DNA from: Bacteroidales bacterium
GTDB lineage: Bacteria; Bacteroidota; Bacteroidia; Bacteroidales; UBA932
NCBI GenBank assembly: GCA_017445015.1
Contig: JAFSVL010000012.1
Location: forward strand, 1-56,480
DNA length: 56,480 nt
Direction: 5' to 3'
The notes below the pieces were generated by a model that had not been told where the DNA came from, ran no database searches, and saw only the letters and a program-made list of their open reading frames with translations. Shown in pieces: positions 1 to 56,480 of this stretch. Positions within the stretch are counted from its first letter, which is position 1, and every line of letters starts with the position of its first letter. The position numbers and the translations under genes were made by a program.

Positions 1-1
1 A

Positions 2-118
2 CAGGTTATGGCATATCTTGACTCTTATCAGATGGCCAGAACCTCAATCAATGGCAATTGGCAGCCCGCCACCATGCTTTCATATATAAAGGACATCACC
101 GACAAACTGGGCGTATAG
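2..118 (+). CDS. C-terminal tail of an unknown protein (cut by window edge)
   Basis: An open frame enters from the left edge and stops with TAG at 116-118, giving 38 residues with protein-like composition, starting QVMAYLDSYQMARTS and ending KDITDKLGV. It converges on the fimbrillin-like gene of the opposite strand and overlaps its 3' end by 23 bases. No domain can be recognised from so short a tail. It could be a chance frame, but the lack of stops and the even composition up to a natural stop favour a real gene end. Confidence 0.45.
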   Translation, partial: QVMAYLDSYQMARTSINGNWQPATMLSYIKDITDKLGV

Positions 119-1013
119 GGTAGCAAAACGGGCATTCTTTATCTGGTTCTATATAAGTATATTCCAGATTATCATCAGCATCGTCCAATAACCCAAAAGC
201 AGAGCGATGGACAGTTATCACATTTGTAAGTGACGTGGATGCATACTTGCCTATTGTTTGTAGATAAATATTTATCCCTTCAGCATGAGTCTGCGGGAGC
301 ATGGCGGCAAAGTAATGGGCCCCGGGGGTAAAGGCGCCGCCTTCAGGTGCTATAACGAGAATGGAATCAACCGGATCCGTAATCTCAATTATTTCCGGTC
401 TGTTATCTTCTCCGAATCCAACGCGGACCTTCCCGGCCATCGGACTACCGTCATTGGATTTGAAAATTACTCTTCTGACTCCTTCCTGCGTTACGCTGAA
501 TCGTACGCCACCACAGACATTGTAAAAGGCGAGCGAGAAAGAGTTGGACTTGGCAACAGCGGGGAAGAATTTATCGGCAAAGGTGCCTCTTGCCGCCTCT
601 TGCTCGTTGGCCAGTGTCATCGTAACACTCTGGCCATCGCAGGTGTTTGCCTCATTGTAAGGATATACCGCCCAGCAGACAATATTTCCGGCCTCGGTTT
701 CAATATCGCCTATCAAAGAAGTAAGGGTGCCTGTGAAATTGGCAGTAGCCTGCGCTTCCGTATTCGTAGATGTAAATTTGCCGGAAGCCATTGTTCCAAA
801 GAAAGCATTGATTTCTTCTCCAGTAGTCCACCAGATACTGGTGCCGTTTTCCTGCAGGGCGGTACGTGAACCCGATTCATCGTCCTGTGCCCATGAGGCA
901 GTAAACTCAATTTCGTTTGTATTTTTACCAATATTCTGTTCAGTAACCTCTCTTGTGCAGGCCAGAGCCATTATCACCGCGCCCGCGGCACAAATCCAAA
1001 ATTTTGCGTTCAT
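96..1013 (-). CDS. Fimbrillin-like surface lipoprotein
   Basis: A 305-residue protein starting at the ATG at 1013, chosen because the signal peptide MNAKFWICAAGAVIMALAC starts there; an in-frame start 14 codons upstream adds only a charged stretch. Cys19 in LALAC is the probable lipidation site. After a short linker comes the Bacteroidales fimbrillin-like (Mfa-like) signature: EFTASWAQDD, SRTALQENGTSIWWTTGEEINAFFG, a hallmark 'R-T-x-L ... W..G-E-I' pattern around residues 49-75. Such proteins are exported as lipoproteins and form surface pili or stand-alone surface antigens. Length fits a single two-lobed fimbrillin. The Cys-rich end (CPFCYPIRPVCR) is odd. It lies upstream of no other pilus gene, so I regard it as a lone surface protein, not part of a pilus assembly operon. 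Confidence 0.75.
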   Translation of the reverse strand: MNAKFWICAAGAVIMALACTREVTEQNIGKNTNEIEFTASWAQDDESGSRTALQENGTSIWWTTGEEINAFFGTMASGKFTSTNTEAQATANFTGTLTSLIGDIETEAGNIVCWAVYPYNEANTCDGQSVTMTLANEQEAARGTFADKFFPAVAKSNSFSLAFYNVCGGVRFSVTQEGVRRVIFKSNDGSPMAGKVRVGFGEDNRPEIIEITDPVDSILVIAPEGGAFTPGAHYFAAMLPQTHAEGINIYLQTIGKYASTSLTNVITVHRSAFGLLDDADDNLEYTYIEPDKECPFCYPIRPVCR

Positions 1014-1176
1014 AGTTCTTTCAATTTGTCCAGTTTTCATAATAAACCTCTTCAATCGCGCCCGGTGACGGGCTTCCGCAGAGCAGAGATTCCGGTGCTA
1101 TTATCACAACACATATCTTCGGAGTTTCATAATTGTATTTCATAGTCATATAGATAATACAGGAGGCCGCTCAAGT

Positions 1177-1521
1177 TTAATTAGCCTTATTGATAATTTG
1201 AACTGCGTAATAATCGATTTCGCCGCAATTGTAAGTATGGGTCTCCACTGGATAAGATTTTCCAGACGTGATGTCAGAAATTTTGATGTTGTCGTCAAAT
1301 TCGAAAGCAACTTTATCCTTGATATCCTTGGCAATGACGTGTGTTCCAACATTATCAAAGATAAAGTAAACCAATCTATTCATCTCTTCGGAATCCTTTG
1401 AAGCATGAATGTTTGCTAGAAAATAGCGAAGTGTCTGGTCAAGATAATGGATGTCTTGAGCGCTGATGTTGAGAATGGTAATCGTCTCCGGGTTGACGAT
1501 GCTTGTTCCGTTTGTTGCCAT
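1177..1521 (-). CDS. Hypothetical protein, 114 aa
   Basis: A 114-residue, acidic protein beginning MATNGTSIVNPETITILN, with no signal peptide and no membrane segment. The composition (regular spread of hydrophobic residues, LDQTLRYFLANIHASKD, NRLVYFIFDNVGTHV) looks like a folded soluble domain. It is noticeably AT-richer than the bat genes downstream. It lies 163 bases upstream of the fimbrillin-like gene on the same strand, so the two may share a transcript. I do not recognise the family. The N-terminal run NPETITILNISAQDIHYLDQTLR resembles a helical scaffold more than an enzyme. Confidence 0.5.
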   Translation of the reverse strand: MATNGTSIVNPETITILNISAQDIHYLDQTLRYFLANIHASKDSEEMNRLVYFIFDNVGTHVIAKDIKDKVAFEFDDNIKISDITSGKSYPVETHTYNCGEIDYYAVQIINKAN

Positions 1522-1862
1522 AGGCGTTGTTTACTTTCTCCCTGCCCCGGGGAGGATGTTTACGCTAAAAACAAAAGAAAGTGTGAGGCAATTCGTTTAT
1601 CTGTACGGAGGTTCTGGAATAACCTTGAAGCAAATAAACGACACCCCACACCCGTATGGAGTATGCCCGGAGAGGGCAAATAATGCCATACAAGGTGATG
1701 ATTGTGCGCCTATCCCTGCTTCAATGAAATTTTCCAGATTTCCGTACAAGGATAAAAGCGAAAACACTTTCATCAGTATTTATGCTCCCGCTCCCGGGGG
1801 AGCGCTTGCAACTGCAAACATACAAAAAATTTGTTATATTTGCCGCGGTAACGGAAACGAGT
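1522..1862. other. Divergent intergenic region, 341 bases
   Basis: No convincing gene is seen here. The region separates the minus-strand 114-aa gene from the plus-strand phosphoribosyltransferase gene. It holds GC palindromes (GCTCCCGGGGGAGC at 1790-1803; a CCCCGGGG-centred one near 1545) and, at its right end, the plus-strand -7 box described separately. A minus-strand -7-like TATGTTTG lies at 1815-1822, back to back with the plus-strand box, but is far (about 300 bases) from the minus-strand gene. Confidence 0.5.
1835..1842 (+). promoter_or_regulatory. Bacteroidetes -7 promoter box TATATTTG
   Basis: Exact match to the TAnnTTTG -7 consensus, 20 bases before the ATG at 1863, so the leader would be about 15 nucleotides. 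No TTTG sits at the usual -33 distance. This box supports 1863 and not the longer upstream in-frame start as the gene's beginning. Confidence 0.55.
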
Positions 1863-2669
1863 ATGGGCGTAAGGTGCGACAGTGAACAGCAGCGCTTCGT
1901 GTTTGATTTTGAGCACGATGGCGCGCAAGATATCGTCAGCCTTACGGGAGACGGGTACCAGGTGGAGGCGTTCGGAAAATGTTTTTACTACGGCTATGAG
2001 TTCGGGGATGACGTGGACGGCAGCGTGCGTTCCGCCTTTATCCAGCGGGTGAAATTTCCTGACAACCTGCAGCAGGATACCGACCTTACGCAGTTTATCC
2101 AGAAGGCCGTCAATGGCCTGAGCCGCCGCGTCAATCTTTATGACTATAACCTGGTGGTCATGCCGGAGTCTTCCAGCCGTGTCAACCAGTATATGTTGCG
2201 GTATATCTACCGTTTTGCGCAGCCCACGTTGCGGAAGATGGAGTTGCTCAAGAATCTTCCGGCCCATATCTCCTTTGATATGGACGCCTTTAACGAGGCC
2301 TATCTGGACGATGTGTTGGAAAACGGCCGGCCCCGCTACACGGAGGCGCAGAAGGAAGAAGTCCGCGGCCAGATCGGTCATATGCTTGACCTGATTCACC
2401 AGAAGGATTACTTCACCATTGCCAAGGATGTTCGCAAGAGTCGTTTCCGTCCGTATATCATGCAGTTCCTGCGTTTCGCCTCGAAGGAGGATGAAGAGTT
2501 ATGCCGGACGATCCGTGAGCAGAATGTATTGGTCATCGATGATGTGACTACCAGCGGGTCTACACTGGGAGAAATCCTGCGTACCCTAAGAATCCTCAAC
2601 GAGGATAATCGCATAGCCATTTTCAGCCTTATCGGACGCCGGGATCTCATGGCAGATATGACGGTCTGA
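1863..2669 (+). CDS. Phosphoribosyltransferase-fold protein
   Basis: 268 residues from the ATG at 1863 (start set by the promoter box). The C-terminal segment NVLVIDDVTTSGSTLGEI (about residues 221-238) is the PRPP-binding loop of type I phosphoribosyltransferases: two acidic residues followed by the T-T-S-G-S-T phosphate loop. The preceding about 200 residues (acidic N-terminus, LYDYNLVVMPESSSRVN, then helices) are longer than in minimal PRTases such as Apt or Hpt and do not identify a substrate. Families with an extended N-terminus include ComF-like proteins, but zinc cysteines of ComF are absent. No signal peptide, so cytoplasmic. The truncated gene that follows starts 6 bases after the stop. 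Function beyond a PRPP-dependent or PRPP-binding role is unknown. Confidence 0.7.
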   Translation: MGVRCDSEQQRFVFDFEHDGAQDIVSLTGDGYQVEAFGKCFYYGYEFGDDVDGSVRSAFIQRVKFPDNLQQDTDLTQFIQKAVNGLSRRVNLYDYNLVVMPESSSRVNQYMLRYIYRFAQPTLRKMELLKNLPAHISFDMDAFNEAYLDDVLENGRPRYTEAQKEEVRGQIGHMLDLIHQKDYFTIAKDVRKSRFRPYIMQFLRFASKEDEELCRTIREQNVLVIDDVTTSGSTLGEILRTLRILNEDNRIAIFSLIGRRDLMADMTV

Positions 2670-2675
2670 GCCGCG

Positions 2676-2855
2676 ATGAAATGCCAAAGTCTAATACCCC
2701 TTGTCCTGGCGCTGGGCCTGCTGGTGTCGGCGGGTGTGTGGGCGCAACCCAAAGAAAAGGTCCTGCGGGGCTTTGACGGCGGGATGATGTTGCACGCCGG
2801 GACCTCGTCGGGCCGCGGGTGTACTTCGGCGTACTGTTTTACCGTTAATACTTGA
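2676..2855 (+). pseudogene. Truncated secreted-protein gene, 59 codons
   Basis: Starts with a clean signal peptide (MKCQSLIPLVLALGLLVSAG, VWAQ cleavage) followed by RGFDGGMMLHAGTSSG. That segment matches, from memory, the beginning of a Bacteroidales secreted beta-barrel-like family of about 200 residues whose members start 'RGF.GGMMLHTGYLSG'. Here the similarity ends after about 48 codons and the frame runs into the 3' end of truA, overlapping it by 11 bases, with a stop at 2853-2855. The rest of the gene is not found downstream. I read it as a deletion remnant joined to truA, possibly still translated because it lies 6 bases after the phosphoribosyltransferase gene. Confidence 0.55.
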
Positions 2856-3630
2856 TGCCGGTGAGGAAGAGGGCGTGCCCGGGGACGGACTCGCCGGCGG
2901 AGCAGCGGTCGCCGCTCTCCAGCAGTGCGGCCATCGAACCGGCGCTGCGTTTGCCGCGGCCGACCTCGATGAGCGTCCCTACAATCGCGCGGACCATATT
3001 GCGCAAAAAGCGGTCGCCGCGGATGCGGAAATAGTAATAGTCGCCCGGCCCCACGCCGTCCATGCCAGCGGGATAGCCGCCCAGCCGCACGTGGTCCGGC
3101 TCGTAAGGATACCAGCAGGCCTCGCTGAGCGTGCAGACGGTGGTCTTGACATCGGATCCGGTCTTGGCGAAACAGGCGAAGTCGTGCGTGCCGAGCAGGG
3201 CCTGAGCGGCGCGGTTCATCGCTTCGAAATCCAGCACGGGATAGCCGCAGAGATAACTCCGGCCGGCGATGAACGGGTCTTTGACGCGATGCAAAAAATA
3301 GGTATATTCGCGCTCTGCGGCGTCGAATCGTGCGTGGAAATCGTCCGCCGCCGGCTCAATGCCATGAACCTTTATCGCCGGAGGTAAAATGGCATTTAAT
3401 TTGCAGCAAAATTGTGCGGTATCAAGAGAGGCTGAGGCGTCGAAATGTGCCGTGTAGGCACAGGCGTTCACCCCGGTATCGGTCCTTCCGGCTCCGGTGA
3501 CGCCTGTTTGCACGCGAAGCAGCGTCGACAGGGCCTCTTCCAGGCTTTGCTGGACGCTCGGTGCACCATTTTGCCGCTGCCAGCCGCAGAAGGGCGCGCC
3601 GTTGTAACTCAGAAACATCTTGTACCGCAT
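2845..3630 (-). CDS. truA: tRNA pseudouridine synthase A
   Basis: 261 residues from the ATG at 3630. TruA isomerises uridines 38-40 in the anticodon arm of tRNAs. Supporting residues: the opening RYKMFLSYNGAPFCGWQRQ, the catalytic-aspartate motif GAGRTDTGVNA (around residue 50), and the later FLRNMVRAIVGTLIEVGRG segment typical of the family near the C-terminus. Length matches bacterial TruA. A TTG codon three codons upstream is in frame but lies inside the -7 promoter box, so the ATG is preferred. Single-gene unit facing left; its 3' end overlaps the truncated gene remnant by 11 bases. Confidence 0.95.
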   Translation of the reverse strand: MRYKMFLSYNGAPFCGWQRQNGAPSVQQSLEEALSTLLRVQTGVTGAGRTDTGVNACAYTAHFDASASLDTAQFCCKLNAILPPAIKVHGIEPAADDFHARFDAAEREYTYFLHRVKDPFIAGRSYLCGYPVLDFEAMNRAAQALLGTHDFACFAKTGSDVKTTVCTLSEACWYPYEPDHVRLGGYPAGMDGVGPGDYYYFRIRGDRFLRNMVRAIVGTLIEVGRGKRSAGSMAALLESGDRCSAGESVPGHALFLTGIKY

Positions 3631-3636
3631 AGGATG

Positions 3637-3644
3637 CAAAGTTA
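3637..3644 (-). promoter_or_regulatory. -7 promoter box TAACTTTG of truA
   Basis: On the minus strand TAACTTTG ends 6 bases before the truA ATG. Transcription would start at or within a base or two of the start codon, implying a leaderless or nearly leaderless mRNA. Confidence 0.55.
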
Positions 3645-3743
3645 GTATTTTAGTAGATACTACGTGACTAATGAAAGTGGAAATATAGACCGAAAAGACG
3701 CATAAGAAAAGAGAGTAATTATTTTAAAATAGTTTCTCACAAT

Positions 3744-4736
3744 ATGGAAAACGTAAACATCAAAGAACTCAACGAGCGTATCCAGAAGGAAAGTGCCTTT
3801 ACGGATATGCTCGCCCTGGAAATGGGAAAGGTCATCGTGGGGCAGAAGCACCTCGTGGAGAACCTGATGATTGCCCTGCTCTCCAACGGGCACATCCTGC
3901 TCGAAGGTATGCCGGGTCTGGCCAAGACGCTCGCCATCAGTACGCTTTCGAAGGCGGTCAATGCCAAATTCAGCCGGATTCAGTTTACTCCGGACCTGCT
4001 GCCCGCCGATGTTACCGGTACCCTGATTTATTCGCAGAAGAAAGAGGCGTTCGAGGTGCACAAAGGCCCGGTTTTCGCGAATTTCGTGCTGGCCGATGAA
4101 ATCAACCGAGCCCCGGCCAAGGTCCAGAGCGCCCTGCTGGAAGCGATGCAGGAGCGTCAGGTCACGCTGGGGGACGCCACTTACAAGCTGCCCGAGCCTT
4201 TCCTCGTGATGGCCACCCAGAACCCCGTGGAGCAGGAGGGTACCTATCCGCTTCCGGAGGCCCAGGTGGACCGTTTCATGCTCAAGGTCAAGGTGGATTA
4301 TCCCGGCAAGGAAGAGGAGCGCCTGATCGTGCGCCTCAACAACGCCGGCGAGTTCCCGCAGCCCAGCCCCGTCGTGCAGCCCGAGGATATCGTGCGCGCC
4401 CGTTCGCTGGTCCGCGAGGTCTATATGGATGAAAAGATCGAGCGTTACATTGTCGATATCGTATTCGCCACCCGGACGCCCGCCGATTACGGACTTCAGG
4501 AGATTGCGGGATTCGTCGCCTACGGTGCCTCCCCGCGTGCGAGCATCAGCCTGTCGCTTGCCGCCAAGGCCTACGCCTTCATCAAACGGCGCGGTTATGT
4601 GATTCCCGAAGATGTGCGTGCCGTGTGCCCCGAGGTACTGCGTCACCGCATCGGCCTTACCTACGAGGCGGAGGCGGAAAACATAACGACGGAAGAGATT
4701 ATCGAGAAGGTCATCAATGCCGTCGTCGTTCCGTAG
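3744..4736 (+). CDS. MoxR-family AAA+ ATPase of the Bat operon
   Basis: 330 residues. MoxR ATPases are chaperone-like AAA+ proteins that act with von Willebrand A (VWA) proteins encoded next to them. Visible: Walker A GMPGLAKT (about residues 54-61), Walker B VLADEINRAP (about 117-126) with the MoxR-type 'EINRAPAKVQSALLEAMQE' run, sensor-1 MATQNPVEQEGTYPLPEAQ, and the C-terminal lid helices (SPRASISLSLAAKAYAF). Cytoplasmic, no signal peptide. First gene of the bat cluster; its 3' end overlaps the DUF58 gene by 20 bases, so the two are probably translated in concert. No clear -7 box is visible in the 100 bases upstream. Confidence 0.93.
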   Translation: MENVNIKELNERIQKESAFTDMLALEMGKVIVGQKHLVENLMIALLSNGHILLEGMPGLAKTLAISTLSKAVNAKFSRIQFTPDLLPADVTGTLIYSQKKEAFEVHKGPVFANFVLADEINRAPAKVQSALLEAMQERQVTLGDATYKLPEPFLVMATQNPVEQEGTYPLPEAQVDRFMLKVKVDYPGKEEERLIVRLNNAGEFPQPSPVVQPEDIVRARSLVREVYMDEKIERYIVDIVFATRTPADYGLQEIAGFVAYGASPRASISLSLAAKAYAFIKRRGYVIPEDVRAVCPEVLRHRIGLTYEAEAENITTEEIIEKVINAVVVP

Positions 4737-5613
4737 TACCAGCGACCTGCTGCGCCGGGTCCGCAAGGTCGAAATCAAGACCAAGGCGCTCTCCCGCCAG
4801 ATTTTTGCGGGAGAGTACCATTCTGCGTTCAAAGGGCGCGGAATGGCCTTCAGCGAAGTGCGCGAATACCGCTGGGGCGACGATGTGCGCAATATGGACT
4901 GGAATGTCACCGCGCGTCTGCGCGCTCCTTACGTAAAGGTGTTCGAGGAGGAGCGCGAACTGACGGTGGTGCTGCTGGTTGATGTGAGCCGATCCGGGCT
5001 TTTCGGTACCGATACGCGAACGAAAAGGGACCTGGTGGCGGAAATCGCCGCGGTGCTCTCGTTCAGTGCGAGTCTCAACAACGATAAGGTAGGAGCCCTT
5101 TTCTTCAGCGACCGCGTCGAGAAGTTCATCCCGCCCGGAAAGGGCCGCAGCCATCTGCTGCATATTATCCGGGAACTCATTGAACTTCAGCCTGTTTATG
5201 ACGGTACAGATATCGGGGCGGCCCTGCGTTTCCTCAGCGGCGCCATCAAGAAGAAATGCACGGCGTTCCTGCTTTCGGACATGCTGGATACCGATGCGGC
5301 GGGGAATCCCCGCTACGAGGATGCACTGAAGGTGGCGGCTTCGCGCCATGACCTTTCCGTCATCGAGGTGTACGACCCGCTGGAGCGCCGTCTGCCCGCC
5401 GCAGGGCTCGTAAAGGTAAAGGATGCGGAAACCGGCCGCACGGCCTGGGTGAATACGGATGCCCGCCGTACCCGGGAGGCGTATGCCGCCTGGTTCGGAA
5501 CGCTGGGCGGCAGGGAGCGCCAGTTGTTCAACCGGTATAAGGTAGATCATGTTTCCATCGCCACCGGCGATGATTATGTCAAAGGATTGATGGCCCTGTT
5601 CCATAAGAGATGA
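4717..5613 (+). CDS. DUF58 / VWA-like protein of the Bat operon
   Basis: 298 residues. DUF58 proteins follow moxR in most MoxR-Bat clusters. The N-terminal DUF58 signature is clear: GEYHSAFKGRGMAFSEVREY, then RWGDDVRNMDWNVTARL (about residues 31-70), followed by a VWA-like domain with the metal-site start LLVDVSRSG (about 87-95). No membrane segment, so probably a cytoplasmic or membrane-associated adaptor between MoxR and the membrane Bat proteins. Start overlaps moxR by 20 bases, stop overlaps the next gene by ATGA. Confidence 0.9.
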   Translation: MPSSFRSTSDLLRRVRKVEIKTKALSRQIFAGEYHSAFKGRGMAFSEVREYRWGDDVRNMDWNVTARLRAPYVKVFEEERELTVVLLVDVSRSGLFGTDTRTKRDLVAEIAAVLSFSASLNNDKVGALFFSDRVEKFIPPGKGRSHLLHIIRELIELQPVYDGTDIGAALRFLSGAIKKKCTAFLLSDMLDTDAAGNPRYEDALKVAASRHDLSVIEVYDPLERRLPAAGLVKVKDAETGRTAWVNTDARRTREAYAAWFGTLGGRERQLFNRYKVDHVSIATGDDYVKGLMALFHKR

Positions 5614-6572
5614 AAATGCTTGTTCTGTTGTTAGCCGTCCTTCTGGACCTGTATCCCGCCGGCGAGGCCTTCCTGAGGCCGCTCCAGCAGCGGGATTCGG
5701 TGCTGGTGGCGGATCAGTTCGCCTACGGCTTCCGCCTGGACAGCGTGCGTGCCGGTACTTTTGTGGGTCTGCCGGACTTCAGCAAAGCCTCAAACGATAC
5801 GCTTACGCTTGTACGCGGCTGGCAGCTGGATACCCTCTGGCTGAAGGGACACAAAAAGTCAAAGGACCTCTTCGCCCTGGAGGGCAGCATCGTCCTTTCT
5901 CCCTTCGAGGAGGGGACTTACGAACTGCCGGACATCCCTGTGCTGCGCAAAAAGGGAGCCTCTGCGGATACGTTGATTTTCAAGGGGATGGAGATGGAGG
6001 TAAAGACGATACCCATCGATACGGCCACATTCCGGCCGCATGACCTCAAGGGCCAGGTCCGCTATCCCCTGACCTTCGGCGAAGTGGCGCCCTGGGCGGG
6101 CGGAGCGCTTGCCCTTGCCGCCCTTCTGGCGCTGGGTATCTGGTATCTGCGCAAAAGGGCGGCGGCTGCCGGCGGAAAGAACGCCCGCAGGGACCCGGCC
6201 TATATCGTCGCGCTGCGCGAACTGGAAAAATACCGCGGGGACAAATATTGGGCGCCGGAGAGGCAGAAGGTTTTCTATTCCGGCATCACCGATGCCCTGA
6301 AGGCCTATATGGATGACCGTTTCGGTGTGGACGCCCCCGAGATGACGACCGCGGAACTGTTTACCGCCCTCAAGGGGGAAAAGGACATCACCCCGGAGAT
6401 GTACCAGTCCCTGAAGGAACTCTTCGAAACGGCGGATTTCGTGAAATTTGCCAAGCATGCGGCTTCAGATGAGGAAAATGCCGCGGCAGTGCCGCTGGCG
6501 GTCCGTTTTGTGGTGGATACCCACGAGAGCGAAGCGCCGGCGGAGGCTCAGAGTGAAGGGGAGGGCAAGTGA
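5610..6572 (+). CDS. Bat operon membrane protein with BatD-like cytoplasmic tail
   Basis: 320 residues. An N-terminal signal or anchor segment (MKMLVLLLAVLLDLYPAG) leads to an extracytoplasmic beta-rich domain (about residues 25-150), one transmembrane helix (WAGGALALAALLALGIWYL, about 158-176), and a cytoplasmic helical tail. The tail (YSGITDALKAYMDDRFGVDAPEMTTAELF) is the same module as the C-terminal tail of BatD in this cluster. This position between the DUF58 gene and batA is usually occupied in Bacteroidetes by an unnamed gene (sometimes called BatX-like). Coupled on both sides by ATGA/TGATG overlaps. Confidence 0.75.
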   Translation: MKMLVLLLAVLLDLYPAGEAFLRPLQQRDSVLVADQFAYGFRLDSVRAGTFVGLPDFSKASNDTLTLVRGWQLDTLWLKGHKKSKDLFALEGSIVLSPFEEGTYELPDIPVLRKKGASADTLIFKGMEMEVKTIPIDTATFRPHDLKGQVRYPLTFGEVAPWAGGALALAALLALGIWYLRKRAAAAGGKNARRDPAYIVALRELEKYRGDKYWAPERQKVFYSGITDALKAYMDDRFGVDAPEMTTAELFTALKGEKDITPEMYQSLKELFETADFVKFAKHAASDEENAAAVPLAVRFVVDTHESEAPAEAQSEGEGK

Positions 6573-7555
6573 TGTTTTTCGAATATCCCCGTTTACTGTG
6601 GCTGCTTGCCCTTCCCTTGCTGCTTGTCCTGCACTACCTGTATCTGGAACTGCGGCAGCGCAATCCCCGGATGCGGGTGTCGGCGGCGGCGCCCTGGATG
6701 GCCGCAGGCCCTTCTCCGCTGGCATGGCTGGTCCACCTGCCCTTCGTGCTCCGGACGGCGGCGCTGTGCCTGATCATCATCGCCATCGCCCGGCCGCGTT
6801 CTTCGAGCGAGGTGGAAAAAATCGATACCGAAGGCATTGATATCGTGCTGGCGATGGACGTGTCCACCAGTATGCTGGCGCGGGATTTCAAGCCGGACCG
6901 CATCAGCGCGGCCAAGGATATTGCCATCGAATTCATCAGCCAGCGGCCCTCGGACCGCATGGGTATCGTGGTTTTTGCCGGTGAAAGTTATACCCAGTGT
7001 CCGCTGACCACGGACCGGGCTACGCTGATCAACCTGATGAAAGAGGTGCAGACGGACCTTATCGAAGACGGTACCGCCATCGGCAACGGACTCTCGACGG
7101 CGGTGGCCCGGATGATGGATTCCGACGCGAAAAGCCGGGTCGTCATCCTGCTCACGGACGGCGTGAACAACCGCGGGGAAATCAGTCCGGAGACGGCGGC
7201 GGAAATTGCCTCTACCTATGGCGTGCGGGTCTATACCATCGGCGTAGGGGCAAGCGGAACGGCCCCCTATCCCGTGCAGACGCCCTGGGGCGTGGAATTG
7301 CAGGACATGAAGGTGGAAATCGACGAACCTCTGCTGCGCAGTATCGCGGATGCGACCGGCGGCCGCTATTTCCGGGCGACGGACAATACCAAACTTTCCG
7401 AAATCTATACCGAGATCAACAAAATGGAAAAGGCGCGCACGACCGTGGACAGTTTTCCCGTCTATAAGGAACTGTTTGAATCTTATGTGCTGGCGGCGCT
7501 CGTCTGCCTGCTCCTGGAAGTTTTGTTGCGTTTCCTGATGAGAAGATTGCCCTGA
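6572..7555 (+). CDS. batA: BatA, VWA-domain aerotolerance membrane protein
   Basis: 327 residues from the ATG at 6572, which overlaps the previous stop as TGATG (a GTG just upstream is also in frame). Two N-terminal membrane helices (LLWLLALPLLLVLHYLYL and VLRTAALCLIIIAIA) precede a VWA domain with an intact metal-ion-dependent adhesion site: AMDVSTSM (about residues 92-99), the second-loop threonine TTD and LLTDGVNNRGE. A final helix (YVLAALVCLLLEVLLRFL) returns through the membrane. BatA and BatB are paired VWA proteins linked in Bacteroides fragilis to oxygen tolerance and envelope stress; the molecular substrate is not established. Confidence 0.92.
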   Translation: MFFEYPRLLWLLALPLLLVLHYLYLELRQRNPRMRVSAAAPWMAAGPSPLAWLVHLPFVLRTAALCLIIIAIARPRSSSEVEKIDTEGIDIVLAMDVSTSMLARDFKPDRISAAKDIAIEFISQRPSDRMGIVVFAGESYTQCPLTTDRATLINLMKEVQTDLIEDGTAIGNGLSTAVARMMDSDAKSRVVILLTDGVNNRGEISPETAAEIASTYGVRVYTIGVGASGTAPYPVQTPWGVELQDMKVEIDEPLLRSIADATGGRYFRATDNTKLSEIYTEINKMEKARTTVDSFPVYKELFESYVLAALVCLLLEVLLRFLMRRLP

Positions 7556-7557
7556 CC

Positions 7558-8559
7558 ATGTATTTCGCACACGCACAATATCTGTATTTGTTGCTTCTGG
7601 TGCCGCTTTTTCCGGTACTGTACGCCCTGGTGCGCATCCTGCGCCGCCGCCGCCTGCGCCGTCTGGGCGATGAGGGGCTCGTGCGGGCGCTGATGCCCCA
7701 TTTCTCGTCCGCCAAAGGCTGGGTGCGGGTGGTGCTCTTCGCGCTTGCCTTCTTCTTTTTCGTACTGGGACTGGCCCGTCCGCAGATCGGTGCGAAACTC
7801 TCGGAACGGGAAACCCGCGGCGCGGAAATCATGATCTGTCTCGACGTGTCCAACTCCATGCTGGCGCGGGATTATACCCCCTGCCGTCTGGACCGTGCCA
7901 AACTGGCGATTTCCCGGATGGTGGAAAAATTGGAAGGAGACCGCATCGGACTGATCGTCTTTGCCGGCACTTCCTTCGTGCAGCTGCCGATTACGACGGA
8001 TTATGTGTCGGCCAAAATGTTCCTTTCCTCGATAGGTACGGATTCCGTCCCCGTGCAGGGAACGGACATCGGCGATGCGGTCCGCCTCGCCGTCAAGAGT
8101 TTCAGCGCGCAAAGCGAGAAGAGCCGCGCCATCGTGGTGATTACCGACGGGGAGGACCATGAAGGCCGGGGGGCGGATGCCGCCCGGCAGGCTGCCGAGT
8201 TCGGAATCAAGGTCTATACCATCGGCGTGGGGTCCGCGGAAGGGCAGACCATCCCCAAGGACGGCTCGCTGCTCAAGGACAAGGACGGAAACATCGTCGT
8301 GACGCGGCTGGACGACACTACATTAAGGCAGATTGCCCAGGCGGGCGGCGGTGCGTACATCCACGCGGGCAACGAGGAGTTCGGCCTGAATCCCATCATC
8401 GACGACCTTCGCCGCATGGAGGCCGAAAAATTCAAGTCCGTCGTTTTCGAGGAGTACGACGAACAATACATGTATTTCCTGGCCGTGGCGCTGCTGCTGC
8501 TGCTCGCCGAGATGCTGGTCGGCAGCCGCGCTTCCGGAAGAAAATTCTTCGAGCGATGA
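7558..8559 (+). CDS. batB: BatB, VWA-domain aerotolerance membrane protein
   Basis: 333 residues, starting 2 bases after batA. Same layout as BatA: two N-terminal helices (YLYLLLLVPLFPVLYALV; VVLFALAFFFFVLGLARP), VWA domain with CLDVSNSMLARDYTP (MIDAS start, about residues 95-109) and VVITDGEDHEG, and a C-terminal helix (MYFLAVALLLLLAEMLV). The shared 'SMLARD' after the MIDAS in both BatA and BatB shows they are duplicated genes. Stop overlaps batC by ATGA. Confidence 0.92.
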   Translation: MYFAHAQYLYLLLLVPLFPVLYALVRILRRRRLRRLGDEGLVRALMPHFSSAKGWVRVVLFALAFFFFVLGLARPQIGAKLSERETRGAEIMICLDVSNSMLARDYTPCRLDRAKLAISRMVEKLEGDRIGLIVFAGTSFVQLPITTDYVSAKMFLSSIGTDSVPVQGTDIGDAVRLAVKSFSAQSEKSRAIVVITDGEDHEGRGADAARQAAEFGIKVYTIGVGSAEGQTIPKDGSLLKDKDGNIVVTRLDDTTLRQIAQAGGGAYIHAGNEEFGLNPIIDDLRRMEAEKFKSVVFEEYDEQYMYFLAVALLLLLAEMLVGSRASGRKFFER

Positions 8560-9287
8560 AAAAGGCTTTGTGGATTTTTGGGCTGGCCGTTCTGGCATGG
8601 CCGCTTGCCGCCCAGACGGACCGGCATGAACTGCGTGCGGGCAACCGGAAATTTTCCAAAGGGAAATGGGCCGAGGCGGAACTGGACTACCGCCGCGGCC
8701 TGCTGAAGGACTCGCTCTCCGTGCCCGGTGCGTACAATCTCGCCTCCGCACTCTACCGGCAGGAAGACTACGACGGGGCGATGAAGGCGTTCGAGAACCG
8801 CGATGAACTGGCGGAAGCGACGCCGCATGCCGCTTCCTGGTACTATAACAAGGGCGATGCGGCCATTGCGAAGAAGGACTGGAGGGCGGCGGTCGATGCC
8901 CTGCGCGAATGCCTTCTGCTGACTCCGGGCGATATGGACGCCAAGGAGAATTACATCTACGCCAAGGAAATGCTCAGGCGGGAAGAGCAGCAACAGCAGC
9001 AGGGCGGGGGCGGCCAGAACCAGCAGAATCAGGATCAGCAGAACCAGGACCAAAACCAGAATCAAAATCAGGATCAGCAGCAGGACCAGCAGCAACAGGA
9101 TCAAGACCAGGACCAGAACCAGGATCAGGATCAACGGCAACAACAGGGACGGGAACCGGAGATGACGCCCCAGCAGGCGCGTCAGATGCTGCGGGCCGTC
9201 CAGGCCAAGGAGCAGGAAACGCAGGAGAAGGTCAAGAAGGAGAAAGCGGCGCTGCTGAAGTCCAGACAGAAAGAAAAGAATTGGTGA
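8556..9287 (+). CDS. batC: BatC, TPR protein with Q/N/D-rich tract
   Basis: 243 residues. A signal peptide (MKKALWIFGLAVLAWPLAAQ) is followed by tetratricopeptide-like helices (about residues 24-140: KFSKGKWAEAELDYRRGL, AYNLASALYRQEDYDGAMKAF, WYYNKGDAAIAKKDWRAAVDAL). Then a low-complexity tract of about 50 residues made almost only of Q, N and D (about 144-196) leads to a charged coiled-coil-like tail (KEQETQEKVKKEKAALLKSRQKEK). BatC is thought to be a periplasmic scaffold for the Bat complex. The stop overlaps batD as TGATG. Confidence 0.88.
   Translation: MKKALWIFGLAVLAWPLAAQTDRHELRAGNRKFSKGKWAEAELDYRRGLLKDSLSVPGAYNLASALYRQEDYDGAMKAFENRDELAEATPHAASWYYNKGDAAIAKKDWRAAVDALRECLLLTPGDMDAKENYIYAKEMLRREEQQQQQGGGGQNQQNQDQQNQDQNQNQNQDQQQDQQQQDQDQDQNQDQDQRQQQGREPEMTPQQARQMLRAVQAKEQETQEKVKKEKAALLKSRQKEKNW
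8985..9150 (+). repeat. Degenerate CAG/AAY/GAY microsatellite inside batC
   Basis: About 165 bases built from CAG, CAA, AAC, AAT, GAC and GAT codons (repeat units such as CAGAATCAGGATCAGCAG). It encodes the Q/N/D tract of BatC. Mixed synonymous codons argue for selection on the protein and not simple polymerase slippage, though its length could vary between strains. The opposite strand reads as an artificial L/I/V-only frame. Confidence 0.85.
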
Positions 9288-11887
9288 TGAAGAAGATACT
9301 CTCCATACTCATTGCGCTCCCGCTGTTTGCGGGGATGCTCTCCGCACAAAGTATCAAGGTCCAGTCACAGACCATTGTCTCTGCGGACGAGATGTTCAAT
9401 GTGGTGTTTACGGTGGAGGGGGAAAAGCCCTCTTCCTTCGACTGGGCTCCCGGAGACGCATTCCAACTGGTCTGGGGCCCCCAGCAGGGCTCTTCGCGTT
9501 CGGTGACCATCGTGAACGGGAAGGTGCAGTCTTCCTCTTCCTATACCTATACGTACACCTTGCAGCCTACGGCCGCCGGACAGTTCCAGCTGCCGGAGGC
9601 GGAAGCGGTCATCGGCGGCAATACCGTGCGCTCACGCAGCGTCAGCGTGACGGTGGTTTCCGGCGGGGATGCCGATGCCGGTGCACAGCACACCGCTCCC
9701 GCGCAGGGGGGGCAGGGGGCCGGAGACGCCGCAGCGGAAATCCCCTCGTCGGACATTTCCCTGGTCTTGAATCTTTCAAAGACGAAAGTGGTCGTGGGGG
9801 AAAGCCTCAGCGCCAGCCTGGTGCTGCGCCAGCGCGCCGATATCGCCGGATTCGAGGACGTGAAATTCCCCGTTTTCCATGGCTTCTGGAGCCAGGAGAC
9901 CTACGCCCCGAACAATATCGAATGGCATCGTGAGAGTATCGGCGGGAAAATCTATAACGTGGCCACCCTGCGTTCCTACAGGCTGGTGCCCCAGCGTGCC
10001 GGAGATATTACCGTGGACCCCGCCGAGATTGTCTGCGTCGTGAACGTGCGCACGGCAAGGCGCAGGAGCGGAAATCCCTTTGACGACTTTTTCGGGGATG
10101 ACTACACGCGCGTCCGCCGCAAGGTGAGTACCCGCCCCGTGACGATCCGCGTGTCGCCGCTGCCGTCCGGCGCCCCGGCTTCCTTCTGCGGGGGCGTGGG
10201 AAAATTCAACATTGCGGCAACGCTCAGCAAGGATTCGCTTGCGGCGCATGATGCCGCCGCCCTGGTGGTCAAGGTGCGCGGCGAGGGAAATCTTTCCCTG
10301 ACGGAGACGCCGAAGGTCAATTTCCCGCCGGATTTCGAGACCTATGATGTGAAGGTCAGCGAAGGGAAGGGGGAAAAGACCTTCGAATATCCGTTCATCC
10401 CCCGTTCCAAAGGCGATTTTACCCTCGGTCCGGTGGAATACAGTTATTACGATATCGAGGCGGGACGCTATGTGACCGTGCGGACGCAGGGACTGCCCCT
10501 CAAAGTCAGCCGCGGCAATGTGACGGCGGCAGGGGGCTCCCCGCAGGGGGAAGGTGCGCTGGTAATCTCCGACAACCGCAAGGATGTGCGGAATATCGGC
10601 ACGGATATCCGTTTTATCAGTACGGAGGCGCAGCATTTCCGTCCGAAGGGGGCCCTCTTTGTGATTTCGCTCACTTTCAAAGTGTTATGCGTCCTCCTGC
10701 CCTTGCTGGCGCTGCTTTTCTCCGGGCTTTGGCGCTATCGGGAGAATCGGCGCGGAGATGTGGCCCTCACCCGCAACCGGGCTGCTACGAAACAGGCCCG
10801 CAGGCGCCTGTCCCGTGCCGACGGTTTTCTCAGGCAGCAGGTGCCGGGGGCTTTCTATGAAGAACTCTACAAAGCGTTGCTGGGCTTTATCTCGGACAAA
10901 CTGCTCCTGGATGCTTCGGAAATGAGCAAGGACAATATCGCCGCAAAACTCGCGGAATCCGGGGTGGGGCAGGAGGCGACGGGAGAATTGATCGGATTGC
11001 TCGATGCCTGCGAGTATGCCCGTTATGCCCCCTCGGAGGGCGGTGATGCGATGAAACGGCATTATGAAAGTGCGGTTGCCGTGATTTCAAAAATCGACCA
11101 GAGTATGAAAAAGAAGCATTCCGTATCCGCCGCCGTATGGCTGCTGCCGCTGCTCCTGCTTTCCGGATTTTCCGCGAAGGCGGAGACGCCCGCCGATTCG
11201 CTGTGGCGTGAGGGGGCCGAAGCCTATGCCGCAGGCGAGTGGGAGAAAGCCCGCAGTGCATGGCTGGGCATAGAAGAAACGGGCCTGGAATCGCCGGACC
11301 TTTATATCAATATCGGCGATGCCTGTTATAAATTGGGCGAACCGGGCGGGGCCGTGCTTTGGTATGAACGGGCGCTCAAACTTAGCCCTTCGGACCGGAC
11401 CGCGCGGTATAATCTTGAATTTGTGCAGCGCTCGCTGCAGGATAAAATCGAGGAAGTGCCGGAGTTTTTCCTGAAGGGATGGTTGCGCCGTATCGGCTAC
11501 TGGATGTCTTCGGATGCCTGGGCGGGATTGTTTCTCGGCTTCCTGTCCCTCTTCCTTGCCGCTTTGCTGCTCTTTGCACTGCCGGCCCGTCCGGGATTGC
11601 GGAAAACCGGATTTTTCAGCGCCATCGTGCTCGTCCTTCTGGCCCTGGGCTGTCTGGCGGCGTCGCTGGGGCAGAAGCGCCATTATCTCCGTACGGACCG
11701 CGCCGTGGTCATGTCGCCCGTGGTGTCGGTATCCAGTTCGCCGGGCGGAAGTGCGTCCAAGAACCTTTTCGTCCTGCATGAAGGGACCCGTGTGCAGCTG
11801 CTGGAAGAAATCGGCGGTTGGTGCAATATCGAACTTGCCGACGGCCGCCAGGGCTGGATGCCGGCAGAGAACCTGGAAAAAATATGA
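9287..11887 (+). CDS. batD/batE: BatD-BatE in-frame fusion
   Basis: A single 866-codon frame. Residues 1-606 are BatD: signal peptide (MKKILSILIALPLFAGMLSAQ), several extracytoplasmic beta-sandwich domains (about 22-450), a membrane helix (VLCVLLPLLALLFSGLW, about 467-484) and a cytoplasmic helical tail. At codon 607 (ATG at 11105) the frame continues, with no stop, into what is normally a separate BatE: MKKKHSVSAAVWLLPLLLLSG (signal-like helix), TPR helices (LWREGAEAYAAGEWEKARSAW; YINIGDACYKLGEPGGAVLWYERAL), two membrane helices (LFLGFLSLFLAALLLFAL; AIVLVLLALGCLAASLG) and a C-terminal SH3-like domain (VQLLEEIGGWCNIELADGRQGW). Topology agrees with a true fusion: the BatE signal helix would carry the chain back out. 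Internal initiation at 11105 remains possible. Stop overlaps the exporter gene by ATGA. Confidence 0.88.
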   Translation: MKKILSILIALPLFAGMLSAQSIKVQSQTIVSADEMFNVVFTVEGEKPSSFDWAPGDAFQLVWGPQQGSSRSVTIVNGKVQSSSSYTYTYTLQPTAAGQFQLPEAEAVIGGNTVRSRSVSVTVVSGGDADAGAQHTAPAQGGQGAGDAAAEIPSSDISLVLNLSKTKVVVGESLSASLVLRQRADIAGFEDVKFPVFHGFWSQETYAPNNIEWHRESIGGKIYNVATLRSYRLVPQRAGDITVDPAEIVCVVNVRTARRRSGNPFDDFFGDDYTRVRRKVSTRPVTIRVSPLPSGAPASFCGGVGKFNIAATLSKDSLAAHDAAALVVKVRGEGNLSLTETPKVNFPPDFETYDVKVSEGKGEKTFEYPFIPRSKGDFTLGPVEYSYYDIEAGRYVTVRTQGLPLKVSRGNVTAAGGSPQGEGALVISDNRKDVRNIGTDIRFISTEAQHFRPKGALFVISLTFKVLCVLLPLLALLFSGLWRYRENRRGDVALTRNRAATKQARRRLSRADGFLRQQVPGAFYEELYKALLGFISDKLLLDASEMSKDNIAAKLAESGVGQEATGELIGLLDACEYARYAPSEGGDAMKRHYESAVAVISKIDQSMKKKHSVSAAVWLLPLLLLSGFSAKAETPADSLWREGAEAYAAGEWEKARSAWLGIEETGLESPDLYINIGDACYKLGEPGGAVLWYERALKLSPSDRTARYNLEFVQRSLQDKIEEVPEFFLKGWLRRIGYWMSSDAWAGLFLGFLSLFLAALLLFALPARPGLRKTGFFSAIVLVLLALGCLAASLGQKRHYLRTDRAVVMSPVVSVSSSPGGSASKNLFVLHEGTRVQLLEEIGGWCNIELADGRQGWMPAENLEKI

Positions 11888-14787
11888 ATGACATTATCCT
11901 GTCGGGACTGCTGAATCTGTTCGCGCTCTGCGGCGCGGAAGGCAAAACGGACAAGCAGCGCTCCCAGAATCTGGTGGAAGAGCACTTGAAGGGCTTCTTC
12001 GGGGTGCGCAACCCCCAGTCTTACTTGAACCTGTATGCCGATCTGAGGGAATATTACGACGATTTCCCGGAGATGGACCACGGCACCATCACGGACGGTA
12101 TCTGCTCCCAGCTCAAGAGCCGGATAGGCCGCGAAGAGCAGGAAACCCTGCTGCTTCGTCTGATGGAGTTCTGCGCGGTGCTCTCAGTCACCGGGGCAGG
12201 CCAGTCTGTTTTCCGTCGCGTCGCGCAGTGCTTCGACATCGACGATGCGCTCTATGCCTCCTTCGAGGACTTCATCGCCGGAAGGGAAGGGGCGGACGTG
12301 CGCTGCTTCGCCCTGGGGGCGGGGACCGTGAAAACCCTGCTCATGCCCCACTCGCGTACGCTGATTTTCACTTACGACGGCCCCGGCGCGGCGATGCTCA
12401 ATGACATTCCCGTCGTCCGCGGACTCTTCTATATCTTCCAGCCGAGCGCGGTGTTCAAGGGAAGGGATTTCAGCCCGCTCTACCACTCCGCCTTGATGGA
12501 ACGCTATGGCGATGCCTCCCACGGTACGCCCATCACCCTCTGCGGACGGGACATCAACTTCCGTTTCGAAAAGGGCGCCGACAACGGCATGCACAATTTC
12601 AGTTTTACCCTGCGCAGCGGGGAACTGGTAGCCATCATGGGCGGCAGCGGAGTGGGTAAGTCCACCCTGCTTTCCCTGCTTAACGGCACCTTGAGGCCGC
12701 AGGAGGGGAGCATTACCGTCAACGGTCACGACATCGCGGGACCGGAGGCCAAGGCCCTGATCGGCTATGTCCCGCAGGACGACCTGCTCGTGGAAGAACT
12801 CACCGTCTATCAGAACCTCTGGTACACGGCCAGACTCTGCTTCTCGACCCTGGACGATGCCGCACTGGACCGCAAGGTCATCTCCGTACTGGAGCAGCTG
12901 GGCCTGGATGCCGCCCGCGACCTGAAAGTCGGCTCGCCCATCAACAAGTTCATCTCGGGCGGCCAGCGCAAACGGCTCAATATCGCCCTGGAACTGATCC
13001 GCGAGCCCGCCATCCTCTTCCTGGACGAGCCGACCTCCGGCCTTTCGTCCAGCGATACGGAAAAGGTCATCAACCTCCTGAAGGAGCAGACCGGGAAGGG
13101 CCGGCTCATCGTGGTGAACATCCACCAGCCCTCCTCCGACGTCTATAAACTCTTCGACCGCCTGTGGCTGCTGGACAAGGGCGGCTATCCCGTTTTCGAC
13201 GGCAACCCCATCGATGCCGTAGGCTGGTTCAAGTCGGCGGCCGGATATGCCGATGTCACTTCCGCCTGCCCCGTCTGCGGGAATGTGAATCCGGAAGTGA
13301 TGCTCAGCATCATCGACGAAAAGACCCTGGATACTTCCGGCCATCCGACCGCAGAACGCAAGGTTTCCCCGCAGGGCTGGCACGAACTCTACCTTAAGGC
13401 CCGTCCGGAGATGTCCGCGCCCGAACCGGCGGATATCCCGCCCACGGACCAGCGCCGTCCCGGCCTCGTGAAGCAGATTTCCATTTTTCTGAGCCGCAAC
13501 CTGCGCGCCAAGCTGACGAACCTGCAATATATCCTCGTCACGCTGCTCGAAGCGCCGCTGCTGGCGCTGGTCTGCGGCTTGCTGACGCATTATGCCCCCG
13601 ACGGCGGAATGTACACGGTCATGGAAAACAAGAACCTCGTGTCCTATTTCTTCATGGCCATTATCGTCGCCATTTTCCTCGGGATGTCGGGCAGCGCGGA
13701 AGAGATCATCCGGGACCGGGCCCTGCTGAAACGGGAGAAATTCCTGAGCCTTTCGTACCCGGCGTACATCTGGTCCAAGATTTTGTTCGCCGCTGCCGTT
13801 TGTGCGGTGCAGACGCTGCTCTTCATCGTGGTCGGCAACGCCCTGATGGGCATCCATTTCAACTTTGCGATGTGGTGGGGCATCCTGTTCCTCGCCGCCT
13901 TCCTTTCCAGTCTCATCGGCCTGATCCTTTCGCAGTGCATGTCATCGGTCGTGGCCATCTACATCACCATCCCCTTGCTGCTGATTCCGCAAATCCTGCT
14001 CTGCGGCCTGGTGGTGCGTTTCGACGACCTCAACCCCGGCAGCGAGACGGGCAATGTCCCCGTCATCGGCGAAGTGATCCCTTCCCGCTGGGCCTTCGAG
14101 GCGCTTGCCGTTTCCTCATTCTCTGACAATCCTTATGAGAAGCCCTTCTATGAGGGCGACCGCGAAAAGTTCGTCTGCCAGTACTACGAGCACGTATTCC
14201 TGCACGAACTGGAATCCCAGCTGGAAAGCCGGGAATTCGAACGCGGGCAGGGCGTGGAGGAGAAGCCGCAGCACATGGCCGTTCTGCGTGCGGAACTGCC
14301 GCATCTGGCGCAGATTTGCGAAATCGGCCCTTACGAGGGCGATGAAAGTTACGCCTCCCTTTCGGCCTATCTGGCCCGGGCGAAGAAAGTGCTTTCCAGC
14401 CGTGGCAACCATGCCACGCTCGCCCTGGACCGCCAAGTCGGTGCCTTTGTCCGCGAATACGGGAAGGAGACGCTGCGCGACCTCAAGCGGGACAGCTACA
14501 ATATCCAGTTGGAGAATCTGGTGCTGGGGCGGGATGCCGAACGGCGTTGCAGTGTGGTCGGAAGCCACATCGTCCCGCGCTGCGGAGCGATTTTCCTGCC
14601 CCCCCGGTCCACTTGCGGACGCGCCCCCTTCTATAGTGGCGTCAAGCGCCTGGGCGAGCTGGAAATCCCGACGCCGCTCTTCGATATCGCCGTGTTGATA
14701 TTGATGTGTTTAATCGCCGCATGTTGTTTATTTGTGAATTTCCCGGAATTTTTTCTAAATTTGCGACGTATAGTGCGAAATAAATAA
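11884..14787 (+). CDS. ABCG-type ABC transporter fusion (ATPase + permease)
   Basis: 967 residues from the ATG at 11884 (ATGA overlap with batE; a longer in-frame start lies inside batE). An N-terminal helical region (LLNLFALCGAEGKTDKQRSQ, about residues 5-110) resembles TerB-like folds. The ATPase has Walker A GGSGVGKST (about 253-261), signature FISGGQRKRL (about 355-364), Walker B ILFLDEPTSGLSS (about 377-389) and the H-loop VNIHQPSSD. The permease follows with about six to seven helices (e.g. LVSYFFMAIIVAIFLGM, ILFLAAFLSSLIGLILSQ, YITIPLLLIPQILLCGLVV) broken by a large soluble insert (about 755-930), and ends with a last helix (VLILMCLIAACCLFVNF). Order ATPase-permease is that of ABCG/ABC-2 exporters. 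Substrate unknown. Tight coupling to the bat genes suggests an envelope role. Confidence 0.85.
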   Translation: MNDIILSGLLNLFALCGAEGKTDKQRSQNLVEEHLKGFFGVRNPQSYLNLYADLREYYDDFPEMDHGTITDGICSQLKSRIGREEQETLLLRLMEFCAVLSVTGAGQSVFRRVAQCFDIDDALYASFEDFIAGREGADVRCFALGAGTVKTLLMPHSRTLIFTYDGPGAAMLNDIPVVRGLFYIFQPSAVFKGRDFSPLYHSALMERYGDASHGTPITLCGRDINFRFEKGADNGMHNFSFTLRSGELVAIMGGSGVGKSTLLSLLNGTLRPQEGSITVNGHDIAGPEAKALIGYVPQDDLLVEELTVYQNLWYTARLCFSTLDDAALDRKVISVLEQLGLDAARDLKVGSPINKFISGGQRKRLNIALELIREPAILFLDEPTSGLSSSDTEKVINLLKEQTGKGRLIVVNIHQPSSDVYKLFDRLWLLDKGGYPVFDGNPIDAVGWFKSAAGYADVTSACPVCGNVNPEVMLSIIDEKTLDTSGHPTAERKVSPQGWHELYLKARPEMSAPEPADIPPTDQRRPGLVKQISIFLSRNLRAKLTNLQYILVTLLEAPLLALVCGLLTHYAPDGGMYTVMENKNLVSYFFMAIIVAIFLGMSGSAEEIIRDRALLKREKFLSLSYPAYIWSKILFAAAVCAVQTLLFIVVGNALMGIHFNFAMWWGILFLAAFLSSLIGLILSQCMSSVVAIYITIPLLLIPQILLCGLVVRFDDLNPGSETGNVPVIGEVIPSRWAFEALAVSSFSDNPYEKPFYEGDREKFVCQYYEHVFLHELESQLESREFERGQGVEEKPQHMAVLRAELPHLAQICEIGPYEGDESYASLSAYLARAKKVLSSRGNHATLALDRQVGAFVREYGKETLRDLKRDSYNIQLENLVLGRDAERRCSVVGSHIVPRCGAIFLPPRSTCGRAPFYSGVKRLGELEIPTPLFDIAVLILMCLIAACCLFVNFPEFFLNLRRIVRNK
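14731..14763 (+). promoter_or_regulatory. Promoter TTTG-N21-TAAATTTG
   Basis: A full Bacteroidetes promoter: TTTG at 14731-14734, 21-base spacer, TAAATTTG at 14756-14763. It lies within the last codons of the exporter gene and gives the lipoprotein gene at 14808 a leader of about 38 bases, so the downstream genes form a separate or additional transcription unit. Confidence 0.75.
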
Positions 14788-14807
14788 AAAAATCGACCCA
14801 TATCACT

Positions 14808-15626
14808 ATGAAAAAATTGACTGTTATCCTGCTCGCCCTTGCGGTGGTGATGCTTCCTTCCTGCAAGAATCAGAGCAAGAAAAAAGCGGCGCAAGAGGCC
14901 TCCAAAACTGAAATCAGCCAGAAGGAAAAACTGGTGACCGAGGAATTGAAACTCAATCTCCAGGCCCTGAGCGAGTCCGTTTCGAAGATGAAATCCGTTC
15001 CCTTCATCTACTCCAGCAACGGCGCCGTGAAACTGTCCCCGAAAGAAAAACTGGTCAAGCCGGATTACCTGCTGAACCCCGCTCTGGTTTCCGACCTTGT
15101 CACCCTGACCCAGAAATACCGCGCCGTGGCGATGCTGAGCGTGGACAAGGCCGTAGCCGAACTCTACGATATGCCGGTGAAGGAATATGAAGATTTCACC
15201 GCGAAGGTCGCGATGGACATCAACGATGCGGCCCTGCTGGAATTCTCAGAGAGTCTTCAGGCCAACAAGGGTGCCGGCGATGCCTTCTCCGCCTTCTACG
15301 ATGCCGAAATCGAGGCGAACCGCGCTCCCTTCTTCTGGGAGGCCGCCGCTGCCGGTATGGTGGAGCAGCTGTTCGTCTGCACGAAGAACCTGGACAAGTT
15401 CATCGGGATGTTCGACGACCAGTCCGCCAGCGACGTGACCTACAACTTCGTCTGCGTGCACGAGGGAATCAAGTCCCTGATCGAGTTCTATCCCGAGATG
15501 GAAAGCCTCAATACCATCCTTGACCCGCTGTATGTCATCAATGCGATGAACGTGGAGCAGCTCAAGATGCAGCTCATTGAGCTCAAGGGCGAGATTGAAG
15601 TCATCCGTACCGCCCTGCTCAACTAG
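14808..15626 (+). CDS. Hypothetical lipoprotein, mostly helical
   Basis: 272 residues. The lipobox MLPSC places the lipid-bearing cysteine at residue 19, followed by a Lys/Gln-rich linker (KNQSKKKAAQEASKTE). The rest is predicted helical by eye, acidic, with no enzyme motif (e.g. LQALSESVSKMKSVPF, MVEQLFVCTKNLDKFIGMF). It is expressed from its own promoter and is followed 1 base after its stop by the lipid-kinase-like gene. I do not recognise the family. Likely periplasmic, attached to an envelope membrane. Confidence 0.72.
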   Translation: MKKLTVILLALAVVMLPSCKNQSKKKAAQEASKTEISQKEKLVTEELKLNLQALSESVSKMKSVPFIYSSNGAVKLSPKEKLVKPDYLLNPALVSDLVTLTQKYRAVAMLSVDKAVAELYDMPVKEYEDFTAKVAMDINDAALLEFSESLQANKGAGDAFSAFYDAEIEANRAPFFWEAAAAGMVEQLFVCTKNLDKFIGMFDDQSASDVTYNFVCVHEGIKSLIEFYPEMESLNTILDPLYVINAMNVEQLKMQLIELKGEIEVIRTALLN

Positions 15627-15627
15627 G

Positions 15628-16533
15628 GTGAGGTATATTTTCGTCGTCAACGGGCGTTCGGATAAAGCCCATATCCTTCCTGACCTGGAGGCGCAGCTTG
15701 CAGGCCGGGAAGTTTCTTATTCGCTGTATGTGACCACGGGAATCGGAGACGGTACCCGCTACGTGCGGCTCTATTGCGAATTCCATCCCGGCGAGGAGGT
15801 CTGCTTCGTCGCCTGCGGGGGCAGCGGTACGCTGAACGAGGTGGTGTCCGGCATTGCCGGGGCGGGGCCGGAAAAAAGTTTCGCCATGCTCGCCTACGGC
15901 GCGATGAACGATTTCGCCAAGATCTGGCCCGGCCGTAATTTCCGCTCCGTACAGGCCATGCTGGACGGCGAAGAGCGGCAGGTGGACCTGATTCGTTGTA
16001 ATGACGACTATTCGCTCAATGTCGTCAATATCGGATTCGGCGCCATGGTGGCGTTCCGTGCCAATGAGTATATCGAACAGGGCGCCCGCGACCCCTACGG
16101 GAGGAGCGTGCGGCGTTGTATATTGGATTCCCGCTTCAACCGTATCCGGATCTGGGCGGACGGGGAGAAGATCAGCCGCTGCGTGAGCCTGCTCTGTACG
16201 ATTTCCAACGGGGGATGGTGCGGCGGGAAGTTCCACTGCGCCCCCCGCGCGAAGGTGGATGACGGCCTGATGGAAGTCTGCCTGATGCATGCCGTCCCCC
16301 TGCTGTCCTTCATGCGCATCATGCCCTTCTACAAGAGCGGACGGCATCTGGAGGCGAAGCATTGTATGCGCCATATCGCGTATCGCCGGGCCAGGAAAGT
16401 CGTGATAGAATCCGCCAGCCTGCAGTACGTGAGCCTGGACGGCGAGATTATCGCCGGGACGCATCTGGAATTGGAAATCATGGAAAAAGCCCTGCGTATG
16501 CGCGTTCCCAAGATCGAGGAGGCGTCCGTATGA
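15628..16533 (+). CDS. Diacylglycerol/lipid kinase-like protein (YegS/DgkB type)
   Basis: 301 residues from a GTG start at 15628, one base after the previous stop; the frame VRYIFVVNG begins exactly like lipid kinases of this type. The nucleotide-binding motif appears as ACGGSGTLNEVVSGI (about residues 64-78), where the usual GGDGT aspartate is serine. Other family features are the AYGAMNDFAK segment (normally GTxNDFA) and the C-terminal VDDGLMEVCLM and VSLDGE motifs of the beta-sandwich lobe. These enzymes transfer phosphate from ATP to diacylglycerol, sphingoid bases or related lipids. The D-to-S change could lower activity or alter nucleotide handling. Stop overlaps the phosphatase gene by ATGA. 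Confidence 0.82.
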   Translation: MRYIFVVNGRSDKAHILPDLEAQLAGREVSYSLYVTTGIGDGTRYVRLYCEFHPGEEVCFVACGGSGTLNEVVSGIAGAGPEKSFAMLAYGAMNDFAKIWPGRNFRSVQAMLDGEERQVDLIRCNDDYSLNVVNIGFGAMVAFRANEYIEQGARDPYGRSVRRCILDSRFNRIRIWADGEKISRCVSLLCTISNGGWCGGKFHCAPRAKVDDGLMEVCLMHAVPLLSFMRIMPFYKSGRHLEAKHCMRHIAYRRARKVVIESASLQYVSLDGEIIAGTHLELEIMEKALRMRVPKIEEASV

Positions 16534-18434
16534 AAAGAAAACACCGCTCCCTTTCCGCGCGCATGAGCGCCATCATCATCCTGGTGGCGTCCCTTATTTT
16601 CATCGGCGCCTTTTGGGGAATTGCCCTGCTGGCGCGACGCGCCATCAAGGAGGGCGCCACGAGGAACGCGGTCCTGCGGCTGGAGAAACTGAGTGCGGAA
16701 ATCGACGTTGCCCTGAGCGGCGTCGAGGCGTCCGTCCATAACATGATATGGGCCGTGAAGGAACTGCGCACCGACAAGGATTCCATCGCTTCCGTCGGAC
16801 GCAATCTCGTTTCGTATAATGATTTTATCATCGGAAGCGCCGTGGCGTTCGAGCCCTGGTACTACCCTTCGGAAGGGTACTGGTATGCGCCCTACTCCTA
16901 TCGCGACGAGCAGACGGGCGAGATCAAGTCCATCCAGATGGGTAACGAGCAGTACGACTACTTTAACATGGAGTGGTACCGCGAGCCCCGCCGCAATGCG
17001 CGGAACCGCTGGAGCGACCCGTATTACGATGAAGGCGGCGGCGAGCAGATGATGGCTACCTATTCGGTCCCCATCTGGAATGAAAATCGCGAGGTGTACG
17101 CGATCCTGACCGCCGACATATCGCTCAAGCGCTTCTCCGAGGTGGTCAACGCCGTGCGTCCCTACCAGAATTCCCTCGCCTTCCTGTTGGGGCGCAACGG
17201 ATCCTACATCTGCCATCCCGATTCCACCCTGCTGCTCTCCAAGACCATCTTCGACGTGGCGGATCGCGTCGGCAGCCAGCATTTTTCCGAGGTGGCGCGG
17301 GCGATGGTGTCCGGCGGGGAAGGCGTGTCCGAGTATATCGGAACGGACGCGAAGAAGCACTTCATCGCCTATCGTCCCGTTTCCAACGGATGGTCCGTCG
17401 CCATAGACTTTCCCTACAACGACGTCTTCTCGATGCTTGCCCGCCTGAACTGGCTGCTCGTCATCGTGGCCGTGCTGGACCTGCTGCTGCTCTATTGGGT
17501 GATCCGCCGCGTCGTGAGGAAACTCACGGATCCCATCACGCTCTTTACCTATACGGCGATGAACATTGGGAAAGGCAATTTCCGTGTGAAAATTCCCGCG
17601 GTGCAGACGGACGATGAAATCGCGCGCCTGCACGATTCGCTGGAGTACATGCTCCGCTCTTTCCAGGAGTATATTGCGGAACTCCGCAGTTCCACCGCCT
17701 CCAACGAGCGCTATGCGAGCGAACTCAACATCGCTTCCGCGATACAGCGCCGTATGCTTCCGTCCGATTTTTCCGCCTCCGGGGGCGCCGATCTCTTTGC
17801 CACCCTTTCTCCCGCCAAGGAGGTGGGCGGCGATATTTATGACTTCGTGCTCCGGGGCCGGATGCTGTATTTCATCGTGGGCGACGTTTCCGGGAAGGGG
17901 GTTCCCGCCGCACTGTACATGACAATCACCAAGGCCGCCTTCCGCTTCGCCTCCGGCATGAATGTCGGGCCCGAGGAGATTGTGTCCCGCATCAACAACG
18001 CCTTCAGCGAGGGTAACGACAGCGCGATGTTCGTCACCCTCTTCCTGGGAAAACTGGATCTGGATACCCTGGAACTGGAATGGTGCAACGGCGGCCATAA
18101 TCCCATTGTCGTCATCGACCCTTCCGGGAAGGCCGGATTCCTGCAGGCGAAACCGAACCTGGCCGCCGGGCTTTTCCGGGATTTCCCCTATGTGAGCGAA
18201 TCCATGACCCTGCAGAAAGGCACCCGGCTCCTGCTTTACACGGATGGCGTCACGGAGGCCGAGCGTGCGGATCTCTCCCAGTACGGGGAGCAGCGCCTGC
18301 TGGAATTTGCCGCTTCCGTTCCATGCGGGGCCACTTCCCAGGCGTTCTGCGAAGCCCTGTTTGCCGACCTCCACGCCTTTACGGCCGGCAATCCCCAGAA
18401 CGACGATATCACGATTCTCTCCCTGAGGGCGTGA
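16530..18434 (+). CDS. Membrane sensor SpoIIE/RsbU-type PP2C phosphatase
   Basis: 634 residues from the ATG at 16530 (ATGA overlap). Two membrane helices (AIIILVASLIFIGAFWGIAL, about residues 12-31; LLVIVAVLDLLLLYWVI, about 308-324) flank an extracytoplasmic sensor of about 270 residues with Cache-like pattern (GSAVAFEPWYYPSEGYWYAP; YSVPIWNENREVYAILTADISL). A HAMP segment follows (TDPITLFTYTAMNIGKGNFRV), then a short linker helix (LNIASAIQRRMLP) and the phosphatase domain: KEVGGDIYDF (metal-binding Asp), VGDVSGKGVPAALYM, WCNGGHNP and LLLYTDGVTEA. Such proteins dephosphorylate anti-sigma-antagonist or similar regulators in response to an outside signal. No partner switch genes are nearby. Confidence 0.9.
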   Translation: MKRKHRSLSARMSAIIILVASLIFIGAFWGIALLARRAIKEGATRNAVLRLEKLSAEIDVALSGVEASVHNMIWAVKELRTDKDSIASVGRNLVSYNDFIIGSAVAFEPWYYPSEGYWYAPYSYRDEQTGEIKSIQMGNEQYDYFNMEWYREPRRNARNRWSDPYYDEGGGEQMMATYSVPIWNENREVYAILTADISLKRFSEVVNAVRPYQNSLAFLLGRNGSYICHPDSTLLLSKTIFDVADRVGSQHFSEVARAMVSGGEGVSEYIGTDAKKHFIAYRPVSNGWSVAIDFPYNDVFSMLARLNWLLVIVAVLDLLLLYWVIRRVVRKLTDPITLFTYTAMNIGKGNFRVKIPAVQTDDEIARLHDSLEYMLRSFQEYIAELRSSTASNERYASELNIASAIQRRMLPSDFSASGGADLFATLSPAKEVGGDIYDFVLRGRMLYFIVGDVSGKGVPAALYMTITKAAFRFASGMNVGPEEIVSRINNAFSEGNDSAMFVTLFLGKLDLDTLELEWCNGGHNPIVVIDPSGKAGFLQAKPNLAAGLFRDFPYVSESMTLQKGTRLLLYTDGVTEAERADLSQYGEQRLLEFAASVPCGATSQAFCEALFADLHAFTAGNPQNDDITILSLRA

Positions 18435-18467
18435 CAGAATTTTTGTCTTTTGATAAAATAATTACAA

Positions 18468-18494
18468 TTTGTCCGGGGTGAATTGTTTACTTTG
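18468..18494 (+). promoter_or_regulatory. Possible promoter TTTG-N15-TTACTTTG
   Basis: TTACTTTG at 18487-18494 is one base off the TAnnTTTG consensus, with TTTG at 18468-18471, shorter spacing than usual. It lies 21 bases before the lyase gene at 18516. The same spacing and -7 sequence recur at 29956-29982. Confidence 0.35.
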
Positions 18495-18515
18495 GCGGAA
18501 AATGTTATATAGCCG

Positions 18516-21506
18516 ATGAATACGATGTCAAGACGATTTGTGCGGAGTCTGGCCACCGGCCTGACGCTTTTCCTCCTTGCGCTGCCCTCCGTTGCCGCCA
18601 CCCCTTTGCAGGAGCATCCCCGGCTGATCCTTTCCGAGGCGGAGATGGCATCGATACAAGCCCAGATTGCCCAGGGAGACAATGAGGCCCTGTGCCTGCT
18701 GCATGGTGCCATCCTCAAAAAAGCGGATGAACTGCTTTCCGCCAAGCCTTTGACCTACAAGAAGGATGCTTCAGGAAAACGCATCCTGGGGGTGAGCCGC
18801 AATGCCGCCCAGCGCATAGGTTACTGCGCCTACGCCTGGCGCTTCAGCGGAGACCGGCGCTATCTGGACAAAGCCCTGGAAACGCTCCGTACCGTCTGTG
18901 ATTTCAAAGACTGGAATCCCAACCATTATCTGGATGTCTGCGAGATGGCTTCCGGCGTGGGTATCGGTTATGACTGGCTGTATAAGGAACTTGGTCCTGA
19001 ATTGCGTTCGACCATCGAAGACCGTCTGAAGCGCTATGCCTTCGACACGATCGAAAAGACGCCTGCCGACCCTGCGACGCCGGCCTACAGGCATGAGGAT
19101 ATCTGGGTGCAGAAAAACAATCGGAACCAGGTGAATCTTGCAGGGCTTACCTGCGCCGCGCTCGCCGTGGAGGAAGTTTTTCCTGAAATTGCGGAGACCT
19201 TGATCCCCAGGGTGGTCGCGTCGAACCTTCCGGTCGTGGAATATATCTATAATCCGGACGGGGCCTATCCCGAGGGCCCGGGGTACTGGAACTACGGGAC
19301 GGGCTATCAGGTCTGGCTCAATACCCTGCTCTCGGAACGCTATGGCAATACTTTCGGGCTGGACGCAGTCCCGGGCTTCCGCAAGACGCCCTATTTTGAG
19401 GTTTTCGCTTCCGGCAGCAGCGGGCAGCAGTTCAATTTCTGCGACTGCCGTCCCGAAGTCAGTCCCCGCTATGCGCTGTGGTATTTTGCCTCCCTGCTGG
19501 ACGATCCGACCCTCCTTTACACGGAATTGCGCTATATGCGGGAAAATGACTATACGGCGTCGCAGCAGCGGGCCCTGATTTTCATCCCGCTCAAATATGC
19601 CGCACGCATCCGTCCCGCCGACATCAAACCTTCCCCGCTCAGGGTGTTCGCCGCCGATGGCGTGAATCCCCTGGTGCTGGCCTGTACCGGATGGCATGAG
19701 AGCGATCTATGGCTCGGTGCAAAGGGAGGGAAGGCCAATTCCAGCCATGCCCACATGGACGCGGGGGAGTTTGTCTTTGACGCTTACGGCGTCCGGTGGT
19801 CCAAAGATGTGTATTTCTATCCCTATGACCAGGTGGAGAAGCCGCTGAAGCAACTGGGAGGGAATTATTGGTCGTATGCGCAGGAATCGATGCGCTGGCA
19901 GGTTTCCCGCGTGAACTGCCGCTGGCACAGTACGCTCATCTTTGATGAAGAAGACCATCTCGTGGACGGTTTCGTACGTAAGATTGCCGACTTCGACACT
20001 CCGGAGCGCAAAGGTGCAAGTTTTGACTTGACCCCGCTGTATGACGGTCCTGTTTCCGTGACCCGGACGCCCGTCATCCGTGACAATGCTTACCTGGAGG
20101 TGACGGACTGCATCAAGACCGGAAGGAGGGCGCATACCGTGCGTTTCAACCTGGTTTCCGAGGGCGAACCGGAACTGCTCTCCGACGGCATCCTGCTCCG
20201 GAAGGACGGCGTGACGATGAAACTGCAGACCTCGGGAGCCCAGGTCAATTATCGGATCTGGCCCTCCGACCCTTCGGATTTCAGCAATTTCCCCTTCGAA
20301 GAGACCGCTCCGGACACCTGGATCTGCGGCTTTACGGTCAAATTGCCCAAGAAGAGCGAAACGACGCTCCTTACGACGCTCAGGCGGGTGGAGGATCCAT
20401 CGGCGGACTATTCCCCGCGCCGCATCGGCAACCGTATCATCCGCCAGTTCCTTTCCGCCGATCCGATGGCCTACGCGCCGAAGGGGTTTGACGGGCCCTA
20501 CAAGGTCGGGAAAGGCAATTCCGTGCATTATGCCGTCGCCAGCCTCTGGGCGAATGCGCTTGCCTTTGCCCGCCGGACGGAGGATGGGATGCTGGAGAAG
20601 AAACTGACGGACAAATTCGAGCCTTTCTTCGGCACGCTGGCCTCCCGCCTGAACAGGGACGATCATGTCGATTTTTCCATCTTCGGCATTGTCCCGCTGG
20701 AGATTTACCTGCTGGGCGGCGATAAGCGGGCTTATGCCCTGGGAATGCATTATGCCGACCATCAGTGGGAAACACCCACCGGGAACCCCGACCCGTCCGA
20801 TGGAACGGCGCCCGGGAACCTGCCTGAAGAACAGCAGCTCGAACTGCTGTCGCAGGGCTATTCGCCGCAAACACGCTTCTGGATCGATGATATGTATATG
20901 ATTTCGGCGCTCCAGCGGCAGGCTTACCGCGTGACCGGCGACAAGGCCTATATCGAGCGCGCCGCCCGCGAGATGCTGCTGTATATGCAGAAACTCCAGC
21001 GCGAGAACGGCCTTTTCTATCATGCGCCCGATGTGCCTTTCTACTGGGGCAGGGGAGATGGCTGGATGGCCGCGGGGCTGCCGCTCCTGCTCTCCAGTCT
21101 GCCGGAGGACGATCCCTGTTTTGCGCCCCTGCTGGAATCCTATCGCAAAATGATGTCCACGCTGCTGAAATTCCAGCGTCCCGACGGGCTCTGGGGCCAG
21201 TTGCTGGACGACCCCGAGGTTTGGCCGGAGACTTCCTGTTCGGCGATGTTCGCCTATGCTTTCATCGAAGGCGTGAAACACGGCTGGCTGGAGGATGCGC
21301 GTTACGGCGCTGCGGCGCGCAAGGCCTGGAGGACGCTCTGTGCCCGTCTGGATGCCTATGGCAATCTCTCGGACATCTGCGTGGGAACGAGCCGCAAGAA
21401 CAGCCGGGAGTGGTATCTGGGCCGTACGCGGGTGAACGGCGACCCGCACGGACAGGCGGCCATGCTGTGGATTTGCAATGCGGCCCTTGAGGGCTTCGCG
21501 TTATAG
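18516..21506 (+). CDS. Heparinase II/III-like lyase fused to GH105-like hydrolase
   Basis: 996 residues with signal peptide (MSRRFVRSLATGLTLFLLALPSVAA). The N-terminal two thirds is a heparinase II/III-like polysaccharide lyase: alpha-barrel helices (QEHPRLILSEAEMASIQ; YLDVCEMASGVGIGYDWLY), then the catalytic-type segment NSSHAHMDAGEFVFDAYGVRW (about residues 410-430) and a beta-sandwich. From about residue 645 the chain becomes an alpha/alpha-barrel of the GH88/GH105 unsaturated-uronyl hydrolase type: HYAVASLWANALAFARR, the catalytic-like WIDDMYMISALQRQ, and FYWGRGDGWMAAGLPLLL. One polypeptide would thus cut a uronic-acid polysaccharide and remove the unsaturated sugar made by the cut. The substrate is not predictable (rhamnogalacturonan, alginate-like or glycosaminoglycan). 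Followed 3 bases later by a histidine phosphatase gene. Confidence 0.85.
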   Translation: MNTMSRRFVRSLATGLTLFLLALPSVAATPLQEHPRLILSEAEMASIQAQIAQGDNEALCLLHGAILKKADELLSAKPLTYKKDASGKRILGVSRNAAQRIGYCAYAWRFSGDRRYLDKALETLRTVCDFKDWNPNHYLDVCEMASGVGIGYDWLYKELGPELRSTIEDRLKRYAFDTIEKTPADPATPAYRHEDIWVQKNNRNQVNLAGLTCAALAVEEVFPEIAETLIPRVVASNLPVVEYIYNPDGAYPEGPGYWNYGTGYQVWLNTLLSERYGNTFGLDAVPGFRKTPYFEVFASGSSGQQFNFCDCRPEVSPRYALWYFASLLDDPTLLYTELRYMRENDYTASQQRALIFIPLKYAARIRPADIKPSPLRVFAADGVNPLVLACTGWHESDLWLGAKGGKANSSHAHMDAGEFVFDAYGVRWSKDVYFYPYDQVEKPLKQLGGNYWSYAQESMRWQVSRVNCRWHSTLIFDEEDHLVDGFVRKIADFDTPERKGASFDLTPLYDGPVSVTRTPVIRDNAYLEVTDCIKTGRRAHTVRFNLVSEGEPELLSDGILLRKDGVTMKLQTSGAQVNYRIWPSDPSDFSNFPFEETAPDTWICGFTVKLPKKSETTLLTTLRRVEDPSADYSPRRIGNRIIRQFLSADPMAYAPKGFDGPYKVGKGNSVHYAVASLWANALAFARRTEDGMLEKKLTDKFEPFFGTLASRLNRDDHVDFSIFGIVPLEIYLLGGDKRAYALGMHYADHQWETPTGNPDPSDGTAPGNLPEEQQLELLSQGYSPQTRFWIDDMYMISALQRQAYRVTGDKAYIERAAREMLLYMQKLQRENGLFYHAPDVPFYWGRGDGWMAAGLPLLLSSLPEDDPCFAPLLESYRKMMSTLLKFQRPDGLWGQLLDDPEVWPETSCSAMFAYAFIEGVKHGWLEDARYGAAARKAWRTLCARLDAYGNLSDICVGTSRKNSREWYLGRTRVNGDPHGQAAMLWICNAALEGFAL

Positions 21507-21509
21507 CAG

Positions 21510-22787
21510 ATGCGTAAGAATTTGTTTGTCGTTCTCATCCTGCTGGCCGGATGCGCTTCCGGTCCGCAGGTCCCGTCCCTCCCGGCGCCGTGCGATGTCG
21601 TGGAGGAAATCCGCCGGGAGCCGGACAAGGCAGGCTCCCTGATGTATCTGTACGATTATTCGCATGACGCCCCCCTCACGGCGTCGCCGAAAGGCTACAG
21701 GCCCTTCTATATCAGCCATATCGGCCGGCACGGTGCGCGGTATTCCTTCGGCGCGCAGTATGATACCGTCTATTGCGTACTTTCCCGAGCTTCAGCGGCG
21801 GGCTTGCTGACGGAACGGGGGGCGCGGCTGTTTTCAGAATATAAGGCTTTCTATGACAGCGTGCGTGTGCGGGAGGGAGACCTTTCCCTGATCGGGATGG
21901 AGGAGCAGCGGGTCCTGGCGGACCGTCTGTTCCGCCGCTTTCCGGAGGTGTTCCGCGGGCAGACGCGGGGGACGGCCATCGCGACCACGGTTCCGCGCGT
22001 GATGCTCAGCATGTCCTCCTTCGTGGATGCCCTGCAGGAGCGGGACCGCACGCTTTCCATTCTTTCAGATGCATCCGAGGCCTATTCTGCGATATTGCGT
22101 CCGCCGTTCAGTGCGGAGTTCAAGGACCAGGTGACTCCGCCTGCAGAGGCTTCCGCCCCGAGCATCCCGTATTTCCGGGAGACCGTCGATATGGACGGGA
22201 TTCTCAGGCGGATATTTACCGTTCCGTCGGCGACGGGCATGGACGAGGTGTTGTTCCTGCGCTTCCTGTTTGTGCTGTCCAACGGGATGAAATGCCTGGA
22301 CAGGACGCCTTCAGCCCTCTTCGAAGGAATTTTTACGCCGGAGGACCGGCTTGCGTTGGCGCGTGCGGACTGGTATCGGCTCTTTCTGTTTCTCGGAAGA
22401 TACGAGGGGGCGCCGGGCGAGTTCGTAAACCTTGCATCCCATACGCTCAGGGATATTATCGGGCGGGCTGACGAGGACATGGTGTCCGGGAATATGCAGT
22501 TGCGGCTGCGTTTCAGCCATGATTCCTTCGTGATGCCGCTGGTCGTGTACATGAACCTGGACGGTTATGGCAGGACGGCACACAGCCCGGAGGAGGCGTT
22601 TGAAATCTATCCCTGCTGGGAAATGCCGATGGGTGGCAGCGTGCAGTTCATTTTCTACCGCAATGCTCGCCGTCCGGGCGATATCCTGCTGAAGGTCCTG
22701 CTCAACGAGCGCGAAGCGGCGCTTCCGTTTGAATCTGTCGAAGGTCCCTATTACCGCTGGAGCGATTTCAAGGCATATTATCAGTGA
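21510..22787 (+). CDS. MINPP-like histidine acid phosphatase (lipoprotein)
   Basis: 425 residues. The lipobox LLAGC puts the lipid cysteine at residue 15. The catalytic signature of branch-2 histidine phosphatases is intact: ISHIGRHGARYSF (about residues 67-79), and the proton-donor motif is SHDSF (about 335-339). Bacteroides homologues are multiple inositol polyphosphate phosphatases (phytase-like). Likely anchored at an outer or inner envelope membrane. It forms a pair with the lyase 3 bases upstream, suggesting an anionic, phosphorylated plant or host material. A distant paralogue lies in the PUL at 50565. Its 3' end overlaps the convergent NRPS/PPTase remnant by 20 bases. Confidence 0.82.
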   Translation: MRKNLFVVLILLAGCASGPQVPSLPAPCDVVEEIRREPDKAGSLMYLYDYSHDAPLTASPKGYRPFYISHIGRHGARYSFGAQYDTVYCVLSRASAAGLLTERGARLFSEYKAFYDSVRVREGDLSLIGMEEQRVLADRLFRRFPEVFRGQTRGTAIATTVPRVMLSMSSFVDALQERDRTLSILSDASEAYSAILRPPFSAEFKDQVTPPAEASAPSIPYFRETVDMDGILRRIFTVPSATGMDEVLFLRFLFVLSNGMKCLDRTPSALFEGIFTPEDRLALARADWYRLFLFLGRYEGAPGEFVNLASHTLRDIIGRADEDMVSGNMQLRLRFSHDSFVMPLVVYMNLDGYGRTAHSPEEAFEIYPCWEMPMGGSVQFIFYRNARRPGDILLKVLLNEREAALPFESVEGPYYRWSDFKAYYQ

Positions 22788-23130
22788 GTATCCGTTTCCC
22801 GCTGCAGACGCTCAGGACATAACTGCCGTCCGGTGAGGTCCAGGTGAAGAGGTGGTGGGGGACGCTTCGAGAAAACAGCCCCGGAAGATCCTCGCAAAGG
22901 CCTTCCCCCGTCCATTTCAGGTAGGCTTCCTTTCGGGTCCAAAGTTCTGTAAAGCTCCGCTGCGGATGGGCGGCTATGGCGGTCTCGACGGCCTTCCGCA
23001 GGCGTTCACCGTCCAGGCTTCCGCTCAGCGTGTAGATATAGGGAATATTATAGCAGGGTTCTCCTTCGTGCGAGAGACACTTGGCGTACAGGCCGAATTG
23101 CGTTTTGGTTAAAGATGTGGCGTGTTTCAT
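22768..23130 (-). pseudogene. Chimeric remnant: NRPS condensation domain joined to PPTase
   Basis: A 120-residue frame of two unrelated halves. Residues 1-56 (LTKTQFGLYAKCL, NIPYIYTLSGSLD, RLRKAVETAIAAHP) are the opening of a nonribosomal peptide synthetase condensation domain, which normally runs about 450 residues. Residues 58-112 (SFTELWTRKEAYLKWTGEGL, then YVLSVCSGK) are the C-terminal end of a 4'-phosphopantetheinyl transferase of the Sfp type, with the W-x-x-K-E-A metal-binding motif. The junction is near base 22962, in frame. I infer a deletion that removed the body of an NRPS gene cluster and the start of its PPTase. Neither half can be catalytic. A -7 box is retained upstream. Confidence 0.75.
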
Positions 23131-23156
23131 GCTGTTTTCCTGTTGTCAGGAGTACG

Positions 23157-23164
23157 CAAAGGTA
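23157..23164 (-). promoter_or_regulatory. -7 box TACCTTTG of the chimeric remnant
   Basis: Minus-strand TACCTTTG (exact TAnnTTTG match), 26 bases before the remnant's ATG at 23130. Its survival shows that the original NRPS promoter and start codon are intact. Confidence 0.55.
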
Positions 23165-23242
23165 GCAATTTTTTGGGGGACTTGCGCAGGAGCCGGGCTT
23201 TCAATGGCAGCGGTCCTCCACTCTCAGCCGGGGCCCAAGAAT

Positions 23243-23479
23243 TTAAGCTTCTTTTTTACGTCCCCGGAGGATGCTCACAAAGTCTGCAACTTCCATAAGT
23301 AAACAAAGGCTCCAGAAACAGGCTCCAACATAACCCTTCCATGATGGAATACGGCCGATTGCTTGGGTCAAAAAGTATATGATGACAGCCAGACCAAATA
23401 TACACTTGATAATACACCAAGTCCTTGAATCAAAGAATTCCTGTGTGCGTGCCCAAAACCTATTTTGTAGTTTTTCCAT
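23243..23479 (-). CDS. Small membrane protein, 78 aa
   Basis: Begins at ATG 23479 (MEKLQNRFWARTQEFF), set by the -7 box at 23504-23511; a longer in-frame start lies upstream of the probable transcript start. Two hydrophobic segments (CIIKCIFGLAVIIYFLTQAI and YVGACFWSLCLLMEVADFV) suggest a hairpin in the inner membrane with a charged tail (RGRKKEA). The gene is clearly AT-richer than its neighbours, which, next to the NRPS remnant, hints at imported DNA. I do not recognise the family. Confidence 0.55.
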   Translation of the reverse strand: MEKLQNRFWARTQEFFDSRTWCIIKCIFGLAVIIYFLTQAIGRIPSWKGYVGACFWSLCLLMEVADFVSILRGRKKEA

Positions 23480-23503
23480 ATAAGTCCCGGTTTGTCCGTT
23501 TGA

Positions 23504-23511
23504 CAAAGTTA
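23504..23511 (-). promoter_or_regulatory. -7 box TAACTTTG of the small membrane protein
   Basis: Exact TAnnTTTG match on the minus strand, 24 bases upstream of the ATG at 23479. No good -33 TTTG is visible. Confidence 0.5.
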
Positions 23512-23524
23512 GCTTTTTTTTCAA

Positions 23525-24160
23525 TAGTGCGACAATGTCTCACTTGAAAGCGGCCGGATGAGTGTTAAGCTACGGTGTCAAGTCGGCTTTCATCTATCGC
23601 CTCTCTCCGACACATACGCGAAAGTCCTGGATTTCGCTAAAGCGATAGCCCTTCGGGGTTCCGCTGCGCGGCTTTGAGGCTCGAAGAGCCGAAGGTGCTG
23701 TCAAGCGCCGTGCCTTTGGGTGAGCAGGTCCGGCAACTCTGGAAATTCAAGGCGTTTTTTGCCAGGTTGCCGGACCCGGGGTCCCGCAACCCCGAAGAAA
23801 TTGCCGCTTTTTTACCGGGTTGCCGGACCTCCGGACTGGCAGAGGACAACGGCCGATTGCGCTATCCCTTGGTGGGGAAGCTTAAATGGAAACGGCATCA
23901 CGGGCCTTCGGCCCTACCTGCGCACTATCTCTCCGCCTCCCGGGATTTGCCTCGCCTTTGGCGGGCCACATCCCTCCCCGCCTGCGGCGGGGCTTATGAG
24001 GCACGAAGTGCCGAAGCGCCTTCGGGCGCGTGCCGTGAGGTAGGAGCGATGCGACGACCGGGAGGCACCCGATGAAGCGTCAGCGGAATCGGCATGTCCC
24101 CTGGGGGACCGACGCGAAGCGGCGAGGGGGAAAAAGGATTGAATCCCTCTGACGACGCGA
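23525..24160. other. Noncoding hairpin-rich block between small gene and tRNA
   Basis: No supportable gene in about 640 bases. From 23640 on it contains closely packed short perfect or near-perfect hairpins: GGGCC-TTC-GGCCC near 23903, CCCCGCC-TGC-GGCGGGG near 23980, GGCAC-GAA-GTGCC near 24001, GCGCC-TTCG-GGCGC near 24018 and GTCCC-CTG-GGGGAC near 24096. It also contains the repeat at 23742-23829. The frames here have no protein-like composition. This looks like a GC-rich repetitive intergenic element or a decayed structured-RNA region, not a gene. Confidence 0.6.
23742..23829 (+). repeat. Two imperfect direct repeats of about 34 bases
   Basis: Copies at 23742-23776 and 23797-23829 share the order GAAATT, a short variable piece, TTTTTT, and an exact GGTTGCCGGACC. 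A third, inverted partial copy (GGTCCGGCAAC) lies at 23727-23737. The conserved 12-mer in direct and inverted form suggests an element able to fold back on itself. Confidence 0.6.
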
Positions 24161-24182
24161 AAAGCCGGCGTTAGCCGGCTTT
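24161..24182 (-). terminator. Terminator of tRNA-Ser
   Basis: Perfect 9-bp stem AAAGCCGGC / GCCGGCTTT around the loop GTTA, 10 bases beyond the tRNA 3' end. Read on the minus strand the stem ends in TTTT, a rho-independent terminator; the symmetric A/T flanks make it potentially bidirectional. Confidence 0.75.
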
Positions 24183-24192
24183 GAATTTGAAG

Positions 24193-24277
24193 CGGAGGAA
24201 GAGGGATTCGAACCCCCGGAACGTTGCCGTTCAACAGTTTTCAAGACTGCCGCCATCGACCACTCGGCCATTCCTCC
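24193..24277 (-). tRNA. tRNA-Ser (anticodon UGA)
   Basis: 85-base class II tRNA. The acceptor pairs GGAGGAA with TTCCTCC and the discriminator base is G, as in serine tRNAs. The D-arm segment TGGCCGAGTGG, the anticodon loop CTTGAAA (TGA anticodon, complement at 24241-24243), a long variable arm (AACGGCAACGTT) and the T-arm GGGGGTTCGAATCCC are all present. CCA is not encoded. Confidence 0.95.
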
Positions 24278-24313
24278 GGAATTTTCCCGCCTCAAACGCA
24301 GCGGGCCTGCAAA

Positions 24314-24346
24314 TTTATGAATTTTTCGATAAAAACATTAAATTTG
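24314..24346 (+). promoter_or_regulatory. Promoter TTTA-N21-TAAATTTG
   Basis: TAAATTTG at 24339-24346 is an exact -7 box, with TTTA at 24314-24317 at the proper 21-base spacing. It precedes the EF-hand-like gene at 24376 by 29 bases. Confidence 0.65.
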
Positions 24347-24375
24347 TGGGTTAAGAACTCAAAAAAGCCAATAAT

Positions 24376-26445
24376 ATGAAAAAGAAGAAACTCAACGGTG
24401 CCTATGACTGGAAATATAGCTCCGTAGGCGGAATGGTGCGCGTGGATCTCCGCAATGGCGCGGATATCGCCCATCTGGGGGAACTCGATCCGAAACTCTG
24501 GACGGTGCTGAGCTGCCCGACCAGCGGCCTGGAATTCGACAAGGACACGCTCCGGATGCTGGACACGGACGCCGACGGAAAGATCCGTGTCAACGAAGTG
24601 GTGGCCGCCGCCAGGTGGCTGACCTCCATCGTCCGGAACGCCGACCTGCTGCTCGAATCCCGCGATACCATCCCTTTCTCGGAATTCAATACGGAAAATC
24701 CCGACGGGGCGAGGCTTCTCGGATCGGCACGGCAGATTCTTTCCAACCTCGGTCTGGAAAAAGACGGGATCGGAATCGCTGAAACCTCCGACAATGTGGC
24801 GATCTTCGCCAAAACGCAGTTCAACGGCGACGGCATCATCACGGAAGCCAGCGCGGACGAAGACTCGCTGAAGGAAACAATCAAAAACTGTATCGACGCT
24901 GTCGGTGCAAAGACGGACCGCAGCGGGGCCCCGGGAACGGATGCGGAGGGCATCGAGACCTTCTATACCGCCCTTGCGGACTATGAGGCTTGGGTCTCCG
25001 AAGGCGAAGCGGCCAAGGCGGAGGTGTTCCCTTACGGGGATTCGACGGCCGACGCCCTTGCGGCCTGCGAGGCGCTCAGGGACAAAATCGACGATTTCTT
25101 CACGCGGTGCAAACTGCTTGCCTTCGACCCTGCCGTGGCGGCTTCCGTGACCACGGCGGTGGAGAAACTCGACGATATCGGCACCTGTCCGCTGGCTTTG
25201 CCCGCGAAGGATGCCGTGCTGCCCTTTGATGCCGTGAATCCCGCCTTTGAAGCGGATTTCGCCCGCCTGCGCGCTTTGGTGCTCGATCTGGATTTCCCCA
25301 AGGCAAAAGGCATCAGCGAAGCGGACTGGAAAGCGGTTCAGGCCAAGTTTGCCCCCTATACGGCATGGCTCGGTGCGAAGAAGGGCTCGGCGGTGGAAGC
25401 GCTGGGTATCGATAAGGTCCGTGAACTGCTGAAGGCGGACGCAAAGGCCGCCCTGCTCGAACTGGTTGAAAAGGACAATGCCCTCAAGGCCGAAGCGGAG
25501 TCCATCGAGGAGGTGAACAAACTCACCCACCTGTATCGCGACTTTTATCGTTTCCTTTGCAACTATCTTATCCTGAAGGAGTTCTATACCCGTGACCCGC
25601 AGAGGCGCGCGGTTTTTGAAGCGGGTGAACTCTATATCGACCAGCGTTGCTGCAAACTCTGCGTCAAGGTGGCCGATATGGCGGGACATGCGGATATGGC
25701 GGGCCTGAGCGGTATGTTCCTGCTTTATTGCAAGTGTTCCTCCAAGGTCCGTCCGGAGAGTTTCGATATCGTCGCGGTAATGACCGACGGCGGTGTCGCA
25801 AGCCTGCGCCCGGGCAAGAACGCGGTCTTTTATGACCGGAACGGGCTGGACTGGGACGCCGTGGTGACCAAGGTGGTGGATAACCCCATCAGCATCAAGC
25901 AGGCATTCTGGAGCCCTTACCGCAAGGCGGCGAATGCGATTACCGAGCGCATCAACAAGAGCGCTGCCGAAAAGGAGAACAAGGTCAATGCCGAAATGGC
26001 GGCCAAGGCGCAGGGCGAGACGCTTCCCGAACCGCCGAAGCCCGCATTCGACATCGCCAAGTTCGCCGGCATCTTCGCGGCTATCGGCATGGCGGTAGGC
26101 TTCCTGGCCTCCGCGCTTGCCGCCATTATCAAGCCCTGGTACAATGTGCTGATCGTATTCGCCATCCTGGTGGTTTTCATCTCCGGGCCGTCGATGTTCC
26201 TGGCCTGGCAGAAACTGCGCAAGCGCAATCTCGGCCCGGTGCTCAATGCCAACGGCTGGGCGATCAACTCCGTGATTCTGGTGAATATCGTCTTCGGCGC
26301 TACGCTCACCAGCGTCGCGAAGTATCCCAAGGTCCGCACCAAGGATCCCTACGCCAAAAAGAAAACCCCGCTGTGGCTCTGCATCCTTGATGTGCTGCTG
26401 GTCGCCGCGCTGATCGGCTTCGCGCTCTGGTTCTTCTGCAAATAA
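24376..26445 (+). CDS. Large EF-hand-like membrane protein, unknown function
   Basis: 689 residues, no signal peptide. Near the N-terminus LDTDADGKIRVNEVVAA (about residues 62-78) has the D-x-D-x-D-G spacing of a calcium-binding EF hand, and FNGDGIITEAS (about 148-158) looks like a second, degenerate one. A long helical middle (LREL/LLELVEKDNALKAEAES) contains a Cys cluster (QRCCKLCVKVAD; LLYCKCSS). The C-terminus carries three to four membrane helices (FAGIFAAIGMAVGFLASALA; VLIVFAILVVFISGPSMFLA; SVILVNIVFGATLTSV; ILDVLLVAALIGFALWFF). So a large cytoplasmic domain is anchored in the inner membrane. The family is widespread in Bacteroidetes in my recollection, but has no known role. Its stop overlaps the DUF6377-type regulator gene as TAATG, so they are probably functionally linked. 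Confidence 0.78.
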   Translation: MKKKKLNGAYDWKYSSVGGMVRVDLRNGADIAHLGELDPKLWTVLSCPTSGLEFDKDTLRMLDTDADGKIRVNEVVAAARWLTSIVRNADLLLESRDTIPFSEFNTENPDGARLLGSARQILSNLGLEKDGIGIAETSDNVAIFAKTQFNGDGIITEASADEDSLKETIKNCIDAVGAKTDRSGAPGTDAEGIETFYTALADYEAWVSEGEAAKAEVFPYGDSTADALAACEALRDKIDDFFTRCKLLAFDPAVAASVTTAVEKLDDIGTCPLALPAKDAVLPFDAVNPAFEADFARLRALVLDLDFPKAKGISEADWKAVQAKFAPYTAWLGAKKGSAVEALGIDKVRELLKADAKAALLELVEKDNALKAEAESIEEVNKLTHLYRDFYRFLCNYLILKEFYTRDPQRRAVFEAGELYIDQRCCKLCVKVADMAGHADMAGLSGMFLLYCKCSSKVRPESFDIVAVMTDGGVASLRPGKNAVFYDRNGLDWDAVVTKVVDNPISIKQAFWSPYRKAANAITERINKSAAEKENKVNAEMAAKAQGETLPEPPKPAFDIAKFAGIFAAIGMAVGFLASALAAIIKPWYNVLIVFAILVVFISGPSMFLAWQKLRKRNLGPVLNANGWAINSVILVNIVFGATLTSVAKYPKVRTKDPYAKKKTPLWLCILDVLLVAALIGFALWFFCK

Positions 26446-27995
26446 TGCGAAAGGGGGCACTCGCGGCCGCAGCGGCAGTTGCGTGCGTCTTATGGCTTTC
26501 CTCCTGCTCGGACAACCGTTTCAGACGGCTGGACGCTATCCTCGGGCAGGAGGAAGACATTGACGCCCGCGTGCGGCGGCGTACCGATTCCCTTACCCTG
26601 CTTTTCAATGCGGCGGGACCGGATTCGCTCCGTTTCCGCTTTGCGGAGCAGCTTTATGACGAATGGCGGCATCTGAACCTGGATTCCTGCAACCGCTATA
26701 CCGACGAGATGCTCCGTTACGCCGGCAGCGACAGCAGCCGCATCCTTTCCTCCCGTGCGGCGCTTGTGCGTACCCTCACGCGCAGGGGCGACCTGTCCGG
26801 GGCGGTAGAGGTATTCAAGGCGCTTGAGATTCCCTCGAATGCCTCCGAAAGTGACATCGACACTTATTTCTATATTGCCACGCGCCTGGTATCACAGTTG
26901 AACCGGACGGCAATTGATTCCCTGCTCTCCATGAAAGCCCTTGCGGACGACTATCTCAGCCGCTCCGGCCCCACGTACAAGGCCCTGCTTTTCAAGGTCA
27001 AGGAACTGCGCTACTACGGTAATCCGGATGAGGCGCTGGATGTTGTCAAGTCGATTCCGGTGGACGAAATAGAAGATGTCCATTACCGTTCCACCTACTA
27101 TATGTCGATATGCTCCATCTACATTGAGAAGGACGATCCCGTCTCCGCGATGGACTGGTGCGTAAAATCTGCCGAATGTGACCTGGGTTCGGGAATGAAG
27201 GATTACTTCTCCCTGTATCTGCTGGCGCGTCTTCTTTTTAAGGAAGGTGACACCGAGCGGGCCGTAAGGTATATGAACCGGGCGGTCCGTGATGCCCTCA
27301 TCTACAACTATCCCCTGGGGATGCAGCGTTCCGTCAGCGCGCTGAATTACATGAATGCCGCCATCTTCGACCTGCATCGCAAGCAGCGGATATTCCTGTG
27401 GCTGGGAATATTGCTTGTAAGCCTGTTCCTTCTGATTGCCCTGGTTCTGCTTTTCATCAACTCGCGCATGCTACGCAGGGTCAGGCGCGTCAACAACATG
27501 TACCGGCAGTCGCAATCCGAACTGCGCAGCGTATCTCTGATCAAGGACCACATGCTCGGCGAATACATGGGGCTGGCATCCAATTATATCTATGAAGTGG
27601 ATGAGCGGCGTTCCGCTTACCGGAAGATGCTGAAGGAAGAGGGCCCGGAAGCGCTGGCCAGGGTCTTTCGCGAACCGTCATTCGCCGATTCCGAGTTCCC
27701 CCGTTATTGCGATAATTTCGACAAGATATTTCTTGAAATTTTCCCGGATTTCATTGAAAAACTGAATGTTCTCATGCCCGAAGGGGCAAAGTTCGAGAAG
27801 ACTCCCGAAGGCGGCCTTACCTCGCAGTTGAGGATTCTGGCCCTTATCCGGCTGGGGATTTGCGACAGTTCCAGGATTTCCGTCATCCTGCATATATCCA
27901 AGGGTACCGTTTACACCTACCGTTCCGTCATGCGGCAGTCCGCACTTGTCCCTGAAACCTTCGAAGACGATGTACAGGGTATCGGAATCCTTTAA
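26445..27995 (+). CDS. TPR lipoprotein with DUF6377-type regulatory domain
   Basis: 516 residues. A lipobox-like N-terminus (VLWLSSC, Cys about residue 21) is followed by TPR-like helices in the periplasm (about 60-300), one membrane helix (IFLWLGILLVSLFLLIALVLLFI, about 317-339), a short coiled coil, and a cytoplasmic domain. That domain (MLGEYMGLASNYIYEVDE, FLEIFPDFIEKLNVLMPEG, QLRILALIRLGICDSSRIS, then VILHISKGTVYTYRS with helix-turn-helix look) matches the DUF6377 proteins of Bacteroidales as I recall them, which are one-piece membrane regulators near SusC/SusD loci. It ends 140 bases before the PUL promoter at 28113, making it the best candidate regulator of that locus. Confidence 0.78.
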   Translation: MRKGALAAAAAVACVLWLSSCSDNRFRRLDAILGQEEDIDARVRRRTDSLTLLFNAAGPDSLRFRFAEQLYDEWRHLNLDSCNRYTDEMLRYAGSDSSRILSSRAALVRTLTRRGDLSGAVEVFKALEIPSNASESDIDTYFYIATRLVSQLNRTAIDSLLSMKALADDYLSRSGPTYKALLFKVKELRYYGNPDEALDVVKSIPVDEIEDVHYRSTYYMSICSIYIEKDDPVSAMDWCVKSAECDLGSGMKDYFSLYLLARLLFKEGDTERAVRYMNRAVRDALIYNYPLGMQRSVSALNYMNAAIFDLHRKQRIFLWLGILLVSLFLLIALVLLFINSRMLRRVRRVNNMYRQSQSELRSVSLIKDHMLGEYMGLASNYIYEVDERRSAYRKMLKEEGPEALARVFREPSFADSEFPRYCDNFDKIFLEIFPDFIEKLNVLMPEGAKFEKTPEGGLTSQLRILALIRLGICDSSRISVILHISKGTVYTYRSVMRQSALVPETFEDDVQGIGIL

Positions 27996-28112
27996 TTTCC
28001 AGAAGGCAACGCCGACTTAAAACCAGCCTTCTACGGCTGTAAAATCTGTATTTCATAGTTTTTAAGGCTTTAATTATTCTTCGGCCTTGTTTTTTGCGCA
28101 CCTATAAATTCA

Positions 28113-28120
28113 TAGCTTTG
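28113..28120 (+). promoter_or_regulatory. -7 promoter box TAGCTTTG at the head of the PUL
   Basis: Exact TAnnTTTG, 16 bases before the ATG of the 37-aa leader ORF. A TTTG lies 16 bases further upstream (28093-28096), slightly too close. Upstream, CAGCC-TTCTAC-GGCTG (28024-28039) forms a small hairpin that may end the regulator gene's transcript. Confidence 0.55.
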
Positions 28121-28136
28121 TCCCGGATGACCGGCT

Positions 28137-28250
28137 ATGGACAGGGTCCCGTCATATATCGCACCGCAGGCAAGCGTTTCCTTTTATAAGGAGGATGCGC
28201 TGTGCCTTTCCGGAAACATCGAACAGTGGTATGAAGACGACATTGCCTGA
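28137..28250 (+). CDS. Short leader peptide, 37 aa
   Basis: MDRVPSYIAPQASVSF followed by KEDALCLSGNIEQWYEDD and a TGA at 28248-28250. It begins directly after the -7 box and overlaps the fimbrillin-EEP gene by 20 bases, a spacing that suggests translational coupling. The pattern (Y..P near the start, LC-L-S in the middle, acidic E-D-D-I near the end) repeats in the second short peptide at 30006. Similar 40-60-residue peptides ahead of surface lipoprotein genes are familiar in Bacteroidales. Function unknown. Confidence 0.6.
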   Translation: MDRVPSYIAPQASVSFYKEDALCLSGNIEQWYEDDIA

Positions 28251-29847
28251 GCTCATATCCCTGGTGTTCCTCGCGGCACTTCCCCTTTCCTGTACGAAAG
28301 GACAGGGACCTGAGGCGTGCGGACCTGCGGAAATCCTTTCCTTCACGGCCACGGCTCCGCCACCCGGGGATGCGGGGCGCGTCACCATAGACGCCTCCGG
28401 CAAGACCGCTTGGGAAGCCGGCGACGCTATCCGCATCTACTGGAGCGGCGGCAGTTGCGATGCCGTTACCCAGGACTGTGGAAGTACCGCGGTCTTCACG
28501 ACTTCAGATGCGGTTCCGACCGGAAAATCCGTGTACTGCGCCGTATATCCGGCCTCGCGCAAGGCAACCTTTGACGGATCCTCCCTTACCGTCGATTATA
28601 CCCAGACCGGTGAACCGGCCATCCTTGCCTGCAGCGCCATCTGCACGGCATCGACCACCACCCCCGGAGGGCCGCTTTTCTTTGCAAACAGCGGGGCGAT
28701 GTTGAAATTCGCCACATCTTCAGATAAAATCCACAGCGCCACATATCTTTCTTCCGGCACGAAAGTCTCCGCCGTGGCGGGCAGTAATTCCGATGCGCGT
28801 ATCCCTTACAGGAAGGGAACTTACTACATTCCGGTTCCCGGCGGCGATGCGCCGCGGGGCTTCTCGCTTCGCCTCAAGAATTATGATGGCCAGGATTATC
28901 CTGCCTTTCATCGCAGTGCGGCGCGTACCTTCGAGCGCTCCCACATCTATAATGTAGGAACCATTGAAGATAAACTCTTCGGCGGAACGGGAACGCCGGT
29001 CTCCAATCTGCGGGTGATGTCTTTCAATATCCTCCGCGGCGACACGCAGGGGCCGGACCACCTCTGGAGTGCCCGCAAAGACGCGTGTCTCGCCATGATG
29101 GCCTCCGACGCGCCGGATATCGTAGGACTGCAGGAATGTACCTCCGTCCAGCGGGACGATATCCTGGATGCTTTCCCGCGCTACGGCGCAGTGGGCGTGT
29201 CTGTCAGCGGGCTCAAGATAAGCGCATATCCGAAGGTGAGCTCCAACCCGATCTTATACGACGGAGAAAAGTTCCTTCTGGAAGATTGGGGGACTTTCTG
29301 GCTGTCGGATACCCCGGATGAGCCCGGTTCCTATACGTGGGGCTACGATAAGCCCCGCACATGCACATGGGCGCGGCTGAGGCTGCGCTGCGGCGGGCAG
29401 CGCTTGTACTTTTTCAACGCGCATGTTGAAAATGCCGGCGGCCAGGAGGCCAAAGAAAAGAGCATACTCCTGATAATCGAGCGGATCAAGGCCCTGAATC
29501 CGGACGGCAGCGTTCCGGTCATTTTCGGGGGCGACATGAACAATGTCATCTCAGCCTCGGCTCCCCTCGGCCCCATGGCGTCCTTCCTTGTGCATATTCC
29601 GAGCCATGCCCCCGTCACGGACAAAGGGCGTACATTCAATGGCTTCAGCGCAACAGGCGGCTCTGCCCTGGACCATCTTTTCTGCAGCTCCGCGTTCCGT
29701 CTGAAGCGCTTTTCCGTTGACCGGAAAGCCTATGCCGGAATTACCTATATCTCCGACCATTACCCGGTTTATGCGGATCTGGAACTGAATGTTTCCGCCC
29801 TTGCAGACAAGTTTACCGTTGAAGGGGAACCTTTAGGATTATTTTAA
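28231..29847 (+). CDS. Fimbrillin-like domain fused to EEP phosphoesterase
   Basis: 538 residues from the ATG at 28231, where the signal peptide begins (TLPELISLVFLAALPLSC, lipobox LPLSC). Residues about 25-250 are fimbrillin-like (VTIDASGKTAWEAGDAIRIYW; VYCAVYPASR; NSGAMLKF), the module used by Bacteroidales surface proteins. Residues about 258-525 are an endonuclease/exonuclease/phosphatase (EEP) domain: VMSFNILRGD, DIVGLQEC (metal-binding Glu), GTFWLSDTPDEPGSYTW, FNAHVEN, FGGDMNN (catalytic Asp/Asn) and YISDHYPVY. EEP enzymes include inositol phosphatases and sphingomyelinase-like phosphodiesterases as well as nucleases. The fusion likely displays a phosphoesterase at the cell surface. A 158-base gap with no gene follows. 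Confidence 0.83.
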   Translation: MKTTLPELISLVFLAALPLSCTKGQGPEACGPAEILSFTATAPPPGDAGRVTIDASGKTAWEAGDAIRIYWSGGSCDAVTQDCGSTAVFTTSDAVPTGKSVYCAVYPASRKATFDGSSLTVDYTQTGEPAILACSAICTASTTTPGGPLFFANSGAMLKFATSSDKIHSATYLSSGTKVSAVAGSNSDARIPYRKGTYYIPVPGGDAPRGFSLRLKNYDGQDYPAFHRSAARTFERSHIYNVGTIEDKLFGGTGTPVSNLRVMSFNILRGDTQGPDHLWSARKDACLAMMASDAPDIVGLQECTSVQRDDILDAFPRYGAVGVSVSGLKISAYPKVSSNPILYDGEKFLLEDWGTFWLSDTPDEPGSYTWGYDKPRTCTWARLRLRCGGQRLYFFNAHVENAGGQEAKEKSILLIIERIKALNPDGSVPVIFGGDMNNVISASAPLGPMASFLVHIPSHAPVTDKGRTFNGFSATGGSALDHLFCSSAFRLKRFSVDRKAYAGITYISDHYPVYADLELNVSALADKFTVEGEPLGLF

Positions 29848-29955
29848 TTTTACGGATGTGTATTTTTGCTTTTTATGCCTTCCCGATGCTTTCAATACCT
29901 GTTTTTCTCTTTTAGACATCAGTGTGAAACTTTAATTTTATCCTTAAGATATTGA

Positions 29956-29982
29956 TTTGATTTACTAATGATTTTTACTTTG
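29956..29982 (+). promoter_or_regulatory. Possible promoter TTTG-N15-TTACTTTG
   Basis: TTACTTTG at 29975-29982 is one base from consensus; TTTG at 29956-29959 is too close, while ATTG at 29951-29954 has 20-base spacing. It would place a leader of about 18 bases before the second short peptide at 30006 and start the long 30-53 kb transcript. Confidence 0.4.
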
Positions 29983-30005
29983 TAAAAAATCACAAAAGAA
30001 ACGCT

Positions 30006-30146
30006 ATGGAAAAAAACTGTTACCAATCACCGAAGGCAAAGGCCCTGGAACCTATAGAGCCTTTCCGGATTGCCTGCCTGTCCATGCAGGACTCTACGGC
30101 TGATACGTTCTTTGTCGAGGACGATATAACCGACGAGTTGTTTTAA
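30006..30146 (+). CDS. Short leader peptide, 46 aa
   Basis: MEKNCYQSPKAKALEPIEP, then FRIACLSMQDSTADTFF and an acidic end VEDDITDELF, with stop at 30144-30146. Same layout as the 37-aa peptide at 28137: Y/P near the start, a C-L-S core, and an acidic tail. The fimbrillin beta-helix gene follows 15 bases later. Two such peptides in front of two fimbrillin-type genes suggests a specific role (export aid or leader), not chance. Confidence 0.6.
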   Translation: MEKNCYQSPKAKALEPIEPFRIACLSMQDSTADTFFVEDDITDELF

Positions 30147-30161
30147 TTTATGGAGGAACGT

Positions 30162-32492
30162 ATGATGAAAAAGTTTTTCTGTATTTTCAGTATTGCGGCC
30201 CTTGCTTTCGCGGCCTGCACAAAAGAAACCGTTGCTCCTGAAGACGAGAACGGAAAGACCCCTTCCGAGGGGGTTACCATTACCTTTGCCTGCGAGGCTC
30301 CCATGCCCCCCATAGAGGACGGTTCCAAAACGACGGTAGATGCTTCCGGGCTTGTGGCCTGGGAAGCCGGTGATGAGATTGCCGTGTGGTATCTGGATTC
30401 CAACAACGAGCCCCAGTCCGTGACGGCGACCGCCGCTTCGGCAGGCAACAGCACCACTTTTACCGCCACCATCACTGACGGTTCCGCCCCGGATCATTTC
30501 TGGGCTGCTTATCCTGCAGGCAGCGGATCGCTTACGTACGAAGGCGGCAATGAGAATTTCGCCATTACCGTTACCAATTCGGACGGTACGTTCAAAGGGG
30601 CCAACTTCATGGCCGCATATTCGACGGCGGAGGCAATGAGCTTTGCCTTCAAAAATGCTGTCGGAATCGTGAAGATCGCCCTCCCTGCCGGCGGAGTCAT
30701 TTCTCACGGCGGGACGGATTATACCCTCAATGGTGTCCGTATTCGTGGTAAATCAAGCGGTATCAACCATAAGGGGACGGTAGAAGTCCTATTGAATTCG
30801 GAGAATTCGGCTGTTGAGAGTTTCTCTTCGGAAGTGACGGGCGGGGCTGGCAATATCTATGTCAATTTCGGTGATGAAGTCCGTAACGACGGGTTTGTCT
30901 ATCTGCCCTCTTTACCGGGAACACTTGGCGATGGTTTCGGTGTCAAGTACTTTGCACAGGGAGGAAAGAATATCCCCGGAATCGTTTCCAAGGATGCAGA
31001 AGTCACCTTCAGCCGTGGGCATATCAAGCCATTGTCCGACCTCACTGGCAAAATCGTCTGGGACTACTATGTTTCCCCGTCCGGCTCCGGTGACGGCCTC
31101 AGTGTCGCCAGTCCCATGTCAATAGACGGTTTATATACACTGCTCTACAGCAGAAGAAATGATTCGGATGCTGTTTATATGGCCTACGCAAATGTCCTGA
31201 ACGGTGTTACGGTACACTTCGAAGAAGGAAATTATACCGTTTCGCAAACCTTGCCGCTTACGGGCTATACGGAAGAAGTGGAGATTACCTTTGACGGTAA
31301 CGCCGCCATTCTTGACGGTGACGATGCTGTCGGTTTGCTCAATATCACGGCCAAAGTGAATATGCATGTCAGGAATATGACCTTCCAGCATGGAATGGTC
31401 ACCACTCAGGGAGGCGCAGTCAGATTGGACAGGAAAGACAGTAAGCTGGATTTTACAGGCTGCTCTTTCAAGAATAATTCTGCAGTGAATGGCGGCGCTA
31501 TAGCTGTTGTGGGGGCAGCCAGCTCCACGGACGAGGACCTGCAGGTTTCGTTCACCAATTGCCTGTTTGCTTCCAATACGGCTACAGCGCCCACTTCCGG
31601 TACTACTGGAGGAGCAGCTGTTCTGGTTTCTTCCGGAACGGGCGGAGGCATCGTGAGTTTCAACAATTGCCGTTTTGATCAGAACACAGCTCCGCAGGGA
31701 GCCTCATTCTTTACGAGTTCCAAAGTGGCTTCGTACTTCAACGGTTGTACATTCTATTTTGAGCAGGCGACCGGGACGGCATCCGGAATCGGCGGATATT
31801 CTGTTTACAGCGGCAATAAGGACGGGAGACTCGGGATGAACAATTGCACCATCCACGCGAAGAATAGGGATAATGCCAATGGTATCAACGCGGCCTCAAA
31901 CGGCGCGCAGATTCGTACCATCGGCTATAGTGCGATTGCAAACACGACGATATGGAGCAGCGGCGCTACTGGAAACCGGGCCAGTCTCATTGCCGGCCGC
32001 GGCCCTTCTATTGCAGGCGCTACTCCGCAGGACAATACGGTGGTCAATTGTGTTGTTCATCAGAAAAGTAATACATATAATGCGCTTTTCTTCCACGATA
32101 ATTACACCTGCCAGGTTTTATATTCCTTCTATGATGGCATCAACGGTACGCTTAAAGATGGCGTACAGGTTGTGACCGGATGCCATAACTGGGGTGAAAA
32201 GAATAACACTGCTCCGACGGGAGCCGCTGGGAATCCCAATAAGCCATATCAGGGTGTCAATCACACGTATTATACCTGGACTTTCTCAGCCGCCATGTAT
32301 CCGGATTTCACACCTGCAACGCTTGGATATGTGAAGGATGCCATCAAAAATACAAATGGCGTCGGGCAGGGGTTCTACAACTGGCTCGAAGACATCGGGG
32401 CTCTTGACAAAGACATTATGGGAAGAAGCCGCGGCAGTTCTGATTCAGACCTGCAGTCTCCCGGATCTTATCATATGACCTGGGTCCAGTAG
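30162..32492 (+). CDS. Fimbrillin-like + beta-helix surface lipoprotein
   Basis: 776 residues from the ATG at 30162, preceded by a GGAGG ribosome-binding-like sequence 7 bases upstream; an alternative ATG lies one codon later. Lipobox ALAFAAC. A fimbrillin-like segment (TTVDASGLVAWEAGDEIAVW, about residues 57-76; FWAAYPAGSGSL) leads to a right-handed parallel beta-helix from about residue 301 (YYVSPSGSGDGLSVASP, an 'SG(T/S)GDG' opening typical of pectate-lyase-fold adhesins; VHVRNMTFQHGM; FTGCSFKNNSAVNGGAI; FTNCLFASNTATAPTSGT). No lyase catalytic residues are evident, so binding or structural roles are more likely than cleavage. Confidence 0.78.
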   Translation: MMKKFFCIFSIAALAFAACTKETVAPEDENGKTPSEGVTITFACEAPMPPIEDGSKTTVDASGLVAWEAGDEIAVWYLDSNNEPQSVTATAASAGNSTTFTATITDGSAPDHFWAAYPAGSGSLTYEGGNENFAITVTNSDGTFKGANFMAAYSTAEAMSFAFKNAVGIVKIALPAGGVISHGGTDYTLNGVRIRGKSSGINHKGTVEVLLNSENSAVESFSSEVTGGAGNIYVNFGDEVRNDGFVYLPSLPGTLGDGFGVKYFAQGGKNIPGIVSKDAEVTFSRGHIKPLSDLTGKIVWDYYVSPSGSGDGLSVASPMSIDGLYTLLYSRRNDSDAVYMAYANVLNGVTVHFEEGNYTVSQTLPLTGYTEEVEITFDGNAAILDGDDAVGLLNITAKVNMHVRNMTFQHGMVTTQGGAVRLDRKDSKLDFTGCSFKNNSAVNGGAIAVVGAASSTDEDLQVSFTNCLFASNTATAPTSGTTGGAAVLVSSGTGGGIVSFNNCRFDQNTAPQGASFFTSSKVASYFNGCTFYFEQATGTASGIGGYSVYSGNKDGRLGMNNCTIHAKNRDNANGINAASNGAQIRTIGYSAIANTTIWSSGATGNRASLIAGRGPSIAGATPQDNTVVNCVVHQKSNTYNALFFHDNYTCQVLYSFYDGINGTLKDGVQVVTGCHNWGEKNNTAPTGAAGNPNKPYQGVNHTYYTWTFSAAMYPDFTPATLGYVKDAIKNTNGVGQGFYNWLEDIGALDKDIMGRSRGSSDSDLQSPGSYHMTWVQ

Positions 32493-32494
32493 CA

Positions 32495-33442
32495 TTGACG
32501 CAAATAATTCATAATCTTTCACTTCTGGCAGCGGGGGCCGTCCTCGCTGCCGGAGTGTTTGTATCCTGCGGCAAAGAGGATAAGGGAGGCGGTTCCGAGT
32601 CCGGCACTCCCTCCGGGGGGGAAACTCAGGAAATCCCCGTAACCGAGGTTTCTACGCTCAAGGTGATGAGTTTCAATATCCTGCGCGGAGACCTCGAAGG
32701 TCCGGACCACGACTGGACCGTCAGGCGGGAAGCCTGCCTTGCCATGATCGAGGCACAAGGACCCCACATTTTCGGCCTTCAGGAATGCTGCTGGACACAG
32801 CGCAGGCACATTCTTGCCTCCAACGGCCTTTTCGACGCAGTAGGCGTTGCAATAAACGGGCAGACCTCCGGCTACACCAATGTGTCGTCCAATCCTATCT
32901 TCTGGCGCAAGGACATATTTGAACTTCAGGAATGGGGAACGTTTTGGCTTTCTGACACTCCTGAAGCAATCGGTTCATATACCTGGAATTATCCGAAGCC
33001 CCGTACCTGCACCTGGGCCCGGCTCAAAATCCGCTGCAGCGGCAGGCAAATTTACTATTTCAATGCACATCTCGAGGCGCACGGCGGCCTGGAGCCCAAG
33101 GAAAAGGGCATTCTGCTGATCATCGAACGTATAAAGGAGAAGAACCCTTCCGGGCAGATTCCCGTCATCTTCGGCGGCGACATGAACAATGCGCTGACTT
33201 CCGGCGCCCCGCTTGGTCCCATGGCCCAGTACCTCAGCCATGCGCCCGGCAAATGCAGGACTACCGATACCGGGCGGACCTTCAACGGGTTCCGTGCCAC
33301 CGGCAATTCCGTGCTTGACCACTTGTTTTACAGCGAGGACCATTTCACCGGCCTCCGCTTCTATGTAGACCGCAAGGCCTACGAAGGCGTAACCTATATT
33401 TCAGACCATTATCCTGTTTTCTGTGAACTGGAAATCATTTAA
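32495..33442 (+). CDS. EEP phosphoesterase lipoprotein
   Basis: 315 residues. No ATG fits; the frame starts at TTG 32495, two bases after the previous stop, and then gives a clean lipoprotein signal (LAAGAVLAAGVFVSC, Cys25) and a Gly/Ser linker. The EEP domain (about residues 52-313) carries VMSFNILRGD, IFGLQEC (about 92-98), TFWLSDTPEAIGSYTW, FNAHLEA, FGGDMNN (about 226-232) and ISDHYPVF (about 303-310). It is a close paralogue of the EEP half of the 28231 gene (same GDxxGPDHxW and FWLSDTP segments). Probably a phosphomonoesterase or phosphodiesterase on the cell surface or in the periplasm. Confidence 0.82.
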   Translation: MTQIIHNLSLLAAGAVLAAGVFVSCGKEDKGGGSESGTPSGGETQEIPVTEVSTLKVMSFNILRGDLEGPDHDWTVRREACLAMIEAQGPHIFGLQECCWTQRRHILASNGLFDAVGVAINGQTSGYTNVSSNPIFWRKDIFELQEWGTFWLSDTPEAIGSYTWNYPKPRTCTWARLKIRCSGRQIYYFNAHLEAHGGLEPKEKGILLIIERIKEKNPSGQIPVIFGGDMNNALTSGAPLGPMAQYLSHAPGKCRTTDTGRTFNGFRATGNSVLDHLFYSEDHFTGLRFYVDRKAYEGVTYISDHYPVFCELEII

Positions 33443-35813
33443 GTTTTTGGCCCTGCTGCCGGTAGTGCTGGCTGCAGGGTGCGGCAAGGAACTTCCCGGC
33501 GGCGAAGGACAGGGAGAACCTGCCGGGGTGCGGCTTTCCGTGTCTCTTCCGCAGGAACTGAGCCGGACCGCGCTCGGAGACAAGACGGGCGGGAAATATC
33601 CTGTCTTCTGGCAGGAGGGAGACTGTATTTCGCTCAACGGGCACAGTTCCCTTCCCCTCTCTTCCGAGGATGCCGGCGGCATGACGGCTCCGTTCATTTT
33701 CCGGGACGGTCTTGCCTCGCCCTTCAATCTCCTCTATCCGGTGGCTTCCGAACCGGATGTGGTCGTGTTTCCCCATCATCAGCATTATGTGCAGGGTAGT
33801 TTTGACCCTGCGGCAGCGCCGATGTGGGGGACGAGTGCCGCTTACGAGGACGTCACCCTGCATCATCTTTCCAGCCTGGTACGCATCGCCCTTACTTCTT
33901 CGGAGGGGGTGACCGTGACCGGTATATCCCTGACGGCCCTCGGCGGCGCTCCGCTCAGCGGGACCTTCCGGGCTGTCAAAGACCAGGCCGGCGCGTATGA
34001 CGGCAGTCTGCAGCCGCTCAATACCGGCAGCACCATAGAGTACAGTTTCGGGGAGGAGGGCGTCCGCTTGGGCGGAAGCCCGCTGTATGCCTGGATCGCC
34101 ATCCCTTACGGTACTTACGGAAGCGGATTCAAGGCGGTCGTAAAGGCTGACGGCGGCGATGTGATGCTGCTTTCTTTCTTTTCCGAAGGAAGGAGCGTGG
34201 CGCCGTCCAAAGTGCTGGAGTTCCCTGCGGTAGAGTTCACCGCGGACGGCTCCGGCGTCCTTTATATAGAAAGTGCGGACGACCTCCTGTCCCTTGGAGG
34301 CGCATCGAACGCCGTACTCGTAGGCGACATCGATATGTCCGGGATGCCCTGGACGGAAATAGCCTCTTATTCGGGGACGCTTGACGGCCTGGGGCATACG
34401 GTTTACGGCCTTTCGGGCCCGATGTTCAATACCGTCACCGGCGTGGTGCGCAATCTCGTGCTGGCAAGCGAATACACGGAGACGGAAAACCGGGTCTCCG
34501 GCGGTCTTGTCAGGACGCTCGGATCTTCGGGGGTTGTGGAGAACTGCGTTTTTACCGGCAGGATTACTTATGCCCGCCGTCTGGAGAGCGGTAGCGAGGA
34601 TGCCTTCTGGGGCGGCCTGGTGGGAACGGCGAGTGCGCAGACGACCCTGCGCAACTGTACCAACAGGGGGGCAGTGACTGTGGACGGGTCCTATCTTGTC
34701 AATCCCCGTCTGGGCGGCATTGTCGGCCGTTACCAGGGCGGCGCGTCGCGTCTTGTGAATGAGGGCAGCGTTATCTACGGAGAAAATTCCACGGCCGGAG
34801 CCCTCTATCTTGGCGGCGTCGCCGGCGTGCACAACGGCTCTGGAACGGGAACGGATTTGCGCAACCACGGTGATGTCGCCTGTTATGGCACCGTTACAGG
34901 CAGCAATCTTTGTTTTGTGGGCGGCGTAGTGGGCAGCCATTCCGCCGGTCATGTCGCGGATTATGTCTCTACGGAGTCGGGAAGCGTAACGGTCGATACC
35001 CGCAAGATGACCTATGCCCCCAAGGTGGGCGGCGTCATCGGGCAATTGACGATTACAGCCTCCACCAAGGGCTTCAATGTGACCGGAAGCGCGAACGGCA
35101 GTCCCATTTACATGGTCTGCAACGGCAAGGCCCTTGACCGCAATGCGGCCATCGGAGGGCTTATCGGCTATATTTCCCAGTCAGGCACCACCGCGGACCA
35201 GACCATTGCCATCGATGGCTGTTCCCATGATGCTCCCATTACGGTGCAGGGCCTCCTGTCCGGAAAAAGTACGGCGGCTACCGGGCGTGCGGTAGTCGGA
35301 GGCCTGGTCGCCCTTGCGACACCGGTGCTCTCCGGACGGTCCCATACGCTGGAGGTCAGGAACAGCCGCAATACCGGCGATATCCGTTTCGAGGGCGGCG
35401 TCAAATACTGCTATGCCGGCGGTATCGTCGCCGACATCCAGTGCGTCGGCGCAAACATCTCCGGCTGCGAGAACCGCGGCTCCATCCTTGTCGAAGGGGA
35501 GATGGACAATTATTCTTCCGGCGGCATCGCCGGCCTTCTTCTGGGAGGACACGTCGTCACGCGCTGCAAGAATTTCTGCGACATCACCCGGGGAGGCCTG
35601 ATCAGCGGAACATCCCCGGTCACCGCCGCGGCGAGCTGGTGCGGCGTGGGCGGACGCTTATGGGACGGCGAATCCTGGAACAGCCCCGTGGAATCCGATT
35701 TCCCCAAATTCATGTACGCGGGATGGGCGCCTTCGGACTTTGCCTCTTATCCGCAATACTATACGGGCTGTTCCCGCTGGGATGGCTCATCGAAATTAAG
35801 TTGGGAGGACTGA
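33423..35813 (+). CDS. GLUG-repeat surface lipoprotein with fimbrillin-like start
   Basis: 796 residues from a GTG at 33423 (20-base overlap with the EEP gene). Signal MNWKSFKFLALLPVVLAAGC makes it a lipoprotein. Residues about 30-275 are fimbrillin-like (RLSVSLPQELSRTALGDKT, YPVFWQEGDCISLNG, PFNLLYPVAS). From about residue 285 the chain consists of GLUG-type repeats (GGLVGTASAQTTLRNCTNRGAVTV; GGIVGRYQGGASRLVNEGS; GGVAGVHNGSGTGTDLRNHGD), typical of adhesive beta-helix surface proteins. No catalytic motif. It probably binds glycan or cell surface material for the PUL. Confidence 0.72.
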   Translation: MNWKSFKFLALLPVVLAAGCGKELPGGEGQGEPAGVRLSVSLPQELSRTALGDKTGGKYPVFWQEGDCISLNGHSSLPLSSEDAGGMTAPFIFRDGLASPFNLLYPVASEPDVVVFPHHQHYVQGSFDPAAAPMWGTSAAYEDVTLHHLSSLVRIALTSSEGVTVTGISLTALGGAPLSGTFRAVKDQAGAYDGSLQPLNTGSTIEYSFGEEGVRLGGSPLYAWIAIPYGTYGSGFKAVVKADGGDVMLLSFFSEGRSVAPSKVLEFPAVEFTADGSGVLYIESADDLLSLGGASNAVLVGDIDMSGMPWTEIASYSGTLDGLGHTVYGLSGPMFNTVTGVVRNLVLASEYTETENRVSGGLVRTLGSSGVVENCVFTGRITYARRLESGSEDAFWGGLVGTASAQTTLRNCTNRGAVTVDGSYLVNPRLGGIVGRYQGGASRLVNEGSVIYGENSTAGALYLGGVAGVHNGSGTGTDLRNHGDVACYGTVTGSNLCFVGGVVGSHSAGHVADYVSTESGSVTVDTRKMTYAPKVGGVIGQLTITASTKGFNVTGSANGSPIYMVCNGKALDRNAAIGGLIGYISQSGTTADQTIAIDGCSHDAPITVQGLLSGKSTAATGRAVVGGLVALATPVLSGRSHTLEVRNSRNTGDIRFEGGVKYCYAGGIVADIQCVGANISGCENRGSILVEGEMDNYSSGGIAGLLLGGHVVTRCKNFCDITRGGLISGTSPVTAAASWCGVGGRLWDGESWNSPVESDFPKFMYAGWAPSDFASYPQYYTGCSRWDGSSKLSWED

Positions 35814-35816
35814 GCC

Positions 35817-36644
35817 ATGAGAAATACATTTTTGCTTTTGGCGGGCTTCGTGCTCATCGCCTGCACGGAAAAATTCGTGCCGGCGGAGAACAATCCCTAT
35901 GTGCCCCCGCAGGGCCGGTGTGTCTTCCGTGCCGAGGTAAGTCCGATTTCCGGCGCCTGGGTGTGGGATGCCGCGCATGACCGTGCCGGCGTTTACGGCA
36001 GCAATGTATCCAACGCGATGTTCTGCCCCCGGGCGGCCTTTGACGGTGCTTCCGGTGCGGCCGAACTTATCGGCGAGGGCGTGACAGGAGATGCGTTTGC
36101 CTATATCCCGTACCGTCCGGAAGGTGTCGATGCGCTCGCTTCAGGCTGCGTACCGCTTCCTGCGGAGCAGCGGTATTTCCGCGATGCCGCTTCCCAGATA
36201 GAGGGCAACGAACTGCTCGTAGCGCGTGCGGATGAAGACGGCCTGCTCCGGTTCAGCCACCGCTGCGGAGCGCTTCACATCCGCCTGAAAATCAATCTTG
36301 GTGAGAACGTACAGAGCGTCAGCCTCTCCGCGAACGAACCCCTGTGCGGATGGTTCGATATATCCGGCGGCGGCGAAGTCCTTCATGCTTCGCGTTCCGT
36401 GCGCGTTACCGGAATGGACAGCCCCTGCAGCGAATCGGCTCCGCAGGATGTATGGGTCATGCTCCCTGAAGGCACCTATACCGGACTCTTTGTCACCGTG
36501 GCCGGGAGTACGGAATCCATTTCCACCATTATCGAGGGCCGTTTCGAAATTGCCGCGTGCCGGGAGACATCCGTCTCCGCAAGCGAGCAGAAGAATCATT
36601 ACGGCGGTTCTGAATTTGAAGCAGAGGAGGTACAATATGACTAA
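35817..36644 (+). CDS. Lipoprotein, fimbrillin-like
   Basis: 275 residues with lipobox LIAC (Cys16). Features of the fimbrillin-like group: an early aromatic/charged beta-rich region, FAYIPYRPEGVDALASGCVPLP, and a hydrophobic segment RCGALHIRLKINLGENVQSVSLSANE that resembles the hallmark L-x-I/V-x-L strand. The match is weaker than in the genes at 28231 and 30162. Its end overlaps the next gene, with the small BACON-like start at 36637 (8 bases). Probable surface-bound accessory protein. Confidence 0.55.
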   Translation: MRNTFLLLAGFVLIACTEKFVPAENNPYVPPQGRCVFRAEVSPISGAWVWDAAHDRAGVYGSNVSNAMFCPRAAFDGASGAAELIGEGVTGDAFAYIPYRPEGVDALASGCVPLPAEQRYFRDAASQIEGNELLVARADEDGLLRFSHRCGALHIRLKINLGENVQSVSLSANEPLCGWFDISGGGEVLHASRSVRVTGMDSPCSESAPQDVWVMLPEGTYTGLFVTVAGSTESISTIIEGRFEIAACRETSVSASEQKNHYGGSEFEAEEVQYD

Positions 36645-36996
36645 AAAGTTGTTTTTTGCGCTGCTCCTGTCCCTTGCGCTGCTCTCATGTACCAAGGAGG
36701 TGCTTCGCGTCAGCGGCAAGCGTCTTGCCGGGGTGAGTGTCGAATCCGATGCCGGAGAACTGCCTGTCCTCATCAATGCGGAAGGTATCTGGAAGGCCCG
36801 TTCGCTGGAAGACTGGATTTCCGTGGATGAAGCCTGGCACGAGGGTGCCTATACCGTGCTGCTCCGTTACGGTTCCAACCGCAGCGTGGAGGGCATGCAC
36901 CGGACTCCCAGGACGGGGGCGGTGCTCATCCTTACCGCCGACGGGGCCGAGTGCGATACTTTGTTTGTTCACCAAAAAGGCATGGGCACGTTATGA
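36637..36996 (+). CDS. Small BACON-like lipoprotein
   Basis: 119 residues from the ATG at 36637 (GAGGAGG ribosome-binding-like sequence 6-7 bases upstream); a longer upstream frame is a shadow of the previous gene. The lipobox LLSC is at residue 18. The body fits a single BACON fold (carbohydrate-associated immunoglobulin-like): VESDAGELPVLINAEGIWKA, W-x-S segment LEDWISVDEAW, and a terminal ILTADGAECDTLFVHQKG strand. Overlaps the next gene by ATGA. Probably a surface glycan-binding helper. Confidence 0.62.
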   Translation: MTKKLFFALLLSLALLSCTKEVLRVSGKRLAGVSVESDAGELPVLINAEGIWKARSLEDWISVDEAWHEGAYTVLLRYGSNRSVEGMHRTPRTGAVLILTADGAECDTLFVHQKGMGTL

Positions 36997-37472
36997 AAAA
37001 GATACTGACTGTGCTCGGGATGGCGGCGATGCTGCTTTCCTGTACTAAAGAAATAACGATAGACCACCATATCAGCGCCGAATTCCCCAGGGTAGGGGAA
37101 CTCTCCGGGGTAAGGGTGCTTTTTGCAGCCGGCGGAGATGCAGACATCCTCGTCACTCCGGACGGCGGGCGCAGGGTAATCACCTACAAGGCGCTCTCCA
37201 TCGTGACGGGGGATTATACGGATGCTGAACTCTCCACTCTGCTGGAAGAAACTTTCTGGCGCGCCCCGTCCCGGCAGTGGATTATCCACACGGCATCTCC
37301 GGTGGAGGGGACGGTGCTCGGCGGCGCGGGTTTCGTGAACTGCCTGCGGGCGCGCGGCCTTTCCGCGGAGGGCGGGATGCTTTTCGCTTCGAGCAACACC
37401 TATGATAAAATCGAAGGCATCACCGTATCTCCGCTCGGCTTCACGGTAAAAGTAAAGGAGGCCGCATTATGA
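36993..37472 (+). CDS. Hypothetical lipoprotein, 159 aa
   Basis: Starts at ATG 36993 (ATGA overlap); a longer start is a shadow. Lipobox AMLLSC (Cys16). The rest has no recognised motif: ITIDHHISAEFPRVGELSG, ILVTPDGGRRVITYKALSIV, SPLGFTVKVKEAAL. Overlap with the SusC gene by ATGA shows it belongs to the PUL. Unknown function. Confidence 0.6.
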   Translation: MKKILTVLGMAAMLLSCTKEITIDHHISAEFPRVGELSGVRVLFAAGGDADILVTPDGGRRVITYKALSIVTGDYTDAELSTLLEETFWRAPSRQWIIHTASPVEGTVLGGAGFVNCLRARGLSAEGGMLFASSNTYDKIEGITVSPLGFTVKVKEAAL

Positions 37473-40400
37473 AGAAATTCCTGTTTTTGATGCCGCTCCT
37501 CGCACTTTCGCTGATGGCGGGAGCGCAGGACAAGACCGTTACCGGCCAGGTGGTGGGCGACGACGGATTCCCCATCCCCGGCGCGGCCGTGCTCATCCAG
37601 GGTACCTCCAAGGGTACCGTGACCGATGCGGACGGCAAATATACCATCAGTGTAAGTGACTCCGACGTGCTCATTTACAGTGCGATGGGGTACAAGGAAT
37701 CGCTGGAGAGCGTAAGCGGGCGAAAACTTGTCAACGTGGTGCTTGTCACGGATTCTAAGGTGCTCGACGACGCCGTCGTCATCGGCTACGGCACGCAGAA
37801 GAAAAGCGACCTTACCGGGTCTGTCGGAATCGTGAGCATGGATGAAATCCTTTCTCCCGCCATCTCCTCTCCCGACCAGGCCCTGCAGGGGCGTATCGCG
37901 GGTGTGGACATCCTTTCCGGCGGCGGAGAGCCCGGAGAAGCCGCATCCATCCGGATCCGCGGCACCCGGAGCATATCGGCAGGCAACGAGCCCCTTATCG
38001 TCGTGGACGGAGTGATGGATGCCGTGGAGAGTTTTTCCGACATCAATCCCGACGATATCAAGAACATTACCGTGCTGAAGGATGCCTCCTCCACCGCGAT
38101 CTACGGTGCGCGCGGCTCCAACGGCGTAATCATCGTTACGACCAAGGGCGGCAGTACCGGCTCCAAGGTGGCCGTAACCCTTACCGCTTCGGTCGGCATG
38201 AGCGAACTTCCGTGCAAACTCGACATTATGGATGCCACGGAGTTCGCGCAGTTCCGAAACGACTACAAGTTCACGGCGGGCAATGTCGGAGGGAGCGACC
38301 CGCAGGTTTCTGACAAGTATCCTTTCGAGGACCCTTCCGTTTACGGGAAGGGGACCGACTGGCAGGATGTCCTTACCCGGAGGGCCTTCCAGCAGGAGTA
38401 TAAGATTGCCCTGAACTACGGCGATTCCAAGATGCACAGTTACGCGTCATTCGGCTACGAGAAACGGGACGGCATCGTCATCGGTACCTCGATGGAGAAA
38501 TATTCCGCGCTGCTCAAACTGGACCGCAAGATTTTCAAGTGGCTCAAGGTAGGCGCGAGGGTGAATTTCGGCTATCGGCGCAATGACCGCAATTCCGTCA
38601 CCATCAATGGGGTATCCAACGGCTCCGCGGTCTGCCTGAGTCCGCTCGTGGGGCCGGAGGATGCGTGGAACCGGTATTCCGACGAAGGCGGTTCCGGCGG
38701 TGCCGTTTACAACAGCCCGTACCTGATTGCGAAGAACACCATCAACTACGTCAACATCAAGTACACGAACCTCTCCCCTTGGGTGGAGATCTATCCGTTC
38801 AAGGGAGCGGTGCTCAAATCGCTGTTCTCCGCATCCTGGACAGATAACGACGCCTACTACTATTCCCCGGCGTCGATGCCGCTTGCGACGGTGCGCAAGA
38901 CGGGCGGTACCGCCAGCCGTACGACCGACGACCGGACCGCGATGCTCAGCGAGACGACCCTCACATGGAAGAAGGTCTTTGACCGCAGCCACAATCTGGA
39001 AATCATGGCCGGCTTCACCGCCGGGCGCAAGACGACTGATTACAAGTACACGCGCGGGACAGGTTATCTTGACGACAACGTGGGCCCCTACAACATGGGC
39101 GCCCTGCTTGACAAGAGGAACCTTACCGAGAGGAGTTCGCTCTCGGAAATCACCCGTATGTCCGCGCTCGGCCGTATCAATTACGCCTACAAGGGCCGGT
39201 ATCATATTACCGCCACGGCGCGCTACGACGGTTCCTCCAATTTCGCGGCGGGTCACAAGTGGGGCTTCTTCCCCGCGGCCGCCTTCCGCTGGACTGTCTC
39301 CAACGAGCCGTGGATGGCGGCGGCAAAGGCGGGCGGCCTGACCAACCTTTCGCTGCGCCTCAGCGCCGGACGGAGCGGGAATGACGCCATATCGAGTTAT
39401 GTGTCGCAGCAGGCGCTGACCAGCGAATATGCCACATGGCTGTTCGGTGAGACGCAGCAGTTGTCCACCTATCCGACCCGTCTCGACAATGCCTCCCTGA
39501 CCTGGGAAAAGACGGACAGTTACAACGCCGGCCTTGATGTTTCCCTGTGGAACGACCGCGTCACCCTTACGGCCGACGCATACTACTCGGACACGAAAGA
39601 CCTTCTCCTCAAGGTGCAGAATCCCAAGCAGACCGGATTTGCGGACCGCTGGGCCAACGTAGGAAGCACCCGCGGCTGGGGCTGGGAACTTACAATATCG
39701 TCGCGCAACATCGTGCGGCAGGATTTCAGCTGGCGTACGGACCTCACCCTGAGCCATAACAATTCGGTGGTTACGGACATCGGGGCCGAATACGAGCAGG
39801 TCGCCACCTATACCAAGAGCTCGCAGATGCTCTATGGCTACAAGGTGGGATATCCCGTCAATGCGCTCTGGGGCTACAAATTCGGCGGAGTCTGGCACAA
39901 TGACACCGAGCGGGAAGACAATAAGGCGACCCGTGCCTACGTTTCCTACCAGGACAAGAACGGCTATGCCAAATATGCCGATGTCAACCATGACGGAATC
40001 CTCGACTACCGCGACCAGATCTATCTCGGTTCCGCCGATCCCATCCTGTTCGGCGGCATGCAGAATACCTTTACCTGGAAGCAGCTGACCCTCGGGGTCT
40101 ATTTCACCTATTCGATAGGCGGATACATCTACAACCTTTCCGAAATCAATCTCAGTAGCGGAGTCTCCAATACCAACAAGTACCGCTATATGCTGGATTC
40201 ATGGCACCCCGTCAGAAATCCCGGATCCGACATCCCCGGCGCCTACATGGTGGACGGCTATTGTTCCGACCGCTACGTCCATGACGCCTCTTACCTGAGG
40301 CTCAAGACGCTGTCGCTTTCCTATGTGCTCGACCTTTCCCGGAAGGTGAAGTGGTGCCGCGACATCACCTTTTCCGCGCATGCGGACAATGTTTTCCTGC

Positions 40401-40519
40401 TGAGCCGTTACAATGGCTTTGACCCGGATATTTCTTCGTCTTCATCGGTGCGCAGGCTCGACAATGCCACGTACCCCAGCCCGAGGACGTACATGTTCAG
40501 CATTAAATTCCGTTATTAG
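37469..40519 (+). CDS. SusC/RagA TonB-dependent outer-membrane transporter
   Basis: 1016 residues. Signal peptide (KKFLFLMPLLALSLMAGAQ); carboxypeptidase-D regulatory-like domain (about residues 24-95: VTGQVVGDDGFPIPGAAVLIQGTSKGTVTDADGKY); SusC linker VVIGYGTQKKSDLTGSV; plug domain (about 115-230: ALQGRIAGVDI, IRIRGTRS, PLIVVDGV, AIYGARGSNGVIIVTT). The beta-barrel ends in the aromatic FSIKFRY required for outer-membrane insertion. Together with SusD it imports oligosaccharides with energy from TonB. The start overlaps the previous lipoprotein gene by ATGA, and susD follows 3 bases after. No preceding anti-sigma/ECF pair is visible, so control is likely from the DUF6377-type protein. Confidence 0.95.
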   Translation: MKKFLFLMPLLALSLMAGAQDKTVTGQVVGDDGFPIPGAAVLIQGTSKGTVTDADGKYTISVSDSDVLIYSAMGYKESLESVSGRKLVNVVLVTDSKVLDDAVVIGYGTQKKSDLTGSVGIVSMDEILSPAISSPDQALQGRIAGVDILSGGGEPGEAASIRIRGTRSISAGNEPLIVVDGVMDAVESFSDINPDDIKNITVLKDASSTAIYGARGSNGVIIVTTKGGSTGSKVAVTLTASVGMSELPCKLDIMDATEFAQFRNDYKFTAGNVGGSDPQVSDKYPFEDPSVYGKGTDWQDVLTRRAFQQEYKIALNYGDSKMHSYASFGYEKRDGIVIGTSMEKYSALLKLDRKIFKWLKVGARVNFGYRRNDRNSVTINGVSNGSAVCLSPLVGPEDAWNRYSDEGGSGGAVYNSPYLIAKNTINYVNIKYTNLSPWVEIYPFKGAVLKSLFSASWTDNDAYYYSPASMPLATVRKTGGTASRTTDDRTAMLSETTLTWKKVFDRSHNLEIMAGFTAGRKTTDYKYTRGTGYLDDNVGPYNMGALLDKRNLTERSSLSEITRMSALGRINYAYKGRYHITATARYDGSSNFAAGHKWGFFPAAAFRWTVSNEPWMAAAKAGGLTNLSLRLSAGRSGNDAISSYVSQQALTSEYATWLFGETQQLSTYPTRLDNASLTWEKTDSYNAGLDVSLWNDRVTLTADAYYSDTKDLLLKVQNPKQTGFADRWANVGSTRGWGWELTISSRNIVRQDFSWRTDLTLSHNNSVVTDIGAEYEQVATYTKSSQMLYGYKVGYPVNALWGYKFGGVWHNDTEREDNKATRAYVSYQDKNGYAKYADVNHDGILDYRDQIYLGSADPILFGGMQNTFTWKQLTLGVYFTYSIGGYIYNLSEINLSSGVSNTNKYRYMLDSWHPVRNPGSDIPGAYMVDGYCSDRYVHDASYLRLKTLSLSYVLDLSRKVKWCRDITFSAHADNVFLLSRYNGFDPDISSSSSVRRLDNATYPSPRTYMFSIKFRY

Positions 40520-40522
40520 GCG

Positions 40523-42178
40523 ATGAAGAAGATTTTATGCATTATTCCGGCGTGTGCGGTGATTGCCGCATGCTCCCTTGATGAGAAGATACTTTCATCA
40601 TCCACCCAGGAAACTTATTACAAGACCGTCTCCCAGTGCATGACCGGTCTGAACGGCTGTTATACGAATATCCGCAATATCTATAACAACAAAGAGTATT
40701 TTGTCGTTTGCGAGGGACAAAGCGACCTCCTGTACATCAACCGTTCGGACCAGCCCAACGCCGTCCTGATGGTGACCCCCTCCACGCCCAGGTTCGGCTC
40801 GACCCTGTGGACCTATGCCTATCTGGGCGTCAGCCGTGTCAATGCGGTAGAGGCTGCCATCAATCGTTCGCCCCTCAGCGATGACGAGAAGGCGCCGCTG
40901 CTGGCCGAAGCGACCGTCCTCCGGGCCCTGTTCTATTATATCCTTACCTCCAATTTCGGCGATGTCCCCTTTTATAAGGAAGAAGTTACGGACGAGACCA
41001 ACGGGCGCATATCGCGTCTTCCGCGCATGAGCGCTTCGGACACCCGCGACATCCTGATCGCCGACCTGCACGAGTGGATCTTAGAGAAAGGGGCGCTGGA
41101 TATGGCCAGGACCAATGACGGAGGCAACGCGCAGCAGTACCGCGCCGGTGCGGCCCTCGGGCTTATGCTCGGCGGCAAGATGTGCCTGTGGCAGCATCGC
41201 TGGACGGATGCGATCGAGTTTTTCGAGGCGCTTGAACAAATCTACGGCGACCTGTCCGCCTATCCCATATCGGACATCCCGTTCGGTAACAGGCAGACGA
41301 TGGAAAGCATCATGGAAATTTCCAATATCGCCGTCGATTACGGGCTGCAGGTGCAGGGTACCCTTGCCTCCATCTGCACGCCCTACCGCAAGGTTTCCAC
41401 GGCGGAGGGCGAAGACGACGAGGATGAGGAGGAGCAGGGCACCGGCGACATATACGACGGTATCGGCATTCCCGAACTCGGCGACCAGATGCGCACCCAG
41501 ACCCCTTTCCGCCCCACCAAGCGTTTCTATCAGAAACTTATGCCCTACAGTTCGAAAGACCTGCGCCGGGCGGCGTACACCTCAACCGGAGAACCGATAG
41601 AAGGGAACGGCGGCTATCTGGCATGGGGCTGGCCGGGATATTATCCGGACGATGACCGGAGCGTGGCGCCGCGGGTGTTCCGCTTTTTCAGCGCCACGAA
41701 ATCCGCCTCCGGGCGGCCTTATCTCGGCAACAAGTTCTGGTGCTTCGGCATGCAGTACAACCTCGACAGCAATTCCTACAAGGTTTTCCGCTATGCGGGT
41801 GCCCTGCTCGGACTTGCTGAGGCCTGGTTCCAGAAGGAGGATGACGAGAAGGCCTGCCATTACCTGAACATGGTCAAGTCACGCGCAGGAATCGCGACCG
41901 TCACCCCGGCGTCCTTCGAGACGCATGAGGCCCTCTTGCACGAAATCCAGGATGAATATGCCAGGGAACTGTTCGGGGAATTCCAGAGAAAACACGACCT
42001 TGTCCGCTGGGGAATATGGTATGATACGGTATGGCAGTACAACGTGGAGGCTGAGAACAATACCCGCCTGCGTTCCAACATGAAGCCCTGCCACGAATAT
42101 TATCCCATCCCTGACGACCAGGTCATCAATTCGCACGGGGCCCTTGACAATAACGAATATAACAAGTACGGCTTATGA
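40523..42178 (+). CDS. SusD/RagB starch-binding-like outer-membrane lipoprotein
   Basis: 551 residues with lipobox VIAAC (Cys17). SusD caps the SusC barrel and binds the incoming glycan. Family hallmarks: TQETYYKTVSQCMTGLNGCY, SRVNAVEAAIN, AEATVLRALFYYILTSNFGDVPF (about residues 135-155), then the TPR-like helix GLMLGGKMCLW, and the C-terminal YARELFGEFQRKHDLVRWG (about 476-494), which is highly typical, and YYPIPDDQVI near the end. An acidic tract (EGEDDEDEEEQG, about 293-304) is unusual and likely surface exposed. Confidence 0.95.
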   Translation: MKKILCIIPACAVIAACSLDEKILSSSTQETYYKTVSQCMTGLNGCYTNIRNIYNNKEYFVVCEGQSDLLYINRSDQPNAVLMVTPSTPRFGSTLWTYAYLGVSRVNAVEAAINRSPLSDDEKAPLLAEATVLRALFYYILTSNFGDVPFYKEEVTDETNGRISRLPRMSASDTRDILIADLHEWILEKGALDMARTNDGGNAQQYRAGAALGLMLGGKMCLWQHRWTDAIEFFEALEQIYGDLSAYPISDIPFGNRQTMESIMEISNIAVDYGLQVQGTLASICTPYRKVSTAEGEDDEDEEEQGTGDIYDGIGIPELGDQMRTQTPFRPTKRFYQKLMPYSSKDLRRAAYTSTGEPIEGNGGYLAWGWPGYYPDDDRSVAPRVFRFFSATKSASGRPYLGNKFWCFGMQYNLDSNSYKVFRYAGALLGLAEAWFQKEDDEKACHYLNMVKSRAGIATVTPASFETHEALLHEIQDEYARELFGEFQRKHDLVRWGIWYDTVWQYNVEAENNTRLRSNMKPCHEYYPIPDDQVINSHGALDNNEYNKYGL

Positions 42179-42519
42179 AAAAGTGGATTATCGCCTTTCT
42201 GGCGGCGCTCTTTACTGCCGCGGCCTGTCAGAAGCCCTTTGTCACCGGGGTTGACCTGGGCGTGAACAACGAGACCATCCATCTGCTCTCTTTCGAGGAA
42301 GGTCACTGCTTCATCACCGTCTTTTCCAACGGAAGCTGGAACATTGCCCTGGAACCGGCGGTCAGCTGGGCCAGGCTTGACCGCGCTTCCGGCAGCGGAA
42401 TCCAGTATGTCCGCCTGGACTATGACGAAAACTTTGACCCTTCTCCCCGCAGTGTACGTGCGGTTGTCAGCGGTCAGGGAAAGACATGTGAAATTGAAAT
42501 CATCCAGCCCGGCCAATGA
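42175..42519 (+). CDS. Small BACON-like lipoprotein
   Basis: 114 residues; lipobox TAAAC (Cys18). A single BACON-like domain: VFSNGSWNIALEPAVSWARLD has the 'S-N-G-x-W-x-I/V ... W-x' pattern, followed by a terminal CEIEIIQPGQ strand. This is the size of a single domain, so it is probably an isolated glycan-binding or adaptor unit. Overlaps neighbours by ATGA on both sides. Confidence 0.66.
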   Translation: MKKWIIAFLAALFTAAACQKPFVTGVDLGVNNETIHLLSFEEGHCFITVFSNGSWNIALEPAVSWARLDRASGSGIQYVRLDYDENFDPSPRSVRAVVSGQGKTCEIEIIQPGQ

Positions 42520-43136
42520 AAAGAATATTGACCCTTGTATCGGCGGTCTTGTCCGCCATTGCCTGCAACTCCCTCAGGCCCACGGAATTGGATATCGTCC
42601 AGTTAGGCATCGTCCCCGATGACATCATCGTGCCCTCCGGGGCAGGGGAAGACGGCGTCCGTATCATTGCGGACCGGGATTATGCCCTGGAACTGCTTTC
42701 CGGCGCCGACTGGCTTACCGTCGGCCTGACAGCGCGCGACAGCATTTCTTTTTCCTTCGCTTCCAATGAAGGCTACCGCCGCAGCGCGCGCCTGAAAATC
42801 AGCGCCTCCGGCAGGGAAGATGAATTGCTGATAAAACAGGAAGGAGCGATGGCTGCCTATGCCGTCCTGTCCGCACATTCGCTGTCCGTTCCCGCGCAGG
42901 GCGGCAGTTTTGAACTGAGGCTTTCCTCCTCCCTGCCCTCGGATTATTTCTCGGTCTCCGTAACCGGGAATTCCACGGTGCGGAATATGCGCCTGAGCGA
43001 TTATATCCTTACTTTTGATGTGGCTCCCACCACGAACAGGGACAAGCGCAGTTACGTTGTTACGGTTTCGTATTTGGATGGATGGGGAGATGCCGTTTCC
43101 GACAGCGTCACCATCGTGCAGGATGCGTATGATTAA
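42516..43136 (+). CDS. Two-domain BACON-like lipoprotein
   Basis: 206 residues; lipobox LSAIAC (Cys17). Two consecutive BACON-like domains: DIIVPSGAGEDGVRIIADRDYALELL with SGADWLTV and ISASGREDELLIKQEG, then HSLSVPAQGGSFELRLSSS and VVTVSYLDG ending in VTIVQDAYD. BACON domains are frequent in glycan-handling proteins of Bacteroidetes. It may act as a surface glycan-binding protein in this locus. Stop overlaps the start of the next gene by 8 bases. Confidence 0.7.
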   Translation: MKRILTLVSAVLSAIACNSLRPTELDIVQLGIVPDDIIVPSGAGEDGVRIIADRDYALELLSGADWLTVGLTARDSISFSFASNEGYRRSARLKISASGREDELLIKQEGAMAAYAVLSAHSLSVPAQGGSFELRLSSSLPSDYFSVSVTGNSTVRNMRLSDYILTFDVAPTTNRDKRSYVVTVSYLDGWGDAVSDSVTIVQDAYD

Positions 43137-45228
43137 GAGGATTTACATTTCAGCGATTGTGTTTTTGACGGCCGTTTCCGCCCTGGCGGGGGAGAGGCTT
43201 TCCAACGGACGGGTGAGTGTCGCCGTCGATGACTCCGGTTGCCTTACCGAACTGCGCAACCTGGAGACCGGTACCGGATATGCAGGAGGCGCGGCGCTCT
43301 GGAGACTCTATTTCGACACCCCAGACCAGCGGGAGGTGCAGGTGGACGGCGCCCTCATGAAACCGGAAATTTCCTGCGACGGGACTTCCATCCTCCTGCA
43401 TTATCCCAACATGCGGGCGGACGGCAGGGTGGATGGGGACCTCGCCTTCAGCATGACCCTGAGCATTTCGCTGGAAGACGACCTCGTGCGCTTCGGCGTG
43501 CAGCTTTCCAATGCCCAGCCCCATACGGTCATCCGCGAACTGCAATACCCGCTGGTGGGCGACCTGCCCCTTGGGAAGGGGTACAGGCTCATGACGACCA
43601 CGGGCGGCGGAATGCTGTATGACGACGTGAAGAAACGGATCGCGGATGCCGGTATCAAAAACCCGTACATGACCCCCGCCCAGCATTATCGCCAGATGCC
43701 GCTGGTGTACCCGGAAGGGGCGGTCTCTGCCAACTGTTTCGCTTTGATTTCGGAGAAGGAGGGACTTTATTTCGGAAGCCATGATCCCGCTCTGGTGAAT
43801 ACCGGGCACGGACTCCGTGTCTATCCCTCGGCAGCAGGTGTCTTTGACCGTCTTGAATGTGGTATTTATAAGTATCCGTCCTGCCTATGCGGGGAAACCT
43901 GGGAATGCAAGGCCAACGTCATCGCTCCCTACAGCGGCGACTGGACCGTGACCTCCAGGATTTACCGCGCCTGGGTCAATACGGCCTGGTGGGACCGCCA
44001 GATTCCGCCTCAGTGGGTGAGAACGATGAAAAGCTGGCAGCGCATCATCTTCCGTCACCAGTACGGCGAGCAGTTTTTTACTTACGCTGACCTGCCGGGC
44101 CGGATACTGGAGGTAGAAAAAAGTGTCGGCAGTGACGCGGTCCTGGTATTCGGATGGTGGAAGGCAGGAATGGACAATGGCAATCCCGATTATTTCCCCG
44201 ACGATTCCCAAGGGGGATTCGAGGCCCTGCAGGATGCCATTACCCGGTATGAGAAGGAGGGCGGCCGGGCGGCCCTGTACTTTAACGGAAAACTGATAGA
44301 CCGGGAAAGCGGTTTCTACAAAAACGGGAGGGCAAAAGGAATTACGGTGACCGACAATACCGGCGCTGAAACGACAGAGCACTATAAGTTTACCTCTTTC
44401 GGCTCTTTCCTCGGACAGTATAATTACCGGTCTTTCGCCGTAGCGGATACCCGCAGGCCGCAATGGATTTCGCTGATGAAAGCATGGTGTGACATGGCCC
44501 ACGCCCTCGGCGCATCGAGCGTTTTCTACGACCAGATGGGTGCGGTTGACCGGGGTGCCGTAAACTGGGACCTTTCCGGGGAATTCCCGATTCCCGACCT
44601 TGCCCCGCTTACCGCGAAGGGCGATGCCATGAAACAGTGCCGGGATTACCTCCATTCGCATTATCCGGGTATGGCGCTGGGGTCCGAACATATAACGGAT
44701 TACCTGTCGATGTATGTGGACTATTCGCATGGCGACGGCCTGCTGGATTTCATCGACTGGTTCCGCTATACCTTCCCCGAGATGATCCTGAGCGACCGCC
44801 GTATCCGGGATGACAACGACATAGAACGCCGGGTGAACCTGACGGTTCTCAAGGGCCTGCGCAACGATATAGAGATTTTCCGCTGCCGCGGACTTATCGA
44901 CCAGACGCCCCGTTATCAGGCCTATCTGGCCAGGGTGAATGCCATCAAGGAGCGCTATCCCGATCTTTTGCTGGAGGGCCGCTTTGCCTACAAGGATTTC
45001 TTCTCATGCAGCAATCCTTCCGTGGAGGCGCGCTGTTTTGAGGGCGGGAACCGTATTGCCGTCGTCCTCACCTGCGAAGAGGCCTCAAGGCAGAAGACCC
45101 GTTTAAGTGTCCCCGGCTACCGTTATGTCGAGTGTTCCACACTGGGCGGGGCTTCAGTTTCCCGGGACGGGCTTCGGGTATCGCTGGACCGTCATGCGCT
45201 CGCCGTATTAATATTTGAGAAAATATGA
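43129..45228 (+). CDS. Secreted glycoside hydrolase-like protein (DUF6259-like)
   Basis: 699 residues from the ATG at 43129 (overlaps the previous stop; an ATG two codons upstream is also possible). Signal peptide YISAIVFLTAVSALAG. An N-terminal beta-sandwich (LSNGRVSVAVDDSGCLTELRN, about residues 18-280) precedes a TIM-barrel-like region (RTMKSWQRIIFRHQYGEQFF; VFGWWKAGMDNGNPDYFPD; ALGASSVFYDQMG; GSEHITDYLSMYVDYSH; DFIDWFRYTFPEMI) with many aromatic and acidic residues as in glycoside hydrolases. The overall layout resembles the DUF6259 family of predicted glycosidases as I recall it. Substrate unknown. Confidence 0.66.
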   Translation: MIKRIYISAIVFLTAVSALAGERLSNGRVSVAVDDSGCLTELRNLETGTGYAGGAALWRLYFDTPDQREVQVDGALMKPEISCDGTSILLHYPNMRADGRVDGDLAFSMTLSISLEDDLVRFGVQLSNAQPHTVIRELQYPLVGDLPLGKGYRLMTTTGGGMLYDDVKKRIADAGIKNPYMTPAQHYRQMPLVYPEGAVSANCFALISEKEGLYFGSHDPALVNTGHGLRVYPSAAGVFDRLECGIYKYPSCLCGETWECKANVIAPYSGDWTVTSRIYRAWVNTAWWDRQIPPQWVRTMKSWQRIIFRHQYGEQFFTYADLPGRILEVEKSVGSDAVLVFGWWKAGMDNGNPDYFPDDSQGGFEALQDAITRYEKEGGRAALYFNGKLIDRESGFYKNGRAKGITVTDNTGAETTEHYKFTSFGSFLGQYNYRSFAVADTRRPQWISLMKAWCDMAHALGASSVFYDQMGAVDRGAVNWDLSGEFPIPDLAPLTAKGDAMKQCRDYLHSHYPGMALGSEHITDYLSMYVDYSHGDGLLDFIDWFRYTFPEMILSDRRIRDDNDIERRVNLTVLKGLRNDIEIFRCRGLIDQTPRYQAYLARVNAIKERYPDLLLEGRFAYKDFFSCSNPSVEARCFEGGNRIAVVLTCEEASRQKTRLSVPGYRYVECSTLGGASVSRDGLRVSLDRHALAVLIFEKI

Positions 45229-47039
45229 AATCGTTTATACCCGGAATCTGCATGGCTGTAATTTGCTGTGCACTTTTGGCGTCTTCATGTTCGACACCGT
45301 CCCTGCGGGTGCGCACCGTTTACAGTGACGGCCGTGTGAGCGAAGAGATTGTGCCTCTCAGATGCTGCCGCAGCCACCTTGAATACCGGCTCTCTTCATC
45401 CGGACTGGCCGGAATCGACACCCTTACCGTGGTCCCCGACTTTGCCCGGGCCGTGGAGGGAGACGAGGGCTTCTTTATGAATTCCCAGGGACATATCACT
45501 TATTTCCTTCCCGGACGCAGGGATACCACCGTATGGCTTTATCAGCGTCATCCCATAGCCCTTGAAGGTATAAAGACGCCGTCCGGCTGCTATGCCGCCG
45601 TTTTTCAGTCATACCGGTGGAACCTGCGCAGCCGCATAGATGTGCGGGGCGGAGAGTATGTGCAGTCTTTCGATTATATCCTTCGCGATACCGCTCCTTC
45701 TGAGGATCTGGTCCTGCAGTATTGGCCCTTGAAGGGCGCGGACGCTTCGTATAGCGGGATTGCAAGGCTGTACAGGCGGCTCTTCGTCGAGAACAATCCG
45801 GAAATGGTGCCGCTGCGCGAGAGAGTGAAATCCCGCCCTCTGCTCAAATATGCGCTCGAGAGCCCCGAAATCCGAATACGCCAGGCATGGAAACCGCTTC
45901 CTACCCCCGTACCCCACCAGACCCGTGAAAACGAACCTCCGGTCAGGGTGAAGGTGACTTTCAACCGGGTGTGCGACATCGTGGACGCCCTTGCAGAGGC
46001 TGGCGTCGACAGTGCCCAGCTGACACTGGTGGGATGGAACCTCAAGGGGCATGACGGACGTTACCCTACCGTGTTCCCCCCGGAACCCGGCCTTGGAGGG
46101 GAGGCGGACCTGAAGCATCTCATATCCTATGCCCAGGGGAAAGGTTTTCAGATTGTCCCTCACATCTGCACCGGCGACGCCTACAAGGTTTCCGAGGACT
46201 GGGACCCTGCGGATATCGCCAAACTTCCCTCCGGTGAGCTTGACAGCAGTTATGTATATGGTTCCGGCAGGATGTTTAAGATCTGCCCGGAGGTATCGTA
46301 TCGCAAGTACGTGCAGAAAATCAACGACTCCCTCCGTGTTTACGGCTTCCGGGGAATCGAATACAACGATGTCTATTCGATCGTGGCGCCGGTTACATGC
46401 TGCGATCCCGCACATCCACTTGATTTTGCCGCCGCGGCCCGCTATGACAGGCTCATCCTCAAGGACGGTTCTGACAAGATAGGAGGCATAGGTTCCGAGG
46501 GCGGTTACGACCATGTGGCCCCTGTACTGGATTTCTGCCTGTACGCATCTACGGGCGGGCTTACCAAATTGTCTTTCGACAAGCTGAGGGACGCCCATGT
46601 TCCCGTCTGGCATATAATATATAACGGCTATATCTATTCCTGCCCTTTCAGCGAGGTCGTGAATTATTCCACCAAGGCTCCGGATATTTCGATGAAGATG
46701 CAGGAATACGGCTGCCATCCCACTTTCTATTTCCATGCCGCCCACCGGGACGATGCAAAGAACTGGATCGGGAACCATCAGACCGACCTTTACTGCGGTA
46801 CGCAGGAGGAACTGGAACAATCCGTCAAGGCCATCAGGCAGGGGTACGACTATCTGCGGGAATACGGATATATACAATATCTTCGTTTTGACGACCATTG
46901 CGAAGTTGCGGACAGCGTTTTCCGCTCCAGGTTTTCAGACGGCACCCGTACCTATTGCAATTATTCATGCAGTCCGGTCGGCGTGGACGGCATCATTGTT
47001 GGAGCAAAAGACTGGGTAATCGTGAAAGGAAAGAAATGA
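45225..47039 (+). CDS. Lipoprotein, TIM-barrel glycosidase-like (DUF5696-like)
   Basis: 604 residues; lipobox LLASSC (Cys22). N-terminal beta-rich part, then a barrel with the recognisable LVGWNLKGHDGRYPTVFPPE and PGLGGEADLKHLISYAQGKG segments (about residues 267-305), HICTGDAYK, GFRGIEYNDVYSI (about 380-392) and IYNGYIYSCPFSEVVNY. These fit the DUF5696 group of predicted glycosidases as I remember it; candidate acids are the E/D in IEYNDVYS. Coupled to its neighbours by ATGA overlaps. It probably acts on glycan released in the periplasm or on the surface. Confidence 0.63.
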   Translation: MKSFIPGICMAVICCALLASSCSTPSLRVRTVYSDGRVSEEIVPLRCCRSHLEYRLSSSGLAGIDTLTVVPDFARAVEGDEGFFMNSQGHITYFLPGRRDTTVWLYQRHPIALEGIKTPSGCYAAVFQSYRWNLRSRIDVRGGEYVQSFDYILRDTAPSEDLVLQYWPLKGADASYSGIARLYRRLFVENNPEMVPLRERVKSRPLLKYALESPEIRIRQAWKPLPTPVPHQTRENEPPVRVKVTFNRVCDIVDALAEAGVDSAQLTLVGWNLKGHDGRYPTVFPPEPGLGGEADLKHLISYAQGKGFQIVPHICTGDAYKVSEDWDPADIAKLPSGELDSSYVYGSGRMFKICPEVSYRKYVQKINDSLRVYGFRGIEYNDVYSIVAPVTCCDPAHPLDFAAAARYDRLILKDGSDKIGGIGSEGGYDHVAPVLDFCLYASTGGLTKLSFDKLRDAHVPVWHIIYNGYIYSCPFSEVVNYSTKAPDISMKMQEYGCHPTFYFHAAHRDDAKNWIGNHQTDLYCGTQEELEQSVKAIRQGYDYLREYGYIQYLRFDDHCEVADSVFRSRFSDGTRTYCNYSCSPVGVDGIIVGAKDWVIVKGKK

Positions 47040-48229
47040 AAAGACGTGTTTTTACGATAATACTTTTTCTTGCCGGCCTAGTTGCGGCCGCCCAGACCCT
47101 GCCGGCCTGGCAGAAGGGATATTTTGACATCCATCACATCGCTATCGGGAAGGGCGAATGCCAGTTCCTGATTTTCCCGGACGGGACCACCATGATGATA
47201 GACTGCGGGGATATGACCGGAGTCGGCCGCGGCTGGGCGCACAGCAGGGCCCTGCCGGATTCCACCCTGTCGCCCACGCAGTGGGCCGCCCGCTATGTGG
47301 ATGCTTTCTCCCCGACGCCCGGGCGCATTGATTATTTTGCCCTTTCGCATTTCCACGCAGACCACATGGGGCATCCGTCCGCATCCCGCCCGGGCCCTTA
47401 CGGATACCGCCTCTGCGGGATAACGGAACTGGGCGAATATGAGAAAATCGGCACTTTCGTGGACAGGGGATATCCTTCCTACGATTTTCCTTCCGTGGAG
47501 CGGGTGGAGAGCCAGTGCGGGATGATGAAGGATTACAAACTTTTCATCGCCCGGCAGGTCAATGTATGCGGGGCGAAGGCTGAGCGTTTCGAGGTCGGCT
47601 CCCGCAAACAATTCGGCACGAAGGAGGGGAAATGGGATTTCGAGGTGTGGAACGTGGCCTCGGGCCTTATGCTGACGGCGGGAGGCAGGAAGACCAGGCC
47701 CATGTACAAAGAGACGGAGAATCCCGACAAGTTCGATGAAAACATGTTCTCTCACGTACTGCTTTTCCGCTACGGCGATTTCAAATATTTCAGCGGAGGC
47801 GACCTTTGCGGCAGCCGGGGTTCGGCTTTCGGCCGCGATTACGAATCCCAGGTTGCCCCGCTTGTCGCTCCCTGCAATGTCCTCAAGGCGAACCATCACG
47901 GCTACCGGGATGCCACGAATCCCAATTTCCTCTGGCAGATGGCCCCCGACGTCATCGTCGTGGACGCGGTGGAAGCCTCGCATCCCAGGCTGGAGACCGC
48001 TGCGCGGATAGCGGATCCCATGTATCCTGGCAAAAGACAACTCTATGCCACTTCCGAGGCGGGGCGCGCCAAGATGGGCGAGGACGCATGGCCCGTGGTG
48101 AAGGGCGTAGGACACATCGTTATCCGCGTGTACGAAGGCGGCGGTTCATACCAGGTTTTTGTGCTCGACGCCACCTCCGGGGACTATCCTTTGATGCATC
48201 AGTCTGAAATTTTTATGTCACGCCGATGA
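47036..48229 (+). CDS. Secreted metallo-beta-lactamase-fold hydrolase
   Basis: 397 residues from the ATG at 47036 (ATGA overlap); signal peptide FTIILFLAGLVAAAQ. The metallo-beta-lactamase fold is shown by FDIHHIAIGKGECQFLIFPDG, the metal motif LSHFHADHMGHP (about residues 102-113), FSGGDLCG (about 251-258), and KANHHGYRD (about 284-292). This arrangement is close to ComEC-type MBL domains and related phosphodiesterases. In a PUL it may hydrolyse a phosphodiester, ester or sulfate-like bond; which one is not visible. Unusual companion for a SusC/SusD system. Confidence 0.78.
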   Translation: MKRRVFTIILFLAGLVAAAQTLPAWQKGYFDIHHIAIGKGECQFLIFPDGTTMMIDCGDMTGVGRGWAHSRALPDSTLSPTQWAARYVDAFSPTPGRIDYFALSHFHADHMGHPSASRPGPYGYRLCGITELGEYEKIGTFVDRGYPSYDFPSVERVESQCGMMKDYKLFIARQVNVCGAKAERFEVGSRKQFGTKEGKWDFEVWNVASGLMLTAGGRKTRPMYKETENPDKFDENMFSHVLLFRYGDFKYFSGGDLCGSRGSAFGRDYESQVAPLVAPCNVLKANHHGYRDATNPNFLWQMAPDVIVVDAVEASHPRLETAARIADPMYPGKRQLYATSEAGRAKMGEDAWPVVKGVGHIVIRVYEGGGSYQVFVLDATSGDYPLMHQSEIFMSRR

Positions 48230-50568
48230 CCAGACACTTTTTATCCCTGCTGGCCGCGGTTTTGATGCCGGCCCTGCTTCCCGCCCGTGACGTGAACCTT
48301 GCCGGGGATTACCATGCAAAGGCCGACGGCAGCGTCAAGGTGACGCAGAAACTCCAGAAGGCCATTGATGACGTGTCCCGCAGCGGCGGAGGCCGCGTCA
48401 CCCTCTCCGGAGGAACGTTCCTGTCCGGTCCCGTGCAGCTCAGGGACGGTGTGGAACTTCACATCGCGTCCGGGGCGAGGCTCCTGGCTTCGGATGAACT
48501 TTCAGATTATACCGATCCGCAGTTCAGGCATGTCAGCACCGATGCCCTGCCGCGTCGGCGCAGCGCCGCCCTGATCTGGGCGGACGAGGCGAAGCATATT
48601 GCCATCACCGGGCCCGGCACCATCGACGGGAACGGAGCGTCACACGTCCGGCCGAAAACCGGTTCCGGCTGGAAAGGCTGGCCGTACGAGCGCATTACGG
48701 CGCCCCGCGAATCCCTGCCCCGGCTTGTGTTTTTCGCAGGCTGCAGCGATGTCGCCGTATCCGGAATCCATGTGACTAACCTGCCCGCAGGATGGTGTTT
48801 CTGGGTGCATGACTGCGACAGGGTGCGCTTCGACGGCTGCACGATCCTTGCCGACGTGCGCTATCCCAATAATGACGGAATCCATATCAACTGCTCCCGG
48901 GACGTGCATGTAAGCAATTGCAACATCGAAACCGGTGACGACTGCATTGTGCTCCGTGCCAACAGCCGCTCCCTGAAGGAAAACAAACCCTGCGAACGCG
49001 TGACGGTCACGAACTGCAGCCTGCGGAGCTGGTCTTCTGCGGTGCGTATCGGCTGGGTGAATGACGGGACGATCCGCAACTGCACGCTTTCCAACCTGGT
49101 CATCCACGACTCTTCCGACGGAATAGGCTGCTATCTTCCGCTGATGAAATATATCCGGTCCAGCAACGATTACGGCCGCGAGTCCACCCTGGTCGAGAAT
49201 ATCCGGGTTTCCAATGTGGTGATGGACGAGGTTTACGGGAACCCCGTGTACTTCAAGGTCCCGCAACATGACCCGGAGGTGCATGTGGCGGGTTTCCGTA
49301 ACATCCGCTTCAGCAATGTGGCGGCCAGGGCCCTGTGCAAGCCTTTTCTCAGTCCTGTGGCGCGCGGGGGCGTAAGCTTTGACGGATGTGTTTTTGAAAA
49401 ATGTTCCCCGGAGGAGTTTCCGGGGGATCCCAGGCGTCACGGATACGTCCTCGGGGCCAGGGCGGACTACTACGTCTGTGCGTACGTCTGGCCTTCCTGC
49501 CATGACGATTCGCTGGCCCGCAAATGGATATGGCCTGCCGGAGAGGGGGAGTGGGAGGTCATACGCAGGGGGAACCCGCGTTTCGAAGGGCATTACCAGC
49601 CCCGCACCCCGCTGCTGGGCTACGGACATGACGATGACCCGGAGGTGGTGGAACAGTGGATTCAGACCGCCCTGTCCCACGGCGTGAACACCTTCATCTA
49701 TGACTGGTACTGGTTCCGTGACCCTGACGGCTACAGCGGCCCCTTCCTCGAAGCCGCCCTCGACAAGGGCTTCCTCGGCGCGCCGTCCAACCGGAAGATG
49801 AATTTCTACATCATGTATGCGAACCATTTCGTGAAATACAGTTACTGGAATTATCACAAATGGGGCGCGGATGCGGACGGCCTGCTCTTCGACCCGCGCA
49901 TCGGCATGGAAGACTGGAAAAAAATCGTGCATCGCGTCATCGGGCAGTATTTCTCCCTCCCGAACTACGTCAAGATCGACGGCTGCCCCGTATTTGCCAT
50001 GTTCAATGCCGATATCTTCCGGCAGGGCTTCTCTTCCGACGAAGAGGCTTCCGCGGCGATGGAGTATTTCCGTCAGGAAGTCCGGAGGGCGGGTTTCCCG
50101 GGGCTTCACCTGCAACTTACGCCGGGTGCGGGAAGCGACCCTTCGCCTGCCCGGCAGGAAAGGACGAAAGAAAACATCCGCCTGCTCGGGATCAACAGCA
50201 TCGCCTTTTATAACATGGGCGGGTTCAATTGCGATTATGCGCTGCACTGCGAGAATTCCCTGCGCATGCGTGAAAATACGGCCTCTGCCTACGGTATCCC
50301 GGTTTTCCCGACCGTCTCGATCGGCTGGGACGACACGCCGAGATTCCCGCAGAAGGGTGCGGACCAGGTGACCCGTTTCCACAATACCCCTGAGGTATTT
50401 GCCGCTTACCTCGGGACGGCCCGGGATTATGCGGATTCGCACCGCGCCACCCAGCCTCCTTTCGTCATGATCAATGCGTGGAACGAGTGGGTGGAGGGTA
50501 GTTACCTGCTTCCGGACAAGGTGCACGGATACGGCTATCTCGATGCCGTTAAAAAAGTCTTCGAATGA
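48226..50568 (+). CDS. GH28-like beta-helix fused to WbsX (GH99-like) domain
   Basis: 780 residues with signal peptide FLSLLAAVLMPALLPA. Residues about 25-405 are a GH28-type right-handed beta-helix: LQKAIDDVSRSGGGRVTLSGG, GTIDGNG, PNNDGIHINCSRDVHVSN (about 214-231) and ETGDDCIVLRA (about 235-245), retaining the N-D and D-D of polygalacturonases. The third GH28 motif (GHG) is replaced by SWSSAVRIGW, so classic polygalacturonase activity is doubtful. From about residue 412 begins a WbsX/GH99-like domain: ADYYVCAYVWPSCHDD, GYGHDDDPEVVEQWIQTAL, TFIYDWYWF, CPVFAMFNADIF and MINAWNEWVEGSYLLPD. Domains of this kind are related to endo-mannosidase-type GH99. The fused enzyme may process a mannose- or rhamnose-containing branched glycan. 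Confidence 0.76.
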   Translation: MTRHFLSLLAAVLMPALLPARDVNLAGDYHAKADGSVKVTQKLQKAIDDVSRSGGGRVTLSGGTFLSGPVQLRDGVELHIASGARLLASDELSDYTDPQFRHVSTDALPRRRSAALIWADEAKHIAITGPGTIDGNGASHVRPKTGSGWKGWPYERITAPRESLPRLVFFAGCSDVAVSGIHVTNLPAGWCFWVHDCDRVRFDGCTILADVRYPNNDGIHINCSRDVHVSNCNIETGDDCIVLRANSRSLKENKPCERVTVTNCSLRSWSSAVRIGWVNDGTIRNCTLSNLVIHDSSDGIGCYLPLMKYIRSSNDYGRESTLVENIRVSNVVMDEVYGNPVYFKVPQHDPEVHVAGFRNIRFSNVAARALCKPFLSPVARGGVSFDGCVFEKCSPEEFPGDPRRHGYVLGARADYYVCAYVWPSCHDDSLARKWIWPAGEGEWEVIRRGNPRFEGHYQPRTPLLGYGHDDDPEVVEQWIQTALSHGVNTFIYDWYWFRDPDGYSGPFLEAALDKGFLGAPSNRKMNFYIMYANHFVKYSYWNYHKWGADADGLLFDPRIGMEDWKKIVHRVIGQYFSLPNYVKIDGCPVFAMFNADIFRQGFSSDEEASAAMEYFRQEVRRAGFPGLHLQLTPGAGSDPSPARQERTKENIRLLGINSIAFYNMGGFNCDYALHCENSLRMRENTASAYGIPVFPTVSIGWDDTPRFPQKGADQVTRFHNTPEVFAAYLGTARDYADSHRATQPPFVMINAWNEWVEGSYLLPDKVHGYGYLDAVKKVFE

Positions 50569-51782
50569 AACGTATGCTGCTGCTCGTCCTTGCGCTCGCT
50601 TCCGTCCTGGCCGGACGGGCGCAGGACTGCGATTCCCTCCGCGGGATTTTCCGTGTTTACGGGATCCCCTCCGGCATGGCGGATACCCCCGCGCCTGCGG
50701 GATACAAGCCGGTGTATATCAGCCATTACGGCCGTCACGGCAGCCGGTTTCATGGGGATCCGGCTCTCGTTCTCGGCCCGAGGGACAGCCTCCTGGCCGC
50801 CCGCGGCCGGGGAACCCTCACCGCACTGGGGGAAGCCATGCTCTCGCGTCTGGAAGCTGTCGCGGCGGCAAGTGACGGGCTCTGGTATGAACTTACCGCC
50901 ATCGGCGAAAGGGAGCACCGGGAGATTGCCGGGCGTATGGTCAGGCGTTTCGCTCCCGTATTCCGGTCCGGGAAAAGGATAGACGCTTTCAGCAGCATAC
51001 GTACGCGCTGCCTTGTAAGTATGGGCTGTGCCGCGTCGGAGATATCGGCCCGGGTCCCCGGCATCCGGATTTACCTGCATACCGGGAAAAAGTATCTCCC
51101 GCTCCTTAAAAACGAGACCCTGCTCCCGGAGGCCCGGCGCTGGTTCAATCCGCGCATTGCGGCGCTGACGGATTCGCTGGGAGACTGGACGGCCTGTCTG
51201 CGCCGGCTCTACACGGATGCACCCGGTGAGGGCCGGGCCGCCACGGCCCTTGCCATCAATTTCTGGAACAGCTGGGCGGAGGCGCCCTGCATCGACGGCG
51301 AAGGCTTTGAAATCCTGGACTGGCTCAGTATCGATGAACTGCGTGCCCTGGGGCGCAGCGCGGATATGAACCTTCCGCTGAAATGCCTGCGCTCGGACCG
51401 CTTCGGCCAGGCGCGGGTGGAGTCGCAGCGCGCCCTGCTGACAGATATGACGGAAAGGGCTGACGATGCGCTTTCCCGCGGCGATATCGCGGCCACGCTG
51501 CGCTACGGCCATGATGCGAACCTTGTCGGGCTGGCGGGGCTGATGAATCTCTGCGGATTTGAAGGGGTGTATTCCCTGGACCGTTTCCCGGATCCTCGCT
51601 GGCGTTCCGCCGACAGGATTCCCATGGCATCCAACCTGCAATTGGTCTTTTACAGGAAACCTTCATCCGGCAGCGTCCTGGTCAAATTTTTGTATAACGA
51701 GAGGGAGGTGCTCCTCTCCGGCCTGGCGGCAGTGACCGGGCCATACTACGACTGGGCCGAGGTCAAAACATATTGGAAATGA
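50565..51782 (+). CDS. MINPP-like histidine acid phosphatase
   Basis: 405 residues; signal peptide MLLLVLALASVLAGRAQ (no lipobox). Catalytic start ISHYGRHGSRF (about residues 52-62) and proton donor RYGHDANLVGLAGLMNL (about 313-329). Distantly paralogous to the lipoprotein at 21510, sharing RHG-x-R and an H-D motif and the ending YY-x-W-x-x-x-K-x-Y. Sits inside the PUL, coupled by ATGA to the GH28-WbsX gene and to the double EEP gene, which implies removal of phosphomonoesters from the imported or surface-bound substrate. Confidence 0.8.
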   Translation: MKRMLLLVLALASVLAGRAQDCDSLRGIFRVYGIPSGMADTPAPAGYKPVYISHYGRHGSRFHGDPALVLGPRDSLLAARGRGTLTALGEAMLSRLEAVAAASDGLWYELTAIGEREHREIAGRMVRRFAPVFRSGKRIDAFSSIRTRCLVSMGCAASEISARVPGIRIYLHTGKKYLPLLKNETLLPEARRWFNPRIAALTDSLGDWTACLRRLYTDAPGEGRAATALAINFWNSWAEAPCIDGEGFEILDWLSIDELRALGRSADMNLPLKCLRSDRFGQARVESQRALLTDMTERADDALSRGDIAATLRYGHDANLVGLAGLMNLCGFEGVYSLDRFPDPRWRSADRIPMASNLQLVFYRKPSSGSVLVKFLYNEREVLLSGLAAVTGPYYDWAEVKTYWK

Positions 51783-53521
51783 AAAGACTCCTTACCCTGC
51801 TTTTCCTTTTATTCCCCCTGCTGACGGAGGCTCAGGAGCGGGATTTCCGCCTCATGTCCTTCAATATCGAGAGAGGGGACCTGTCCGTCTCCAAGGGCTG
51901 GGGCTGGGACGTCCGCAGGCCGGCCGCCCTTGCGATGCTCGAAAACGACAGGCCCGACGTACTGGGCGTACAGGAATGTAATTCGCAGCAGCGTGACGAT
52001 ATCCTCGCCCGCATGCAGTACAAGTGTATAGGGCTGTCCGTAGACGGCCTTTCGGGGGAACATGCAACATCGGCCAACTATATTTTCTACGACAGCGGGA
52101 AATTCGACCTTCTCGACGACGGTGTATTCTGGTACGCCTTCGAGCCGGATTCCGCGGGGATGTACACCTGGATAGCGAAAAAGCCGCGGAATGCCGTCTG
52201 GGGCCGTTTCCGCCATAAAGATTCTGGACGTGAGTTCATCTACATCAACAACCACCTCCAGAACGGAATCGACGCCGTACTCAACCGTGCGATGAGCATT
52301 ACGCTTCTGCTCCATAAGATGCGCGAAATCAATCCGGACGCCCTTCCGCTGATTTATTCGGGAGACCTTAACAGCAAGGGTACGGAATACTACTATGCGC
52401 CCCTGCGGCAGGAAATGCGGCATGCGGTGGACGTGTGTCCGCTGACGGACAGGGATGTGACCCTGGGCAGTTACAAGCGCAAAACGGGTACGGACGGCCA
52501 GATCGACCACATCTGGTTTTCCGGTGCCCTGGAAGGGCTCCGCTTTGCCGTTGACCGGGATGCCTACGCCGGACTGGACTATGTTTCCGACCATTTCCCG
52601 GTTTACTGCGATTTCCGCTTTACCGATGAGACTCCCGCCCGGGGAGGGGAGCCCAGCTGGTTCGACATCGTGCCGCGGGAATCCGACTTTACCGTAAAGG
52701 CGGGAACCTGGAATCTTTTCAGTACCGTCGAAAGGGGGGAGAGGGGCGCACCTTCCTGGAACGAGGTGAAAGCGGGCGTCGCCGCCACCATCGCCTCGCT
52801 CGACGTTGACCTGCTGGGTCTGCAGGAACTGACCGATCCCATGCTCCGCGACCTTCCACGGCTTCTCAAGGCCGAATGCGGAGGCCGCTACAAACTGTGG
52901 GCGGCGTTCTCCGACCCTTCTCCGGACAATCCCGGGCGCGAAGCCGTGGGCCTGCTGTACAATGCGGAACGATTCGTCCTGTCCGGCCAGCGTCAAAGCT
53001 GGATACGCGCCGGGGATACCGATACTCCGGCAAAGCCCTGGGGCGACAGTTTCCGGAGCGTGCTGACCGCAGTATTCAAGGACAAGGCGACGGGAAAGCG
53101 CTTTTTTGTGTTGACGGGAAAGTTCTGCAAAGGGGCCAATCCGGTGAAGTTCGAGGGGTTCGTCATCAAGACCATCGAGCAGGAGCAGAACAAGGATGCG
53201 CTGCCCAGCATCCTGCTGGCGGACATGAACACCGCGCCCAGGGGGAATGTGTTTATTTCCTTGCTCAATTACTGGACGGACAGTTATGCGCTTCTTTATC
53301 CCTTCCGGGACCGGTATTTCTCCACGAGGATATCCCAAACCGAATACGGGCCGAACACCCCGCAGGACTGGAACATCAAATACGACATCGTGGGGATAAG
53401 CCGCTATGTCGAGAACAAGATCAAAGTTACCTCCCATACGGTGCACCGGGAAATCCGCATGCGCACCCCGGTCCCTTCCGACCATTACCCTGTGACTGCA
53501 ACTTTCGTTTTCGCGGAATGA
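51779..53521 (+). CDS. Secreted protein with two tandem EEP domains
   Basis: 580 residues from the ATG at 51779 (ATGA overlap; a TTG two codons earlier is less likely). Signal peptide KRLLTLLFLLFPLLTEAQ. First EEP domain about residues 24-280: LMSFNIERGD, VLGVQECN (about 59-66), INNHLQN, YSGDLNSKG and YVSDHFPVY. Second domain about 295-578: KAGTWNLFS, LLGLQEL (about 343-349), LLADMNTAP (about 478-486) and PSDHYPVT. Both carry the metal-binding Glu and the final S-D-H, so both could be active. They differ enough (the first lacks the C-terminal phosphoesterase-typical G-G-D-M-N) to suggest two related reactions. Last gene of the PUL. Confidence 0.8.
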   Translation: MKRLLTLLFLLFPLLTEAQERDFRLMSFNIERGDLSVSKGWGWDVRRPAALAMLENDRPDVLGVQECNSQQRDDILARMQYKCIGLSVDGLSGEHATSANYIFYDSGKFDLLDDGVFWYAFEPDSAGMYTWIAKKPRNAVWGRFRHKDSGREFIYINNHLQNGIDAVLNRAMSITLLLHKMREINPDALPLIYSGDLNSKGTEYYYAPLRQEMRHAVDVCPLTDRDVTLGSYKRKTGTDGQIDHIWFSGALEGLRFAVDRDAYAGLDYVSDHFPVYCDFRFTDETPARGGEPSWFDIVPRESDFTVKAGTWNLFSTVERGERGAPSWNEVKAGVAATIASLDVDLLGLQELTDPMLRDLPRLLKAECGGRYKLWAAFSDPSPDNPGREAVGLLYNAERFVLSGQRQSWIRAGDTDTPAKPWGDSFRSVLTAVFKDKATGKRFFVLTGKFCKGANPVKFEGFVIKTIEQEQNKDALPSILLADMNTAPRGNVFISLLNYWTDSYALLYPFRDRYFSTRISQTEYGPNTPQDWNIKYDIVGISRYVENKIKVTSHTVHREIRMRTPVPSDHYPVTATFVFAE

Positions 53522-53532
53522 GGTAAATTTTT

Positions 53533-53540
53533 TACCTTTG
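53533..53540 (+). promoter_or_regulatory. -7 promoter box TACCTTTG of the GT4 gene
   Basis: Exact TAnnTTTG ending only 4 bases before the ATG at 53545. A TTTC lies 20 bases upstream as a poor -33 box. The transcript would begin at or near the start codon, a second leaderless candidate beside truA. Confidence 0.5.
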
Positions 53541-53544
53541 CGCG

Positions 53545-54735
53545 ATGAAAAAGATCGAGTTCAATGTAGGGCTCTTCAACGAGAGTTTCCCTCCCCTGAT
53601 GGACGGAGTGGCGGTATGTGTCCAGAATTATGCTTACTGGATGCAGAAGAAGGTGGGGGGCGTCGAAGTGGTGACTCCCCGCGTTACCGGAGCGGATTAC
53701 AGCCAGTACGATTATTCCGTCCATGCTTTCCTCTCTGTGCCGGTACCGGGGCGAAGACCCTATGTCGCGGGCATTCCCGAAATGAGCCCTTATTTTCTGG
53801 AGCACGGGCTGACCACGCGATACAAGATTATCCATGCCCATTCTCCTTTCCTCTGCGGAAAGACGGCCATGCGCATGGCCCGCCGCCTGGGCGTTCCTTT
53901 GGTTGCGACCTTCCATTCCAAGTACCGCGATGATTTCTCGCGCGTGCTGCCCAAACTGGCCGTCGGGATCGCCGTTGATACCATCGTCGATTATTATGAG
54001 CAGGCGGATATGGTGTGGGTGCCGCAGGCGTCCACGGTCGAGGTGCTCCGTGAATACGGCTACAAAGGGCACGTGGAGGTGATGGGCAACGGCTCCGACC
54101 TCGTGGCGGACTATCCGGAAAAATTCTTCGTGGAGGCCCGGCAGCGGCTGGGCATCGCCCCGGGGGAGTTCGTGATGCTCTTCGTAGGGCAGCATATCTG
54201 GGAGAAGAATCCGCGCCTGATCATAGAATCCCTGGCCCGCATCCCGGACGTTCCCTTCCGGATGTATTTCGTGGGGATGGGCTATGCGGCGGAGGAAATG
54301 AAGCAACTGGTCTCGGAAAGGGGACTCGATGAGAAGGTCCGCTTCGTGGGCCAGATTACCGACCGCGCCCGCCTGACGGATTATTACGCCGCCTCCGACC
54401 TCTTCCTCTTCCCCTCGCTCTATGACACGGCGGGACTGGTGGTGCAGGAGGCTGCGGCGCTCGGCACGCCCTCGGTGATGGCGCGGGAAGCGACGGCCGC
54501 TTCCGTCATCCACGACGGGCAGGACGGCTTCCTGGTGGACAACGACCCGGACAAGATGGCGGAACTGCTGCGTACGCTGGTCCATGACCCCGTGCGAGTC
54601 CGCCGCGTGGGCGTCCAGGCCGGGAAATCGCTGGTCCGTTCCTGGGAGGATTGCGTGGACGAAGTGCTGGACCGCTACGACGCCCTGCTGCGCAGCCGGG
54701 GGCTTCCGCTGATTAAATCCGCCGATAATTTTTGA
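53545..54735 (+). CDS. GT4-family glycosyltransferase
   Basis: 396 residues, no signal peptide, a two-lobed GT-B fold. N-terminal lobe: FNVGLFNESFPPLMDGVAVC, YKIIHAHSPFLCGKTAMRMA, PLVATFHSKYRDD. C-terminal lobe: VMLFVGQHIWEKNPRLIIE, VRFVGQI, DLFLFPSLYDTAGLVVQEAAALGTPSV. The last follows the GT4 E-x7-E pattern with the first Glu replaced by Asp (YDTAGLVVQE). Substrate and acceptor are not visible. It is monocistronic with its own promoter and lies between the PUL and rpsO. It could make a glycolipid or capsular unit. Confidence 0.85.
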   Translation: MKKIEFNVGLFNESFPPLMDGVAVCVQNYAYWMQKKVGGVEVVTPRVTGADYSQYDYSVHAFLSVPVPGRRPYVAGIPEMSPYFLEHGLTTRYKIIHAHSPFLCGKTAMRMARRLGVPLVATFHSKYRDDFSRVLPKLAVGIAVDTIVDYYEQADMVWVPQASTVEVLREYGYKGHVEVMGNGSDLVADYPEKFFVEARQRLGIAPGEFVMLFVGQHIWEKNPRLIIESLARIPDVPFRMYFVGMGYAAEEMKQLVSERGLDEKVRFVGQITDRARLTDYYAASDLFLFPSLYDTAGLVVQEAAALGTPSVMAREATAASVIHDGQDGFLVDNDPDKMAELLRTLVHDPVRVRRVGVQAGKSLVRSWEDCVDEVLDRYDALLRSRGLPLIKSADNF

Positions 54736-54760
54736 ATATTCAAAATTTTACATACCTTTG
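54731..54760 (+). promoter_or_regulatory. rpsO promoter TTTG-N18-TACCTTTG
   Basis: TTTG at 54731-54734 and TACCTTTG at 54753-54760 with an 18-base spacer, overlapping the end of the GT4 gene. It leaves a leader of about 30-37 nucleotides before rpsO at 54798, long enough for an autoregulatory S15-binding structure. Confidence 0.7.
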
Positions 54761-54797
54761 CAATCCTTTTGTTTAACCTATTAAATTTTTTGCTGAG

Positions 54798-55073
54798 ATG
54801 GCTGAATATCTGATGCCTGAGAAAAAGCAAGAGATTTTCGCGAAGTACGGGAAGTCTAATACTGACACCGGCTCTCCTGAGAGTCAAGTTGCTTTATTTT
54901 CCTACCGTATCGCTCACCTTACCGAGCACGTGAAGAAGAACAAGAAGGACGTGGTGACGCGCCGTTCCCTTCTTCGTCTCGTCGGTAAGAGACGCCAGCT
55001 TCTGGACTACCTCCAGGAAATTGACATCGAGAGATACAGGAACATCGTCAAGGAGCTTGGTCTCCGTCGATAA
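54798..55073 (+). CDS. rpsO: 30S ribosomal protein S15
   Basis: 91 residues ([18 protein letters not shown]). All S15 features are present: the HGxSxxDTGSPExQ-type motif as [32 protein letters not shown], and the ending [25 protein letters not shown]. It binds 16S rRNA at the central domain early in 30S assembly. Normal length. Followed by a strong terminator; pnp lies next, the classical rpsO-pnp order. Confidence 0.98.
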
Positions 55074-55091
55074 ACGCCATAGGAAACCACG

Positions 55092-55122
55092 GGGGATGGT
55101 CGGGATGACCATCCCCTTTTTT
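55092..55122 (+). terminator. rho-independent terminator of rpsO
   Basis: Stem GGGGATGGTC / GACCATCCCC (10 perfect base pairs) with loop GGGAT, followed directly by TTTTTT at 55117-55122. Separates rpsO from pnp, though read-through may occur as in the E. coli rpsO-pnp operon. Confidence 0.9.
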
Positions 55123-55152
55123 GAAAGAATGAACAGCCGCGGAGCGCGGTTT

Positions 55153-55209
55153 GGCGCAGGAAGACTGGCTTCTGCGACCATTTACCCGGACAGGGTTTCT
55201 TCCTGCGCC
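55153..55209 (+). repeat. 12-bp inverted repeat in the pnp leader
   Basis: GGCGCAGGAAGA (55153-55164) is a perfect inverted match of TCTTCCTGCGCC (55198-55209), with a 33-base loop. It lies 57 bases before the pnp start codon and would form a long stem in the leader RNA. In E. coli a stem in the pnp leader is cut by RNase III and lets PNPase control its own synthesis; a similar role here is only an inference. Confidence 0.65.
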
Positions 55210-55266
55210 GGCGCGAAGCGGAGCTTCATAGACGAAAAAAGACGTAAGACGTAAAAGAAAACAGTA

Positions 55267-56480
55267 ATGAATGTAATCAACAAGAAGATTCAGCTCGCGG
55301 ACGGCCGCGTGATTGAAATCGAGACCGGCAAGCTCGCCAAGCAGGCGGACGGTGCCGCTGTCGTGAAAATGGGCGGGACGATGATCCTTGCCACCATCTG
55401 TGCCGCAAAAGACGTGAAGGAAGGCACGGATTTTATGCCGCTTACCGTAGATTATCGTGAAAAGTATTTCGCCGCCGGACGTTTCCCGGGCGGATTCATG
55501 AAGAGGGAAAGCAAGCCCTCCGATTATGAGGTGCTGGTCGCCCGTCTGGTGGACCGTCCCATCCGTCCCCTCTGGCCCGCGGATTTCCATAACGAGGTCT
55601 TTGTTTACCTCAACCTGATTTCCGCCGACAAGGACACCCAGCCCGACGCACTGGCAGGCCTTGCCGCCTCCTGCGCCCTCGCAACCTCCGACCTGCCCTT
55701 CGGCGGTCCCGTTTCCGAGGTCCGCGTAGCCCGCGTGAACGGCGAATTCGTCATCAACCCGTCCTTCTCCCAGATGAATGACAGCGACCTTGAACTCATG
55801 GTCGCCGCCACTGAGGAGAACATCATGATGGTGGAAGGCGAAATGAACGAGGTTTCCGAGCACGACATGCTCGAGGCCATCAAGTTCGCCCACGAGGAAA
55901 TCAAAAAGCACTGCCGTGTCCAGAAGGAGCTCATGCACGAACTGGGAACGGATGTGAAGAAGCGTGAATATCCCGGCGACGAGCAGGATGAGGAACTCCG
56001 CAAGGCGGTTCACGATTTCTGCTATCCCAAGTGCTATGCGCACGCCAAGAGCGCCCTGCCCAAGCACGAGCGCGAAGACGGTTTTGCCGCCATCAAGGAG
56101 GAATTCCTTGCGACAATTCCCGAAGAGGAACTCGAAGTCAAGGCTCCGCTCGTGGAGCGCTACTACCACGACACCGAGAAGGAAGCCATGCGCAACATGA
56201 TCCTCGACGAGGGCATCCGTCTGGACGGCCGCGCCTGCGATCAGGTGCGCCCCATCTGGTGCGAGGTCGATTATCTGCCCTGCGCCCACGGCAGCGCCAT
56301 CTTCACCCGTGGGGAGACGCAGTCTTTGGCGACGGTCACCCTCGGCACGAAAATGGACATGAAGGAGATCGATTCCGTCCTTGTGCAGGGAGACCAGCAG
56401 TTTGTGCTGCATTATAACTTCCCGCCTTTCGCTACCGGCGAGGCCAAGCCCCAGCGGGCGCCCGGCCGTCGCGAAATCGG
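55267..56480 (+). CDS. pnp: Polyribonucleotide nucleotidyltransferase, 5' part
   Basis: Starts at ATG 55267 ([21 protein letters not shown]) and runs open to the window edge, about 404 codons of the usual 700-750. PNPase degrades RNA 3' to 5' with phosphate and is part of RNA turnover. Seen here: the first RNase PH-like domain ([51 protein letters not shown]), the helical linker ([15 protein letters not shown]), and the start of the second catalytic domain ([35 protein letters not shown]). The S1 and KH domains lie outside the window. Confidence 0.97.

Follow-up and report, generated by a model that had tools for sequence, protein, structure and literature searches.

The window, as we call the whole stretch of 56,480 nucleotides analyzed here, carries on its contig of a Bacteroidales genome a tightly packed SusC/SusD gene string (30162-53521), which together with an EEP gene shortly upstream probably represents a PUL for a phosphate-substituted glycan. 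A phosphate-bearing glycan is favored because relatives fuse phosphoesterases to sugar-cleaving domains. It is further supported because related PULs hold NAGPA together with EEP or histidine phosphatase (HisP) proteins, and because the closest characterized solved EEP relative is a mannosyl-6-phosphatase. An earlier sequence-only reading had proposed a phosphate-bearing glycan such as GPI-, phosphoinositol-, phosphomannan- or teichoic-like material; the first part of this proposal gains support from the observations above, whereas no particular substrate does.

Gene organization

Gene order, protein families and lipobox patterns can be read directly from the DNA (Table 1), and the genes named in the sequence-only reading were all found where it had placed them. 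Its remark on close packing from 30162 on also holds, with intergenic distances of -20 to +3 bp up to 53521, while EEP1 lies 314 bp upstream of the gene at 30162. This spacing suggests that the string could form a single transcription unit. The adjacent SusC and SusD genes characteristic of a PUL are 3 bp apart. ATG starts were read at 28231 (EEP1) and 36637 (a small secreted protein). On the plus strand between 16000 and 56480 the promoter pattern TTG-N18-22-TAnnTTTG does not occur within the string and has one match outside of it, at 54732; the sole Rfam match is a tRNA. The lipoprotein at 33423 is of the same kind as lipoproteins encoded beside EEP genes on contig C71, and has relatives in locus L010 with values down to 6e-53.

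Table 1. Features of the phosphoesterase-rich locus and of the unit upstream of it
Feature	Position	Strand	Evidence or remark
GH88 / heparinase II/III-like fusion, upstream unit	18516..21506	+	PF07470 163.4 bits, PF07940 24.6 bits
Second histidine phosphatase	21510..22787	+	PF00328 35.2 bits
EEP1: N-terminal domain and EEP domain	28231..29847	+	PF03372 49.5 bits
Small ORF, 46 aa	30006..30146	+	precedes gene string
776-aa lipoprotein, candidate surface glycan-binding protein	30162..32492	+	lipobox FAAC; without Pfam match
EEP2: lipoprotein, candidate EEP phosphoesterase	32495..33442	+	PF03372 54.1 bits; lipobox FVSC
796-aa lipoprotein	33423..35813	+	lipobox AAGC
Lipoprotein, 275 aa	35817..36644	+	without Pfam match
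Small secreted protein	36637..36996	+	Cys after signal stretch (LLSC, missed by lipobox pattern); longer ORF without Pfam match
Small secreted protein, 159 aa	36993..37472	+	longer ORF without Pfam match
SusC-type TonB-dependent transporter	37469..40519	+	TIGR04056 789.7 bits (cut-off 368.25)
SusD-type surface lipoprotein	40523..42178	+	PF07980 86.9 bits
Small lipoprotein, 114 aa	42175..42519	+	
BACON-domain lipoprotein	42516..43136	+	PF13004 42.8 bits
DUF6259 protein, candidate glycosidase	43129..45228	+	PF19773 71.1 bits
DUF5696 lipoprotein, remotely GH129-like, candidate glycosidase	45225..47039	+	PF18952 127.5 bits
Secreted metallo-beta-lactamase-fold (MBL) hydrolase (predicted)	47036..48229	+	PF00753 similarity; metal ligands
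GH28-like domain fused to WbsX/GH99-like domain	48226..50568	+	PF00295 74.9 bits, PF14307 149.5 bits
Branch-2 histidine phosphatase, MINPP relative	50565..51782	+	7r5y 4.3e-39; solved MINPPs about 1e-26 to 1e-25
EEP3: two EEP domains	51779..53521	+	PF03372 61.5 bits in two stretches

Phosphoesterase candidates

Three EEP-fold proteins with four domains had been counted in the earlier reading, and these counts stand (PF03372 cut-off 24.5 bits), but not all four domains appear intact. According to the alignment the EEP motif set is kept in EEP1, EEP2 and the N-terminal domain of EEP3, i.e. in three out of four domains. The C-terminal domain of EEP3 looks degenerate because it has no histidine at the position that aligns with NxH, which we take to be that of H134 in DNase I. 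One EEP-like protein of contig C71 is degenerate in the alignment, too. As EEP1 and EEP2 are paralogues (62% identical), they do not represent independent evidence. EEP1 is a possible lipoprotein with the motif LPLSC, which the lipobox pattern used did not flag.

The nearest solved structures to EEP2 and EEP3 are 3mpr and 4c1r, followed by 3g6s (EEP2: 3mpr 1.9e-23, 4c1r 3.6e-23; EEP3: 4c1r 1.3e-24). Their closest characterized solved relative is 4c1r, deposited as mannosyl-6-phosphatase, and the family and catalytic motifs of a 4c1r-like EEP phosphatase were found together in all domains except the C-terminal one of EEP3. A nuclease assignment of EEP2 was considered and rejected, as 0 out of 4 solved relatives at E<=0.01 are nucleases.

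The HisP at 50565 has no Pfam match at E<=0.001 and is absent from the five PF00328 matches of its own genome. Its earlier description as MINPP-like agrees with its similarity to solved MINPPs and with an RHGSR motif (residues 57-61) of the RHGxR type found in MINPP. It does not extend to the HAE motif, which we regard as the proton-donor motif of MINPP: this was sought in the protein and is not present, its place being taken by HD (residues 316-317) as in 7r5y. The histidine acid phosphatase 7r5y and 4fdt, presumably the MINPP from Bacteroides, are likewise branch-2 enzymes and have RHGxR in common with the protein at 50565, which differs from MINPP by its location in a PUL as well as by HD. 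Other members of the family are fused to NAGPA, GH20, GH106 or EEP. In the HisP tree the protein forms a long branch of unsure place.

The MBL protein has no Pfam match at 0.001, and PF00753 is reached at 0.003, below the family cut-off. Among 20 aligned members, this protein included, 19 match PF00753 at 0.01 or better, and HxHxDH together with further D/H ligands (H105, H107, D109, H110, D256, H288) is invariant in 20 out of 20. A function as phosphoesterase is weakly suggested by a similarity of 0.013 to the phosphoesterase CbpE; the MBL fold per se does not imply such a function. Relatives sit with SusC/SusD in 13 out of 19 fetched regions, which came from 14 out of the 17 genomes with matches.

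Glycosidase candidates

The genes for three candidate glycan-cleaving enzymes, the DUF6259, DUF5696 and GH28-like/WbsX proteins, overlap their neighbors by 4-8 bp. Over part of its length the DUF5696 protein remotely resembles 5wzn, a GH129 alpha-N-acetylgalactosaminidase (1.8e-8), and its residues D382/E425 align with D435/E478 of 5wzn, which we presume to be the catalytic pair. Elsewhere, 2 out of 4 informative DUF5696 loci are without EEP or HisP. No relative of the DUF6259 protein was found among solved structures at 0.1. The motifs which we take to be typical for GH28 (N-x-D, DD, G-H-G, R-x-K) are incomplete in the GH28-like domain: the motif scan found NND (215) and DD (238), a sole R-x-K at 142, before NND, and no G-[HQ]-G.

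Fusions and distribution

A hint towards a joint action of phosphoesterases and glycosidases arises from natural fusions. In the own genome one ORF combines EEP with GH97, and full-length relatives (69-72% identity) occur in G380, G277, G203 and G209, therefore in 5 out of 200 genus genomes altogether; a further ORF combines HisP with GH20. HisP-NAGPA fusions were found at 13 loci of 12 genomes in a sample picked by NAGPA or HisP matches, and 13 out of 13 are also PF09992 matches. Further cases are GH106-HisP in G242 (ORF open at the edge of the stretch), PF00149 (calcineurin)-GH2 in G230, beside DUF5696, EEP and SusCD, and HisP-EEP in G188, with an EEP part of 21.7 bits, under the cut-off.

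Related PULs show similar combinations. On contig C76 of the own genome the order is SusC-SusD-NAGPA-x-EEP-[NAGPA], with both NAGPA over the cut-off and a divergent EEP (22.6 bits, under the cut-off). G129 has the compact PUL SusC-SusD-EEP-[HisP-NAGPA], G260 the order SusC-SusD-x-x-NAGPA-GDSL-HisP-[HisP-NAGPA]-EEP, G107 EEP-SusC-SusD-BACON-EEP-DUF6259 and G002 SusC-SusD-MBL-x-x-MBL-HisP.

The load of phosphoesterases had been called unusual, and within the own genome this is the case. We searched 20 SusC stretches (about +/-8.4 kb, some ended by contig edges, two overlapping) with five profiles: 16 out of 20 are without EEP, HisP, MBL relative or NAGPA matches, and 14 match none of the five. 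EEP, MBL or NAGPA, by the profiles built here, occur in four (the window, C34, C76 and C78:163689); C38 and C78:108845 have a calcineurin-type match only. Other counts speak against the phosphoglycan reading. Across the family, HisP relatives (57 out of 199 genomes) and EEP relatives (91 out of 199) are common. NAGPA occurs in 74 out of 101 genus genomes and its presence alone therefore says little; none is among the profile matches of the window locus. Near other HisPs, SusC or SusD was found in 0 out of 7 regions fetched outside the window (L153-L155, L157-L160).

Among the SusC matches listed, 16 out of 42 EEP genes of five genomes lie within 10 kb of SusC, compared to about 8.8 expected: 4 out of 8 in the own genome (expected 0.19, P 0.045), 3 out of 4 in G107 (P 0.033), 5 out of 10 in G041 (P 0.13), 2 out of 7 in G149 (P 0.68) and 2 out of 13 in G129 (P 0.43). 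PF03372 and SusC matches over their cut-offs were counted, leaving out the ExoA-like best match per genome and taking the two stretches of EEP3 as one. The enrichment is only modest, and distance was therefore rejected as proof of a link.

Known systems and alternative explanations

Yeast alpha-mannan PULs, like the window locus, combine SusCD with an EEP phosphatase, and by similarity these phosphatases fall into one group; 4c1r is, as we assume, BT3783 from such a PUL of Bacteroides thetaiotaomicron. The mannosidases of yeast-mannan PULs belong to GH76, GH92, GH38 and GH125. None of these families has a Pfam match at E<=0.001 in the operon ORFs (28195 to 53518), where only the GH99-like WbsX domain is present, and membership in this group was rejected. 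The window differs further by its four EEP domains, MBL, HisP, DUF6259, DUF5696 and GH28-like proteins. A figure legend of PMC7562712 on yeast mannan marks phosphatase genes among SusC, SusD and GH genes. Phosphatases in PULs are already known.

It is unlikely that the locus serves to scavenge phosphorus, importing organophosphates (nucleic acids, lipid head groups) for their phosphate with sugars being secondary. Such a role would resemble the Pus loci of Flavobacterium, for which PMC8115612 describes SusCD-like complexes, induced only on phosphate depletion, that co-localize with phosphomono- and diesterases. Weak matches of EEP3 to nocturnin (N-domain, 2.2e-6) and to the nucleases ExeM/NucH (C-domain, 3.2e-6) point in the same direction, and PMC6499787 describes 576 SusCD loci that have phosphodiesterases and are without known CAZymes, sulfatases or peptidases, suggesting nucleic acids as the substrate of some of them. 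These loci share SusCD and phosphodiesterase with the window, but were picked by PF00149/PF01663 and not by EEP, HisP or NAGPA. While Pus loci are phosphate-starvation loci, the gene string itself holds three glycosidase candidates, relatives fuse phosphoesterases to GH97, GH20, GH106, GH2 and NAGPA, and among the characterized EEP relatives of solved structure a sugar phosphatase comes closest.

The MBL and EEP folds support various types of reaction. They could have been recruited to other chemistry, e.g. removal of other esters or lactone opening on a phosphate-free glycan, and the weak similarity of the MBL protein to a phosphoesterase as well as the degenerate EEP domain of the window and EEP-like protein of C71 are in agreement with this. 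We consider it improbable, given that the EEP, HisP and NAGPA families co-occur in related PULs and that the histidine phosphatase motifs are kept. Phytate or other inositol phosphates as the target, as for Bacteroides MINPP, is very improbable: the HisP at 50565 matches solved MINPPs (Table 1), but it has HD where we would expect HAE, and SusCD, the glycosidase candidates, the EEPs and the fusions would be left unexplained. MINPP homologues are described from gut bacteria in PMC3969271.

Proposed mechanism

For the preferred phosphate-substituted glycan we infer that the phosphoesterases share their substrate with the glycosidase candidates, and the following order and location of steps is conceivable. 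Surface lipoproteins would bind the polymer, and EEP2 and probably EEP1 could take off access-blocking phosphate mono- or diesters at the surface, after which the trimmed oligosaccharides would be taken up through SusC/SusD. In the periplasm HisP and EEP3 might strip leftover phosphates, and the MBL enzyme would probably open a phosphodiester or remove a phospho-substituent. Cleavage of the sugar chain in this compartment could fall to the GH129-like, DUF6259 and GH28/WbsX proteins.

With more doubt than confidence we propose a genus-wide phosphoglycan program that couples phosphoesterases to glycosidases, the window locus being one of several dedicated PULs and the MBL-fold phosphoesterase a new PUL enzyme class. 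Phosphodiester glycosidases would uncover phosphate esters, and HisPs or EEPs fused or linked to them would then release the phosphate. The sugar would finally be cut by glycosidases that are likewise fused or linked (GH97, GH20, GH106, GH2, GH129-like).

How Bacteroidota use sulfated glycans has been studied well. On phosphorylated glycans our literature search turned up hardly more than single phosphatases and loci for phosphate starvation, and EEP/HisP/NAGPA/MBL combinations or fusions in PULs were not found in titles and abstract starts among the matches listed. PULs that combine several families of phosphoesterases, together with the natural glycosidase fusions, may provide directly testable enzymes for phosphorylated or phosphodiester-linked glycans, such as microbial capsules, teichoic-like polymers, fungal phosphomannan and phosphorylated starch. 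They would also help to assign DUF5696, DUF6259, the MBL family of the 47036 type and the EEP proteins in related genomes.

A second HisP gene, passed over by the sequence-only reading, starts at 21510, upstream of the string and 3 bp behind the GH88/heparinase-like gene. Its product groups with eight NAGPA-fused HisPs (tree support 100/99).

Locus organization and export signals

The source genome (2.30 Mb in 93 contigs, completeness 79.75%) carries a gene string whose tight packing from 30162 onward had been proposed from sequence and is borne out by the measured intergenic gaps of −20 to +3 bp, with every gene up to 53521 on the + strand. EEP1, a PF03372-family (EEP) protein, lies 314 bp ahead of the string and is followed by a 776-aa lipoprotein, EEP2, two lipoproteins, two small secreted proteins, SusC, SusD, two small lipoproteins (one BACON), DUF6259, DUF5696, a metallo-beta-lactamase-fold protein (MBL), GH28-WbsX, a branch-2 histidine phosphatase (HisP50565) and EEP3; a glycosyltransferase gene lies 23 bp past the end. 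The lipobox pattern matches EEP2, DUF5696 and SusD; EEP1 is unmatched, its signal stretch ending LPLSC. EEP3, HisP50565, MBL, DUF6259 and GH28-WbsX show no lipobox match and, judged by eye, apparently carry plain signal peptides. A 46-aa ORF in the gap ahead of the first gene may be a leader peptide.

Phosphoesterases around SusC genes

The source genome has 20 SusC genes above cut-off. A stretch of up to 20 kb around every one of them (some ended by contig ends, two overlapping) was scanned with five profiles made in this analysis. EEP, MBL or NAGPA (phosphodiester glycosidase, PF09992) matches occurred in four: the window stretch, with EEP1, EEP2 and MBL inside and HisP50565 and EEP3 outside, C34 (two EEP), C78:163689 (three MBL) and C76 (NAGPA). 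A calcineurin-type match alone was found at C38 and C78:108845, and 14 of the 20 stretches matched none of the five profiles. The phosphoesterase load of the window is real and unusual within its own genome.

EEP genes lie within 10 kb of SusC in 4/8 cases in the source genome (P 0.045) and, among relatives, in 3/4 in G107 (P 0.033), 5/10 in G041 (P 0.13), 2/7 in G149 (P 0.68) and 2/13 in G129 (P 0.43). As the pooled count is 16/42 versus about 8.8 expected, EEP alone is a weak PUL marker; the evidence rests on particular combinations, not on EEP as such.

Relatives and motifs of the enzymes

EEP2 and EEP3 both match the solved structures 3mpr, 4c1r (‘mannosyl-6-phosphatase’), 3g6s and 3l1w (E 0.01 or better for EEP2), followed for EEP3 by nocturnin at 2e-6. 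The sequence-only reading had counted four EEP domains; in an alignment of 19 such domains EEP1, EEP2 and the first domain of EEP3 retain the FN, QE, NxH, GDxN, DH and SDH motifs, whereas the second domain of EEP3 is missing the central histidine. The best solved match of HisP50565 is 7r5y, with solved MINPPs next, and a PF00328 search of the source genome does not return it. In a tree of 51 histidine phosphatases its placement on a long branch is unsure; the second window HisP (21510) clusters with eight NAGPA-fused ones (support 100/99).

The window MBL matches PF00753 at no better than 0.003, yet 19 of 20 aligned members match this family, and the metal ligands are invariant across all 20. 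Its best solved match, the teichoic-acid phosphorylcholine esterase CbpE (0.013), is no more than a lead; the nearest named relatives are from MAGs labelled Bacteroidales (57, 48 and 38%), which together with the large number of SusC genes suggests a Bacteroidales-like source genome. The DUF5696 protein can be aligned with the alpha-N-acetylgalactosaminidase 5wzn, a GH129 enzyme, and the aligned part covers the catalytic residues D435 and E478. The GH28-like half retains NND and DD, and a motif scan found no G-[HQ]-G in it. The GH129-like, WbsX and GH28-like domains are candidate members of their families, none proven; they hint that the linkages cut may be of uronic type or involve hexosamine or hexose in alpha linkage.

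Related loci and fusions

At a threshold of 1e-20, 5 of 398 family genomes (own counted) carry a DUF5696 relative, with five loci outside the source genome, one of them a 4-kb contig. EEP adjoins the locus at G230:C16, EEP and HisP are near that at G242:C2, and both are absent from the 36-40 kb fetched at G230:C21 and G289:C5. The complete window gene set was not met again among the fetched loci. MBL relatives at 1e-10 were found in 17 of 199 family-sample genomes, own counted; in 19 regions fetched from 14 of these (G067, G165 and G171 left out) SusC or SusD accompanies MBL in 13, often in the order SusC-SusD-MBL. Further neighbours are PF00149 proteins (L064, L042), EEP (L043) and HisP (L056 and, by local profile, L075).

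Full-length relatives of the EEP-GH97 fusion on own C71 (69-72%) occur in G380, G277, G203 and G209, giving 5 of 200 genus genomes in total; examples, not a count, of same-strand EEP and GH97 matches 79-96 bp apart are G149:C4, G096:C7 and G129:C4. On C71 the fusion lies beside a GDSL esterase, a GH35-like gene, a gene clustering with FAD-oxidoreductases, and lipoproteins resembling window 33423, one of which has an EEP domain at its C-terminal end; an EEP-like protein on this contig is possibly a binding protein. One-ORF HisP-NAGPA was seen at 13 loci in 12 genomes, a count that is not a rate since sampling followed NAGPA and HisP matches. NAGPA presence alone is common, as 74 of 101 genus genomes carry it. 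In C76 both NAGPA matches are above cut-off; its EEP (22.6 bits) is below and retains most EEP motifs.

Features of the window and of related loci (square brackets, one-ORF fusion)
Feature	Location	Coordinates	Remark
GH88/heparinase II/III-like fusion, 3 bp, second HisP	window	18516-22787	beyond the range first considered
689-aa protein	window	24376-26445	no Pfam match, upstream of EEP1
DUF6377/TPR gene	window	26445-27995	adjoins 689-aa protein
EEP1	window	28231-29847	
46-aa ORF	window	30006-30146	
Gene string	window	30162-53521	
EEP2	window	32495-33442	
MBL	window	47036	
EEP3	window	51779-53521	
Glycosyltransferase	window	53545	
EEP-GH97, one protein	own C71, L010	7731-10607	959 aa
EEP-like protein	own C71, L010	15144-16262	lacks several catalytic motifs (FN and SDH)
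HisP-GH20	own C6, L154	5957-8665	902 aa
HisP adjoining GH3	own C33		
Protein bearing two MBL-profile stretches, and polysaccharide lyase 8 protein	own C54, L063	9178-11163 and 12115-15609	close to each other
SusC-SusD-NAGPA-547 aa-EEP-lipoprotein	own C76		NAGPA 812 aa; lipoprotein 1359 aa, with second NAGPA stretch
SusC-SusD-EEP-[HisP-NAGPA]	G129:C12		
SusC-SusD-x-x-NAGPA-GDSL-HisP-[HisP-NAGPA]-EEP	G260:C6		
SusC-SusD-x-NAGPA-[HisP-NAGPA]	G084:C3		
EEP-SusC-SusD-BACON-EEP-DUF6259	G107:C22		content nearest to window
SusC-SusD-EEP-x-EEP-x-NAGLU-NAGLU	G041:C5		
GH106-HisP	G242		DUF5696, EEP, SusCD within 36 kb, strands mixed
PF00149-GH2	G230:C16		DUF5696, EEP (local profile), SusCD, all on one strand
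HisP-EEP, one ORF	G188		EEP part below PF03372 cut-off
GH97-alpha-amylase fusion	G149:C9, L150	10874-15421	directly beside EEP gene, 3.4 kb from SusD

Substrate and precedents

Because several phosphoesterase families share a single gene string for glycan uptake, and close relatives carry fusions of these families with sugar-cleaving domains, the best explanation is that the substrate is probably a glycan bearing phosphate esters or phosphodiesters. This reading becomes slightly less likely because the EEP parts of C76 and G188 fall below the family cut-off and because other HisP regions are without SusCD: none of the seven fetched (L153-L155, L157-L160) holds SusC or SusD, which argues against a general HisP-PUL link. 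The phosphate-bearing glycan proposed by the sequence-only reading is kept as a class; since the candidate glycosidases are unproven family members and no single known polymer fits, we name no particular substrate.

Phosphatases in PULs are already known, and the window locus is a variation on that theme. PMC10405439 reports them, citing PMC8115612, which describes Pus loci; PMC6499787 counts 576 SusCD loci that carry PF00149/PF01663 and lack known CAZymes, and a PUL figure of PMC7562712 colour-marks phosphatase genes. Among the literature matches listed, no title or abstract start dealt with PULs that combine or fuse EEP, HisP, NAGPA or MBL. The GH97-alpha-amylase, EEP and SusD neighbourhood of L150 hints at a phosphorylated alpha-glucan.
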